NCBI GenBank assembly: GCA_018823795.1 | Contig: JAHJGZ010000041.1 | Location: 1 to 57,877 of the forward strand | DNA length: 57,877 bases | Origin: Candidatus Omnitrophota bacterium | GTDB taxonomy: Bacteria > Omnitrophota > Omnitrophia > JAHJGZ01 | Direction: 5' to 3' | Shown here: positions 1-57,877 of the stretch, in pieces | Position numbering within the stretch: the first letter of the stretch is position 1 | How the letters are laid out: each line of letters opens with the position of its first letter | Translations under genes and position numbers: made by a program | Notes under the pieces: generated by a model | Seen by the model: the letters and a program-made list of their open reading frames with translations, nothing else | Database searches by the model: none | Told to the model about the DNA's origin: nothing

Positions 1-1
1 C

Positions 2-1780
2 GAGAGTTCAAGTCAAGACGCGACTGTCACAAGAGAAAAACTTTCAAAAGAATCAGCAATTAAGAATGTTCGTGAAGAAAAAAGTGGCGGGACGGAACTT
101 CTTCAACGTGTGACAGACTATGAGCTTGCGATTAAAGAACGGGACGCATTTCTTGAACAAGCACGGGGAGAGAAGAAAGAGCTCGGGCGTGAAGTGGGAC
201 AGTTGAAGAAGGAAATCTACGAACTCAAACACAATGCGGATCTTAATAAAAAGGAAAGTAATGAATTTGAATACTTAAGTCTTGAGCTTGAAAAAACAAA
301 AGAACTCGTTACAAAAAAAACTGATGAGATTAAAAGTCTTAAAGAAGCGTTGCAGTCTACTGACCGCAGCCAGGGGGAGCTTACCGTAGATGAAAGACGC
401 ATGAAGGAGATACGCAGTGAAAATGAAAACCTTAAAATCCTTTTACAAGACCTGCAACACGACAATGAACAGTTGCGACGGATTCAAGTAGCCTATAATG
501 AGTTAAAAAATAAATATGAATATCTTGAAGGTGAAATTAGAGAATTCGCTGCCGAACGATCGACTTTTGATGATTTAGAAAAAAGGTGTAGTACCACAGG
601 TAACACGTTAAAACAGCAAGAACAAGAATGTAAAACATTGCGGGACACGGTAACAAATCAAAATAAAGAAATAAAACAACTGAAAAATCGATTAAACGAT
701 ACATTAATAAGTGGTGATGAAGAAAAAGAAGAGCTACGGGAAAAGATGAAAGGTTTGAAAGACAGAGAGGAAACAATAGAACAACTACAAACAGAGAAAC
801 ATAGCCTCAGTGAACACGTGAAACAGTTACAAGAAGAATTGACAGGCAGGGGCGAAGCAGTAGAAAAACTTGATGATGAAAAGGAAAAGTTAAAGGCATT
901 GTTGCAAGATATGCAGCATGATAACGAGCAGTTACACAACGTCAAGACGCAATTGGATACGATGGCATCTAAATGTCGTTATCTTGAAAGTGAGTCAAAA
1001 GACTTTGAACAAACGCAGGAACAGCTCGGCGATTTAAAAGCAAAAAATGATGAACTCATGCGGCAGTATAAAGAGCAGAAAAAGAGCTATTCTGTTGAGT
1101 TCGAGAAAAATGAGGAGTTACGAAAGAAAATAACCACGATGAAAGAAGAAATGCTTTCTCTCGGGGAGAAAATAGATATACGTGAAGGTGAGAGGGATAA
1201 GGCACATGATCGTATACAGCAATTGGAAGCCGACAGAGAAACATTTGTAGAGATGGAAAAAACCTATAATGAAATACGTGAAAAATTTGCATTATTGAAT
1301 GCCGATTTTGACAAATACCGTGATGAAAAAGAGCGACTCATACGTGAACAAGATACGCTTATGGCCGAACAAGATAAGAAGATTGATGAACTTGATCAGA
1401 AATGTAAAAAATTAATTGACCATAGTGAATTGCAACAGAAAACTATCAAGGAACTTACCGTGCGACATGAAGAACAAGCAGCTATGCAAAAACGGATTAA
1501 AGTACAGCAGGATATTTCGCAACATGAAAACACATTAAAGGGGTTAGTAAAGGAACAAGAATACTTTGAAAGTGAAATTGTGGGACAGGAAAGCAAGATT
1601 AAGGATGTGTTGGCTCAACAAGCAACGGTTGAAAAAGAACTGGTGCGTTTAAAGCAAGAACAAAAGCATTTAATTGAAAGAGCAAAGTTAAAAGAAAAAC
1701 AGCGTTTGCCAAAGTTGTCTTCTGCACATGTCAGTATTGTCTCTCCGAATGGAATTTCTAAAGAAAAAGTTTCTTCTTAA
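2..1780 (+). CDS. Long coiled-coil protein, 5' end outside the window
   Basis: The frame is open from base 2 to the stop at 1778-1780. The first internal GTG (110) has no ribosome binding site and coiled-coil sequence continues upstream of it, so this is the 3' part of a longer gene rather than a gene starting at 110. About 590 residues are visible, almost all charged heptad sequence (Glu, Lys, Gln, Leu rich). One block recurs: LLQDLQHDNEQL near base 450 and LLQDMQHDNEQL near 900, so the rod contains internal duplication. There is no catalytic motif, signal peptide or membrane helix in the visible part. The tail is Ser/Lys rich and ends in VSS. It resembles SMC- or myosin-like filament proteins only in being a coiled coil, and I would not assign a function. 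No gene follows until the promoter at 1974. Confidence 0.85.
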   Translation, partial: ESSSQDATVTREKLSKESAIKNVREEKSGGTELLQRVTDYELAIKERDAFLEQARGEKKELGREVGQLKKEIYELKHNADLNKKESNEFEYLSLELEKTKELVTKKTDEIKSLKEALQSTDRSQGELTVDERRMKEIRSENENLKILLQDLQHDNEQLRRIQVAYNELKNKYEYLEGEIREFAAERSTFDDLEKRCSTTGNTLKQQEQECKTLRDTVTNQNKEIKQLKNRLNDTLISGDEEKEELREKMKGLKDREETIEQLQTEKHSLSEHVKQLQEELTGRGEAVEKLDDEKEKLKALLQDMQHDNEQLHNVKTQLDTMASKCRYLESESKDFEQTQEQLGDLKAKNDELMRQYKEQKKSYSVEFEKNEELRKKITTMKEEMLSLGEKIDIREGERDKAHDRIQQLEADRETFVEMEKTYNEIREKFALLNADFDKYRDEKERLIREQDTLMAEQDKKIDELDQKCKKLIDHSELQQKTIKELTVRHEEQAAMQKRIKVQQDISQHENTLKGLVKEQEYFESEIVGQESKIKDVLAQQATVEKELVRLKQEQKHLIERAKLKEKQRLPKLSSAHVSIVSPNGISKEKVSS

Positions 1781-1973
1781 CATGATAAAAAGAGCTACAT
1801 TGCTTTTCTTGGTCATAGGTTAGAAGAGTTCTGAGAAAAAATAGTACGGGCATGCTTTCTGCAAAAAATCTCCAACAGCTTTCAGTAATGATGAGCAGTA
1901 AGTCATTTTCTTAAGAGCACTTATTAAAAGAAATAACAACCATTTATCAGCCTAAAATATTTTTTTAACGGGG

Positions 1974-2002
1974 TTTACATTATAGAGAGTTTTCACTATA
2001 AT
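1974..2002 (+). promoter_or_regulatory. Sigma70-type promoter of the 2051-8561 cluster
   Basis: TTTACA (1974-1979) and a perfect TATAAT (1997-2002) are separated by exactly 17 bases. They sit about 50 bases upstream of the lipoprotein start codon, in an AT-rich gap without coding potential. The predicted transcription start is near 2009. Confidence 0.85.
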
Positions 2003-2050
2003 GTAGCACTCAAAATATATATAAACTAATTAAACTAAGGTGAGGGATAT

Positions 2051-2425
2051 ATGAAACAATGGTGCGCAATTATAGGTATTATTTTTCTTATTACCGGAAT
2101 GTTTGGATGTGCTTCACGAGTTGAAAAGAGGCTTTATCATGAACCAATGAATACTATTCAGCGGGAATTTTATGATGTCCAAGTAATGTATGAGAGCAGG
2201 AAACTGAAGGAAACGATAGAATTAGGCGAAGCATTTATTGCAAAATACCAACGTGATATCTTAACGGTTGCGGTGAAATATTATATAGCAATAAGTTATC
2301 AAAAAATAGGGCGAAAAGACAAGGCTGAAATGTTATTTCAAGATATTAAAAGAACCAATCCGGAAGATGATTGGGGGAAATTAGCAACCGTTGGGTTGGC
2401 AGAGTTGAAGGAGAGTCGCACCTAG
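2051..2425 (+). CDS. Small TPR-like lipoprotein
   Basis: 124 residues. A hydrophobic signal segment (IIGIIFLITGMFGC) ends in a lipobox with Cys20, so the protein should be lipid-anchored on the outer side of the inner membrane or in the outer membrane. The mature part (residues about 35-118) is helical and contains TPR-like pairs, for example SYQKIGRKDKAEMLFQDI, the pattern of the tetratricopeptide parts of outer-membrane assembly lipoproteins such as BamD or YbgF. It is far shorter than BamD. The start is fixed by a good Shine-Dalgarno (AAGGTGAGG) just before the ATG. It is the first gene after the promoter at 1974. A scaffold role in the envelope is inference. Confidence 0.85.
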   Translation: MKQWCAIIGIIFLITGMFGCASRVEKRLYHEPMNTIQREFYDVQVMYESRKLKETIELGEAFIAKYQRDILTVAVKYYIAISYQKIGRKDKAEMLFQDIKRTNPEDDWGKLATVGLAELKESRT

Positions 2426-2454
2426 CGGACTGAGGCGGAAGAAAGGAATAATGC

Positions 2455-2856
2455 ATGAAAGAAGTACAGCTGAATCGTATTAAAGTAGATGAAAACAGGA
2501 ATGAACAAGTGATCGTTTTAAAAGAAACAAATGGGAAAACCTTGTTGCCTGTTGTCATAGGAATGTCAGAAGTTACTGCTATAAAGTTTAAATTGAGCGG
2601 TATTGAGCCACCACGACCGTTGACGCATGATCTTTTAAATAATTTGATTACTACATTGGGAGCGAAACTCAAAAAGGTTATTATTGATAAATTAGAAGAT
2701 CGAACTTTTTTTGCAAAATTAGTTATTGAAAATAAAGAAGGCAATGAAATCTTTATTGATGCACGTCCCAGCGACAGCATTGCGCTTGCATTGCGAGCTG
2801 AAATTCCGATTTTCGTTGATGAATTGATTCTTGAAAAAGCCGGTATACAGCCATAA
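2455..2856 (+). CDS. Bifunctional nuclease family protein (DUF151)
   Basis: 133 residues, the normal size for a stand-alone DUF151 domain. Recognisable family features are the opening pattern (VQLNRIKVDENRNEQVIVLKE), the PVVIGMSEVTAIKF segment and the conserved RPSDSIALALRAEIPIFV block. Plant and archaeal members have been described as nucleases with combined DNase and RNase activity; bacterial members are widespread and poorly characterised. The start has an upstream GAAAGGAAT ribosome binding site. It lies 29 bases after the lipoprotein stop and is presumably co-transcribed. There is no signal peptide, so it should be cytoplasmic. Confidence 0.93.
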   Translation: MKEVQLNRIKVDENRNEQVIVLKETNGKTLLPVVIGMSEVTAIKFKLSGIEPPRPLTHDLLNNLITTLGAKLKKVIIDKLEDRTFFAKLVIENKEGNEIFIDARPSDSIALALRAEIPIFVDELILEKAGIQP

Positions 2857-2959
2857 AAGCAAAGATAAAAGATAAATGATAAAAGATTTAGGTTGGCAGA
2901 ACAAAACATCCTTTTTTCCTTTATCCTTTTTACTTTAACCTTGGTGAAATTAACTCGAT

Positions 2960-3895
2960 ATGGAAACTATCTATGACGTTATAATCATTGGTGGTGGTGG
3001 CGCGGGTCTTACCGCCGCTCTGTATACATCGCGAGGGCATTTAAAAACGGTCTTGTTTGAAAAAAATATTTCCGGAGGGCAAATTGCTATAACGGATTTA
3101 GTAGAAAATTATCCCGGCTTTCCCGAGGGGATTATGGGTTCAGAAATTTCGGCGAAAATGGAAGAGCAAGCTAAAAAATATGGGACGACAATAGAGTATC
3201 AGAACGTGCAAAAAATTTCTAAAAAAGATGAAACATTTTGTGTAAAAACTGACGAAGGGGTATGGCATTCAAGAGCGGTCATTGTTGCAACCGGCGCACG
3301 TTTTCGAATGCTTAAGGTTCCGGGAGAGCGAGAATACATCGGCAAAGGAGTTTCGTATTGTGCTACTTGTGATGCTCCATTTTTTAACAATAAAACAGTT
3401 GCGGTGATTGGTGGCGGTGATGCGGCTCTGCAGGAGGGATTGTTTTTGACAAAATTTGTACGACAGCTTCATATAGTTCATCGTCGTGACCAATTACGTG
3501 CAGGCCGTCTTTTGCAGAAAAGGGCTCGAGCGAATGAAAAAGTGAGTTTTGAACTCAATTCTGTAGTAACTGAAATTAAAGGAACTCATACCGTTGAGCG
3601 AGTTATTCTTAAGGATGTCAAAACAAATCAGACAAGGGAGTTAGCGGTTGGTGGAGTTTTTATTTTTATCGGACACGATCCGGTATCTGCATTCGTTGAC
3701 GGGTTTATCGAACGTGACACAGAAGGATATATCAAAACGGATCACAAGTTGCAAAGTTCAGTCCCCGGCATTTTTGTTTGTGGCGAGGTGCGACACGGTG
3801 CAGTGTGGCAACTTGTTGCAGCATGTGGCGAGGGATGTGAAGCAGCATTAAGCGTACAGCATTATCTGGAAAAGTTGGATGGTGGTGTCTCATAA
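2960..3895 (+). CDS. trxB: Thioredoxin reductase
   Basis: 311 residues, the normal TrxB length. It transfers electrons from NADPH through FAD and a redox disulfide to thioredoxin in the cytoplasm. Visible motifs are an N-terminal FAD-binding GGGGAG, the redox-active CATC (in YCATCDAPF), an NADPH-binding GGGDAA followed by HRRDQLRA, and a C-terminal FAD motif. The last reads GIFVCGEVRHGAVWQLV: the usual GD before the flavin is GE, and the usual RQ is WQ, so the flavin-contacting loop is divergent. The preceding gap (2857-2959) holds A/T-rich simple repeats and no clear ribosome binding site. A TlpA-like thioredoxin follows directly, which fits a shared redox role. Confidence 0.95.
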   Translation: METIYDVIIIGGGGAGLTAALYTSRGHLKTVLFEKNISGGQIAITDLVENYPGFPEGIMGSEISAKMEEQAKKYGTTIEYQNVQKISKKDETFCVKTDEGVWHSRAVIVATGARFRMLKVPGEREYIGKGVSYCATCDAPFFNNKTVAVIGGGDAALQEGLFLTKFVRQLHIVHRRDQLRAGRLLQKRARANEKVSFELNSVVTEIKGTHTVERVILKDVKTNQTRELAVGGVFIFIGHDPVSAFVDGFIERDTEGYIKTDHKLQSSVPGIFVCGEVRHGAVWQLVAACGEGCEAALSVQHYLEKLDGGVS

Positions 3896-3941
3896 TCATT
3901 ACGCGTAGGATAGTTTTTAAAATATATACGGGAGATTAGTT

Positions 3942-4433
3942 GTGAAAAATAGTATATTAAAATTATGTGTGTTATGTGTAGCCGTTTTAATACTGCCATG
4001 TACGAGTGTGCAAAGTGCAACAGGAGGGCAAGGCAGCAAAGCACTTGATAGTCTTGTCCACGATATGAATGGTAGCGATGTTGCATTAGAACAATATCGG
4101 GGAGAAAATCCTTTGTTACTTGTTTTTTTTGCTACATGGTGTCCACCGTGTAAACAAGAAGTTCCGGAACTGATTCGTATTACTAATAGCTATAAGGAGC
4201 AAGGCCTCTTAGTCTGTGCCGTGAGTGTTGATAATGCACGATCAGTACTTCCTCCGTTTATTGAAAAAAAGGGAATTAATTATACCGTCTTGCATGACGG
4301 GTACAGAACAGCAGCGGAACAATATAAGGTTTCCGGTATTCCAACAAATATGCTCATAGATCGAAACGGTATCATTATATTTCGAGGAAATCGTTTGCCG
4401 TCACCAAAAGAGATTGATTCCGTTCTTAATTAG
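3942..4433 (+). CDS. TlpA/ResA-like thiol-disulfide oxidoreductase
   Basis: 163 residues. A Sec signal peptide (positively charged start, hydrophobic core LKLCVLCVAVLILPC, cleavage probably after VQSA) is followed by a thioredoxin fold with the active site FATWCPPCKQEVP. The cis-proline region is VSGIPTNMLIDRNG. This is the pattern of periplasmic, membrane-tethered or soluble reductants that serve cytochrome c maturation or protein disulfide reduction. The gene starts with GTG, preceded by GGGAG at a suitable distance. It sits 46 bases behind trxB. Which substrate it reduces cannot be told from the sequence. Confidence 0.92.
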   Translation: MKNSILKLCVLCVAVLILPCTSVQSATGGQGSKALDSLVHDMNGSDVALEQYRGENPLLLVFFATWCPPCKQEVPELIRITNSYKEQGLLVCAVSVDNARSVLPPFIEKKGINYTVLHDGYRTAAEQYKVSGIPTNMLIDRNGIIIFRGNRLPSPKEIDSVLN

Positions 4434-4472
4434 TATTATAATAGCGTAGAAATTTAACAAGGAGGATAGTCA

Positions 4473-4790
4473 ATGAAGTTTAATCCAAATGAGGATTTCA
4501 ATAAAAACGTAAGCAAGTTATTGTCGCTTCTAAAAAATATGTTGAAAAACCAAAAGATAGACTCGAAAGAACTAAATGAATTTTTTGGGAAAAAAGATAT
4601 TAATCTCAATTTATGCTTTTTTACCTTTTTACCTTTTCCTCTTGAAGACCTTGACGATTTAGATCTTGACGAACTTGGAGAAGAGGGATTAAATGCTGTC
4701 GGTAAAAAAGATAACGATTCGGATGATCTTAAATTTGAGATCAATAGCCATGATGTTGACTTTCTTAGAAAATATGGCATGAAATTTTAA
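4473..4790 (+). CDS. Small acidic protein of unknown function
   Basis: 105 residues, preceded by a strong ribosome binding site (AAGGAGG) at good spacing; that is the main reason to accept it over the antisense frame. The N-terminal half is a basic, Asn/Lys/Leu-rich helix (residues 1-45). The middle is a short hydrophobic run (LCFFTFLPFP) followed by a strongly acidic stretch (LEDLDDLDLDELGEEG). I do not recognise a family. It lacks a signal peptide and metal motifs. The gene is followed by a palindrome (4797) and a strong terminator (4841), so it ends the first half of the cluster. Confidence 0.7.
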   Translation: MKFNPNEDFNKNVSKLLSLLKNMLKNQKIDSKELNEFFGKKDINLNLCFFTFLPFPLEDLDDLDLDELGEEGLNAVGKKDNDSDDLKFEINSHDVDFLRKYGMKF

Positions 4791-4796
4791 AACGTA

Positions 4797-4816
4797 CCTG
4801 CCTGCCGGCAGGCAGG
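4797..4816. repeat. Perfect 20-bp palindrome, likely dispersed repeat
   Basis: CCTGCCTGCCGGCAGGCAGG is a perfect inverted repeat lying between the stop codon at 4790 and the terminator at 4841. Only one copy is in this window. I recall similar GC-rich palindromes scattered through genomes of uncultivated bacteria, but cannot verify that here. Confidence 0.75.
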
Positions 4817-4840
4817 AATGCTGGCAAATAATTAATACTT

Positions 4841-4876
4841 GTAAGGGGGCGCAGATCAGCGCCCCCTTACGTTTTA
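4841..4876 (+). terminator. Rho-independent terminator
   Basis: A perfect 12-bp stem (GTAAGGGGGCGC paired with GCGCCCCCTTAC) with a 6-base loop, followed by GTTTTATAT. It lies only about 25 bases before the endonuclease IV start, so that gene needs read-through or a promoter I could not see. Confidence 0.9.
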
Positions 4877-4901
4877 TATGTTTAATATAAGAGGAAAAGG
4901 T

Positions 4902-5747
4902 ATGTTGCTTGGCGCTCACATGTCAATTGCGGGTGGTGTTGACAAGGCACTTGATCGTGGTAAGGGGGTTGGTTGTAACGTAATACAGATTTTTACCAAA
5001 AGCAACAATAGCTGGCAAGCACGGCCACTCAGCGGTGATGAAGTAAAAATATTTTTTGAGAAGAAAGAAAAAACGGGCATTATCTCTGTCATTGCACACA
5101 CTGCCTATTTGATCAATAGTGCAACTCCAGATAAAGCATTATTTCAGAAATCGCAACAAGCACTTATTACGGAAGTTGAACGAGCCGAAACGCTCCGCAT
5201 TCCCTATCTTATTATGCATCCCGGATCACATATGGGGGCGGGTGAGAAAAAAGGCATACAGACGATCAGCCATTGTTTAAAAAATGTCCTTGATGAAACA
5301 AAACATTGTGAAGTAACTATTTTGCTTGAGACGACGGCAGGCCAAGGAACGTCTCTTGGACATACCTTTGAACAACTAGCGCACATTATCGGTTTCATTG
5401 GGAGTGCGAAGAGAATTGGTGTGTGTTTTGATACGGCCCATGTATGTGCTGCTGGATATGAGTTCAGGACACGAAAGGGGTATGAGAAAACATTTTCTCG
5501 GTTTGATACAATAATTGGCCTTGAGTATCTTAAGGTGTTTCATCTTAATGATTCCAAAAAAGAACGTGGTTCTCGTGTCGATAGACATGAACACATCGGA
5601 AAAGGATATTTAGGGCTCCAACCATTTCGCATGCTTATGCGAGATAAACGGTTTAACAATATTCCGATGATTTTGGAGACGCCGAAGGCTCCTGATTTAG
5701 CTGAAGATAAAATGAATTTGGAAACGCTGAGAAAATTGGTACAATGA
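4902..5747 (+). CDS. nfo: Endonuclease IV (AP endonuclease)
   Basis: 281 residues, the normal length for this zinc-dependent TIM-barrel enzyme, which cuts DNA 5' to abasic sites in base excision repair. Family motifs are all present: LLGAHMSIAGG at the start, IMHPGSHMGAG, LLETTAGQGTSLG, GVCFDTAHVCAAGY, HLNDSKKERGSRVDRHEHIGKG and PMILETPK; together they contain the expected His, Asp and Glu zinc ligands. I chose ATG 4902 rather than the in-frame ATG 4878, because GAGGAAAAGG precedes 4902 and 4878 lies in the terminator tail. Transcription is puzzling, with a strong terminator directly upstream. Confidence 0.96.
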   Translation: MLLGAHMSIAGGVDKALDRGKGVGCNVIQIFTKSNNSWQARPLSGDEVKIFFEKKEKTGIISVIAHTAYLINSATPDKALFQKSQQALITEVERAETLRIPYLIMHPGSHMGAGEKKGIQTISHCLKNVLDETKHCEVTILLETTAGQGTSLGHTFEQLAHIIGFIGSAKRIGVCFDTAHVCAAGYEFRTRKGYEKTFSRFDTIIGLEYLKVFHLNDSKKERGSRVDRHEHIGKGYLGLQPFRMLMRDKRFNNIPMILETPKAPDLAEDKMNLETLRKLVQ

Positions 5748-5780
5748 TTATATTGATTACGTATAACGGTGAGGTAAATA

Positions 5781-5936
5781 ATGAAGCAAAAATGTGATAC
5801 CTGTGACAGCAAAGTTGACGAAGTAAAGCGAGTTGTTATCGGGAAGGATTATGACCGGTCAAAAGCGATTCCTCTTTATAACTGTCCTGATTGTTTTGAA
5901 AAAAAGCTTAAAGAGAGATTACACAATAAGAAATAA
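5781..5936 (+). CDS. 51-residue zinc-ribbon protein
   Basis: A short gene with a good ribosome binding site (GGTGAGG) 6 bases before ATG. The 51-residue product has two CxxC pairs, CDTC at residues 5-8 and CPDC at 35-38, spaced as in a zinc ribbon or treble-clef knuckle, then a basic Lys-rich tail ending in NKK. It starts 33 bases after nfo and ends 4 bases before the next start, so it is translated within the same unit. Annotating the next gene from 5833 would overlap and hide this one. Its role is unknown; similar tiny zinc ribbons often assist nucleic-acid or metal-handling proteins, which is only a suggestion here. Confidence 0.85.
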   Translation: MKQKCDTCDSKVDEVKRVVIGKDYDRSKAIPLYNCPDCFEKKLKERLHNKK

Positions 5937-5940
5937 CACA

Positions 5941-6753
5941 ATGAGATCTGCTTCGGTTATGTATAGTATGAAATGTTTTATAGGAGTTTGTGTATTGCTT
6001 TGTAGTGTACTCTCTCCAGTATATGCTCATGACATGCTGTATACCGACTGGGAAATACTCCTGAAGACATGTGTTCAGGATGGGGATATCAATTATTCGT
6101 TATTAAAGGAGAACGAATCTCTGCTGTATACGTTTATTAACACTATCGCATTAGTATCGTATGAACACTATCAAACATTTTCCGACAAAGAAAAACTTGC
6201 CTTTTGGATAAATACGCATAATGCATTTTCTCTTTCTCTCGTGCTTAAAAACCCTCTTGCAGAAAGCTTCAAAGATGTGGATAATGGTCCACAGGGTAAA
6301 TTTTTTACTGTCTTTGGCCGTACAGTAAGTCTCAATGATGTGAAGCATACCTATATACGGAGTCGGTTTCATGATGAACGTATCCATTTTGCTCTTGCTG
6401 CACCGGCGCGTGGTTTTCCTCAGGTGCGTAATGAAGCATATTTAGATGCCTATCTTGATCTATTGTTAGAAGACGACGTCGTTCGTTTTATTATACGTGA
6501 GGAAAATGTGCAGATTAATCATGAAGAGAAAAAAATATATCTTTCAAAACTGTTTAAATGGTTCGGCGTCGATTTTATAAAACGGTACGGTATACGAAGC
6601 GGGATGCTTCAAAAATTTTCCGCCAGTGAACGAGCCGTCCTTAATTTTTTAGGTTCGCATTTAAAGGACCAAAAGAAATTCATAATGAGTGGGGATTTTA
6701 CTATTGTCTATCGTGATTTTGATTGGACCATGAATCGAGGTGGCAAACAATGA
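5941..6753 (+). CDS. Exported DUF547 protein
   Basis: 270 residues from ATG 5941. ATG 5959 and 5968 are alternative starts that keep the signal peptide MKCFIGVCVLLCSVLSPVYA. The mature region carries the DUF547 pattern: LAFWINTHNAFSL, VFGRTVSLNDVKHTYIR, a histidine-containing IHFALAAPARGFP segment and a following AYLDAYLDLLL helix. Typical members have Cys-Ala-Ser-Ser-Cys-Pro at the last motif; here the cysteines are replaced by Ala and Gly, which could mean loss of a metal or catalytic site. DUF547 has no firmly established function. The stop overlaps the next start (ATGA at 6750-6753), so the two are translationally coupled. Confidence 0.88.
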   Translation: MRSASVMYSMKCFIGVCVLLCSVLSPVYAHDMLYTDWEILLKTCVQDGDINYSLLKENESLLYTFINTIALVSYEHYQTFSDKEKLAFWINTHNAFSLSLVLKNPLAESFKDVDNGPQGKFFTVFGRTVSLNDVKHTYIRSRFHDERIHFALAAPARGFPQVRNEAYLDAYLDLLLEDDVVRFIIREENVQINHEEKKIYLSKLFKWFGVDFIKRYGIRSGMLQKFSASERAVLNFLGSHLKDQKKFIMSGDFTIVYRDFDWTMNRGGKQ

Positions 6754-7544
6754 AAAAGTATCTCAAGGTTGCTGCAATTCAACTCAACCCTAATGAAGAT
6801 AGTGCTGGTAATATAGAAAAAGCGGTCGCCTCTATAACGAACGCATGTGAAAAAGGGGTAGAACTAGTAATTCTTCCCGAATTGTTCATCTATCGCGGTG
6901 ATCCAAAGCGGTATAAAGAAGTGGCCGAACGCATTAATGGGCCGATAACAAGTTTTTTTATGAGCCTTGCCAAACAATTACGAGTGAATATAGTACTCGG
7001 GAGTATACTCGAGCGAAGCTCTCAGATGAATAGATATTATGATACAACGGTGTATATTTCATCACGTGGGGAAGTATGTGCACATTATAGAAAAATTAAT
7101 CTTTTCCATATAAAGTTTAATAAAAAAATAATTAATGAAAAAAAATATTTTCTCGAGGGACGAAAGATTGTGTCAAGCTGTATTGCAGGTCATACCATTG
7201 GCTTTGCTATTTGTTTTGATCTTCGATTTCCAGACCTCTTTCATTGTTTACGAAGGCGGCAGACTGAAATACTCTGCATCCCTTCTAATTTTACGCATGC
7301 GACAGGGAGGGCACATTGGCAAGTGCTGCTGCGTAATCGTGCAATAGAAACGCAAAGTTTTATTATTGCTGCAAATTGTTGTGGAAAAGATCCCTATACG
7401 CATACGCGAAGTTTCGGCCATAGTATGATTGTTGATCCGTGGGGAAGGGTTTTAGCAGAAATGGGAGAGAAAGAAGGATTGATAACTGCCGAGATTGATT
7501 TTGGCTATTTAAAAAAGATTCGTAAACGCTTACCAATAAAATAA
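6750..7544 (+). CDS. Nitrilase-superfamily carbon-nitrogen hydrolase
   Basis: 264 residues starting at ATG 6750, which overlaps the previous stop and has GAGGTGG upstream. A longer in-frame start at 6723 would add nine residues before the conserved KVAAIQLN strand and is unlikely. The Glu-Lys-Cys catalytic triad is visible: E in LVILPELFIY, K in HYRKINLFH and C in GFAICFDLRFPDLF. The end motif SMIVDPWGRVLAEMGEKEGL is also typical. Members hydrolyse amides or carbamoyl compounds (omega-amidase, deaminated-glutathione amidase, N-carbamoylputrescine amidase and others). The substrate cannot be assigned. There is no signal peptide. Confidence 0.93.
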   Translation: MKKYLKVAAIQLNPNEDSAGNIEKAVASITNACEKGVELVILPELFIYRGDPKRYKEVAERINGPITSFFMSLAKQLRVNIVLGSILERSSQMNRYYDTTVYISSRGEVCAHYRKINLFHIKFNKKIINEKKYFLEGRKIVSSCIAGHTIGFAICFDLRFPDLFHCLRRRQTEILCIPSNFTHATGRAHWQVLLRNRAIETQSFIIAANCCGKDPYTHTRSFGHSMIVDPWGRVLAEMGEKEGLITAEIDFGYLKKIRKRLPIK

Positions 7545-7565
7545 TCTATAAGCCCTATACTTGCT

Positions 7566-8561
7566 ATGCAGACGAGCAAAGTCGCTGTTGTGAGGTGTCC
7601 CGAATATTCTGAAAAAGTACTCAATGAGTCACTCATGAGACTTTTCTCCTTTTTTGATGGTCCCCAGTCGTTTATCCAACCAGGGCAGCGGGTATTACTG
7701 AAGCCGAATTTAATTATAGCAGCTACCGCTGATAGTGGTGCGACGACACATCCGCGTGTTATTGAGGCCTTAATTAAAATGGTGAAACAGTGCAACGCAC
7801 ATCCGTATATTGGTGATAGCCCCGCATTTGGATCTGCGCAAGGGGTTGCACAAGCGTGTGGAATTCGAGACGTCGCGTTGCGCTATGAGGTACCTATTGT
7901 TGAACTGCGTGCTAATAAAAATTGTTATCGACAAAACAGCAATACGGAAATACTTGATCAGAACTTAACGCGCATTATGAAAGAAAAAGTAAAACTATTA
8001 TCTACGATAAGCCAGTCGATTCATGATTATGATGTCATTATCAATGTACCGAAGTTGAAAGCACATGAGCAAATGGTATTCACTGGTGCTACAAAAAATA
8101 TATTTGGCTGTGTGCGTGGCAAAGTAAAAGCATTGCGTCATTTTGCGGTTACTAATAACATGGAACTGTTTTCAAATATAATTTTATATATGTATAGCAG
8201 AGTATGCCCTGAATTCACTGTTGTCGATGCAATTGATGTTATGGAAGAAAAAGGTCCAAGCGGTGGTAGTGTGAGGCGCCGTGGTTTATTGTTTGGTGGC
8301 ATCGATGGTATCAGTATCGATACCGTCATAGCACATTCTTTAGGGGTTCCGATTAGTGAAATACCAATTTTGAAATATGCACAAAAGTATAATTATGGCG
8401 TTACCAATAAAGACCATATTACCGTCATGGGGGAAAGTGACGCAGAGATGAAAGATTTTAAATTGCCGGCCGAGCTCGCCCCTATTTCTTTTTCAACAAA
8501 AACGATTATTCGAAGTGTCACAAGGCATCTTTTCGCGTTATTTACGGAAAAAAAGGCTTAG
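7566..8561 (+). CDS. DUF362 family protein
   Basis: 331 residues with the typical DUF362 layout: KVAVVRCPEY at the start, VLLKPNLI, the TTHPRVIEALIKMV motif, HPYIGDSPAFG, IINVPKLKAHEQMVFTGATKN, FTVVDAIDVMEEKGP and GIDGISIDTVIAHSLG. Many relatives carry a C-terminal 4Fe-4S ferredoxin domain; this one does not, since its C-terminal tail has no cysteine cluster. The function is not established, although the family is often linked to iron-sulfur or redox proteins. The gene begins 21 bases after the nitrilase gene, lacks a clear ribosome binding site, and is followed by a terminator. Confidence 0.9.
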   Translation: MQTSKVAVVRCPEYSEKVLNESLMRLFSFFDGPQSFIQPGQRVLLKPNLIIAATADSGATTHPRVIEALIKMVKQCNAHPYIGDSPAFGSAQGVAQACGIRDVALRYEVPIVELRANKNCYRQNSNTEILDQNLTRIMKEKVKLLSTISQSIHDYDVIINVPKLKAHEQMVFTGATKNIFGCVRGKVKALRHFAVTNNMELFSNIILYMYSRVCPEFTVVDAIDVMEEKGPSGGSVRRRGLLFGGIDGISIDTVIAHSLGVPISEIPILKYAQKYNYGVTNKDHITVMGESDAEMKDFKLPAELAPISFSTKTIIRSVTRHLFALFTEKKA

Positions 8562-8590
8562 TAAAAACCAAATTAGGTGATTCACAATAG

Positions 8591-8632
8591 ACCGGATTAT
8601 TGCTTTAAGAGCAATACTGCCGGTATTTTTTT
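8591..8632 (+). terminator. Rho-independent terminator after the DUF362 gene
   Basis: ACCGG...CCGGT arms enclose an inner stem TATTGCT/AGCAATA with a small internal loop, followed by ATTTTTTT. It closes the 2051-8561 cluster and isolates the giant gene downstream. Confidence 0.85.
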
Positions 8633-8707
8633 GCCTTCAGACAATGAAATGCTTGTAAGTTGTTTGTTTGCAATATATTAGAGTATAAAAAATATGAGGT
8701 GAAGCCA

Positions 8708-8736
8708 TTGACAAGGCTATACATTTATGTTATATT
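8708..8736 (+). promoter_or_regulatory. Promoter of the giant gene
   Basis: A consensus TTGACA (8708-8713), a 17-base spacer and TATATT (8731-8736). It lies after the terminator at 8591 and before the structured leader. A start near 8743 gives a leader of about 325 nt to the ATG at 9068. Confidence 0.82.
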
Positions 8737-8785
8737 TTTAAAAGCTTTTAAAAAGTTATTTAAATATAAGTGAATAACAGTTTTA

Positions 8786-8960
8786 GGCAAACCTAACTAC
8801 TTAAAAAGGTAGATTGCGTAATCACGGAAGAATGTATTACGCAAGCGCAAGCTAGGGACCCTCGTGAAGTACAATTTGGTAAGGCTTCTATGTGACGTTT
8901 CGGTGAGGTAGTGTTGACAGATATGTTCACACTAGCAAAATCACGGATCAAACACTAAGG
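8786..8960 (+). promoter_or_regulatory. Structured leader RNA, possible GEMM-like riboswitch
   Basis: Directly visible: GGCAAACC (8786-8793); a 6-bp hairpin CTACTT/AGGTAG with AAAA loop (8797-8812); a perfect 9-bp hairpin TTGCGTAAT/ATTACGCAA (8814-8844); then GCGCAAGCTAGGGACC (8845-8860); and a TAGTGT/ACACTA stem (8909-8934). The GGCAAACC, hairpin, CGCAAGCTA, GGG order recalls the cyclic-di-GMP-I (GEMM) aptamer consensus. However, the extra 9-bp hairpin does not belong to that fold and the GNRA loop is replaced by AAAA. I am confident that the leader is structured and not coding. The riboswitch class is a guess. Confidence 0.45.
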
Positions 8961-8976
8961 ATTATTTTCATTGTTT

Positions 8977-9013
8977 GATGGCCGGATTGCAAAATACTTG
9001 TAATCCGGCCATC
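8977..9013 (+). promoter_or_regulatory. Strong hairpin just before the giant gene's start
   Basis: GATGGCCGGATT (8977-8988) pairs perfectly with AATCCGGCCATC (9002-9013). With one G-T and one C-G pair more, the stem reaches 14 bp around a 9-base loop. No U-run follows, so it is not a classical terminator. It buries the upstream in-frame TTG/ATG (8975 and 8978) and may be the expression platform of the leader. Confidence 0.7.
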
Positions 9014-9067
9014 TGCATTGAGGCGGGATTTACAAGATACAAACAAAGTAAATTGTGCCTTAATGCT

Positions 9068-9187
9068 ATGAAAGACAATACCCTCGTAACCTATTTTAAG
9101 TCTTTTCGGTGTAAATGTGTTACTGTCCTACTCGTAACCATTTTTACCATTACCTCTGTGTTTCAAAATCCTTCGCAAAGCTACGCT
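9068..9187 (+). other. Signal peptide of the giant protein
   Basis: 40 residues: a basic n-region containing FKSFRCKC, a hydrophobic core VTVLLVTIFTITSVF, and a c-region NPSQSYA followed by AA, an AxA-like signal peptidase I site. It implies that at least the N-terminal part crosses the inner membrane. Confidence 0.85.
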
Positions 9188-12100
9188 GCGGCATCGTCGA
9201 TGCCGCTCGCATCAATCATCAATACCATTACAATTCCACAAGACATAGGACGCATCCAAGATATCTATCTTTCTGAGCGGGCAAACGCGCCTGCCGTTGT
9301 CTATATTCAAAATGCACATGCCAATTATGAAGCACAAAAGAACATAGAAGCAATCCTTAAAAGAGTTCACGATACCTACAACATAAACAACATATGTGTC
9401 GAAGGTTCCTCAGGCAAGGTCGATACCTCACTCTTTCGTGCCTATCCGATAGAGGAGGTTAAAAAAGAGACGATCGATAGCTGTGTAAAGGAAGGACGCA
9501 TTACCGGACCGGAAGAATATTCGATACTTTCAAAGGAACCGGTCGAGCTTTTCGGTGTTGACGATGAAGAGCGCTATGTTAATCACGTAAAGACCTATGT
9601 AGAAACGATCAAGATACGAGATTTGTTGGAAAAACAGCTTAATGATCTAGAAACAATAATTGAGCGATCGAAGAAAACTGTTTTAGATGACGAAGCTCGA
9701 ACATTTCTGGAAGAACAAAAGAAGTATAATGACAACACCATAACACCACTTGAATATATTCGCCTCTTACTCAATACAACAAAAGAAAAAGGGGTCGGAT
9801 TAACGCAATGTAAGAATTTTAAAAGGTTGTCTGAAATTGAAATATATCAAAAAAAGATACAGGTTCGTGCTGTTGAAAAGGAAACGAGGGCTTTTATCAG
9901 CATGCTCTTGGAGGAGAGGAACCTTAGCAGCGAAGATATGGAAACGCTTGCACTGGCGGAAATTGATTTTAAAGGGGAACGTCTTCGGCCATTTGAATTT
10001 TATTCCCTCTTAAAAAATCTCTCTTGTGCCTATACAATCGATTTTCGCACCTTCCCGAACATAAATCGGTATTTTCATTATCTATGGCTCTCCGAAGATG
10101 TGGACGCACACGAAGTGGAAAAGGAGTGTATTGTCCTCGAGAAAGCAATACTGCAAAAACTTGTTACAACTCCAGAGGGTAAAGATCTTCTGCGTTTCAT
10201 AAGTGTTTTTAACATCCTGACGAAAATAGTGAGGCTCAAGGCGACGCCAGAGGACATCCGTTTTTTTAAGAAATACAGGAATGAGTTTAAAGCACATGCG
10301 TCGACAATCCCTGACTATCTTCCTCTCTTTGAACGTTTCTACCGCCTTGCCGAAGAAAGAGAAAAATATCTTGTCAGTAATACGCTTAAAAAGATAAAGA
10401 ATGATAAGCTCAAAAGCTCTGTTCTTATTACCGGTGGTTATCATACGGCCGGCATAACAGAAGAATTGAGAAAGAAAAATATCTCATATCTTGTCGTCAC
10501 TCCCCGCATTACCCAAATGCCGGAAGAAAAAATATATGAAAAAATAATGGCCAGCTATGATAAGTATTTCGGTGTTAAGGAAGGGACACGCGGAGGAACG
10601 GTTGAAATATTTTCATCAATCGCTAAGCTCGTAAAAACTCAGGCCAACGTTGGTGAGTTAGAAACACTGCGCGAAAAAATATTGCCTTCATTAGTTACTG
10701 AGCTCATGAACCATCCTCGCCGTGAAGCGTTACTCAAGCAATGGAACCGCCAGACAACCGAATGCACCATTGTCGAAGGAAAAGAAAAAAGCGAAGCCCT
10801 TTTTGTTGACAAAGACGAGCTTCTTACAGCACTGCGTAAGGAAGACATCCCGACTCTCCTTCAGTGGGTAGACGAGGGAAAGATCGGACGGACGGTGAAA
10901 ACCGAACTGATGCCGGACAGAACCATAAAGACAACGGATCTTGAGAGCCCCTTATCACGCCAAGCAGGTATTCTTCCCTTAACAAAAAATTCAAACATTA
11001 AATTCGTTATATTCGACCTTGATGGAGTACTCCTGGATAGACCACGACGTAATGCAATGCACTTTGCCCATATATACTGGAAGATTAAAAATTGTATTTC
11101 TGATGACAGTGCGAGAACGCCCTCGTCGGAAGAATTACGAGAGGGATTGAATTACTTTAAAGGACATGTGGGGCAAAAGACTTCTCGAATGATAAAAGAG
11201 TGTATTGAAGTACAGGGGAAAAAAAGGAGAGGAGTTCTTAAAACAGAGGAAGCGTATATGGATGAATACGTTTCACGTCAAAGAAAAGAAACCACCGAAC
11301 TTTTAAGCAAAGGTCGTGATGCATTCTGTATGCCGCATGCTGTCAGTGTCGTATCAGCCTTAGTATCGCAAGGTTTTAACGTGGGAATTATCTCAAGCAC
11401 CAGTTCTTTAGGAAAAGAGATCTTTGAACAATCAACATTGCGGGAATATTTTAAGGGATTTGAACAGAACATTAGGTTCTTAAAAAAAGAGGACAAGGCT
11501 GAGGTGATCAGAGCGTTAATGATAGCTAATAAGATGAGCCCTCAACAAACATTATTTATTGATGACAGTCCCATCGTTACTGCTGAAATCTCAAGTAAAA
11601 TTCAGGGGCTTAATGTTATTGGTATGCCGGTGAGCGGCGAAGATCGTACGAAGATGCAAGACACGGTAACGTGCACGATTGAGAGTTTGGATGAGCTCAC
11701 GAGCATAGAAGAGGAAAAGACAGACATAGACACTGGGCTTTCAGGTGCTACAGCGACGGATGCAGAAAGATCGGTGTCTGTTACCCTCTCTCATTATCTT
11801 GCGTTAGCTGATACGTTATACCACGAGCCAAAAAATCGTGCGCATACGAAGGGTGTTATTCGGATGGTCATTCCTCTTGCAAAAGCCTTTGGTGTTCCTG
11901 CGGAACAATTGCCCATTTTATTGCAAGCAGCACTTCTCCATGACCTCAGCCGTGAAGCCATTAATAATGATATCAACATGAAAATTATAATGTGTGTTAA
12001 AAAACATAAACTTGATATGTTTGCTCTAAGATATATGAAGATGGTCAAGTGGTTGCGGGAAAATAAGGGGGATATGCCCTTACAGGAAGCATGGGAGCGT

Positions 12101-15100
12101 AGAGTAGAATTTGCCACTATAGAGATTGAGCGTCAAATTATGGAGAGATTACAGGAATATACACAAAAGAAGCAGACAGAGAAAAAAAAGGATTTAATAG
12201 TATTATTACAGGATTTAAATATCGATATTGATAGTGAAAAATGTACTTTATCCGATGAGGTTAAACAGTGTCTGTATATTCTTCATCATCACGAAGAGCT
12301 ATCAGTTTACTATGCCCGTAAACAAAAAGATCTCCTCCCTTTTTCACTTACTGCACCTGTTGAAATGCTTATTCAGTATCATAGTCTTACCCCTCCGGAA
12401 TTGATGCCGGACGAAAGAAATGGGACGCTAAAGCCGTTATTTGACAGTCTTTTTATAGCAGATAATATTGAATCTTTTAATAATGCGATACGAACGGTAG
12501 GAACACTGAAGGAAGGAAAGCTTACCTTAGAATCGACATTACATCATTTGGAGAGAAAGGTTAAAGAAAGACAAATATCACAAAAGATGTGTGAGACCGT
12601 TCAGCGGCTTCTTATTGAAGAAGAACTGGACTTAAAAAAAGCAATTTGTATCAGCAGAGGACAAACTGAATACCCTGAGACAGATCTGCAGTTTATTCAA
12701 ATGATGAAAGCTCGAATAGGTGCAAAAGGGCAAACACCAACTTCCGACGAGGGAAAGATCGGACGGACGGTAAGGACAGACTCAGAAGACAGCAGACAGA
12801 AGATAGAAGACAGAAAGGTGACAGACACCGCATTACGAAAAGGAGGAAAAGAGCCGGAAAAATCGGTGTTGCTTCCTCTCGCTGCGGTTCCACCTGCTTC
12901 ATTACACGAGGCACTCGACGGCCTTTATATAAATGAATCATATGAACTAAGGGTTGAACCGGCAGACACCGAAGAAGCGTATTCCGATGAACCAGCAGAA
13001 ACTTCACGGATTAAATGCCGGCTATGGAATATAAGGGCGGGGACATTTGAAAATGACAGTTTGTTTATCATCAAAGAGGGAGACGACATACAGATAGAAC
13101 AAATACATGTTGGTATGCCGCCCGGCTACAAACGAATTACCCGAGGGGTTGGTACTACCATAGTAACTGCTGTTGCTGCCTATGCAAAAAATAAGAATAA
13201 ACTGCTTGGGGTGCGTACGCAAAATTATGGCTTGATACGGCTTTTCTATAACCATATTAGCAAGAAGACGATGTATGACTTTGCGGGGAACAGGTCTTCT
13301 TTTCATGCGATCGATTGGTTTAAAAAAGGTTTATCGCTTGAACTGGCAGGTGAATTTTCACCTAATGGTGTAGCGATCCCATTTTCTATTCAACCCGATG
13401 ATATCGTTATTGGTAAGCCGGTTGAAAGATGGCTTCCTGAAAGTGAACGGTTCATTCAATATACGGTGTATCCTCATGGCCTCGTACGTATTATGGGGAA
13501 GAAACCGTCCGATAACGAGTTCTGCCTTATACCGCATACTATCAATCTTCCTTTTACGGTTAGCGTTATAGTTTCTGCGGATGATATTTTTGCAGGCATT
13601 GAAAAAGAAAAAGCAGGGGGCTACACAAGATTACTTCCCCCTTGGTTTGAAGAGTGGAAAGCATTTTTTGAAGAAAAAATCGAGAAATTTTCATTTGAAG
13701 AAGCGGTTGAGGAAGCATGTATTGCGAAAGAAATTTTCCCCCAAGACGAACCAAAAAGTGAAAAATCACGGCGTTGGTTCTTTTTTGATAAAGAAAAACA
13801 AGTGCTCACTTTGTACTATTATGCAGATGATGGCATATGGTATCAATGGGATATACGATATCACGAGAATGAGCTTTTGGTTTCTAAGCCAACGATGTGG
13901 GAAAATGAAAAACGGGAAGAGTTCGAACGAGTTATGGTTGCTTTGGCCAGTTTGGTCCATGGCACAAAGATTATTGCCTCACATTATAATGGTTTATATT
14001 ATCAGGATAAAGAATTATCTGCGCACGATATCTACGTTGAAAATGCCGATGGTGACATTGGAGATATTGGGTTACTTGGCGGCAGTGCTGGTCGCTATTG
14101 CCTTGCAGTCGGAGGGAATCGTTACTTTTCACACAGTACATTCACTGATTTAGAAAGTACATTGCGTCGTTCACATTCAATTATACAAAAGACATTGAAA
14201 GAACTAACCTCATTGGAGCTTCCGGACAAATCTGCCGCCGAAAAGGTTCGTAAAGAAGTGGTAGGCGTTCTATTACAAACCATCATTTTTTTTAGAGCAA
14301 TACATTCAGTAGCCTTTCAGGACCAACAGGATTTTACCCATAACTTTCATGAAACCATTTCCTTATTACAAAAAGGACAGAAGGACCATACGGTCAATTG
14401 GAATACCGTTACGTGGAATATTGATGTGCCCCAATCTGAGATTATTATGCCTGGGTACGTTGGTACCGTCGGACTGATTTTGGAGAACCTTATCCAAAAC
14501 GCAGTCTATTGTTCGGAAGATGCGGAAAAACCGTACGTTCAGATTAACATTACGGGTGATTTAGAGAATGTTTATATAGAGATACGTAATAACGGAATCG
14601 ATGAGATTAATCCGACATTTTGGCAAACCCCGCGGCTTGGAAACACGGCGCGCAGATCTGGCGCCGGTATGGGACTGCCGCTTGTTTCTTATTTAATGAA
14701 AGATATCGGCGGTACCCTTGATGTACATGCTACAAAAGGAGAGGGAACGACCGTAACACTCCGTATTCCAATCGTCAAAGACATATATGCAACGAGCAGC
14801 GATCGAACAACACTTGCTGATATATGTATTGGAAAAGAAGAACAAGAACCATCAGCATATATTGAGAAACTTCTTCATTGGGAGGAGAAGGGAGTACGCA
14901 GTTTTGAAATATCAAAAGAAACAGGTGAGGTAATTCCCGTCGGAGGCCATGAGCAATTGCTCCTTTTTTATCCACAGCTTTTTAAACGAAAAGGACAAAC
15001 ATGGAATCTGCCATTACACGAAGGTATTCCCCTCCTTGCTGATGAAGCTGGCGATGCACTTTTTCCACTTATGGGCAATATTCATGTGGGGGATAGCGTT

Positions 15101-18100
15101 ACGCCAGACGAGAAACTTACTGAATGGGGGATTGAAAAGGTGGAACAAGGCGGTCGTGCTCTGTGGCTTCCGGGCTATACCAGATCAAACGGGCAGAAAG
15201 TGTTTACCTGTCCTTTACCTATTACGTTATACATGGAAGTCATTGACGGTGGTGAAGGATCACAGCTTATTTATGAACAGGATTTAGAGCGTCTTATTAT
15301 CGAGAATTGTTCTGCTGAAGAAATCAGTATTCTTAAAAATGATACGCAGTTTCAGAAAACTGCACTTGCGCTTCTTGTGGAAAAAGGAAAGGTTCGTCTT
15401 CTTTCCGGATCAGCCCTTGAATTTAAAGATGCAGGGATGTATCCATTCTTTTATGCCATCAACGATGCCTTTCCATATTCGATCTATTCAATTGCCGAAG
15501 AATTGTTGTCTCAAGACGAACGTGATACTTGTCAACAAAAATACGCAGTCGTAGACCCCGACGGTAACCATACAGGATTGCTCCGGGCGATGCTCATCGA
15601 TGCAATTGATAATAAAGAAAAGGAAAAGGATACCTTAAGTGCCCGTATTTCCGTCGGTGGTATATTTACCACCAGTCCGTATCGTACGCCAGATTCAAGT
15701 ATCGGGACAGGATACATGACCAAACGGGAAGTTATCAATGATAAGGTGCTTCTCCGGCACGGGGCGAAGCTTTCTACTGTTGCCCTCGATTCACAGGTCC
15801 TCTTACGTAAGCAGGATGTTCCCGAGCTTATTATTGATGAGGCACTCATCGGTATACGAGTCTTACTGGGTCATAAAAGCAGGATGCAGGATGTCGCCAA
15901 TGCATTATTTAATCATGATACGGCATTTTGTAAAAACTTTTTAGATAAACTTGATGAAAAATACCAGAAAGAAAGAAAAGAAAAAAATGGGGAAGAGTAT
16001 TTATGTGATGTTTGCAGTACGATGGGAACTAATCTGAAAGCGCTCTTTCGTTCCTCATTACACGTTAAAAAAGGCAACGACTATCGGCAAAATATTGATA
16101 TTGGAGGGAGGATCACCGACACTGGTGACTTAATAAAATCAGAAAACATTGCTGATCAGGGAAGGACCATTACCTTTTTCTTAGATGCCTTATTGAATGT
16201 CTTTACTCTTGTTTTAACCGATGATCCGAGTCTTTTTTATGATAAAGAGAGTAGGCGTTTTAGTGACGAGATGTCTGCAGTTATATCAGCAATGCTATTG
16301 GACAATTCTTTTCACCTGTTTTGTGAAAGCTTTTTAGGTGCAAAATATGGACAGATAACCTTCAATAAAATTAATACAGAGATGCCTTCCTCTCTCGAGA
16401 CGGTCGAACAGGTGTTGGAATATGTATATGTATTACTTATTACTGCATGGCAGGATATGCTGGATGTAGAAAATCTCGACCACCTTGGTGATGAACCGGA
16501 ACTTCAGGAGGTTATTTTCTTGAGAGATGTTGCAAAGGCTCAAGGAGTAAAAAAAGAGAATTTTCCTTCTCTGAGCAAACTGGATGAAGCATTAGAACAT
16601 ATTGGACCCTTGCTTGTTCAAGCACGGGAAAATTTAACGCTTGATGCGGCGTGTAAACCAACCGCATCATATCTTGCGGAACGATTACGTGCGCTCGGTA
16701 TAAATGTTTTTATCGGCGAAGGGGAATTCCGGCATACGCCAGATGCCAGGCCACGAGAGCATTATGTTGTCTTAGCGTTAGTATGGGATGATGTGCAAAA
16801 CAAATTGGTTGAATATGCTTTAGATTTTTCTTCAGAACAATTTACTGATACGGAATATCCACTTGTATCTCCGGTGCGAAATCTTTATCCGTTGCTCCAT
16901 ATTTCCAGGAAACATACAATGTTTTTTGAATATTGGGAGGATGAACCATTTAAAGAGCTCAAAGCCGAAGTCGAACGATTGGAAAAAGAAGCTACCAAAA
17001 ATGACAATACAAAAATACCGTGGGCGTGCGCGGCGAGTCCGGAAATGTTTGCTTCCACACTTTTGATTAACCGTTCTGCTGATGATACCGGAGGCAGAGA
17101 AATAATACGCAGTTCACCAGCAACCTATCTGCGTGATTTGTGGAGGCATAAAGATGTGTTGCGCGGCATGCCGCTTGCAGCAACACATAACGGGGAGGTT
17201 ACCATTAAAGGCAAAAAACTCAGGTGGACAGAACAGATAGTTTCACCGACAACAATGAGGGATGTATTTAAAGTTCTCAATATACTTGGTTTTATTAAAT
17301 CACGCGAAAATAGAAAATATCCCCAATATCTTACTGATAAGTTTTTTGATCTTTCTGATGAACGCATTGACGCACTATGCAACCGGGAAGAATTAAACCG
17401 ATCTGCTAGACGAATATTGCGTAATAGTAAAGAACTGAGAAAGCTTATAAAGTGTGTTAATTACATTATGTCCGGTACCATACACGATGATACGCCTGAA
17501 GAACCACTACAACAGAAAGATCATTGGCGATATGTTATGAACAGGATTATGGAAAATGATGATCTGCACGATGCAGCGACTGATCCAACGCGTGGATTGA
17601 CGGTCAAAATGTTTGGACCTATTCCTTTTCACAATGGTACGAATACTACGCGTAAGACATTTGATGTATTGATTAACAAGGGATTTTTAAAGATTGATAG
17701 TACACAACGCGAAAAGCGGTATTGGCTTATTATTACAAAAGAGAATTGGAATGCATTTATGCGTTACGAGAAGAGAAAAAGGGAAAATCATGTCAAGAAT
17801 CTTCCTCCGAAAATGGTTAATCAAAAGGGAAATCGGTGGAATTTAGCAACGGTAAAGGCACAATTACAAAAAGGAGCGGGATATAAAGTTAAATGGAGTT
17901 TTGTTGACAACGATGCAATGACGGCAGTATTGGAAGAAATAGGAAAAATGTGGGAGACCGAACCTAGTGAGATTATGCCATGGCATTTGAGCAAAAAAAA
18001 GCTTTCTCTCTGGGGGTATCCTCAGAGGACGTATGCCGGGATATTACATAAAGGGCTGGAGGGAGACAGCCCATCTGAAAAGTTAGATACGTTAAAGGAA

Positions 18101-21100
18101 AAATTGGGGATCAAGGATTTCGTTACCGGGGATTTAGAAAAGGTGAAAGCACTGTTGCAACAAAAATCGAAACGTGTGATCAGATGGGACCTTGTTGATG
18201 ATGATACGCTGGTGAGCGTATTAAAAGAGATTGGAAAAGAATGGAAAATCGATCCTCGTACTATTAAACCAGGGCATTTTTACCAGAAGATATCTCTCTG
18301 GGGATATCCCGAGAGGATGTATGCCGGGATATTACATAAAGGACTGAAGGGGAATACCCCAACTGAAAAACTTAATGCGCTGATGAGGAAACCGGGTATT
18401 CGTAAGAGATTAATGGCATCTACATTGCTGCCGGGATCAGCGGCGAAATGTCTCAAGGATTTATGGATTCATAGGAATGAATTAAAAAATGTTCCTGTTG
18501 TTGCACGTTATCGTGGCGTGGTTACTATAGGAGATAAAAAGCTACAATGGCGAAGACTCCATATTACCCGTGGTGCGCCGAAAGGGAAAATCTTTAGTTA
18601 TGAAACACTCAGACATGAACTCGACGTCCTGTATGAGATAGGGTTACTGGAGAGAAAAAAAGTAGGTAGGACTCATCATTATTACATAAGTGACACATTG
18701 CGTGATTGTACCGATAAGCAGATTGAAGAGATATGTGCACTGAAGTATATGAATTGGGCACCGAAGCGGCTTTTGAATAAACGAAACAACCGTTTTCTCC
18801 GTCACCTTGAAAAACTGGTAAATCAGATTTTGGTTGGAGAAAAGGCAGCTGTTAAAAAGCCTAAACATACACGCGGCCTGTGGCAAAAAATTATTCAACA
18901 TATTCTTGAAGATAATTCACTCCGTGAATTAGCGAAGAATGGCACATTGCAGGTTTCTCATATGAAAGATAAGGGGGGAGGTCACGGTGTTTTTGACCGA
19001 TTGGTCAGTTATGGTTTTCTCCGTAAAAATAAATCAACATGGCCACATACCTTTTGCCTTACGCTATCACGGGAACAATATGAAATGTGGACTGAGGTCG
19101 GACTGACCCTTCAGGAAATGAGAAAAGAGGCACGCATACTTAAAGCAAAACGAAAGCCTGCTCTTGGAATTCCGCCTCCTCAAGAGGAGGTCGAGAACGA
19201 TTCTCACTGGAAAGATCTCATTTCATGGCGCGGCGGTGTGCCATTAGTCATGAAACAGATCATATCACATGATGAGCTTTTACAATTAGCGCAAGAAGGC
19301 AGATTGACACTTACTGCGTATATCGATAATGATACACGATGGTCATTTAACAGGTGCCGTCAGATCTTTTATGAACTGGTACGGTTAGGGTATCTCTATC
19401 GTGATTTTTCTGTCAAACCCTATCAATACGGTCTTGCAATTACCAAGGAGCAGTATGAACTTCACGAAAAAGAAGATCTTCCTGTCGGCATTCCACTGGA
19501 AAAAAGGGTAGTGGTTGAATGGGCACTTTTGCAATATGAAATACAACAATTTTCAAAATTGCTTATGTCAGTTGTTGAAGAATGGAAGCAATCCGCGGAA
19601 GATGTGGAGCCGGATAACGATGAAGAAAATATTCGCACACATATCCCTATGATAACTGCATTAAATAAAGCACTTCGTGAAAATCTTGAGCTTATCACCA
19701 CCTATCCAATGGCCCATGAGGATACTTTTCTTGCCTTAAAAGATGCATGTGATATTCGGACAATCCAGCGGGCATTAGATTATTTTTTAGAGCATCAAGA
19801 ATCTTCCTTTGTTCAATCCTTTCTTACTACGACCGATATCTATGACTATCTGGAAGAATATATCGTGACGACAAACCATCATTTTAATCGGATGATACAT
19901 GGTTTTCGCAATGAAGATATTCCTGTTAATACATTAGCAAAGAAGGAGAAAGGGTTTCTTGCGATGAGTCTTATGATGACACTTTGTGCTCTGAGTGTTG
20001 GACTTGGTGTATTGCTTCCCGAACTATTCGGTCTGAAGACAGCCTTTACGCACTATGTGACCTCATTTCTTGGGAGTGTAAACAATGTTGCAGTATTGTC
20101 CGATTTTTTTATCACGAAAGAATTTTTTCTTGCACCGAGTATAGCTGTATCATTTCTTATTGGCGGTATCACTTTTAAGAATAAAGGTAGTTCGTATAAA
20201 AGTAAAAGTCGTTTTTTAGGTCGCGAAAAATCTAAAAATCAAGAGTTTTTGTCATTTCTTGAAGAACTTGAAGCAAGTAAAGCGTTAGACCAGCTTAAAG
20301 CCGGTGAATTCGGCGAGGTATTACATACGATCACTAAAATTCTGACGTATGCAGATAATCAGATAAAAAGAGCTCGTGCGAAAAAACAACAAGAAGCTGA
20401 CCCGCGGGAGCTTTCTAATAAAGCTCTACGTGGCTATCAAAAGGCGAGAGATTTGGCTAACGCATTGGCACAGGAACGAGATAACGATGCTTTTACCAAT
20501 GATGTTATCGCCACATTAGATGATTACATTGTCAGGGCACAGAGAGGTATTGATACAGCAATAGCTATGATGAGTCACTATGCAAAAAATAGACGTGGTG
20601 ATACGGTGGAAAAAAGAAATACGGGAAAAAAATATGTGCCACCTGATGATAGCCACATGGCACTGGTCCGCGATGGTTCGTATGCTGTTGAAATACGTTT
20701 TATCGATGAGGCAATGAAAAGTTATTCTCAAATGTTTCGAAAAGAAAAACCTAAAGAGGCTGTTGGAGAGACATTTCGTCGAACGATTCAAACAGGTTCT
20801 CATTTTAAAGTCCGCCTAAAGGCATCTCCCAAAAGTGCTATTGATATTTGCTGCATAAAGATGAAAGGGGTCGAATTTCTTTATCATATCATGTCTGATG
20901 ATAAAATTTTAGTCATTGCGTGCGGGCGGGGAGCGAGTGTTTATAAAAGATTGACGAAAAAGATCCCTACTATTTCTAGTCATCCTCATCAGGTATGGGA
21001 AAATGCACAACGTTTTGGTGTGTATGCGCGAAAAAGTGCATCTGATTCTCGTGTTGCGATAGGAGAGCACAAGCCTCACCAAATTACTCTACAAGAAACA

Positions 21101-24100
21101 GTAACGCCGGAGGATGCTGAAGAAGATGAAGTCGTGCCCCATGAAGCTCGTCTGCATACGACAAGGGTATGGATTATATTAATGGCTGTGTTAGGTGCAC
21201 TTCTTATCGGAAGCGGTGCGATCATCATCGATTTATTTGGTTTCAAAGCACTCTTAATGCACTATGTGACCTCGTTCCTTGATTGGGTAAAAGTGATAAT
21301 GTCCTCTTCCGCGTTAATTCCTGCCGATAAGTCATTCCCTGCCCTGAAAAACTTTTCCCCTGCGGTATGTGGCCTTGGCATCGCAGCCATGTCTGCGCGG
21401 GCTTCAGTACTGACTACATTAGAGGATATTCTGCCGTATCTTGAAGAAGACAGTAAAGCAGTGAAAGAGTATTTGTCGCACTATCCAAATCGTGAGGCAG
21501 CATTACGCGCATTACATGAAAGACCTTCGTATAAAAGAACGGCTGGTGAATTAGCAAAGGATGTGACTGAAGGGGGCAATCCCTTATTATTAGAAGCATG
21601 CCGTGAGTTTGGAATTAATGTTGCTTTAGAAAAATATCCGACTGTAGAAACAACCTATGCAGCATTAATGGAACTACAACCGGAGGAACGAACGGCAAAA
21701 CATCTTGGTAGGAGGATAACCGACGGCGGTGATCGATATTTATTGAGAGCCTCCCGCCGTTTTAAATCTAAGCTTAAAGAAACATATCAATTCGAACTTT
21801 CTGTTGCATCACGTAAAAAAAGACAGAGTAAATATGATACTGTCGAAAAAACGTACAAAGCCATTATGGCACGGAAACCGGCAGAACGGACAGCAAAAAG
21901 CCTTAAAAAGAAGAGAACAGAAGGAGGGGACGCTTGGCTTTTAAAAGCATGCCGCCATTTTAATGATGAACTCAATGCGAAATATAATTTTATACTCCCG
22001 CAAGAAGAAGGCAGGAAATATCCGACCGTGCATGCTACCTATCAAGCGCTTATGCAATTGCCTGAAGAGGATAGAACGCATATGCGTTTACAAAGACCCG
22101 TTTCTGAGGGGGGGGATCGTACATTATATGATGCGTACGGTGAATTTAGAAAAGAATTAAAGCAGATATATAATTTTGAATTATCACGAGAAAAACCAAA
22201 ACCGAAACCAAAAAAGTATCCTGATGTGCATGCAACATATAAAGCTCTTATGGCTCGGCAGCCAGAGGAAAGGACCGCGAAGAGTTTACGACAGAAAGTG
22301 GCTGACAATGGTGATTCACAGTTATTGAGGGCATGCTATGAATTTAAGCACCAACTAAAAGATATTTATACGTATGAAATGCCTCAAGAGGAAATATTGC
22401 CGCCATGCCCAGCAAAATATCCGACAGTTCGCGCTACCTATGATGCTTTGATGGCTCGGCAGCCAGAGGAAAGAACGCGTAGCCGTTTATCACAAAAAGT
22501 TAGTGATGGGGGGAATCCTTCCTTAGAAAAAGCGTATGATCGCTTTAAGAATGAATTATTACAGGAGTATAATTTTACCCTGCCTAAAATTGAAATTAAG
22601 AAAAAATATCCTGATCAAGCGTCCGCATTACAAGCTCTTATGAGGTTTTTACCTGAGGATAGGACGGCAAAAAAATTGGCGCGACCTATTCATGAAGGAG
22701 GGGATCCTACATTACTTGAAGCATGTTGGGAATTCAATATTACCTTGCCAAAAGAGGATATGGGCAAATACCCGACGGCTGCGGCAACACATAAGGCGTT
22801 GATGTCGTTACCCCTTTCAGAACGAACATACCAAAAATTGCAACGGCCGGTATTGCATGGCGGCAACCCCTTTTTACTTACCAAATGTTATAAGTTTAAT
22901 ATTCGGTTACCGAAGGAAGAAGTGGTAGAAAAATATCCAACATATGAGTCTGCATATGCGGGGCTCATGTCATTACCTGAAGAGGAACGGGTGCCGAGCG
23001 CATTAGCCAGAAAACCCATTGACGGAGGAAATCCGTTACTGCTTCTTGCGTGTCTCGAACATGATATCGATCTTCCTAAGGAACTAAAGAAATATGGAAC
23101 ACGCGAACTTGCTTTACTTATGTTTATGCGCCGCCCGAAAAAGATGCGTACCTTTAAGAGTTTATCAGCTTCCGTTGCCGACGGTGGTGATCCGACACTT
23201 CTTAAGGCATGCCGTGACTTTAATATTCCTTTAGAAAAAGAGCCAAGGCCACAGGCATATCCGACTGCTTTAGCCGCCTATAAAGCACTTATGAGAATTT
23301 CTAAGAAAGAAAGAACGGCTCAGCGGCTTGCCATGAGTAAGGAAGACGGTGGCAATCCAACACTCTATAACGCGTATAAAGATTTTAGAATTGAACTCTA
23401 CGAGAAATACAATTTTTTACTTACTAAAGCGCCCTTGGGGAAATACAAAACGTATGAAGATACCCTCGTAGCTTTGAATGCGCGGCCATTAGAAGCGAGG
23501 ACGTTTATAAAATTATGGAGAAAAAAATCTGACGGCGGAGACTATGCTCTCTTACGGGCGTGTCAGCGGTTTGAAATTCCACTGCCCGTTGCCGAGATCC
23601 CCCGGAAGTATCCGACGCCTGAAGCGGCATTAGAAGCGCTCTTGGCACGACCGGAGGATAAACGGACGGCTACTGAATGGACCAAAAAAGTTGCTGAAGG
23701 GGGAGACCCGTCACTGTATAACGCATGTTGTGAATTTAATATACCGCTTCCCCGAAAAGAAGTGCAAAAAAAATATCCAACCGTTAAAGCGACATATCAT
23801 GCGCTCATAAAAATTCCTGAAATAAATAGAAGGATAAGCACATTGTCACGGCCATTAGAGGATGGTGGTGATCCATCTCTCGTGAAAGCGTATTATACGT
23901 TTCGAACAGAACTTCTAACGTTATACGGTTTTGCAATGCCGTCGAAACCTAAATCGCCCTATCCGACACCGGAAGCGGCAATGGCAGCACTGATGAAAAG
24001 ACCTCTTGAAGAAAAAACTGTCTCGTCGCTTGACCGAAAATATTCTGAAGGAGGTAACCGCGCCCTCTTACGTGCCTGTCGCAGATTTGACATTACGTTT

Positions 24101-27100
24101 CCTCAAGGGAAAAGGCCTAAAAAATATCCAACGGCTGAAGCGACGCATAAAGCGCTCATGGCACGGAGCCCCAGGAACAGAACCGTTACACGATTGGCAA
24201 AGACAAAAGGGCAGGGAGGAGACGGAGCATTACTGAAAGCATATTATGAATTTCGTAAAGAATTGAAAGAAAAGTTTGATTTTGAATTACCTGAAGCAGA
24301 AGGTTTTGGACGGTCTTTAAAGTATCCTACTCGTGAGGCAACGTTAGCAGCACTGGAAAAGAGGCCAATGTATGAACGGACAGCAACAGCCCTTAAACGT
24401 CGTCTCGAAGACGGCGGTAACTTTGCATTATATGAAGCGTGCAAACGGTTTGCTATTGAACTTCCGCAGGAAGAACGAGTGCCGCAGTATGAAGCTATGA
24501 TGAGTGCGTTTCATCAGTTTAGAAAAACGGTATTTGAACGCTACGAGGAGGTTAAAGGTACGGATATTACTGCATTATGGAAGAGGATGAAGTCGGGTGA
24601 CGAAACAGTACGTGAAATACTTGTTCAGTATTTTATGCCGGCAGTTATTGTTATTGCAGAACTCGCGCATTCTCTTAAAAAACGGAAAAAAGATAAACCG
24701 ATTACCAGTGTTCAGACGTATGTTGATTTAGAAGGAGGCAAAAGTGGAGAGGGGAATGTATCGAGAAATAATAATTTTTATTTAGATGATTCTATTAATA
24801 CCGGTAATCTTGCCTTGCTTGAAGCATTGGATGAATGGCATCCGGATCGTGATGGAGCCCTCGAGGCATCTGTGCTGTCGACGATTCGCGAGCGTATTCG
24901 TGCATCACGTGTCGAAGGATATGACGAACGGCGGGTGACAGATTCGTTCACAACACCAAAGGGAAATAAAGGTGGGAGCAATGTTTCGCCGAAAGATAGA
25001 ACAAGTAGATTCCGTAGTGTTGAGGATCACCTCCGTGATCGTTCGGCTGATCCGCTTGCGCGTTTTGAAAAGATGCAAGCCGTGCTGAGATGGATAGAGA
25101 AAGGGGATTATAGTTTTCTGGCGAATGCCGAATTTACATTTAATGAAAAGTTGTTGTTGAGTAAGGAAGAGAAACTCCTGTTTATTGAGGCGCTCCGTAA
25201 CTATTTTCTGGAACGCGGTATTTTTAAAAAAATGCCCGTACAGTTTGCAATGTGGATAATGGGGAGTATGGGTAGTATTGGTCTTGCACGGAAAGACTTG
25301 AGTGACGTTAATCTTCTTCTCGTAACAAATACGAGTAATGGCGGCTGCGAAGAAGCTATTCGATCTCTTCGAGATCTTATTGGCAGTGGCGATCTTGAAT
25401 ATGGTCATCATGATACTCTTACTTTATCGATCGGGCGAAATGGTTCGTATCACGATATGATGCTTAATGCGAGTAGCTTTGTATCCCTTTTTGAGTCGCA
25501 CCGGCTGGGGAATGCGGAACGCGGGCTCGCGTCTATTGAAATCATGTCGATTAATGGCGAGGTGAATGGGGATAATCGTGCTCTCAATCGATCACAGTTT
25601 CATATTTTAGAAGACCTTTATCAAATGGGGTCGAACGCCATTTTAGTCCTTGAATCTGAAGAGGGGTTTGCGCGTCAGTTGCAACGTCAATTTAAGGAAC
25701 GGATGGAAAAAAGTTACATGGATTATGCTTATTTTATGAATGATTATCTCTTGTACTTTTTTGCTCAACAGGTGAGAAAAGCAATTGCTACGCATCAGTT
25801 TGCTGGCATTTCCGTAGAACAAAATGAAGAAGAAATAACGACGGAGGAGTCTGACATACCGGCTGGAGAAAGTGAGATACGTGTGTCGCAAGAGGGACAG
25901 GCGTCTGATCATGATTCGCCTATGCGGTCTCTTGACATTGTACGGAATAATGGTTTTGTAACGATTCGGTTATCCGACATTTTAGAAAGAGATGTCGAAG
26001 ACTATAATTTTTTCTGGAAGGAATTAATTGCTCAATATGCAGGGCTTACCATAGACGTCGAAGACCCGCTTGTTGATGAGGATATCGATCCGGAAATATA
26101 TGCACTGATGGAAGAACAGACCGAACATTTGTATGACTGCTTAATTAAACTTATGGCAGAGACAAATTTGCCGTATGTCGTTGAAGATGAAACTCGGACA
26201 GAGGTCATTGACGTGAAAGATTATCTACACCACGAGCCTTCATCAATATCGTATCCGCCATTGATTCAGGAATTGCCTGTGCGAGCAGATATACATAAAG
26301 ACAGAGGTTTTATCGTTATAGGCCTTGTAGCCGTTCTCTGTGCTTTGAGCTTTGGATTTGGTGTGTTTCTCCCCGAATTTTTAGGTCTGAAGACAGCCTT
26401 TACGCACTATGTGACCTCATTTCTTGATTGGATAAAGAGTTTCGCAACCGCATCTCACGTGATTTCTTTTGATACCCCTACCATTACCACCGGAATTATT
26501 TCTTCAATCCTTATCGGGCTTGGCATATACGGTGGAGACGCTTCATCGGGTAATTCTCAAGATGATAACGGTGTTTCAGATTTGGTAAAAGCAACCAATG
26601 CGGCAATTACCGATCTTGTGCGTTGGTTATGCGGTGAAAAAGTAGACGCATTTAGTAAAAATAACGAGTGGAATTTAGGACGATATTGTAAAGGAAAAAA
26701 ATTTGAAATATGGGATTTAAAAAGAGAATTGGAGTATGCGATAAAGAAGTTATCAGGATTTTATAGCCTTTATGGTGTCTATAATTTTAATGTCGGGCCG
26801 ACATACTTGTCGGAAATATCGGAAGAACTTTTTCAGTATGTTTTAGATACTCAGCATCCCATTTTGCATAAGCCTCTACAGGGTATTTTAGGGAGCAAGG
26901 TCGTTGAATGGTATCTGCAGCCGGAACAGGAAAAACGTGATGTATTTAACGATATGCTTGCGCGGGTTAGAAAGGCAAGAGTTTTGCAGGATGCGATATG
27001 GGATATTGATGAGATGGAAATGCAGCTTCGGATTCTTCAGGAGATGCGGTCATCGACGAGAGAATCGAGGGGGCTGTACGATGTATGCAGAGAAAATCTG

Positions 27101-30100
27101 GACGATGCGATTTTACGTTTTCCGCAGGGGGCTCAGAAAATTATGCGGCGATATGTGCATGAGATGAGGGAAAATATAGAAACAGCGATTGAAAATGAAA
27201 GGGCAGGAGGGGTTGGCATTGATATTTTTTTCCTATTCCGGCTTCATAAATCGCTGGTACGGGGAGAATACAAGCCGCTTCCGGCAAGAGTAACATTAGG
27301 TTTATCAAGGCAGGACGAGAGGGAATTTGCACATAAGAGACGCAGAATAGCTGATCTCATAAGTAACCGTATCCGTGAAAGAAAACGGTTAGCCGCAAAG
27401 GGGGAGATTGACGGTTTAGGGAAGATAACCAGCGAGGAAGTTCTTCTTGCATTACAGTATTATATTCCGAAAGTAATAGCGGCAGCGGATCGGGCATTGA
27501 CGCGCGGAAAGGTACATGAATTTTTCAGTTTGCGGCAATACATTCTGTATCCATTTGATCGCGGTTTAGTTGTTGATGACAAAAGAATAACGTTTAACGG
27601 GTCGTTGCGGGGCGATGAGACGACTGCCTACCATGAGTTTATTCAACCGCATCTAGATCGGTTTGAAGAAAAGCTCCACGAGTTGCGCGAACATCATGAA
27701 GGTATTATTGGCATAAAAGAAGCAGACCATGATAAAGAAAAGATTTTTGAAATTACGGTAACCGGGACTCAGACGTATGATGGACATAAAACACGATATG
27801 TGGTTGATTACAAGGGTATCCGAGGGTATGTAAACTTTTTTGAAGGCCCCGGTTCGATACGGGTACCACGGATGACGTATCAAGCGGTGAATAAAACATA
27901 TCGAGCAGTGCTCCTCCATTGCCAGTGGGAAGATGGTATCCCGACCCCATACTTTTCGATACAAAAAGCGCATGATGTTATGTTGAAAAAAGCAGCTCGC
28001 GAGAACCAAAACATAGAAATAAAGATCGTTGATATTGCCCGCTCGAGTATTTCCCATAAGCCGTGCGGTTTTCATGCTGAATACATCACGCCTGATGGTG
28101 AAATTATTAAAAGGTACATTAATCCGACACTTATACCGCAGTCGATGTTTCGTAAAGGGCTTGAGAAGTATCGGGGCAGTACCGTACAGGCAGTCCCGAT
28201 ACTCAGTGATAAGGGGGAATGGACCTTTTCACTGGTTGCGCCAGAACACATGTCGGTCACTGACGAGTGGCAAGAAATCGAATCTGCGTATCGATCCGAC
28301 AAAGAAGTCATTGTTGAGATTTTTGACATTGCACGATATTCCGACCAGCGGCCTTCAGGATTTGTTGTAAAATATAAAGGGACCATTGAGGGTTTTGTTC
28401 ATTATCGTAATACTGCCATCTGGGGTTTTACCAGAAGATCTGAAGCATCGTTGCATGAGTCTATCGGTAAGAAATATACCGCAACAATTACCTCACTCGG
28501 CAAGAAAGGCCGTATGCGGCCAACATTTATGCTGCACTATGAGGTAGCGGACGATGAATCAGAAGAAGATTACGGTGTTTTACTTTCGTCTGCGAAAAAA
28601 CCACTCCTTACTTTTGGCGAACAATTACTCCAGGCACTGCATCAAAGGTTGGGTGGAGATGAAGAACCTGAAGGTGGCATTATATCGAGCCTTTTAACCA
28701 GTCTTTTCGCTTTAAGCCTTGCTTTTCTCATCCTTTTACCGTATGCCACTGACCTTTATGGCCTGAGTGCAGTTTTTATGCATCAGGTGACGTCATTCCT
28801 TGATTGGGTAAAGAGTCTTGCAACCGTATCTCATGTGATTTCTTTTAATACTTCTGCTATTACGACCGGCCTTCTTTCTTCGATCATCATCGGGCTTGGC
28901 ATTAAGGATGACAAGAGCTCATTTTCTGATCCTGAAATCGAAAACCAAGCCCAAATATTTGAACAGGCTATGCAGCATTATACAAAAAAGGAGTATGAAG
29001 AAGCCTTAGATTGTTTTGAAAAGGTTGTAGGCTGTCCCATTACGAATTTTCTTACCGGGAAAGCGTATTACTGTATAGCAGATATATATGATGAATGGGA
29101 TAACATTGAAAGAACAGTTGACGCATGTAGTCAGGCGGTTGAAATTTTAAAAGAACATGCTCCTAAAACCATGGACCTCTTTAGGGCGATTGTATCCTTA
29201 AGTGTTTACTATACACAAGCGCATGAGGAATTAAAATCTCTTGAGGTAGCCCGAAAAGGATTGCGCATGATGAGGACCGATAAGGTTAAACACCCTTATT
29301 TAGAGGCAAGCCTTTTCCAACGTATAAGCGATGCGTATTACAATATGGTTATCTGGAATTTTCAAGAAGAATCGCTACAACAATCACTCTCTTATGCTCA
29401 GAAAGCCCTTAAAATATATCAAAGAATGGGGGACCGTGTTAGGACACGTGATCGGGAAAGATTTGGTAAAGCAAGAGCAGATACGTTAAGTACCTTCGCT
29501 CTTATATATTATCGAGATGCACAATATGACAAAGCACTTCATTATATGACAGAAGCAGCTGCCATACGGCGTGACCATAAGCATGCACAGGTCTTTTATG
29601 CACGATGTTTGGCAGCAGGTGGGGAACATACGAAAGCGCGCACAATACTGGAAGCGTATGATCCTTATGAATTTAATCATTCATTTCAGTGGGAATGGCT
29701 TGATACCATCGGTGAACTATGTCTACGAGAAGCAGATGAATTACAGAAAGCAAACCAGTTTTCAGAGGCAAAAGAAAAGTATACACACGCACGAACGTAT
29801 CTTGAGGAAGCATATGCGCTTCATAAAGCACATGATCTGGAGAAAGGGCTGGCCGTCACGATACAATTATATCATATCGCAGCAGCATATAGCGGTGAGG
29901 GAAATACAGAAAAAGGATTACACGCTATTCGAGCATGTCTAAACGAAATAGTCAGGCAGGAAGGGCGTATATCTCAAGGCGATGAAATATCCCTTGATGA
30001 ACTTATTGAACGTGTAGAAAAACGAGACGGCCAGAAGTATCTCAATATTCTCAAGAAAGACGTATTATTACTTTTAAGAAAAATATATCTTGAACAGGGG

Positions 30101-33100
30101 GAACGCACAGCGGCTCGGCATATATATACATGCGCATCGGTATTTTTAGAAACAGAGGAACAAAAAGAAATTCTGAATGAATTATTTGATAGATGTATTG
30201 AGCAGATAAAACAAGGGGAGAAACGTTCGGCTTTTCAAACGCTGATAGAACAAATGACAGAAATTGTGGAAGAATGGTCCCTGCTACAGGAGAAAAAAGA
30301 CGAGCGTATTCTTATAAAACGAAAAGCATACGTATCATTTATAAACGATTTTTTTCTCAAGGCTGACATGACACAATTACGTACGGTTATAGATGATTGT
30401 ATTGCGTCTTTGTCTCATCAGGAAGAAAACGTCTCAAAGGAAAGCGAAAAACCACACAAAAAGAAAAAGAAGAAGCATCCCTCCAAGGGAAAAAAACGCC
30501 CCCCACTGGTAGAAAAAGCATTCTTAGAGGATCAACTTATCTTAGAAGGTTTTCTTGAAGTGCTGAAAGATGTTCTTCACAAAGGTGATGAAGAAATCTT
30601 GAGCACCATCTATCCTGAATTATTCCGTTTATCTAAATTTCTTGAACGCTATCCGTTAAAACAGGATATTCGTCCTTATTTTAAGAATTACGATTTCATA
30701 CTCAACGACCTGCGGCAAATGATACAGTCAGATACCGCAAAAAGGATACTCGCAATGCCTTTAGCGTATGATGAACGGCAGCAAGTAATAGCACAGATTC
30801 AAGGAATTGTTATGAAACGGCCCATTACCAAAGAGAATGTTGAGACCGCTGAGAAGTTGCTGGATCGCGTAAGACCGAACGGTGCAGCTGAGGAACTGAG
30901 TGCTCTTGAGCAGGATGTATCAACGGTACGAACCGCGTATGATGAGGCACAAGCATTAATAGCACAGATTGGAGCGCGAGTTAAAGAACGGCCCATTACA
31001 GAGGATAGCGTTCGGGCAGCAGACGGATTAGTGGCAAAGGTAAAAACAGACCTTACGGTTGAAGTACCGGTAGATATCGAGAACGATGTTCTGGTGATAC
31101 AAGCAGCGTATGATGAGGCGCAAAAATTAATAGCACAGATTCGAGCGAAAGTCAAAGAACGTCCCATTACGGAGGATAGTGTCCGGACGGCAGAAGGATT
31201 AGTGGTAAAGGTGAAAAAAGACCTTAATGTTAAGGTGCCGGAAGATGTCGAGAAGGATGTCATGGCGATACTAGTGGCGTATACAGAGGCACACAAATTA
31301 ATAGCACAGGTTCGAGAAATGGTAAAGAAGAAGCCCATTACCGATACAAGTATCCGGCGGGTTGAAGAATTCATAGACAGAATAAAATATGAACTCAACG
31401 TTGATCTTCCGGAAGACATCCCCCAGATAAGAATACAGATGCTACTGCTCAGCGAGGGTATTGTTGTTGATAGTTCTGGGGTAACGGTCGACGATGTAGC
31501 AGCATTTGTTCGTACCTACAAGGAGAAAGGAATAGGACTTTACGATTATGAAAACTATTTGGTCGCTGCATTAGCGAAACGTGCCGGTAACGTTATTCGG
31601 GAATTCAAAGATGAAAAAATTATAATAAAAGATCTTGCAGTACTTTATAAGAATAGCTTTGACCGCATCATACAAAAAGCACAATCAGAATACGGTTATG
31701 CGATGACAACTCTTTCGGAACAGGAAGATCTTAAAGAAATGATCGTCTATGCTGTTGAGGAAGGGGAGTTGTGGTTTGAGCGAGAACGGCTGGGAGATGG
31801 TACTACAATTTTCCATGAATGTTATGGCGTTCCTCTTGATGAAGAGGTGACTGAAATTATGCGGGTGAAGGTCAATAATGTTACTGGCCACATATATGAT
31901 ATGGATATCGTAAAAAGTATTCCCCACGCCTTTAGTACGTATCAAATTAACAATTTGGCGAGACTTCACTTTTTCAAGGCTAAAAAGGAACCGCGAGAAA
32001 AACAAAGAGAATTTATTTATAAAATTATAAAAGCTGTACAGGCGTATTGTCGACGCGGCATTGAAGAGCAAGGTTGGGATATTGAAAAGATAAGGGTCTA
32101 TTATGACATGATAAAACGCCATATTGTTATCTGTGACACCGAACAGCAAAAAGGTTTTCATGAATTAAGTCTTCAAAATTTCGTGCAGTATGAACAGCAA
32201 GACGGAGACAGCGCCATAACGAAGGATTGGTTCGAGAAAAATGGGGATGTGCAGGAACTAATAAAAAGTCCGCATCGGTTTGTTCTGATTAATAATTGTA
32301 TTCGGGCAGATTCATTAGACCTCATGCCCAATGTGGATATAGATGGCTATCGTGAAGGTTTTATCGCATTGATACGTATACTTCAAACGTCTTTTAATAT
32401 AAGTTCTTTTCTTTCCCGTAAAGATGCTGCGACGGGCGAGCCGATCGATCTTCAACCAGTTGTCAGAGATACCCTCGAGAAGGGGAAAATATTCGCGTTT
32501 AAGGAAGACGAGCTTCGCGGTTTAATAGACGGTTTGAAGGAGTATATAAAAAGCATTAAAAAAATGGGCGAAGAAAATTCTCTTACTATTCTCTATAGGG
32601 ATATTGCCGCTACTCTGATGAGTGAAAATATTTATCCGGAAATAGGCGGGGGACGATATCAGGAAGCATTACGTGATTGGTTTAATACGGTGAAAGACGA
32701 CACCTTAGAGAAATATGTTACCGCACTTGAATATCTCAACACCATTCTTAATGCTGATTTTTCATTTGACCTTCTTCTTGATACTGCTCATGATGACCGG
32801 CAGTACTTTTTAAACAATCCGATACTTTACTTACAACATACCGAAGCTATCAACAGGGTATTGAACGATGACAAAGTAGAATACTTACCGCCACGATTTA
32901 TGATTCTGCCTACTTTCTTTAACGGTAAAGGATTAGATTACAGTAGTGTCCGCACGGTGGACGAGAGTAAGGGAAAAGAGATTCGGCAAATCACTATTTA
33001 CCTTCCTTTAGATTTTTTACTCAAATCAGCACGTGAAAGTAAAGATGGAAGAACATATGGTCCGGATAAAACACCAGTTGATACACTTGTGCAAGCTGTT

Positions 33101-36100
33101 TTAGTGCATGCTGTTAGTGATGTTATTAATAAAGGACACACCGAGAACATCTCACCGGGACCGAAACAGACACCACCGTCACATTTACCGAATATTTTTC
33201 CTGGACTGCGTGAATTATGGAATGAGTTAGAAGAGGAGCAGCAACCTGAAAAAGCGGTTGTTGATGAAGAGACTGATTTAGGCAGTACCCAGACGTTTGA
33301 GGAAAAGTACGGCCTGGATTTTGGGGGTACCCGTACGATTATGGATGCGAAAGATGTGCAGGGGACCTATACCTTTATTCCTGACTTTTCCCGTGAAATG
33401 AAAGAGGAGGATGCGGCCTGGCTCTTCTTTTGGTTATATGCAGCGAAGTTATTCAAAGAAGAAGGTATTGAGATTGATAATGGCTACGTCGATCATCCTG
33501 ATGCGCCTAAGAAGAAAACCGCTGCAGGGACGATTTATACATTGCAACTTTTTGGTAAAGATACTGATGGTTCTTCTGTTGAAAAGACAATGACGATTAC
33601 CATTCACACGTTAAGTGCACAGTCAAAAAGCAGATGCTTTAGAATTCTCAGTGAATGGTTTAAAGACGGCTTGTTCTTAAAGATTGCGGGGCAAGAAGAG
33701 GTTGAGGAGTATATTAAAGCATTTACCAAAGAGAAAGAATTAGGTGACGATATAAAAGAGGCCGGGGTTGAAGTTGCCTATCCTGAACTTGGGATACTCC
33801 TGAAAAACATCGGTGTAGATATTCCGGGCGATAATGGGGCAATTAAAGAAATTATCCGGAAGCACGCTCGGTTACTTAAAGTACACAAAAAATTTGTGCT
33901 CTGTATGCCGTTCCTAAAATCGGTTAAATTTTTAGATTCTTTGGTAGAAGAAGTGCATCATAAAGACCGTTTCGCTGATGAGACGGCAAATACGATTCGG
34001 GGGAATCTCGACTATTTTCTACAGGGACACAATCCATACGATACCGAGAATGAGATGCTGATCGAGTTGTATCATTTTTTCTTGGGAAACAAAAAAGAAC
34101 TTGGATCATTAGCAGCGTTTCAAGAATATCTCCTCTCTCTTACAAAAGAAGCGTTACGGAAAAGAAGTGTGCTCTTAGATAAAGAAAAAGCCATTCGTGA
34201 TTACATTAACAGCGTGATTGAAAGAAGTGAAGGGGTCGTATGGCAGCGGCAGCGTAAAGTCGTTCAACCACTTGTCCAGAAGATTTTTGATTTTTGCATG
34301 ACATTAAAGAATGAGAAGTTAGTATTACGGGATTTAAAAGCGCTCAATCTATTTGTGCACTTACGCAGTTCTCATGTTGACGTAAAGGAGGCAATAGCTG
34401 ATGACATTGGAAAGCTTGGTGTTATTGATATTGAATTAGGGGCTAATTTAAAACGTTTGGCGCAGGAGAAACGTCTCATTGGTGGTAAAACGTATTATGT
34501 AAATAACGCGGAACTGGAGAATATCCTTTCTGCCCTTCATAAAAGGCAGCAGTGCCTTGACACGACCCTATCAAACATTACGACAGTGAAAAGCATTAGT
34601 GAAGAATTAGACAATGCCTTACGGGATGTTGAGCGGAAGAAACTCGTTATTGGCGGGACACCCTATTATGCAAATATTACCCAATTAATTGAGCTCTCAT
34701 TTTTAAAAGAGATGTACGGGAATAAAGTAATGGATGTTATCGCTGCTCAAGACATGTATGCACTCGTTGGCATACTTTTTAATATGATTACGGGAAAACT
34801 TCTTTTTAGAAATACCGCTCAGATTATTAATGCAATAGTGGAAATAAACCATAGTCGCTATACGGGAGCTCAATTATCACAGAATGCGAGCCGTGTGATG
34901 GAGGAGATGAAACGAACAAACCTTGGTTTCTTTGAGCTCTTTTGGAAGAAAGCCGAAGAGGAATTTAAATATGGCCTTTTGCGAGAAGAAAAGAAACTTA
35001 AAGATATTAAAATGACATGGATTGATGGTAAAGAAACCTCTGCGTATAAAGTACTCGAGGTACTTTTTAAGAACGTTGTTAATACAACGGCAAAGCTGCC
35101 ACCATCTAAAATACCTCCTCCGTTTAATTTACGCTCTACCACAGGGGAACAATCCGGATGGTATGCTGAGAAGTCTCCTGAACGGTTACTCGGAGAGATT
35201 GCACGGGGTACGTTCAAAGAAGCCGAAGGTGATGAAGGAAAGATGGCAGAAAAACTCGAAACATTACCTAATCTCGAAGAAGACACATACACATTACAAG
35301 AAATATTAGAAACCATGGAAAAAATGGTTCTTGAATATGTCTTTACCCGAACTGGCGGCCGGGCTACCGAAGTAGAAAAGATACTGAACGTTCAGTATCG
35401 AACGCTGTATGCAAAACTTCAAAAGTATAAAATCAAACCAAAAGAATACCGAAAGCAAAAGACAGCATTTTCATGGAATAGAGGCGAAATCGATCTAGCC
35501 CAGCTCATGGCGCTTATTGAAAAGAAAATCGTCGAACTTGTTTATGTAAAACACAAAAGGCATAAAGGGAAAACCGTTCAAACCTTAGGTATTTCGTATA
35601 AAGGAATTTTTGATAAGTTCAGAAGATTAAAAATTACCGAACAAGACATAGAAAAGGCAGAGAAGCTTTTGAGTAAAGAAAACAAACTGCGTTGGAACTT
35701 ACTGTTGAAAGCGCTTGAGTATGATATGGGCTTTGTTTTTGGTATTGAAAATCGTGATTTGCTGAGAGATATTTTTGCTGATGAGATGATAAAAGCGGAT
35801 GCGCTGATAAAAACAAAAACTATCGTAAAAGAAAAAGCGGAACCTGCTGCAAAGACAAGAACGAAGAAAGATACGAAAAAGAAAGAGAAGACAGCACCAG
35901 CTACCGAAACAGCAGATAGTAAAGTAGCAGTTCTAAGGGCATTTCTTAGCACTGTTATTCCATCGATTTTACAGGCGAAGGATCAAGAGGTTATTGCTGT
36001 TATTCGGGCAAGAGTAAAAGAGTTTGAACAACGTCATCCTGATGTAAATACATCCGAACTGAGAAAAATGATTTCACTGAGAAATAGAGAGATTAAACGG

Positions 36101-39100
36101 CGCGCTCAACTGCAAATAAAAATAGTAGAACAGGATGTTGGAGATTTATGGGGTGAATATGAAGCGTACAAAGCAGGTGAGGATGAAAAACGACGTGCGG
36201 CGATTGAAGATGATTTGCAAGCAGAGAATGAGGAGTGGCAGACATTTATTGATGACTTGATGCAAAGAGCAGAAAAAGGGCAGGCACAGCGAGAAGTTCA
36301 GGAGAAGAATGCTATTGCTCAGGGGATAAATAAGGCATGGACCCAGAACACGCTTGATACGATAGAAAATGGGCAAACAACTAATGGGTTTAAAAGACAG
36401 CTGGATAATGAGGAAACATTATGGCTTGAACAGCTCGATGAAATGAAACATGACTATTATGATCAGTTCGTGATTGCACTCGAGCGTAAAGCTTTTTCTT
36501 TTGCCGACAAGCTTTTGACGCTACTGATGCATATAGGGGCAGATGCTGCACCACTACTACAACAACTGAACGAAGCGAGACTCGCTCACAAAAAAACAGT
36601 ACAGGAGGCAGCTCAAAAGAGGCCAAAAGAGGAAGCGGCAAGGGCAGCTGAAAAAATAGCTGCTCGGCAGGAAAGAGAAAAAAAAGAAGCAGAAAGTATA
36701 CGACGGGCATTTATTGAAACAAATGGCCATTTTACGTTTATGGCCAAAAAGTTTAGTATGAAAGCTCTTGAGTTACAAGCATACTTAAAGAAAAAAAAGA
36801 TGACACTTACCATCCTTCGGCAACAGCTTAAAGCACTCGTTGATTTTAAAAAAGGATCGCTCGAATGGGCACTACCAAAAATGACAGAGAAGGAGGAGGC
36901 ACTTGTCAATACCGTTGCTGAATGTTTAGCAATAGTCGATTTTCTAAGGGATATGGAAGGGGTACATGCGATACAAGAGATTGCTCTATTAATTCAAAGA
37001 CGGGAAATCGAATCTATTGTTCGCCTCATACAGAAAGATATTCCTGATAATGTTATGGATAAGTTACGAAAAAAACTTTTTGTATTATCCAGAGCAGTCG
37101 AAACTGCACCGACAGAACAGAAAACCGCTGTAGAGGCTAAGGCAAAAGCAAAGGCGAAGGCAGATGAGGAGGAAAAAGTCAAGGCTGATACAGCAGCAAA
37201 GGCAAGGATTGAGGAGGAAGCGAAAAGAAAGGCAGAGGCAAAAGCCAAGGTAGATGCAGAGGCAAAGGTAAATGCTGAGGAAGAAGCGAAGCGGAAGGCA
37301 GAAGATGAGGCAAAAGCAAAGGCAGGTGCTGAAGCAAAAGCGAAAGCAGAAAAGGAAGCTGCGAAGAAAGTAGCAGATGAGCGAGTTGCAGCGATGAAGG
37401 CGGCTCAGGAAAAAGAAGCGGCGGAAAAGATTGCACTTGAAAAATTAATGCAAGAGATACAGCCGACGCTTGACACATATATTTACGATTTTGGTAATAC
37501 GTATAAGATGCGAACGTCCACTCAAGCGCGTGAGCTTGGTAGAAAAATTGAAGAACTGTATTGGAAGATTCATCCCGAGCATAATGGCAATAGAGTGGAA
37601 GCTGCCCTGTATATTATGGAAAAGCTTGGCATGATTTCGCTGGCACACTATTTCGGGGCAAAGCGTAGCAATGAGCAGCTTGACCATATCTATAGTACCT
37701 ATTTTTCATCTGATCGGGAAAAAGTAAAACGACAAATTATTAATCGTATACATCAGTTGAATATTCGTGCCACTGATGATTCCGGTCGTATTTTGAGCAT
37801 GCTCAATGCGAATTGTGGTGAAGTCTTTCGTGTGTTTAAGACTGAACGGTTCTTTTTTGATCTTTTTGATCAAACCGGAACAGATATACAGAAACTTATA
37901 AGGATAATAGTTTCACAGTATAACCCGAAGTTCAAAAGTGAAGCGGTAAAACTATTTTTACCGGATAAGACAGTGGTTGTATCAAAGGCTTCTGTAGTTT
38001 CAGAAGAGGCAGTTCCTCGGGTTCTTCTGGGTGATGGCCGTTCTGTACCAGTCAGTGCCGATGATTTATGTGACTTTTTTACACCTCAATGGTTTGATAT
38101 TAATCATGTGATGCAAAAAATCAATCAGTTGACCAGTGACGATGATGTTTTGATGGATGTCTTTGAAAAAAGGCTCCCTTTTATATTGGGGCTCCTCTTT
38201 GATGATACAATGCATAAGAAAAATTATCTTTTTAATCTTTCAAAAATCTTTACTCACGCATTTAAAGCTGATCCTCTACGAGCAACACGACTTCTCGAAC
38301 CATACTTAGGTAATGCCGCGTTGGAACGTAATCACCGTGATGGCACCATATTTTTTCATCGATTGAAAGAGGCGAAAAAGGAATGGTATGATTTTTTCAT
38401 CAGTCATATGGAAGACCACCTTTCGCCTGAAGGAGAAGAAAAACTCGCAGTATTGCACGGTGCCGATAGTGCAGGGACCGTTGTGATTACTGACTACGTC
38501 AATCCGTACGGTGTTCAAACACCTTTATTTCGTGGTAGTTCGTTCATGACCAAGAAGATACAATATGCCGATTTGCAGGGAGTCTTCCGGGTGCTTTTGG
38601 AGAAGAACGTAACAACAGAAGATGCCGCCTATTCGCCAAGTAAAATAGCAAAAGTATCCGGGATGAGTGCTTCGGAATGTAGCGCTCTTTTAAATAAATT
38701 GACATTAAAAGAATTTCCCCTTATCGAAACTATCGATCTCGAGGATGGAAGAGGAACAACTGGCTATTATATTCTTGAGGAGCTTTATATGAGGGGGAAT
38801 GATATTTTAGATGTTTTAAGTTCTATCAAAAGTGGGAGGCGTAATGTGTCCAACGAAGAACTGGACGAGATATATCAGGAAAAAATAATACCGATACTTA
38901 AAGCAAAGCCGAAAAAACGTTCGTACTCGGGCCATCTTTATTCATCACCACCACTTCCTGATTTTTCAAGACTTATGGAACTAATAAATAAAATCAGAGA
39001 ATGGCGCATAGAACAGGGATTGTCCGTTACGTATACAGGGGGTAAGGATGACGATGGTTTTCTTTTGTTGAAAGTAAGTGCCTTTTTGTCTGGAGGGATG

Positions 39101-42100
39101 GGCATTGGAATATCGCTTGCAAAATATTGGTATAGTGTGTTGGGTTATTTTTCTTCTTATCTCGACACTATCAGCACGTTTTTAATGCAGATCATTTTTG
39201 TGAATCGTACCGTTTTCCCAGCAGTTCTTTCCGCTTTTTTTATTGCAATTCTGTTCGTATCCTTTAGTGATTACCAACTCCCGCTCAAGAGAGAACCTAT
39301 TCAGATATCACCGTCATTCCTTGATGTGAAAGAAGGGTTCGAAGAAAAGGTAATCATGGTGCAAGCTGCAGGGATTGATTTATTTCATATTGACCACTTT
39401 GACGGCGTTATGACACCTGAAGCATTTGATGGATATGCATTAGCACAGCGTTTAAGCACACTGAGTTCTATACCACTGGATGTGCATTTAATAATAAAAG
39501 GAAAAGATGAAATTATTAAAGCGATTAATAAGTACGTAACACTTGGGACGTGTATTGAAGCCATTACATTCCATTTTGAGGCAGTAAAAGATTTTAAAGA
39601 AATGAATGAGATTTTCACCTTGCTTCGTACACACGATATCAAAATAGGAATCGCAGTTAATCCATCAACGAAATTTGCACAGGTGAAAGCTATTTTGCAG
39701 AAAAATATACTTGACTATATTACGGTTATGACGGTAGAGCCGGGCGTTGGCGGCCAAGATTTTCGTAAAGATGTTCTCCCAAAAATATACAGACTGAATA
39801 ATTGCATACAAGACCGTCGTTTAAAAACAAAGATTATCGTTGATGGAGGAATAAAATCCGGGACGATTCGTTTAGCTGCGATGGCAGGGGCACGAATCTT
39901 AGTGTCTGGATCTGGCGTGTTTAAAGGAGATGATATTTTTGAAAATATCAGACAGCTCTATACGAGCGCTGGTATAGAAAAAGAGTGGATAGAGCAATCC
40001 CTCTCTGCGATGTGTACGATGCTTGCAAAAACTGATAATCGTGATGTTGAGCTATTGATTTTAGAAAACATGCGTAAACTTGCAGAGGTTATCGGCACTT
40101 CTCATCTTTTTAGTAGTGAAGAAATGAGGGAAATAGCACGGATCGTTTTTGGCAGTATTGCAAAATTTACCGTAAAGAAGAGTCGCACGAATGAGATACT
40201 GCACAGGCGAGGCATTACTAAGGCAGACTATTATGCTGAGTTGTTGCAGAAAAAAGAGGTGAAAGTGCGTTGCCTTGTTTTTGATATTTTGGGGACATTA
40301 GGGTATCGCGAAGACCATCGTATTAATGAACGGGTTTTTTGGACAACCGTTAATGATGCGAACGAAAGAATTCCCCACTATGCGTTAAAAGAAAAAGATC
40401 CTTCACCTGAAGTGAGGATTACTGCAGTGAAGGCAATGGGGAGACTGAAACATATTTCTTCCTATCGGCCTCTTTTAAACGTTCTGAATAATCAAAAATC
40501 GGCTTTTGAAAAAGAATGGGTATTTACATTCCGCTACGAAGAAGATCCTTTAGTGCGATTGGCTATTGTTGAAACGCTTGAACTATTTTTGAATGAATTT
40601 ATAGCAAAAAAAGATAAGCGATTTTACCTTCATATTGAAAGTATCCGAAATGGTTTAGAAAAAGCGAAAAAAATGGAAAAGGATAATGCAGTGCTTGTAA
40701 GAATTGAGGATGTGTTAGCGAAATGTCCGCGCAGCATGGACGCAATATTTAGTAAGCCAATGAAACCAGCCCAGCTGCTTTTAGCGAACGAGGAACCGTT
40801 TAATCCATATATACGATTGGGCAGAATCGGTAATTTTGTTGTTAAAAATTTTATTCGGCGGCCGTACTGTCTTCTGTCTGGCGCAACGATTATCCATGAA
40901 TTCGGGCATATTATTGGTGCAGCAATTGTTGGCGAAGATTTTCATATGCCCTGGCATTTTTGGTGGACCGGAGAAGTAGCGCTTGAAGAAGGCGGCATTG
41001 CTTTTCATTGGGGCTTGCGTGCGAATTTAGCTTTTGCCTATTGTATCGGAGGTTTTTTGACCTTAGCGACAGTTATGCAATTTATTTTAGGGCTTGAACC
41101 GTTTACTTTATCAACTAGTTTTACTCTCGGGTTGGCCGGCATCATTAATGCGTTTGCCTATGGACATGAGCGTGATGCTGAATTTTATGGACGCGGGGAT
41201 TTAGCCGGACGTGATCATGGTCCCAGTGGTATGTCCGAGATAAAGAGGCTGCGCAATGAAATAATACGTGCTCCCCAAGAAGTTGATTTTGATATCCGAT
41301 CGTGCATTACATTCTTATCAAAATATAGAGTGGTTTACGATGAGCGCAAGGTAGAAATTCAAGATCTGAGTACATTAACAAAAACATTACCGAGAAAACC
41401 GGTTGCCATTAAGGAACCGCACCATCTCGAAATTGGTGATGTTATATTAAATAACGATGGTGTTTTAATTGGTATTGTCGCTACTTATTTTGATGGTGAA
41501 GAAGTTGTCCTTCAAATGGCGCAACGTGAAATGGAAGAACAACTAAAAACAATACGGAGAAGGGTATTAAATCAGTATGTTGTCTATCCGGTGTTACCTT
41601 TTGGCTATAAAAAATTTCGCAATAATAACCAAGGAAGTTCACTGGTAACTATCATTGCTGGCCTGTGTGCAATTAGTTTCGGTCTTATGCTATTCCACTT
41701 TGTTAGTGGTCCCGGTACCTTTTATTCTGACCTCGTAGGTCAACATACGGTTGATTATTGGACAGTGGGGCCGTTAGCGCTTCCTTTTCTTGCTTTTGGC
41801 CTCGCAATGATGAAGGAAAAAAGATCTCCGATGAAGAAAACGACAACCTTTGTGCAAGATAGATCAGGTGAAATATTTCCTCTTGTCATTAAAGAAGTTG
41901 CCGGTTACAAGGCTCTTACGATAATCACGTCTTTTTTAATGCGAAGGAAGAGACGATTACAAGAGCTCTGGGAACTTGCACGAGAATATCTTCTGCTGGG
42001 AAGAGGAGAGTGTCGCATATTTCAGGCCTCTTTTGAAGGGGAAACAGTAGCTCTCCGGCAGATAAGAGAAAAAGAAAAGGAGATCGTTTTAATAGCTGGT

Positions 42101-45100
42101 GAAGTCGATGAGCCGTGGCAGGACAGAGGAGTCTATTCTTCTATGATACTCCATTGTGTAAAACAATTTCGCGAGGAAAAAGGCTTTTTGCCTGAAAGGA
42201 TTGGCGGTTCTTTTAGTTTCCACAGCCAAGACATTATTAAGAGAATGATAAAAGAGTCCGGTATTCGGAAAAATGTTCATGAAACATATGATGGTTGTCT
42301 CTATGAAGAGGAACTGGAGATTTTGTTAGATAATTATAAAAAAGCGCAGTATCTTTTGCAGAAGGATTTTCAAAAACAGTCTGAGGAGATTGACGAACCT
42401 GCCCAAATAGAAGATAAAACTCCTCCGCGTGATGAAGATCCAGTTCGTGATCGTGAGAAGGATATTGCGCAGTTAAAAGAAAAAATAATTGCCACATTGG
42501 GAGAATCTTTTAAAGATGATATCGATCATGGACTTCGGCATGCAGAAGATCTTCTTGAGAAGGCAAAACGGTTGGCTGAAAGACTTCCTAAAAAAGAGAG
42601 GATTAATTGGTGCGTATTAACGACCGCTGCCTACTTACATGACCTCTTTGCAATAGAGGACCGGCAAAATCATGGACAAAGAGCAGCTGAATATTTTGAT
42701 GACCATTTTGCAGATGACTTTACCGCGGATGAACAGAAACGGATACATGAGGCTCTCATCTTTCATGATAAAAAGGATAAAACATTTTGGGACGAGCACC
42801 AAGACGTTTCGATTGAAGCGAAAATTCTCTATGACGTTGATAATTGGGATGCCTTTGGTGCAAAAGGCTTGTACCGTTATATATTGGTTAATTACCGGGA
42901 TTTGCAAAAAAGCAATCCAGGAGTTTTAAAACCAACGTTACAAGAAGAAGTGTTGTATATCATGAAAAATGAGGTATTGGCTAATATTAAGGATCGATAC
43001 GAGAGCCTTTTGTTTTCCGAAACAAAAGGCGTAGCACGTAAAGAATTTGAGTATAGTGTACGGTTCTTTGAAGAAGGATTAGAAAAGGAAAACCATGGTG
43101 CTGATCATCCTTTTGGAGCAACAGGATTTGTTAATTTAATTACCCAGTTTATTGATGAACATCCTCATCCAATTACTATTGCGAGAAAAGCCATGGAGAA
43201 ATTACGCAGTGCAGGCAATTTGGGTGAAGGTACCGCCCATTATTTTAGTGCGTTACTCGCTGAATATGATGAACGACATGAACCGAAAATGGATAGAAGA
43301 CAAGAAGACATTCCACTTCCTGATGGTCAGGATGAGCGAAGAAGCGGACTGGATAGACGGGAAGGGCCAGTAGAACGCCGACAAGTACCACCGAAAGTCC
43401 TCTTAATTAATTTAATTTCACCTCAGTTTCTTGCACGTTTTCAAACCGATATTGCTGTTAACACCTTAGCAGCTTTCTTGAGATCACAAGTACCCGGATT
43501 AGATGTGCAGGCAATAGATATGTTAAAGCTGTTTCGCACTCAAAATGAACACTATACATCTGAAGCGGCTTTTCAAAAAACAATAGATTTTATTGTTAAT
43601 GAAATTGTCAGTAATAGCGCATTACATAAGACAATTGTTGGCCTCTCACTCAAATGGCAAACAATGGATATTGCGAAAGCAATCATTATGAGGGTTCGTG
43701 ACCAATTGAGAGATAAAGCGCCACTTTTTGTTTTTGGTAATATTGGTACGACGTTTGGCGCAGAATGGATATTTGAACAGCCGTCTTTGAGAGAAACAAT
43801 CAGTGTGCTTGGAGAAGGAGAAAGTGCATTAAGACAAATTGTGGACATAGTCTCAAAACAGGAGGATCCACTGGTGAATTTGTCTTACTTTGCAGACATT
43901 CAAAATGTGGTAGTAAATTCAGGGGACACCATGGCATTGAGATCACCTGTACTTGTCAATTTGGACGATTATCCTACATTTACAGAAGAGATGGCGCCGG
44001 AACTATATGAACAGAAAAAAACATTTGGTGTTGAAACAAGTCGGGGATGCCCATGGGGAAATTGCACCTTCTGTTCTATCCGCGGACAATTTGGGAAGGG
44101 CAATACACGATGGCGGCCCTATCCATTAGAAAATATTCTTCATGAAATCCGATATTTTGCTGAAGTTAAAAAGGTGCACAGATTTTATATTATTGATTCA
44201 GAATTTTTTGGTCCTCTGCGAAAAGAAGAAGATTTTGAAAAAACAATGAATAGAGTACAAGCTTTTGCAGAAGGGGTCATGAAGATCAATAATGAATTAC
44301 GACTTGTTGGGGATAAGCGAATTGCGATTTCTGTTCTTTCTGCACGGGTAGATGCTATTTATAAAGAAGGGGAAGAAGAAAGAAATAAACGCCGACGGGA
44401 AATATTTATGCTTCTTAAGGATGCAGGGCTTGAGCGGGTATATTTAGGCATTGAATCAGGGAGCCCTTCACAATTGAAACGATACGGAAAAGGGGTGTCA
44501 GTCGCTGAGAACAAAAAAGCATTACAGATTTTACGGGAACTTAATTTTAATATTGAAGTTGGTTTTATTTTCTTTGATCCGCTTGCGACTATCCAAGAGT
44601 TGCAGGAAAATATTGAATTTATTGAGGAAATGAATCTTCTTGAAATTAATGCGCGCGTTCTTGGCAGTCTTCGTATTCAAGAAGGAAGCCCCTATGTACA
44701 ATTAGCCAAGAAACGGGGATTACTTGGTGAGAAAGATCCCCATTCATTAAGTTATGAATGTCGCTACAAATCGAGCGATGTTGCGAAGTGTGAACATATT
44801 TTTAGTATATGGGAAGAAAGCACGAAGGAATTAGTCAAGCTTTTTGCTCCTTCTGGTCTTAAAGGAGATCCGGAAATGTATACACTTGATTTTAATTTTG
44901 TCAGGGACATCGTCACCTGCTATGCGGATGGAAACAAGGATAAGATTCTCGATATTGTGGGTAGCCATGTTGCTAAAAGACGGAACTATTTAGAAACACT
45001 TGAACATAAATTACACGAAGGAGCTTTTGACTATAAAAATGATAGCATGAAAAGTCTTCGTATTGAATATTTACATGCTGCACAAAAATCTAATAGTGCA

Positions 45101-48100
45101 TTATTAGCGACAATAAAGACTTTGCTGGACAATACGGAATATGCTAGTTCTGTAACTTCACGAAAAGTTGCGCGCGTGTTAATCGTTGATGATGAACCAG
45201 GTATACAGCGTATGTTAGCGATCACAATTCTCGATTGGAAAGAAGATATTGAAATCGAAAAAGCGGACAATGCGCATGAGGCTTTGCAAAAGTATGAGAA
45301 TGCTAAAGAACGAGGAGAACCATTTGACGTCGTATGCGCAGACTATATGATGCCGGGAGAAGATGGCATTTGGTTAGCGCGACAAATTGCACCTGATAGA
45401 ATTCCTGTCATAATGATTAGTGCGGTTGCTGATAAAGAAGTAATAGACCAGGCGCGACGCAGCGGATATCTATGGCGTGTGATCAAAAAACCATTTGAAA
45501 TGGATGATATACATGCTCTCTTAAATGAAATTGAAGGGAATGATGGTGCGATTGAGACAACAGAAGATGTATTACCTGATGTGTCTGAAAAGATAGAAAA
45601 AATACAAGATAGTACGACACAAAAAATAGAGCGAGTATTAATCGTAGATGATGAAAAGCCATTACGTGTTGGGCTTACCTGGGCTTTTAAGGGGTGGCGA
45701 GAAGGACTTCAGATTGAAACAGCAAAAAATGCCGATGATGCATGGCAGAAATATCAAGACGCTAAAAAACAAGGGAAGCCATTCGACTTAGTGAGTACTG
45801 ATTGGCGTATGCCGGGAGACCATGATGGTCTTTGGCTTGCTGAACAAATAGCACGGGACGGAATACCGGTGATAATGATTACGGCAAGTGGTCATGATTT
45901 CAAAGAGGTTCCTCGACAGAAAAAAGAACATTTGAAAGGTATTCTCGATAAACCATGTGACGCAGACGATATACAAGCTCTCTTAACCGAAATTGCAGAC
46001 GAAATTGAAGGGGCGTCATCCGACACATCGCCGACGATGCCTGATAAACCAGAGAGCTGGTTCTATGATGTTGGGGATGGCACGACGCTACCGGAAAAAA
46101 TCAACCGTGTATTAATCGTTGATGATCATGAAGAGATGCAAGAATCTTTGAAGAATGTTTTTACAATGTGGAAAAAAACCCTTGTCGTTGAAACAGCAAA
46201 CAATGCTGATGATGCATGGTTGAAATATCAAGAAGCAGAAGAACAAGGGAAGCCGTTCGATTTGGTAAGTACTGACTGGCGCATGCCGGGAGAGCGTAAT
46301 GGCCTTTGGTTAGCTGAAAAAATCTCACGAGATGGCACACCGGTAATACTGATTTCTTCAATGGCATCGAGCCTACGATACGCCCCGCCTAAAATCCTCA
46401 ACTATTTTCGTGGAGGGTTTGAAAAGGAATTTGATGTAAAAGAACTGCATGCACTCTTAGACGAAATCGAAAAAGAACCAAGCCAACGCACGACTGACGA
46501 TGTGGGAAACGGAATGGATCAGTTTGGTGAAAAGGATAGTAACGTAGCAAAAAATATTAAACGTATTTTAATCGTTGAAGATGAAGAGATCATACGGCGC
46601 GGTTTTAAATTTGCATTAATGAATCACAGAAGTAGTTTTGAAATTGAAATAGCTCAAAATGCACAAGAAGCATTACAAAAATATAAAGAGGCAGAAAAGC
46701 CATTTGATCTTATCATCACTGATTGGCGCTTGCCGGGGAAGGATGGATTATGGTTCGCACAAGAAATTGCACATGATAAAGTGCCTGTAATAATGATCAG
46801 TGCCCATGTTGAAAATGATAAGGTTATGCAAGCTGAAGAGCAAGGGTCTATTTATGCATTTCTCAAAAAACCATTTCGAATGGAAAAAATATTCAGTCTC
46901 ATAGAGGAAATTGAAACAGAGGCTGGTGTCGTTACTGCAATAAAGGATGTTTCTCAAGAATTAAAACCAGAACACCTTCTTATTGCTAATTTTAAACCGT
47001 TTAAAGAAGAATGGTCGAATTGGCTTCTGCAGAATTTAATTCTTCGTCCGATATTTTTTGTTTTCTTGGCTATTCCTGTTCATGAGTTCAGCCACATTCT
47101 CGTTGCAAAAAGATTTGGCGAATACGTGGAATGGACGTGGGGTGGGGCACTATGGAAAGCACGAGTATGGGTTGACAAATACGGCACCGCACTTTGGGGT
47201 GCAGCAGGAAATCCTCTTTTTGCCTTTACTCTTGCGATACTCTATAGAATGCTTGAGATACACAATGCATGGCCAGGGTTAACATATTATTGGATAGCGG
47301 TTATCGTCTTCAATTTGATAGCTGTCACAAATGAGATACTTGCACTATGGCACGCAGATTATCATCCTGATTTTTATGAAAAGTATCATGAAGGTACTCT
47401 ATGGGGCAGCGTAGAACCAAAGGAACCATTCACTGCATATCTTAAACGACAGTGGACGGCTTCACCAATGAGACGGTGGTTAAAAACTATTATATCCTTT
47501 GTTTTGCATAAAGCACAACGCTCATTAGGTGATAATAGTAAAAATGGGCCATTTAAAAGCATTGTCGAGAAGAATGAACAGAGTAAGTATTCGCCTGAGA
47601 ATCTTGCAAAAAAGATTACATTTGATTTGAATATAAAAGAGCTTGCACAATATGGTATCGATGCAATATATCGAGATGACATTGCCGAAAAATATAATTC
47701 ATTGTATATATTACAAAACAGGATTAATAGAATCCTCGATGCTATTAAAATAATTGAAAAAGCAACCGGCATTCCGGACTTTACCATACCATCTATCTGG
47801 AGAAATACTATCCTCATTACCTTCCTTAACGATCAAGAAAAAGAAATCTCTGCTGATACTATCCGGCCCTATTTGCCTGAATACTCTGATGCGCAAGTGA
47901 CAGATACCAAGGTGCTTGTTGATGAATTTAAAAATAGTCTGCTTTATCGTATCTTACAAGCCACTCTTGATAAAGATTCTGTCGATGTTGTCAGACCGGT
48001 TATTACTGAACTTATTCAACAAACCGTTTGGAATCCTCAGCTTGCTTCCACAATTACCGATATGTTACTTGAGACTGCCCTCAGCGATGAAAGGACAGAA

Positions 48101-48832: not shown

Positions 48833-48890
48833 GAAGTTGTGTTCGTGGTGCACTTTTAACGAGGGGGTGTATTACAGGGCGTGACAACCA

Positions 48891-48925
48891 GGTAAGGGTG
48901 CGGTCTTTTCGTACCCTTACCGCAA
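48891..48925 (+). terminator. Hairpin after the giant gene, probable terminator
   Basis: GGTAAGGGTGCG pairs with CGTACCCTTACC (12 bp with one G-T) around GTCTTTT, 59 bases after the stop codon. The U-run after it is poor (GCAAATACTTTATC), so efficiency is uncertain. Confidence 0.6.
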
Positions 48926-49197
48926 ATACTTTATCACAACCGGCGTTGCTGTTGAGGATATGGTAACACCGGTAATATTACTACGTGGTCAATTAGCAGA
49001 TATCGATATATTGCTCTTAAATGCCTATTTAGAGCACAATAATGCATAGTAGGCATTTTGGTGCGGTGAAAACATTGTCAGATACAGTAGGTATTGCTGC
49101 AGTTGCTGCATGTGGAACTGCGGCAAATGCCGTAAAATGGGGATTTGAGTACACACAGGCGGATTCAATTGTCGGCTTAGAAAATAGAGGGAAATGA
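48926..49197 (+). other. Gap with possible gene remnant
   Basis: No convincing gene. A stop-free stretch (about 48920-49046) encodes TTGVAVEDMVTPVILLRGQL and ends in YLEHNNA. It overlaps a second frame (ATG 49042 to TGA 49197, 51 residues) containing TVGIAAVAACGTAANAV. Neither has a ribosome binding site. The composition looks protein-like, so this may be a frameshifted relic, but I recognise no family. A weak AGGGAAA/TTTTTCCCT hairpin at 49188-49215 ends the stretch. Confidence 0.35.
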
Positions 49198-49216
49198 ACA
49201 AAACTGTTTTTCCCTA

Positions 49217-49245
49217 TTGACTTTAGGTATTAGGTACCGTATAAT
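49217..49245 (+). promoter_or_regulatory. Promoter of the rplU-rpmA operon
   Basis: TTGACT (49217-49222), a 17-base spacer and a perfect TATAAT (49240-49245), 55 bases before the rplU start. A strong promoter suits ribosomal protein genes. Confidence 0.88.
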
Positions 49246-49299
49246 TACCCCTCTATTATTAGTTATTGAGAGAAAGAAGCCGCGTTAAAGGGGAAGGGT

Positions 49300-49623
49300 A
49301 TGAGTATGTATGCAATAGTACAGCAGGGGACAAAACAGTTTGAGGTTGAACAGGGCAAGACCTATCAATTTGATAGAATGCTTGGAAAAGCAGGGGATGA
49401 AATAAGCTTTAAAGAGGTTCTCTTAGTTGTTGATACGAAAAAATGTCATATTGGTACCCCGTATGTAAGCGGGGCTGAAGTGAGCGGGAAAATCGTACGC
49501 GAAGCGAAGGGGAAGAAGGTTATTTCCTTTAAATTTAAAAGACGGAAAGGATCAAAAGTTAAAAAAGGACATCGACAGAAATACACATTAGTAGAAATAA
49601 CAAACATGAAGGTGGAGAAATAG
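49300..49623 (+). CDS. rplU: 50S ribosomal protein L21
   Basis: 107 residues, normal for L21, which binds 23S rRNA in the large subunit. Family features are [17 protein letters not shown] at the start and the basic C-terminal [16 protein letters not shown] stretch. AAGGGGAAGGG precedes ATG 49300; the ATG two codons later (MYAIV) is an alternative start. It is first in the operon behind the promoter at 49217, followed by rpmA after one base, the usual bacterial order. Confidence 0.97.
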
Positions 49624-49624
49624 C

Positions 49625-49867
49625 ATGGCACATAAAAAGGGATTAGGAAGTTCAGAAAATGGGCGCGATAGCCGTGGGCAACGGTTAGGCATTAAGTGTT
49701 TTTCAAAGGAAACGGTAAAAGCAGGTTCAATTATTGTACGGCAACGAGGCACGAAGTTTCGTCCTGGCGTCAATGTAAAACGTGGGAAAGATGATACCCT
49801 TTTTTCCCTTATCGCGGGGCGTGTTCATTACAAACCAAATCGGACGGTTTCAGTATTACCTTTGTAA
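49625..49867 (+). CDS. rpmA: 50S ribosomal protein L27
   Basis: 80 residues. It begins [16 protein letters not shown] and includes [15 protein letters not shown] and [10 protein letters not shown], all typical of L27, whose N terminus reaches the peptidyl-transferase centre. There is no Firmicutes-type cleavable N-terminal extension. The ribosome binding site GGTGGAG lies within the end of rplU. A hairpin terminator follows at 49892. Confidence 0.98.
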
Positions 49868-49891
49868 ATTTAAAATCCCGTACACACACAC

Positions 49892-49942
49892 GGTCAGGAA
49901 TTAAGGAAAGATTCTTTCCTATCATTTTCTGGCCTTTTTTTT
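49892..49942 (+). terminator. Terminator-like hairpin after rpmA
   Basis: GGTCAG/CTGGCC arms enclose a perfect 7-bp inner hairpin AGGAAAG/CTTTCCT, followed by eight T. It would lower expression of obg and the proline genes relative to the ribosomal proteins. Confidence 0.85.
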
Positions 49943-49994
49943 AATGACGACAGCAGTTACGGAGTGAAACGACGTAACTGCTATGTCGGAATTA

Positions 49995-50022
49995 ATACTT
50001 TGCCAGCTGGCTGGCAAAGTAT
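49995..50022. repeat. 28-bp inverted repeat between rpmA and obg
   Basis: ATACTTTGCCAG (49995-50006), loop CTGG, then CTGGCAAAGTAT (50011-50022): perfect 12-bp arms. There is no U-run, so it is not a terminator. Like the palindrome at 4797 it lies between genes, which suggests a dispersed repeat family. A longer reading of obg from 49964 would translate it, which argues against that start. Confidence 0.8.
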
Positions 50023-50047
50023 ACGTTCAACAAGAGAAATACATACC

Positions 50048-51007
50048 ATGATCGATAGAGCAGTCGTATATTTACAGGCGGGCAGAGGGGGCAATGGGTG
50101 TGAAAGTTTTGAAAACCGCGGGCCCCGGAAATATTATCCCCAAGGTGGTGATGGAGGTAAAGGGGGTGATATTATTTTCCGTGCCGATGCAAACAGCAGA
50201 GATTTAGAATATTTTAAATTTAATCCCCATCTGAGAGCTGAAAGTGGTACGCAGGGCAGTAGCAATAAGAAAACCGGGAAAAGTGGGAAGGATCTTATTC
50301 TCAAAGTTCCACCGGGTACCATTGTCTTGCATAAAGATAAAGGGTACATCATCCGTAATTTATCGGCTGTTCATGATGAGTTTATTGCGGTTCGTGGAGG
50401 ATGGCCGGGCCGTGGTAACCATGATAATAAGACACCGTCGCACGGAAAAGACGGAGAGACCTTTGAATGTATCTTGGATTATCAAATCCCGTCCGATATT
50501 GCATTAATTGGTCCTCCGAATGCTGGTAAAACATTGCTTCTTTCACACCTGACCCGGGCAAAGGTAACGGCGACTGAGTATCCTTTTTCGACGACGACAC
50601 CGCAACTGGGATCATTAGAACTTGAGGACTACACTCGGTTTATTCTGTGTGACCTCCCATCATTGATTAAGGGGGCTGCTCACGGTAAAGGTGTCGGGAG
50701 TGCGTTTCTAAAACATGCGTTGAGAGCAAAGCTCCTGTACATCCTCCTCGATCCTACGAGTGAGTTTACTGAGGGCATTATCGATGCATATCAGATGCTC
50801 GCGGAGGAGTTACGAACCTTTTCGAGCGAATTATGCCAAAAACCGCATATCGTCCTTATTAATAAGTGTGATATGGCTGTAGACGAAAAGATAAAAAAAG
50901 ATAAAGAAACATTGAAGAAAACATGCAAAGAAGTTTATAATATCTCAGCGAAAACGGGAGAAGGAATAGATACCGTTATTCAACGGACTCAAGAATTGCT
51001 ACAATAA
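50048..51007 (+). CDS. obg: Obg-family GTPase
   Basis: 319 residues from ATG 50048, where the conserved Obg N terminus begins (MIDRAVVYLQAGRGGNG). The Gly-rich Obg fold spans residues 1-155 (PQGGDGGKGGDI), followed by a G domain: G1 GPPNAGKT, a G3 region CDLPSLIKGAAHGKGVG, G4 NKCD and G5 SAK. The protein assists late 50S assembly and stress signalling. Departures are Ala in place of Val in the P-loop, and Ser replacing the Gly of DxPG. The C-terminal OCT domain of some Obg proteins is absent. No good ribosome binding site is seen. Confidence 0.93.
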   Translation: MIDRAVVYLQAGRGGNGCESFENRGPRKYYPQGGDGGKGGDIIFRADANSRDLEYFKFNPHLRAESGTQGSSNKKTGKSGKDLILKVPPGTIVLHKDKGYIIRNLSAVHDEFIAVRGGWPGRGNHDNKTPSHGKDGETFECILDYQIPSDIALIGPPNAGKTLLLSHLTRAKVTATEYPFSTTTPQLGSLELEDYTRFILCDLPSLIKGAAHGKGVGSAFLKHALRAKLLYILLDPTSEFTEGIIDAYQMLAEELRTFSSELCQKPHIVLINKCDMAVDEKIKKDKETLKKTCKEVYNISAKTGEGIDTVIQRTQELLQ

Positions 51008-51022
51008 AGTAAAGGGTGTTTC

Positions 51023-52147
51023 ATGAGAGAACAAATCATAAAAAACGTCAAACGGATTGTGGTGAAAGTCGGGTCGAGTATTTTAACGACCGATGCAGGC
51101 TATCTTTCTTCGCAACGGGTAGGGAAAATTGTTAGCGATATTGTTTGTTTGATGAAAACACATCAAAAAGAAGTTATCCTTGTCAGCTCAGGAGCTATTG
51201 CCTGTGGTATGAGTATTTTAAAACTCAAACGGCGGCCGCATGACCTTTCCACGCTTCAGGCGGCAGCGGCGATCGGACAAGGTAAGTTAATGAATATCTA
51301 TGAAAAGTTTTTTTCCCAAGAAGGCTATCACAGTGCGCAAATACTTTTAACCATTGACGGGCTTCATCATCGCACGCGATATCTTAATGCGCGCAATACG
51401 GTGAATTCATTATTGCAACTGGGAGCAATACCCATTGTCAATGAGAATGATACCGTTGCGACCGAAGAGATTCGTTTTGGCGATAATGATAATCTGTCTG
51501 CACAAGTAGCCATGATGACGAATGCTGATTTACTTATTATCCTATCAGATGTGGATGGTTTTTCTGTCAAACACGGACGGCGGCATTCTGTTCTCTCTAC
51601 CGTTGATACCATTGATGAAAGTCTTAAAGACCATTTGCATACGGTTGAGGGCGGTACGACGGTCGGTGGCATGAAGAGCAAACTTGAAACCGCCTTTTTT
51701 ATGATGAAATTGGGACTCCCGACTATTATTGCGAATGGGAGCAGAAAAGATATTCTTACCTCTCTCATACGTGGTGAGGAAAAAGGGACTATCTTTTTAC
51801 CGAGTAAAAAGAGGCAAGCATCAAAAAAAAGTTGGTTAGCTTTTACGGCAAACCTTTCAACAACAGGAACAATTGTCGTTGATGAAGGGGCCTATCGTGC
51901 TTTAGTTGAGAGAGGGAAAAGTCTTCTTGCGAGTGGTATTACCGCTATTAAAGGGGAATATACGTTTGGCGATGCGGTAAAAATTGTTAATCACCAGGGA
52001 AAGGAATTTGCCAAGGGTATTACCAATTTTTCACATACCGATTTAGCATTAATTAAAGGGCAGAAAACCGTATTCATAAAAGAACAATTTGGTGCAAGTG
52101 GTTACGATGAAGTAATTCATCGGGATAATATGATAATACTGGACTAG
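51023..52147 (+). CDS. proB: Glutamate 5-kinase
   Basis: 374 residues, the normal length with a C-terminal PUA domain. It catalyses the ATP-dependent phosphorylation of glutamate, the first step of proline synthesis. The amino acid kinase domain (1-255) has VVKVGSSIL, LVSSGAIACGM, IVNENDTVA, FGDNDNLSAQVA and ILSDVDGF. The PUA part (about 275-360) includes TGTIVVDEGAYRAL and SLLASGITAIKGEY. It starts 15 bases after obg and is followed by proA after 10 bases, so the enzyme pair is coupled. Confidence 0.97.
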   Translation: MREQIIKNVKRIVVKVGSSILTTDAGYLSSQRVGKIVSDIVCLMKTHQKEVILVSSGAIACGMSILKLKRRPHDLSTLQAAAAIGQGKLMNIYEKFFSQEGYHSAQILLTIDGLHHRTRYLNARNTVNSLLQLGAIPIVNENDTVATEEIRFGDNDNLSAQVAMMTNADLLIILSDVDGFSVKHGRRHSVLSTVDTIDESLKDHLHTVEGGTTVGGMKSKLETAFFMMKLGLPTIIANGSRKDILTSLIRGEEKGTIFLPSKKRQASKKSWLAFTANLSTTGTIVVDEGAYRALVERGKSLLASGITAIKGEYTFGDAVKIVNHQGKEFAKGITNFSHTDLALIKGQKTVFIKEQFGASGYDEVIHRDNMIILD

Positions 52148-52157
52148 GGGGAACCTC

Positions 52158-53423
52158 ATGAGTTTAAGAACTCAAATGACCAATTTGGCGCGCGATGCGA
52201 AACGGGCATCACTACAGGTGGCAGCCCTTGCAAAAAATGAAAAAAATAAGATTTTAAAAGACATGGCAAAGGCGCTGCAAAAAAACACTGTTCGCATTTT
52301 AAGAGCAAATGCTAAAGATGTTAAGAATGGACGGCGTAAAGGATTGTCATCGGCGCTTCTCGATCGTCTTCGGCTTGATGAGAAACGAATAGCATTAATG
52401 GCGGACTCAATTCTTGAGGTGGCTCGTTTACATGATCCGGTTGGAAAAATTTTACGGGAATGGAAAAGACCGAATGGCCTGAAATTACGGAAAGTTTCTG
52501 TACCACTCGGCGTCATTCTTGTTATTTATGAAGCACGGCCGAACGTAACTGCTGAATGTGTTTCACTCAGTCTTAAAAGCGGCAATAGTATTATTCTTAA
52601 AGGGGGGAGTGAAGCATATTGTTCAAACCATATTCTCGCAACACTCTTTCGCGATGTTTTAAAAAAGAATAACGTACCGCAGGCAGCAGTAAGTTTTGTC
52701 AGTACGACTGATCGGAAAGCGGTTGATGCATTAGTTGTATTAACTGAGTACATTTCTGTTGTCATACCGCGGGGTGGTGAAGGATTGATCCGCGCGGTCG
52801 TTGAGAAATCAAAAATCCCCGTTATTAAACATTACAAGGGGATTTGTCATGTGTATGTTGACGAGGCAGCGGATCTTACCATTGCGGAAAATATTGTACT
52901 GAATGCAAAACTCCAGCGGCCGGGTGTGTGCAATGCGATGGAAACATTACTGGTTCATGCCGAGATAGCGCCGTTCTTTTTGCCGACGTGTGTACGGCGC
53001 TTGCAAAGCAGAGGATGTGAAATCCGTGGTTGTTCAAAAACACGGACACTCTTACGCGGAGTCCCGGGTATCAGGCGGGCGAGCAGAGAGGATTATGAGA
53101 CTGAATATTTAGATTTGATTCTATCGGTGCGCATTGTTGATTCTTTAGACGAAGCAATAGAACATATTCGCACATTTGGTTCTGCGCATACTGACGCTAT
53201 TGTAACGGAAAATAAAAGGGTAGCACAAAAGTTTATCGATACGGTAGATTCCTCATCGGTTATGGTAAACGCATCAACCCGTTTTTCTGATGGTAATCAA
53301 TATGGCTTAGGCGCTGAAATCGGCATATCGACTGATAAAATTCATGCCCGTGGTCCGATGGGGCTTGAAGGATTGACCTCGTACAAATATATCGTTCTTG
53401 GCAAAGGACAAATACGGACATAG
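52158..53423 (+). CDS. proA: Gamma-glutamyl phosphate reductase
   Basis: 421 residues, typical length. It reduces gamma-glutamyl phosphate with NADPH to glutamate semialdehyde, the second step of proline synthesis. Motifs are PLGVILVIYEARPNVT, ILKGGSEA, VVIPRGGEGLI and the catalytic Cys in QRPGVCNAMETLL, with NASTRFSDGNQYGLGAEIGIS and ARGPMGLEGLTSYKY at the end. The ATG has GGGGGAACC upstream. No proC is seen here. Confidence 0.97.
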   Translation: MSLRTQMTNLARDAKRASLQVAALAKNEKNKILKDMAKALQKNTVRILRANAKDVKNGRRKGLSSALLDRLRLDEKRIALMADSILEVARLHDPVGKILREWKRPNGLKLRKVSVPLGVILVIYEARPNVTAECVSLSLKSGNSIILKGGSEAYCSNHILATLFRDVLKKNNVPQAAVSFVSTTDRKAVDALVVLTEYISVVIPRGGEGLIRAVVEKSKIPVIKHYKGICHVYVDEAADLTIAENIVLNAKLQRPGVCNAMETLLVHAEIAPFFLPTCVRRLQSRGCEIRGCSKTRTLLRGVPGIRRASREDYETEYLDLILSVRIVDSLDEAIEHIRTFGSAHTDAIVTENKRVAQKFIDTVDSSSVMVNASTRFSDGNQYGLGAEIGISTDKIHARGPMGLEGLTSYKYIVLGKGQIRT

Positions 53424-53439
53424 TACACAGAGGGATAGT

Positions 53440-54009
53440 ATGAAAATCGGTCTTCTTGGTGGGACCTTTGACCCGGTGCATGATGGGCATCTTGATTTGG
53501 CGCAACGTGCGTTATCAGAGTTAGCATTACAAAAGATAATTTTTATTCCTGCCTTTATTCCACCGCATAAAGAATCATCGTCAATTACCTCGGCGGTCTG
53601 TCGTTGTGAAATGTTGCAATTGGCATTAGAAGGAAAACCGCAGTATGAAATATCAGATATTGAGATACAAAAGCAACAGAAAACGTACACGGTTGATACG
53701 CTTCGTGAGATAAAGGAAATATATCCTCCCGATACTGAATTTTTCTTTCTGGTCGGGTCTGACTTTTTACATGAATATCATACCTGGAAGGAACCCGAGG
53801 TTGTCATTACCCTTGCACAATTTGTCGTGGCTGGGAGGCCCGGTTTTCCGTATGCTTCGCTGCCGAAGAGAATGATATTTTTAGAAGGGGATTTTCCTTC
53901 TATTTCATCAACGGCTATCAGGAAAACAATCAAAAAGGGCCTCGATGTAACCAATATGCTGCCCTCATCAGTCTATTTGTACATTAAGAAATATCAGTTG
54001 TATCAATAA
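53440..54009 (+). CDS. nadD: Nicotinate-nucleotide adenylyltransferase
   Basis: 189 residues from ATG 53440, preceded by AGAGGG. The earlier in-frame ATG 53398 lies inside proA and adds 14 non-conserved residues. It transfers AMP to nicotinate mononucleotide in NAD synthesis. Visible motifs are IGLLGGTFDPVHDGHL (nucleotidyl-transferase HxGH-type motif), IPPHK, FLVGSDFL and the end motif SISSTAIRKTIKKG. The obg-proB-proA-nadD order is common in bacteria. The rsfS gene often found after nadD is missing here. Confidence 0.96.
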   Translation: MKIGLLGGTFDPVHDGHLDLAQRALSELALQKIIFIPAFIPPHKESSSITSAVCRCEMLQLALEGKPQYEISDIEIQKQQKTYTVDTLREIKEIYPPDTEFFFLVGSDFLHEYHTWKEPEVVITLAQFVVAGRPGFPYASLPKRMIFLEGDFPSISSTAIRKTIKKGLDVTNMLPSSVYLYIKKYQLYQ

Positions 54010-54048
54010 CATGCAATTACTTCTTCAAAAGGAAAGAATTTAAAACGT

Positions 54049-55068
54049 ATGAAAATAAAAATATTGATTATTATAAGTATCGTACTATGTATTAGTATCG
54101 GCATAGGGTATTCTTTTTTTTATCGACGACCGCTTGAACGCCGTGCCGACATTATTATGGGAACCGTATGTGAAATAACGCTTATTGATAAGGACAAAGG
54201 GCGACGACACGAAGCTTTTGAGTCAGCATTTCGCATATTACGAGGAATAGAAAATTCTATGAGTGTGTTTGACGAAGGTAGTGAATTAAATCGTATTAAT
54301 ACAAGTGCTTTTCATAAGCCGGTGTATGTATCGAGTGACCTCATGTTTGTAGTGGAAAAGAGTATCTTCTTTTCTACCTTAACAAAAGGAACTTTTGACA
54401 TTACGGTTTTTCCCTTAACTGAATTGTGGAATGCAGCACGGCAGCGGGAGACCATTCCCACTCCTGATGCGATCAAGAAGTGTATGGAGACTATTGGATA
54501 CGAAAATATTGTCGTATCGGAAAATGCGCGCGGGAGACAATTTGTACGCTTTAAGAAGGTAGGAACAAAGATTGATGTGGGCGGCATTGCAAAAGGATAT
54601 GCCTGCGATTTAGTTGTTGCCTCCTTAAAAGGACGCGGTATTACCCGTGCGCTCGTTAATATTGGTGGTACTATTTTTGCATTTGGTAAACCGTTGGGCA
54701 AGACGCAATGGAGTATTGGGGTGAGAGATCCGCGCTCAGAAGAGAAAATGATTAAAACTATTTTTTTAAATGAACAAGCGATTTCAACCAGTGGTGATTA
54801 TGAGCAGTTTTTTGTGCATGAAGGGAAACGGTATTCACATATTCTTGATCCGCGGAGCGGGCATCCCGCTGATCAGGTGATTTCTGTTTCAGTCATTGCA
54901 CCGAGTGCCATGGTGGCTGATGCCTTATCGACTTCATTTTTTGTTTTGGGAATAGAGCAAGGAATGATATTAGCAACCAAGTTGCAGAAGGTTGAAACGT
55001 TATTTATCTATGAAAAAGACGCAATACAAGAAATAACCCATACCGAGGGATTTCCGTTGATTCCCTAA
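54049..55068 (+). CDS. apbE: FAD:protein FMN transferase (ApbE)
   Basis: 339 residues. An N-terminal hydrophobic segment (ILIIISIVLCISIGIGYSFF) is a membrane anchor or signal, so the enzyme acts on the outer side of the inner membrane. It moves FMN from FAD to Thr/Ser of target proteins such as Na+-pumping NADH dehydrogenase (Nqr) or Rnf subunits. Family motifs are MGTVCEI, MSVFDEGSELNRIN, GTFDITVFPLTELW, DVGGIAKGYACD, ALVNIGGTIFAFG, ISTSGDYEQFF and YSHILDPRSGHP, with the metal-binding residues present. No target protein is encoded nearby. There is no typical Cys lipobox. Confidence 0.95.
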   Translation: MKIKILIIISIVLCISIGIGYSFFYRRPLERRADIIMGTVCEITLIDKDKGRRHEAFESAFRILRGIENSMSVFDEGSELNRINTSAFHKPVYVSSDLMFVVEKSIFFSTLTKGTFDITVFPLTELWNAARQRETIPTPDAIKKCMETIGYENIVVSENARGRQFVRFKKVGTKIDVGGIAKGYACDLVVASLKGRGITRALVNIGGTIFAFGKPLGKTQWSIGVRDPRSEEKMIKTIFLNEQAISTSGDYEQFFVHEGKRYSHILDPRSGHPADQVISVSVIAPSAMVADALSTSFFVLGIEQGMILATKLQKVETLFIYEKDAIQEITHTEGFPLIP

Positions 55069-55122
55069 CAGTCCTTTTTTGAACATCTTCACTTTTATTC
55101 TAACCCATTACTATGAAAGTGC

Positions 55123-55152
55123 TTGACTTTATTTCAAAAAGTGAGGTACAAT
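55123..55152 (+). promoter_or_regulatory. Promoter of the ParA-CBM48 gene
   Basis: TTGACT (55123-55128), an 18-base spacer and TACAAT (55147-55152), 68 bases before the start codon in the gap after apbE. Confidence 0.75.
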
Positions 55153-55219
55153 CCACTTACACAGTAAGAAATAAGGGAGTAAAACTTTTTTAACTGCGAT
55201 AAACAAAGGATACTGTACT

Positions 55220-56416
55220 ATGGTAAAAGTCATAGCCGTCGCAAACCAAAAAGGTGGATGTGGTAAAACAACAACTAGTATTAACCTCTCAGCAAGCCTT
55301 TCATTTTTAGGAAAAAAAGTATTACTTATCGATCTTGATCCACAAGCACATAGTTCTATCGGTTTGGGTGTAAACCCTGAGGAGCTTGAGCAGAGTCTTT
55401 TTGATGTATTTGATGAAGACGGAAAAGATGTCGATATTAGTGATGTCATTGTAAAGGGTTACAAGAATTTAGATTTAGCGCCGGCACAGGTTATTTTAAG
55501 TGCTATTGAACAAAAACTCTCTGGGATAAAGGGGCGTGAAAGTAAATTAGCAGAAAAAATAAAGACGCTGAAAAATGCCTATGATTACGTTATTATTGAT
55601 TGTCCGCCGAGTTTAGGGCTCCTTACCTTTAATGCATTATGTGCTGCAGATGAAGTGCTTGTTCCTGTTGAACCGTCTTTTTTTTCTTTACATGGGTTGA
55701 AGAAATTACTTGAAACAGTTGCCTTAGTACGTGAAGTTACTGGCCGCGCCATAACGACTCATTCGGTCATAACAATGTTCGATCGTCGCACAAAACATTC
55801 GCGAGAGCTTGTTGAGGACATCAAAAACTTTTTTGGTGATAATAATCTGAGTGTCATTGTTCGTAAAAATATCAAGTTACAAGAGGCAGCACAAGCGGGT
55901 AAGCCCATTACCGAATTTGATAAAAATTCGCTTGGATTTAAAGATTACATGCAAGTTGCTGTTGAAATAATGGAGCGGTGTGGGAGGGATGACATTCCTT
56001 CGATTTCATCCTTTTTGGCAAAAGAAGATCCTTCTCCTTTTTCGGTACGTGAAGAGGTCTCCGGTAACGATGTGGTAGCAACTGCTACTACTGTTGCTAT
56101 CGAGATACAGACTGCTTCTCGTACAGACGTTGCAGTTAGTTGTTATCCAAAAGTGGTAACGGGTGGTGTGCTTTTTTCTTTTTGTGCTCAAGAAGCTCAA
56201 TGTATTGAAATAGCGGGAGATTTTAATAATTGGGAAAGGAAAAAGTTGAATACCCCCGGTTTAAGTGAAACAACATGGACAACTGTAGTACCGCTGAGTT
56301 TAGGAGTGTATCGTTACAAATACGTTGTTGATGATATATGGGTTGCCGATCCTGCTAATGAGTACAGAGCTCCTAATCCTTTTGGTGGTGAAGATTGTAT
56401 CTTTGAGGTTTCATAA
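55220..56416 (+). CDS. ParA-family ATPase fused to a CBM48-like domain
   Basis: 398 residues. Residues 1-260 are a complete ParA/Soj ATPase: deviant Walker A KGGCGKTTT, LLIDLDPQAHSS, Walker B VIIDCPPSLGLLT, VPVEPSFFSLHGL, and the later TMFDRRTKHS and FDKNSLGFKDYMQ. A Ser/Thr/Ala/Val-rich linker follows (about 262-310). Residues about 312-398 form a CBM48/AMPK glycogen-binding-like beta-sandwich: GVLFSFCAQEAQCIEIAGDF, then NNWERKKLN, SLGVYRYKYVVDDIWVADP and NPFGGEDCIFEV. ParA proteins segregate chromosomes or position structures. The carbohydrate-binding tail is an unusual addition. Its own promoter precedes it. No parB is in the window. Confidence 0.93.
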   Translation: MVKVIAVANQKGGCGKTTTSINLSASLSFLGKKVLLIDLDPQAHSSIGLGVNPEELEQSLFDVFDEDGKDVDISDVIVKGYKNLDLAPAQVILSAIEQKLSGIKGRESKLAEKIKTLKNAYDYVIIDCPPSLGLLTFNALCAADEVLVPVEPSFFSLHGLKKLLETVALVREVTGRAITTHSVITMFDRRTKHSRELVEDIKNFFGDNNLSVIVRKNIKLQEAAQAGKPITEFDKNSLGFKDYMQVAVEIMERCGRDDIPSISSFLAKEDPSPFSVREEVSGNDVVATATTVAIEIQTASRTDVAVSCYPKVVTGGVLFSFCAQEAQCIEIAGDFNNWERKKLNTPGLSETTWTTVVPLSLGVYRYKYVVDDIWVADPANEYRAPNPFGGEDCIFEVS

Positions 56417-56468
56417 TTATGATTACCCTATTTAGTGCACAATTACGCAGAGGTATATTTGACTGTCG

Positions 56469-57428
56469 ATGGAAGAGCATACGAATAATCAAAAACGCAC
56501 ACTAAGGGATGTTTCGCATGTATTCCTCTCCTCATTAGAGGAACAAGAGGGAGAGGCTTCCATTAATTCTTCTTCTACCCTATCAAATGAATCGAGCACT
56601 ATTCACCGCGCATTAAATCAAAAAGATATTCCTCAGCAAAATACATACCGTTTTTTACCTTCTTTGAAAACGGTGAGTATTTTTCCCATTGTCTATCCTA
56701 CCGCATCGTTATTGTTCCATATTGAACTTGCGAGGACTTTGGTGCATGCACCCTATAAAATATATGTTGTTTCGGCGAATCCCCATCAAGATTCATGGCG
56801 ACATCTTGAAAACAATTTTGATGTACCCGCGTATGTCGATATCGATTTTTCGAAAAGAATACACACATTTAAATTATACGAAAACGTTGAATTGCTTGTT
56901 ATTGCAAAAGAAATATTTCCGGATTTTTTTACTTTTAAAACAGTAACGTCGATGGCACCACAGGTCTTTGATACTGAGGGAAAGACCGCACTTTTTCTCC
57001 TCGATTTTTTTAATGTTGATTTTTATCTTCAAGAAAAAATTTCATCTCTTGTAGATAGTGTATTACTGCTTACCTCATTGCGGGTCGAAGATTTGCGGAT
57101 GGCGTATAAGCTGATTAAGACGAGTCAAATCTTTTGTCCACATACGACATTTAATATTATAGGTGATGAAAAGCTTGATTCGGCACGTACGGAGTTTTTA
57201 ATGAAAGAATTGAATGCCATCACTTCTCGTTTTTTGAATCTCACGGTTCATCATATCGGTTCCTGCGCCTGCAAAACATTGTTACACGACAGCGGTGCTC
57301 GTTGGAATAAACAGGATAGCGCGCGATATCTCGACATAGATACGAACTTTTTAGCCACGATAAAAAAGGATACCTGGTCGGAAGAATTATTGAGCTTGTA
57401 TCAAACCGTTATCGGTTTAGTAAAGTGA
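56469..57428 (+). CDS. MinD/ParA-like protein without a P-loop
   Basis: 319 residues, 52 bases after the ParA-CBM48 gene and probably in the same unit. The first 65 residues are polar and probably disordered. The rest resembles the MinD/FlhG fold: a first strand followed by a helix where the P-loop should be (SIFPIVYPTASLLFHIELAR, with no GKT), a KIYVVSANPHQDSW strand, LLLTSLRVEDLRMAYKLIK matching the TTPE..S..DAY..IK element, FNIIGDEKLDSARTEFLMKEL in the position of the usual NR stretch, and a final LTVHHIGSCAC. ATP binding is therefore unlikely. A regulatory partner of the upstream ATPase is a reasonable inference. No ribosome binding site is seen. Confidence 0.6.
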   Translation: MEEHTNNQKRTLRDVSHVFLSSLEEQEGEASINSSSTLSNESSTIHRALNQKDIPQQNTYRFLPSLKTVSIFPIVYPTASLLFHIELARTLVHAPYKIYVVSANPHQDSWRHLENNFDVPAYVDIDFSKRIHTFKLYENVELLVIAKEIFPDFFTFKTVTSMAPQVFDTEGKTALFLLDFFNVDFYLQEKISSLVDSVLLLTSLRVEDLRMAYKLIKTSQIFCPHTTFNIIGDEKLDSARTEFLMKELNAITSRFLNLTVHHIGSCACKTLLHDSGARWNKQDSARYLDIDTNFLATIKKDTWSEELLSLYQTVIGLVK

Positions 57429-57444
57429 AGGATGTCCGAAACAT

Positions 57445-57877
57445 ATGAAAAGAAAATTATTTACAGTCGAAAATAGGTCATATGTGCGGGGAGAGATTAT
57501 TAACGATCTTAACGATAATCTTCATGAATTCTGTGATGTGACATGGTCAGTGCTTCCGAAGCCGCTTATAAGTGACGTTGATATCATTGATATCCTCTTG
57601 CTTAATACAAACGGACAGCTGAGTGTTATAAAAGTTTTAGAGCGGGGGGATTATGCCGCACCATTAGGGAAAGTAATCCTTGATTATGCAACGCTGAACG
57701 CGCAACGGGAACGCCTGAGGAAGCTCTATTCCCATGAACATATTGATACGTTAAAGCATATCATTGTGAAGCTTTTTATACCAGGTGATACGGAGCAGAT
57801 TCAACGTGTCGTATCGTACTTGTCATTTCCGGTCGATATCTATCGTTACCGGGCAATTATGACGGGCGGGGAGGCAG
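57445..57877 (+). CDS. Hypothetical protein, 3' end outside the window
   Basis: The frame is open from ATG 57445 to the window edge (144 codons). The ATG lies 16 bases after the previous stop; GAAGGA is upstream but somewhat distant. DVDIIDILLLNTNGQLSVIKVL followed by GKVILDYATLN recalls the core of PD-(D/E)xK nuclease-fold proteins (D...hhxxxGxxxhhExK...QhxxYa), but the E-x-K triad is not intact, so the assignment is weak. The C-terminal part is missing. It is probably the third gene of the ParA-CBM48 unit. Confidence 0.7.
   Translation, partial: MKRKLFTVENRSYVRGEIINDLNDNLHEFCDVTWSVLPKPLISDVDIIDILLLNTNGQLSVIKVLERGDYAAPLGKVILDYATLNAQRERLRKLYSHEHIDTLKHIIVKLFIPGDTEQIQRVVSYLSFPVDIYRYRAIMTGGEA

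Follow-up and report, generated by a model that had tools for sequence, protein, structure and literature searches.

A 13,254-codon Omnitrophota gene is the longest member in its genome of a family with a common N-terminal domain and a recurrent C-terminal tail

RESULTS

A single coding frame of 13,254 codons in a housekeeping neighbourhood

The window analysed is the whole of contig C59 (57,877 bp) from a Candidatus Omnitrophota bacterium, whose genome is a 3.19-Mb draft in 250 contigs with an estimated completeness of 99% and contamination of 5.6%. In the ORF listing of the window, positions 8975 (TTG) to 48832 of the forward strand form a single stop-free frame of 13,285 aa. The first plausible start is the ATG at 9068, giving a protein of 13,254 aa that opens with a Sec-type signal peptide (MKDNTLVTYFKSFRCKCVTVLLVTIFTITSVFQNPSQSYA). 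At the base composition of the frame ∼905 stops would be expected by chance, and none was observed across the 13,254 codons. Codon usage was taken from the ten flanking genes as a reference and applied to tiles of 300 codons (900 bases); the frame of the giant gene fitted this reference best of the six frames in 44 of 44 tiles. GC content by codon position was level along the gene, with no shift in composition, and no run of N was present in the frame or the window. These data confirm that the giant is a real, uniformly coding gene.

The genes upstream are of DUF362, DUF547 and nitrilase-like types, and those downstream are rplU and rpmA (49301-49868, read directly), obg, proB, proA, nadD and an apbE-like gene. 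Thus, the original prediction of a real stop-free frame of ∼40 kb, opening with a clear signal peptide at 9068 and lying in a housekeeping neighbourhood between DUF362 and rplU, was borne out.

The features of the locus are collected in Table 1. The promoter-like site ahead of the gene is suggestive only, as the count of such sites in the region does not exceed the chance level. A second promoter-like site (49217-49245, consensus match) lies between the giant and rplU, and with both sites the giant may form its own transcription unit. No Rfam family reached its gathering threshold within the window. The leader of the giant gave E-values of 0.013 for c-di-GMP-I-GGC and 0.014 for c-di-GMP-I-UAU, both well under the gathering score, at a position that in the paralogues is occupied by over-threshold c-di-GMP-I riboswitches. 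No terminator-like site was found in the giant's leader.

Table 1. Features of the giant gene and its 5' leader (positions in the 57,877-bp window; aa, residues of the 13,254-aa protein)
Feature	Position	Strand	Evidence
Promoter-like TTGACA-17-TATATT with TG extension; 5' leader of ∼325 nt	8708..8736	+	11/12 consensus matches
Degenerate c-di-GMP-I riboswitch-like segment; aptamer 3' half kept, GCAAAAUCACGGAUC...GAUGGCCGGAUUGC	8874..8995	+	Weak Rfam scores
16-bp hairpin overlapping the aptamer-like 3' arm; without U-tract	8977..9013	+	z = -5.6; terminator at this place in paralogues
Giant ORF, 13,254 aa	9068..48832	+	Stop-free frame, start choice, codon usage
Sec-type signal peptide, hydrophobic core aa 15-33, small-residue site near aa 40	9068..9187	+	Sequence; paralogues alike
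Family N-terminal domain (head), aa 51-540, TIKI/TraB-like signature	9218..10687	+	Motifs, profile comparison
HAD-like hydrolase	10997..11620	+	PF00702 E 1e-6, above cut-off
GHKL / histidine-kinase ATPase (HATPase)	14474..14773	+	PF02518 E 5e-11
Internal duplications, aa 2679-2894, 3120-3338, 3371-3465	17102..19462	+	Self-comparison
Membrane hairpin 1, aa 3631-3698	19958..20161	+	Self-comparison and membrane-segment prediction
Membrane hairpin 2, aa 4036-4113	21173..21406	+	Self-comparison and membrane-segment prediction
17 copies of a 53-residue helical repeat (KYPTxEATYxALM...GGDPxLLxAC)	21476..24475	+	Self-comparison, AlphaFold
Membrane hairpin 3, aa 5742-5831	26291..26560	+	Self-comparison and membrane-segment prediction
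Membrane hairpin 4, aa 6538-6619	28679..28924	+	Self-comparison and membrane-segment prediction
TPR repeats	28940..29677	+	PF14559 E 6e-8
Fis-type HTH_8	35306..35428	+	PF02954 E 2e-5, above cut-off
Membrane segments, aa 9999-10066	39062..39265	+	Membrane-segment prediction
Ribulose-phosphate 3-epimerase, metal-site residues kept	39305..39922	+	PF00834 E 3e-40
M50-like membrane segment with HEFGH	40748..41107	+	E 2e-8 to second copy; no Pfam match
HD phosphohydrolase-like	42509..42889	+	NF007515 E 3e-7, below cut-off
Radical SAM (CPWGNCTFC), B12-SAM type	44033..44623	+	PF04055 E 4e-17
Four tandem response-regulator receivers	45155..46972	+	PF00072, 4 stretches, E 4e-74
Second M50-like membrane segment with HEFSH	47024..47236	+	Comparison with first copy
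C-terminal ∼140 aa alignable with paralogue C176; ends ...RKKLEVFA	48410..48832	+	Alignment

The body of the giant

Pfam and NCBIfam profile searches left most of the 13,254 residues without a match. The earlier description of the protein as a domain mosaic stands for the HAD, HATPase, TPR, HTH, epimerase, radical SAM and receiver modules, and no described family fits the giant as a whole; the figure of about thirty recognisable domains is too high for what profile searches return. Polyketide and non-ribosomal synthetases are the commonest giant bacterial proteins, and the same searches found no KS/AT/ACP or C/A/PCP domains in this one. The phospho-acceptor Asp is present in all four receivers, and the cysteines of the radical SAM motif, read directly, are kept. 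A separate canonical rpe elsewhere in the genome rules out replacement of the housekeeping enzyme by the giant's epimerase. The four membrane hairpins proved mutually related by direct comparison.

The repeats had been likened to DNA-binding elements. AlphaFold gave the 53-residue unit, present in 17 copies, as all-helical with a pLDDT of 96, and no PDB neighbour was found for it by sequence or by fold, so DNA binding is unsupported. When three body stretches (aa 3601-6600, 6601-9600 and 12601-13254) were compared with 55 relatives, one weak match was obtained outside the giant's own genome. The claim that the gene must be selected is well supported for its ends, its catalytic motifs and its frame; for the body, which has no close homologue, the case for selection is indirect.

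A family of paralogues with different bodies

The giant is not an isolated oddity. Its first ∼500 residues match >25 places in the same genome, and this N-terminal domain, referred to here as the head, is common to 25 frames including the giant, the other 24 being mostly long. The giant is the longest of at least 25 paralogues in this genome with a common head and tail type, in a family whose profile matches 173 of 384 genomes of the phylum. Sixteen of the 25 head-bearing frames end inside their contig, and these 16 have stop-to-stop lengths of 573 to 13,298 codons. The family frames seen sum to 74,946 codons, 7.1% of the assembly.

With the limit set at E < 1e-5, only the N-terminal part of the giant matched the other family frames. 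The bodies of the paralogues contain phosphoglycerate mutase (C176), methyltransferases (C11), HAD, methyltransferase, B12/radical SAM, CoaD- and CoaE-like modules (C72), Maf, ARMT1 and Dus (C110), ROK and RamC, with a UPF1-like helicase in a second frame (C151), GAPDH (C117) and the RNA polymerase alpha CTD (C157). The body of C50 contains a complete pyruvate:ferredoxin oxidoreductase (PFOR) in the order Fer4-TPP-POR-POR_N-PFOR_II. Direct reading showed the CoaE P-loop, the CoaD-like GSFDPITHGH and the GAPDH SCNTTG motifs to be intact, and the PFOR likewise retains two CxxCxxCxxxCP (4Fe-4S) clusters and the GDG...N of its TPP domain. A single frame of 2,871 codons that opens with a signal peptide (L013:2224-10836) encodes the whole of this PFOR.

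Sampled genomes of the same class were all positive, with up to 37 matches each, and in other classes the head often occurs once per genome, as a protein of 518-560 aa on its own. Long family frames elsewhere include one of 12,701 codons on a 1.59-Mb contig (G189) and one of 16,199 codons whose end was read (G020). Some very long frames of relatives contain N gaps, and a frame of 35,113 codons (G023) was dropped as the record because of such gaps near its 3' end.

The N-terminal domain resembles the TIKI superfamily

In the giant and its paralogues, a signal peptide of the cleavable Sec type, as judged from sequence, directly precedes the head. The head motifs IQxAHxNxEAQ, EGxxG, FYxxAxxR and GGYH are all present in the giant, where the key residues are N82-x-H84, E112 (28 residues on), R431 and the GGYH with H459. 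Among 47 family sequences the tetrad residues were found in 47 (H), 47 (E), 46 (second H) and 46 (R), and the first acidic position was D in 45 and N in 2. The spacing from H to E was 28 in 38 of 56 family sequences.

The 2His/2Glu tetrad of the TIKI hydrolases is published as E-x-H followed after 28 residues by Glu and, late in the domain, by His, for example H85/E113 in Bcr135, and E3900, H3902, E3930 and H4030 in VvRRSP (PMC6254334). The TIKI, TraB-PrgY-GumN, ChaN and erythromycin-esterase proteins share with the family the order of D-x-H, E at +28, Arg and GX2H. The family differs in that its first acidic residue is Asp (Asn in the giant) where the published tetrad has Glu, and in that its head, of ∼470 aa with long helical insertions, tops giant proteins. 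No Pfam family matched the head above cut-off, the better of two members reaching E 0.091 with TraB and one member E 0.082 with ChaN; the TraB family PF01963 itself was not found in 16 genomes of the class. When the head was aligned by hhalign to nine TraB proteins, the R...GX2H elements came into register with a Prob of 1.9% and a score of 25.5, against a maximum of 18.4 among 20 column shuffles. A PDB profile search with the head gave chance matches only, its profile found no relative in the viral contigs searched, and a single-sequence AlphaFold model (pLDDT 40) was discarded. Overall, the motifs provide good evidence that the head belongs to the TIKI superfamily, although they are no proof of the fold itself. 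Since Asn82 stands in place of the acidic residue, the giant's own head may be inactive.

The C-terminal tail

Over the final ∼140 aa the giant can be aligned with C176, and other pairs align more weakly. Ala is the last residue in 38 of 52 readable family C-termini, compared with 6 of 75 other genes of the loci (Fisher P 1e-14), and Ala-Ala ends 26 of 52 compared with 1 of 75 (Fisher P 1e-11); because many of the members compared are related, these statistics overstate independence, but the contrast is still large. Among the 16 complete members from the giant's genome, 14 have A as their last residue, and SL or SV ends are common in one other class. The same tail type occurs on frames of 1,600 to 16,000 codons and in 0 of 10 stand-alone members. 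Selection can see a last residue only if it is translated, so the conserved final residue indicates that the frames are translated to their end, and it provides evidence from sequence alone that such long frames are translated throughout.

The tail is also found on a few genes without the head, two in C209 and one in C188. At L020:7288-16164, two tandem frames (1,497 and 1,398 codons) without the head have related C-termini, -TIKIAA and -QIKVAA, and the second is preceded by a c-di-GMP-I riboswitch.

Tsp/Prc favours nonpolar C-termini, and the ssrA-type and Tsp/Prc tail signals resemble the family tail in their small-residue hydrophobic C-terminus, -AA or -FA (PMC9382460). The family tail differs in being gene-encoded and in standing on signal-peptide proteins. 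The giant's own genome encodes two S41 proteases. A search of this genome for tmRNA (RF00023) gave nothing above cut-off apart from tRNA-like matches, which may reflect a gap in the draft or a divergent tmRNA.

c-di-GMP-I riboswitches precede many family genes

Rfam searches of 264 kb of paralogue loci gave ten over-threshold c-di-GMP-I riboswitches, each followed on the same strand by a frame that belongs to the family or bears the tail, at a distance of up to 500 nt in nine cases and of 1.25 kb in one. The whole genome contains 18 c-di-GMP-I matches, of which 12-13 precede family or family-like frames and 12 lie within ∼700 nt upstream of such ORFs (P ∼1e-26). Thus, nearly half of the family in this genome lies behind c-di-GMP sensors, the giant having a degenerate copy only. 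In C50 the same segment serves as the 3' arm of the aptamer and as the 5' arm of a 12-bp, U-tract-bearing terminator, an overlap by which ligand binding should favour read-through. At L019:9917-11441 (C151), a small HTH-type frame and a REP-associated (Y1) transposase-like frame lie between riboswitch and giant frame, perhaps as an insertion that parted the switch from its gene.

Relatives have 0-5 c-di-GMP-I switches each, and the switches listed do not adjoin the head-bearing frames listed, which rules out a phylum-wide link between riboswitch and family among these. With few switches and no obvious link in the relatives, the association is a trait of the giant's lineage. Other switches of the genome (L124, G000:C215:30252-30369; L123, C231; L131, C138; L133, C12) were judged by eye to precede prepilin-like, secreted-protein and STAS genes, targets that would be as expected of a contact or attachment regulon.

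DISCUSSION

Giant bacterial ORFs so far reported have few domains, poor conservation and no known function. According to Seymour et al. 2023 (PMC10066038), ORFs of >20 kb are common in Omnitrophota and still unexplained; the frame described here exceeds this 20-kb criterion. Like the giant ORFs of Omnitrophota and other PVC bacteria in that text, the giant is stop-free over >20 kb with membrane helices, and the family has few annotated domains, poor conservation and a class-wide distribution. A common head, a conserved tail and a riboswitch are not described in the same text, which has no mention of c-di-GMP, signal peptide or TraB, and the domains it reports are of adhesion or carbohydrate type (discoidin, laminin G, dockerin), whereas those of the family are metabolic and signalling enzymes. 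Giant ORFs are also treated in a preprint by West-Roberts et al. (cited in PMC12057145). In the literature other than preprints we found no paper linking Omnitrophota with a riboswitch or c-di-GMP. The c-di-GMP-controlled giant adhesins of Vibrio cholerae (PMC6890996) are likewise very large, surface-type and tied to c-di-GMP; the family differs from them in that control would be by a riboswitch on the giant's own mRNA, and no adhesin repeats or LapG-type site were identified in it.

With their common head and tail and their c-di-GMP riboswitches, some of the giant ORFs can be defined as a family, open to searching, tagging and testing, and the presence of intact, cofactor-dependent enzymes in signal-peptide-led frames raises the question of where these proteins work. 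The reading we rank first, tentatively and with a little less than even confidence, is of a 'bookended' family serving as a membrane-tethered, multi-activity carrier in cell-cell contact, linked to c-di-GMP. A long member would be one continuous chain that opens with a Sec signal peptide and a TIKI/TraB-like head outside the cytoplasm, continues with a body and finishes with a short tail whose last residue is small or hydrophobic, the body being a fast-changing set of recruited enzyme, repeat and membrane-hairpin modules. High c-di-GMP, signalling a surface or contact with a partner, would allow the message to be made, many family members in this lineage being switched in this way. The chain would then enter the Sec channel, the head would end up outside and the hairpins would hold the chain in the membrane. 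The free C-terminus might be read by a tail-reading factor, either a PDZ/S41 tail-specific protease or a sorting factor, by which the chain would be matured, anchored or turned over; to cast an S41/PDZ protease in this role is guesswork, based on the preference of Tsp/Prc and the two S41 proteases of the genome. The frame, common head with its tetrad, tail bias, riboswitches, aptamer/terminator overlap, S41 proteases and hairpins are all in favour of the carrier reading, as is the threefold rise in peptides of a 39,678-aa giant ORF in attached cells of V. archaeovorus, reported in PMC10066038. It is weakened by the degenerate state of the giant's own riboswitch and the lack of a link in relatives, by the possibly inactive Asn82 head and by the weak profile support for TIKI. 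There is also a conflict within the proteins themselves: the signal peptides point outward, whereas the Fe-S, radical SAM, receiver and CoA enzymes point inward, PFOR, radical SAM and receivers not being expected to work beyond the cytoplasm.

In a second reading, only the signal peptide and head would be outside and an odd number of membrane passes would return the chain to the cytosol, making the giants membrane-bound scaffolds for a metabolon. The modules are normally cytosolic and catalytically intact (the two 4Fe-4S motifs of PFOR, GAPDH, CoaE, the CoaD-type module and the receivers), and some hairpins carry positive charges in their body-side flanks; the positive-inside rule would place these flanks in the cytoplasm, which argues against the carrier. 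However, in C46, C162, C40 and C136 the signal peptide is the sole predicted membrane segment, and the canonical rpe means that the giant's epimerase is not the sole copy. We rank the cytosolic scaffold second and consider it fairly unlikely. If the giants were secreted polyproteins that carry enzyme modules into partner or prey cells, their ends serving export and release and their middle being swappable, this would account for the same ends and non-overlapping contents of every paralogue and for cytosolic enzymes behind a signal peptide. MARTX-type multi-effector proteins have conserved ends and a variable middle of separate enzyme modules. The family would be alike in architecture only, an analogue and not a homologue; no MARTX-type repeats, autoprocessing domain or effector homologue was found. 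A predatory or epibiotic lifestyle is reported for giant-ORF Omnitrophota in PMC10066038. The analysis identified neither a delivery apparatus nor a release protease or toxin-like domain, and the contents look metabolic rather than harmful. We give delivery to a partner a small probability.

We think it no more probable than delivery that the giants are run-on mosaics with no function as a whole, in which adjacent genes merged once their stops were lost and only individual modules or the ends are the reason for their retention. In favour of this, the body stretches compared with relatives are specific to the lineage and the body is mostly without domain matches. Against it, one tail type is found on frames of 1,600-16,000 codons, is missing from stand-alone members and is rare in other genes, the catalytic motifs are intact, and the coding signature is even, without a decayed stretch. 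That the frame is chimeric, or not translated as one, we regard as very improbable. The draft state of the assembly, its contamination and the N gaps in some very long frames of relatives speak for an artefact, but the giant itself has no N, its composition is uniform, its last residues are conserved and long members lie on large contigs of other genomes. The carrier reading stays first and the cytosolic scaffold second, followed by partner delivery and run-on fusion.

More broadly, the family may represent a new protein plan, in which chains of 1,600 to at least 16,000 residues combine a secreted TIKI-like head and a readable tail with gene-specific, intact central-metabolism and signalling enzymes, brought out together under c-di-GMP riboswitches in this lineage; we consider this conceivable but doubtful. 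If true, some of the bacterium's metabolism would be located in the envelope, outside it or inside another cell.

Two minor observations concern the joints between modules and the head. The linkers 10871-10906 and 12746-12781 of the giant open with near-identical words (DEGKIGRTVKTE and DEGKIGRTVRTD), and stretches like RRQKTEDRRQ occur in other members, resembling in-frame insertion of short DNA repeats between modules. The riboswitch at L134 (G000:C188:37674-37798) is flanked by a frame with the ending ...TIKIAA and by a signal-peptide frame with a non-family N-terminal domain, DUF218/YdcF-like by eye; from this frame, the head too seems to be exchangeable.

Follow-up and report, generated by a model that had tools for sequence, protein, structure and literature searches.

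What would a ParA-type ATPase do with a domain otherwise known from the glycogen-binding subunit of AMPK, the animal energy sensor? In bacteria, the positioning of cargo is generally the task of ParA/MinD ATPases, and a gene that joins the two modules is found near the end of the window, i.e., the whole analysed stretch of 57,877 nucleotides (contig JAHJGZ010000041.1 of a Candidatus Omnitrophota bacterium). The gene (55220..56416, forward strand) starts with ATG and encodes 398 amino acids in an uninterrupted translation, without a frameshift; its limits are based on the open reading frame and on 106 aligned non-redundant relatives. The first-pass annotation had described a complete ParA domain, a flexible linker and a CBM48, an architecture that Pfam confirms for both domains, and that PDB profile searches, the AlphaFold model and Foldseek confirm for the tail. 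Upstream lies the gene run rplU-rpmA-obgE-proB-proA-nadD-apbE (names read from the translations, ApbE by Pfam). Window 8975-48832 is taken up by one open frame of 13,285 amino acids that ends 0.5 kb before rplU; by eye, this giant multi-domain protein contains HAD, HD, histidine-kinase, response-regulator, radical-SAM and peptidase-like stretches.

The ParA ATPase domain comprises residues 1-255 (55220..55984, forward strand), and its closest sequence family is Soj/ParA. The Pfam model AAA_31 matches it across residues 3-174 (3.8e-59), and further ParA/MinD models extend to about residue 250; the Pfam matches of both ParA and the tail were judged against the curated cut-offs, and all exceed them. 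The domain carries the deviant Walker A motif KGGCGKTT, the Walker A' motif DLDPQAH and the Walker B motif VIIDCPP, and the alignment columns of K11, K16, D40 and D127 are each conserved in 106/106 relatives. Two further residues, C14 (KGGCGKT) and H44 (DPQxH), are family signatures, each present in 106/106, with the cysteine count partly biased for the contig set because one scan pattern contained KGGCGK. Judged from the sequence only, the basic residues of Soj-type non-specific DNA binding are retained (R190 in 104/106, K/R219 in 93/106). The same applies to the residues at the inferred ParB pocket, whose positions were placed by sequence offset from the pocket defined in Myxococcus (PMC12462528): Y61 is kept in 92/106, E97 in 101/106, as is the loop L/V/I132-G133-L/F/I134, and the loop SLGLLT adjoins the pocket position.

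The ATPase domain is followed by a low-complexity flexible linker at about residues 256-312 (55985..56155, forward strand), without a profile match and of variable length (10-166 amino acids in 102 relatives). The C-terminal domain, an AMPK-beta-type CBM48, covers residues 313-398 (56156..56413, forward strand), as supported by PF16561, the PDB profile search, the model and Foldseek. The first-pass placement at residues 310-398 thus held for the domain type, and the start lies nearer 313 than 310. The profile search proposed at that stage returned AMPK1_CBM (PF16561) across residues 324-382 at 5.1e-10 (39.8 bits, cut-off 26.8) and CBM_48 (PF02922) at 2e-6 (28.5 bits, cut-off 22.4). When a profile of 56 homologous tails was compared with the PDB, the AMPK beta-1/beta-2 CBM ranked first (2.4e-15, with beta-1), and the next matches were mostly LSF1, SEX4/DSP4, GlgB and other glucan-active proteins. 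In the AlphaFold model, the domain has the beta-sandwich fold of the family and reaches a pLDDT of 93.4. The best Foldseek matches of the modelled tail are all AMPK beta CBMs (e.g., 1z0m, TM 0.76/0.87); branching enzyme and SEX4 come next.

The carbohydrate-binding residues can be followed in the alignment with AMPK beta-1. W338 (56231..56233, forward strand) corresponds to W100 and is a tryptophan in 102/106 relatives; K367 (56318..56320, forward strand) corresponds to K126 and is K or R in most relatives and Q in 10; W374 (56339..56341, forward strand) corresponds to W133 and is a tryptophan in 101/102 domain-bearing relatives. The ligand triplet among these 102 reads WRW in 52, WKW in 39, WQW in 10 and WKK in 1, and both tryptophans are among the invariant columns of the 56-sequence tail alignment. 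Mutation of W100, K126 and W133, among others, markedly cuts the glycogen binding of AMPK, and glycogen allosterically inhibits AMPK through W100/W133 (PMC2642990). As judged by sequence and model, the tail is a true AMPK-beta-type CBM48 with a conserved predicted glycan site.

The fusion is not a chimera of the window's assembly, because the tail recurs in 102/106 non-redundant relatives, 101 of which keep both glycan-stacking tryptophans. The relatives were drawn from 285 Omnitrophota genomes (phylum inferred from named relatives) and a GTDB contig set. The fusion is found in Omnitrophota and in relatives from at least eight other bacterial phyla, the carriers being Omnitrophota, Auribacter, Planctomycetota (Phycisphaerae, Sedimentisphaerales), Rokubacteria, Eisenbacteria, Latescibacterota, Desulfobacterota, Acidobacteria and Myxococcota.

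The downstream genes were missed in the earlier reading: they encode an adaptor with an N-terminal peptide resembling those of ParA partners, and a third component, so that the window holds all three parts of a cassette. The partner gene (56469..57428, forward strand) encodes 319 amino acids, with an N-terminal peptide followed by a degenerate FlhG/MinD-like domain. The conserved peptide QKRTLRDVSHVFLSS (56490..56534, forward strand) was located by a motif HMM, and a helix is predicted at residues 12-25 in the model. Its consensus, [KR]xL[GP]RGLxD[VI]SHLFLS, stands at the start of the next gene in roughly half of the loci. The HMM was built from 37 peptides and scored on all open reading frames of at least 60 amino acids in the ParA loci. 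All 48 top-scoring frames, 37 of them training sequences, are the gene directly downstream of ParA on the same strand, and the motif lies at the true or extended N-terminus. A peptide gene is lacking in the remaining loci, about half of the total, among them 23 from Omnitrophota in which a different conserved gene is the neighbour. In Phycisphaerae-type loci (e.g., L045, L046, L076, L090), which have no recognised separate partner gene, a conserved stretch QLESISATADELL is located within the ParA-CBM48 linker and could be an internal partner peptide. Other Omnitrophota have an element 'ITHYF' in their c2 genes, which was considered as an instance of the motif and rejected, because the small basic protein that contains it is a different one.

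The protein body behind the peptide varies: it is mostly FlhG-like, and otherwise consists of an HTH with a coiled coil, of a small cysteine-containing domain, or directly of the third domain. Pfam gave no convincing match and no ParB domain for the window's partner, and a ParB domain is absent from all partners examined. The partner was rejected as a plain ParA paralogue, since its profile points to FlhG/FleN (1.9e-26 in the PDB profile search); hhalign aligns it with the host genome's own FlhG at 99%, and the FlhG structure 4rz2 ranks first in Foldseek. The partner model has a mean pLDDT of 75, and values near 90 are reached in much of the core of the domain. In the FlhG-like domain (56658..57422, forward strand; hhalign alignment), the P-loop is lost, with IVYPTAS in place of KGGVGKT; it is intact in some partner relatives of Eisenbacteria type (such as L035, L036 and L047). 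No flhF or flagellar genes occur in the partner's neighbourhood, and a true FlhF-FlhG-FliA set is found on another host contig (L003). Four close relatives without the CBM (L055, L062, L077, L080) still have the peptide, which argues for its association with the ParA domain.

An N-terminal peptide carried on an otherwise unrelated body is a general feature of the partners of A/D ATPases (PMC10241942). In Myxococcus xanthus ParB, the ParA-binding motif relies on L11, R13, L15, L18 and I19, and R13 is required for ATPase stimulation (PMC12462528). In an ungapped overlay of the 37 peptides on ParB, R/K is found at R13 in 33/37, L/I at L15 in 37/37 and V/I/L at L18 in 37/37; L occurs at L11 in only 15/37, the I19 position is mostly S, and the partner motif runs on with HLFLS. 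Identity of the two motifs was not supported by the HMM test, as the host genome's ParB scores -2.9 bits, and it is kept solely as a resemblance in spacing. The partner peptide thus appears similar to the ParA-activating peptide of ParB in its position and in part of its residue spacing; homology is not demonstrated.

The third gene (57445..57877, forward strand) is cut by the contig end and encodes a putative NucS-like domain (PD-(D/E)XK-type) in which the catalytic E-x-K is lost. The domain is present in 30 loci including the window, and in the 29 others it lies right after the partner (17) or is fused to it (12); no homologue away from the partner was found among the ParA-CBM loci retrieved. 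The PDB profile gave weak matches only, i.e., 3dnx (0.026), lactate dehydrogenase (1.1) and NucS (1.1), of which 3dnx and NucS are, in our reading, proteins of PD-(D/E)XK type. Elsewhere in Omnitrophota, the domain has relatives that carry a PilZ fusion (L129 484-1479, L130 463-1371) and show a weak NucS_C match (0.003-0.01). The catalytic E-x-K is replaced in the cassette proteins, and the canonical EYK is kept in a distant relative in the host genome (L133). These features tentatively suggest a nuclease-fold domain without activity. Host contig C129 opens with a close, non-identical copy of the rest of the third gene (window 57445-57877 versus L128 2-547), most plausibly from a near-identical strain or from an overlap in the assembly; two close strains may be mixed in the host genome, whose contamination is 5.6%. 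There, the third gene is followed by an H+-pyrophosphatase, a zinc-ribbon coiled-coil protein, mraZ, rsmH, ftsL and a PBP, as in L034, L038 and L078.

The genomic context was considered with regard to the possible ligand. The host genome has GlgA (7.6e-85, contig C243) and a cluster on contig C47 (L132, C47:9000-27000) which, by sequence reading, contains TreS/maltokinase-like, GlgB, TreZ, GH57, TreY, MscS and GlgP genes. The first-pass annotation had asked for conserved carbohydrate-binding Trp and Lys residues and for glycogen synthesis genes. The former are conserved with the substitutions given above for the middle position, and the latter are present; neither a general loss of the ligand-binding aromatic residues nor a lack of storage polysaccharide pathways was found, since the tryptophans are kept in the homologues and genes for glycogen synthase, branching enzyme and phosphorylase are all present in the host. 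In the host genome, glgA is directly adjoined by a stand-alone CBM48 protein of 128 amino acids with a lysine-rich N-terminus (L004 1495-1881, C243). A stand-alone CBM48 also abuts a glgA match in genome G005 (C52:27028-27273 and 27308-28027), and in a Deltaproteobacterium (L074 6267-6554) one of 95 amino acids precedes the ParA-CBM gene by about 1.3 kb.

Co-occurrence was examined in 50 Omnitrophota (36 with and 14 without GT5) and in 12 single genomes. The fusion is present in 24/36 Omnitrophota that have GT5 and in 3/14 of those that lack it (Fisher p = 0.005, with no correction for kinship). Of the 12 carriers from various lineages, eight have a clear GlgA; in this set, only weak GT5 matches occur in Phycisphaerales, Sedimentisphaerales and Rokubacteria, and none in one Myxococcota. 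In 10 Omnitrophota loci, a GH57 gene (PF03065, 5e-60 in L086) shares the operon of ParA-CBM and is located two genes upstream of it, and GlgB is nearby in one Desulfobacterota locus. GlgA, GlgP and GH13 are absent from three fusion carriers, namely G119 and G147 (Omnitrophota, completeness 93% and 91%) and G293 (Myxococcota). Glycogen as an obligatory ligand is weakened by these carriers, and glycogen is not proven as the ligand because some carriers are without GlgA and GlgP.

Of the first-pass interpretation, the union of ParA with CBM48, the conserved glycogen-contact residues and the glycogen genes of the host are supported, while the suggested positioning or segregation of granules stays a possibility. 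The preferred explanation, held tentatively and at somewhat less than an even chance, is that the window's gene encodes the ATPase of a widespread, undescribed ParA-type positioning cassette, in which the ATPase itself would contact an alpha-glucan. Its broader form is possible and is held with a little more reserve: an energy-driven partition of storage polysaccharide, shared by many phyla, in which ParA would hold the alpha-glucan through its own CBM48 and would be cycled by a dedicated adaptor. The glycan binding, DNA binding, activation by the peptide, positioning and cargo that we infer would combine as follows. ATP-bound ParA dimers would bind nucleoid DNA non-specifically, and the two CBM48 modules of the dimer would hold glycogen or another alpha-glucan. 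The N-terminal peptide of the partner would bind the dimer, as that of ParB does, leading to ATP hydrolysis and release from DNA, and the FlhG-like and NucS-like parts may dimerise and anchor the partner. Repeated binding and release could then result in a glucan that is spaced or partitioned along the nucleoid, or tied to the divisome neighbourhood.

The anatomy of the cassette, i.e., the ATPase motifs, the basic residues, the residues at the inferred ParB pocket and the partner peptide, fits a ParA-type cycle and in this way supports positioning. Further support comes from the CBM48 fold with its ligand residues, the recurrence of the third domain, the GlgA, GlgB and GlgP genes of the host, the higher frequency of the fusion in genomes with GT5, and the GH57 and GlgB neighbours. 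In known systems, the activating partner rides on the cargo. Here, unlike in those systems, the putative cargo-binding domain sits on the ATPase, which counts against positioning, as do the score of the host's ParB against the motif, the carriers lacking GlgA, GlgP and GH13, and the half of the loci without a peptide gene.

A close rival of positioning, although somewhat unlikely in itself, is that the protein acts as a glycogen sensor. In this scenario, an alpha-glucan on the CBM48 would sequester or switch ParA, and carbon stores would gate a process such as cell division. The nearest relatives of the tail are the CBMs of AMPK beta, and AMPK is inhibited by glycogen (PMC2642990). The cassette is also located just upstream of mraZ-rsmH-ftsL-pbp in four loci of the window's class (L034, L038, L078, L100) and on host contig C129; this dcw neighbourhood favours the sensor, but it is seen only in the window's class, and other carriers have other neighbours. 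The long linker of variable length argues against tight allosteric coupling and favours tethering over allostery, and conservation alone cannot separate sensing from tethering.

The third explanation, which is less likely again, considers the CBM48 as an interaction module for another glycan or for a protein, with ParA moving a different cargo, e.g., an envelope complex. The carriers without glycogen genes favour the binding of something else by the CBM48, and the CBM-less relatives pair with the same kind of partner. An additional argument comes from a conserved gene just upstream of ParA-CBM in L086 (7414-7989) and 22 other Omnitrophota loci, often preceded by GH57. Its product has the N-terminus KKEIYEHLAxIYLDxSSKKKK, one transmembrane segment and, by eye, an outer jelly-roll-like domain, and it is possibly a membrane adaptor; the portion EIYEHLAKIYLDxS is vaguely like the partner peptide. 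An extension of the peptide motif to this family (c1) and to c61 is no more than a guess, as the motif-HMM scores are near zero, and the mismatch of the transmembrane protein counts against the explanation. Moreover, the retention of both ligand tryptophans in 101/102 domains is hard to square with a pure protein-protein module. That the protein is simply a ParA for the partition of a chromosome or replicon, its C-terminal domain being decorative, is suggested by the Soj/ParA affinity and the retained DNA-binding residues and is very improbable, and a place in a standard partition pair was rejected, given a separate canonical soj-parB pair on host contig C118 (L002; KGGVGKT, DPQGN, ParB starting MKKNALGKGLSALIP), a neighbour without a ParB domain and a tail conserved over many phyla.

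The proposed positioning cassette can be compared with several known systems. It shares with Soj/ParA-ParB the ATPase fold, the basic DNA-binding positions, the LGLLT loop beside the ParB pocket and, in the partner peptide, the R13/L15/L18 spacing of ParB (LxRxLxxV); it differs by the lack of a ParB domain/CTPase, by the KGGCGKT and DPQxH signatures and by the CBM48 tail. With the AMPK beta glycogen-binding domain, it has in common the fold and the residues equivalent to W100/K126/W133, except that its CBM48 rides on a ParA ATPase rather than on a kinase scaffold subunit, and that its glycan binding is predicted. The partner's main domain resembles FlhG/FleN in fold and profile, including a short N-terminal helix before the ATPase-like domain, and deviates from it in the missing P-loop of the window's partner, another N-terminal motif and the lack of an FlhF neighbour. 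The McdA-McdB system and other A/D ATPases likewise combine a ParA-family ATPase with a co-encoded unrelated partner bearing a short N-terminal peptide, and with a possible cytoplasmic, carbon-related cargo (PMC10241942, PMC6328274). Unlike in McdA-McdB, the ATPase carries a CBM48 itself, the partner is degenerate FlhG-like and not McdB-like, and the putative cargo is no protein microcompartment. PhaM, PhaF and PhaH also represent a bacterial way of distributing a carbon store along the nucleoid, but they are non-ATPase DNA-binding granule proteins for PHB, and the review describing them does not mention glycogen (PMC13052382).

Glycogen goes unmentioned in a 2025 review of bacterial organelle positioning. 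The first-pass annotation knew of no described system of this kind, and no description of a ParA-CBM48 fusion with such a partner and third component was found in the open-access literature, where absence is weak evidence. In the literature found, no carbohydrate polymer is described as a cargo or signal of ParA/MinD ATPases. The peptide shared by the partners provides a handle for finding the partners of orphan ParAs. The cassette also provides a way to relate carbon stores to the organisation of the cell in lineages that have received little study, and lets one test whether bacteria actively inherit or sense glycogen. If the broader explanation, an energy-driven partition of storage polysaccharide, is true, the cassette would rank as the first active system known to position a carbon store of the glycogen type.
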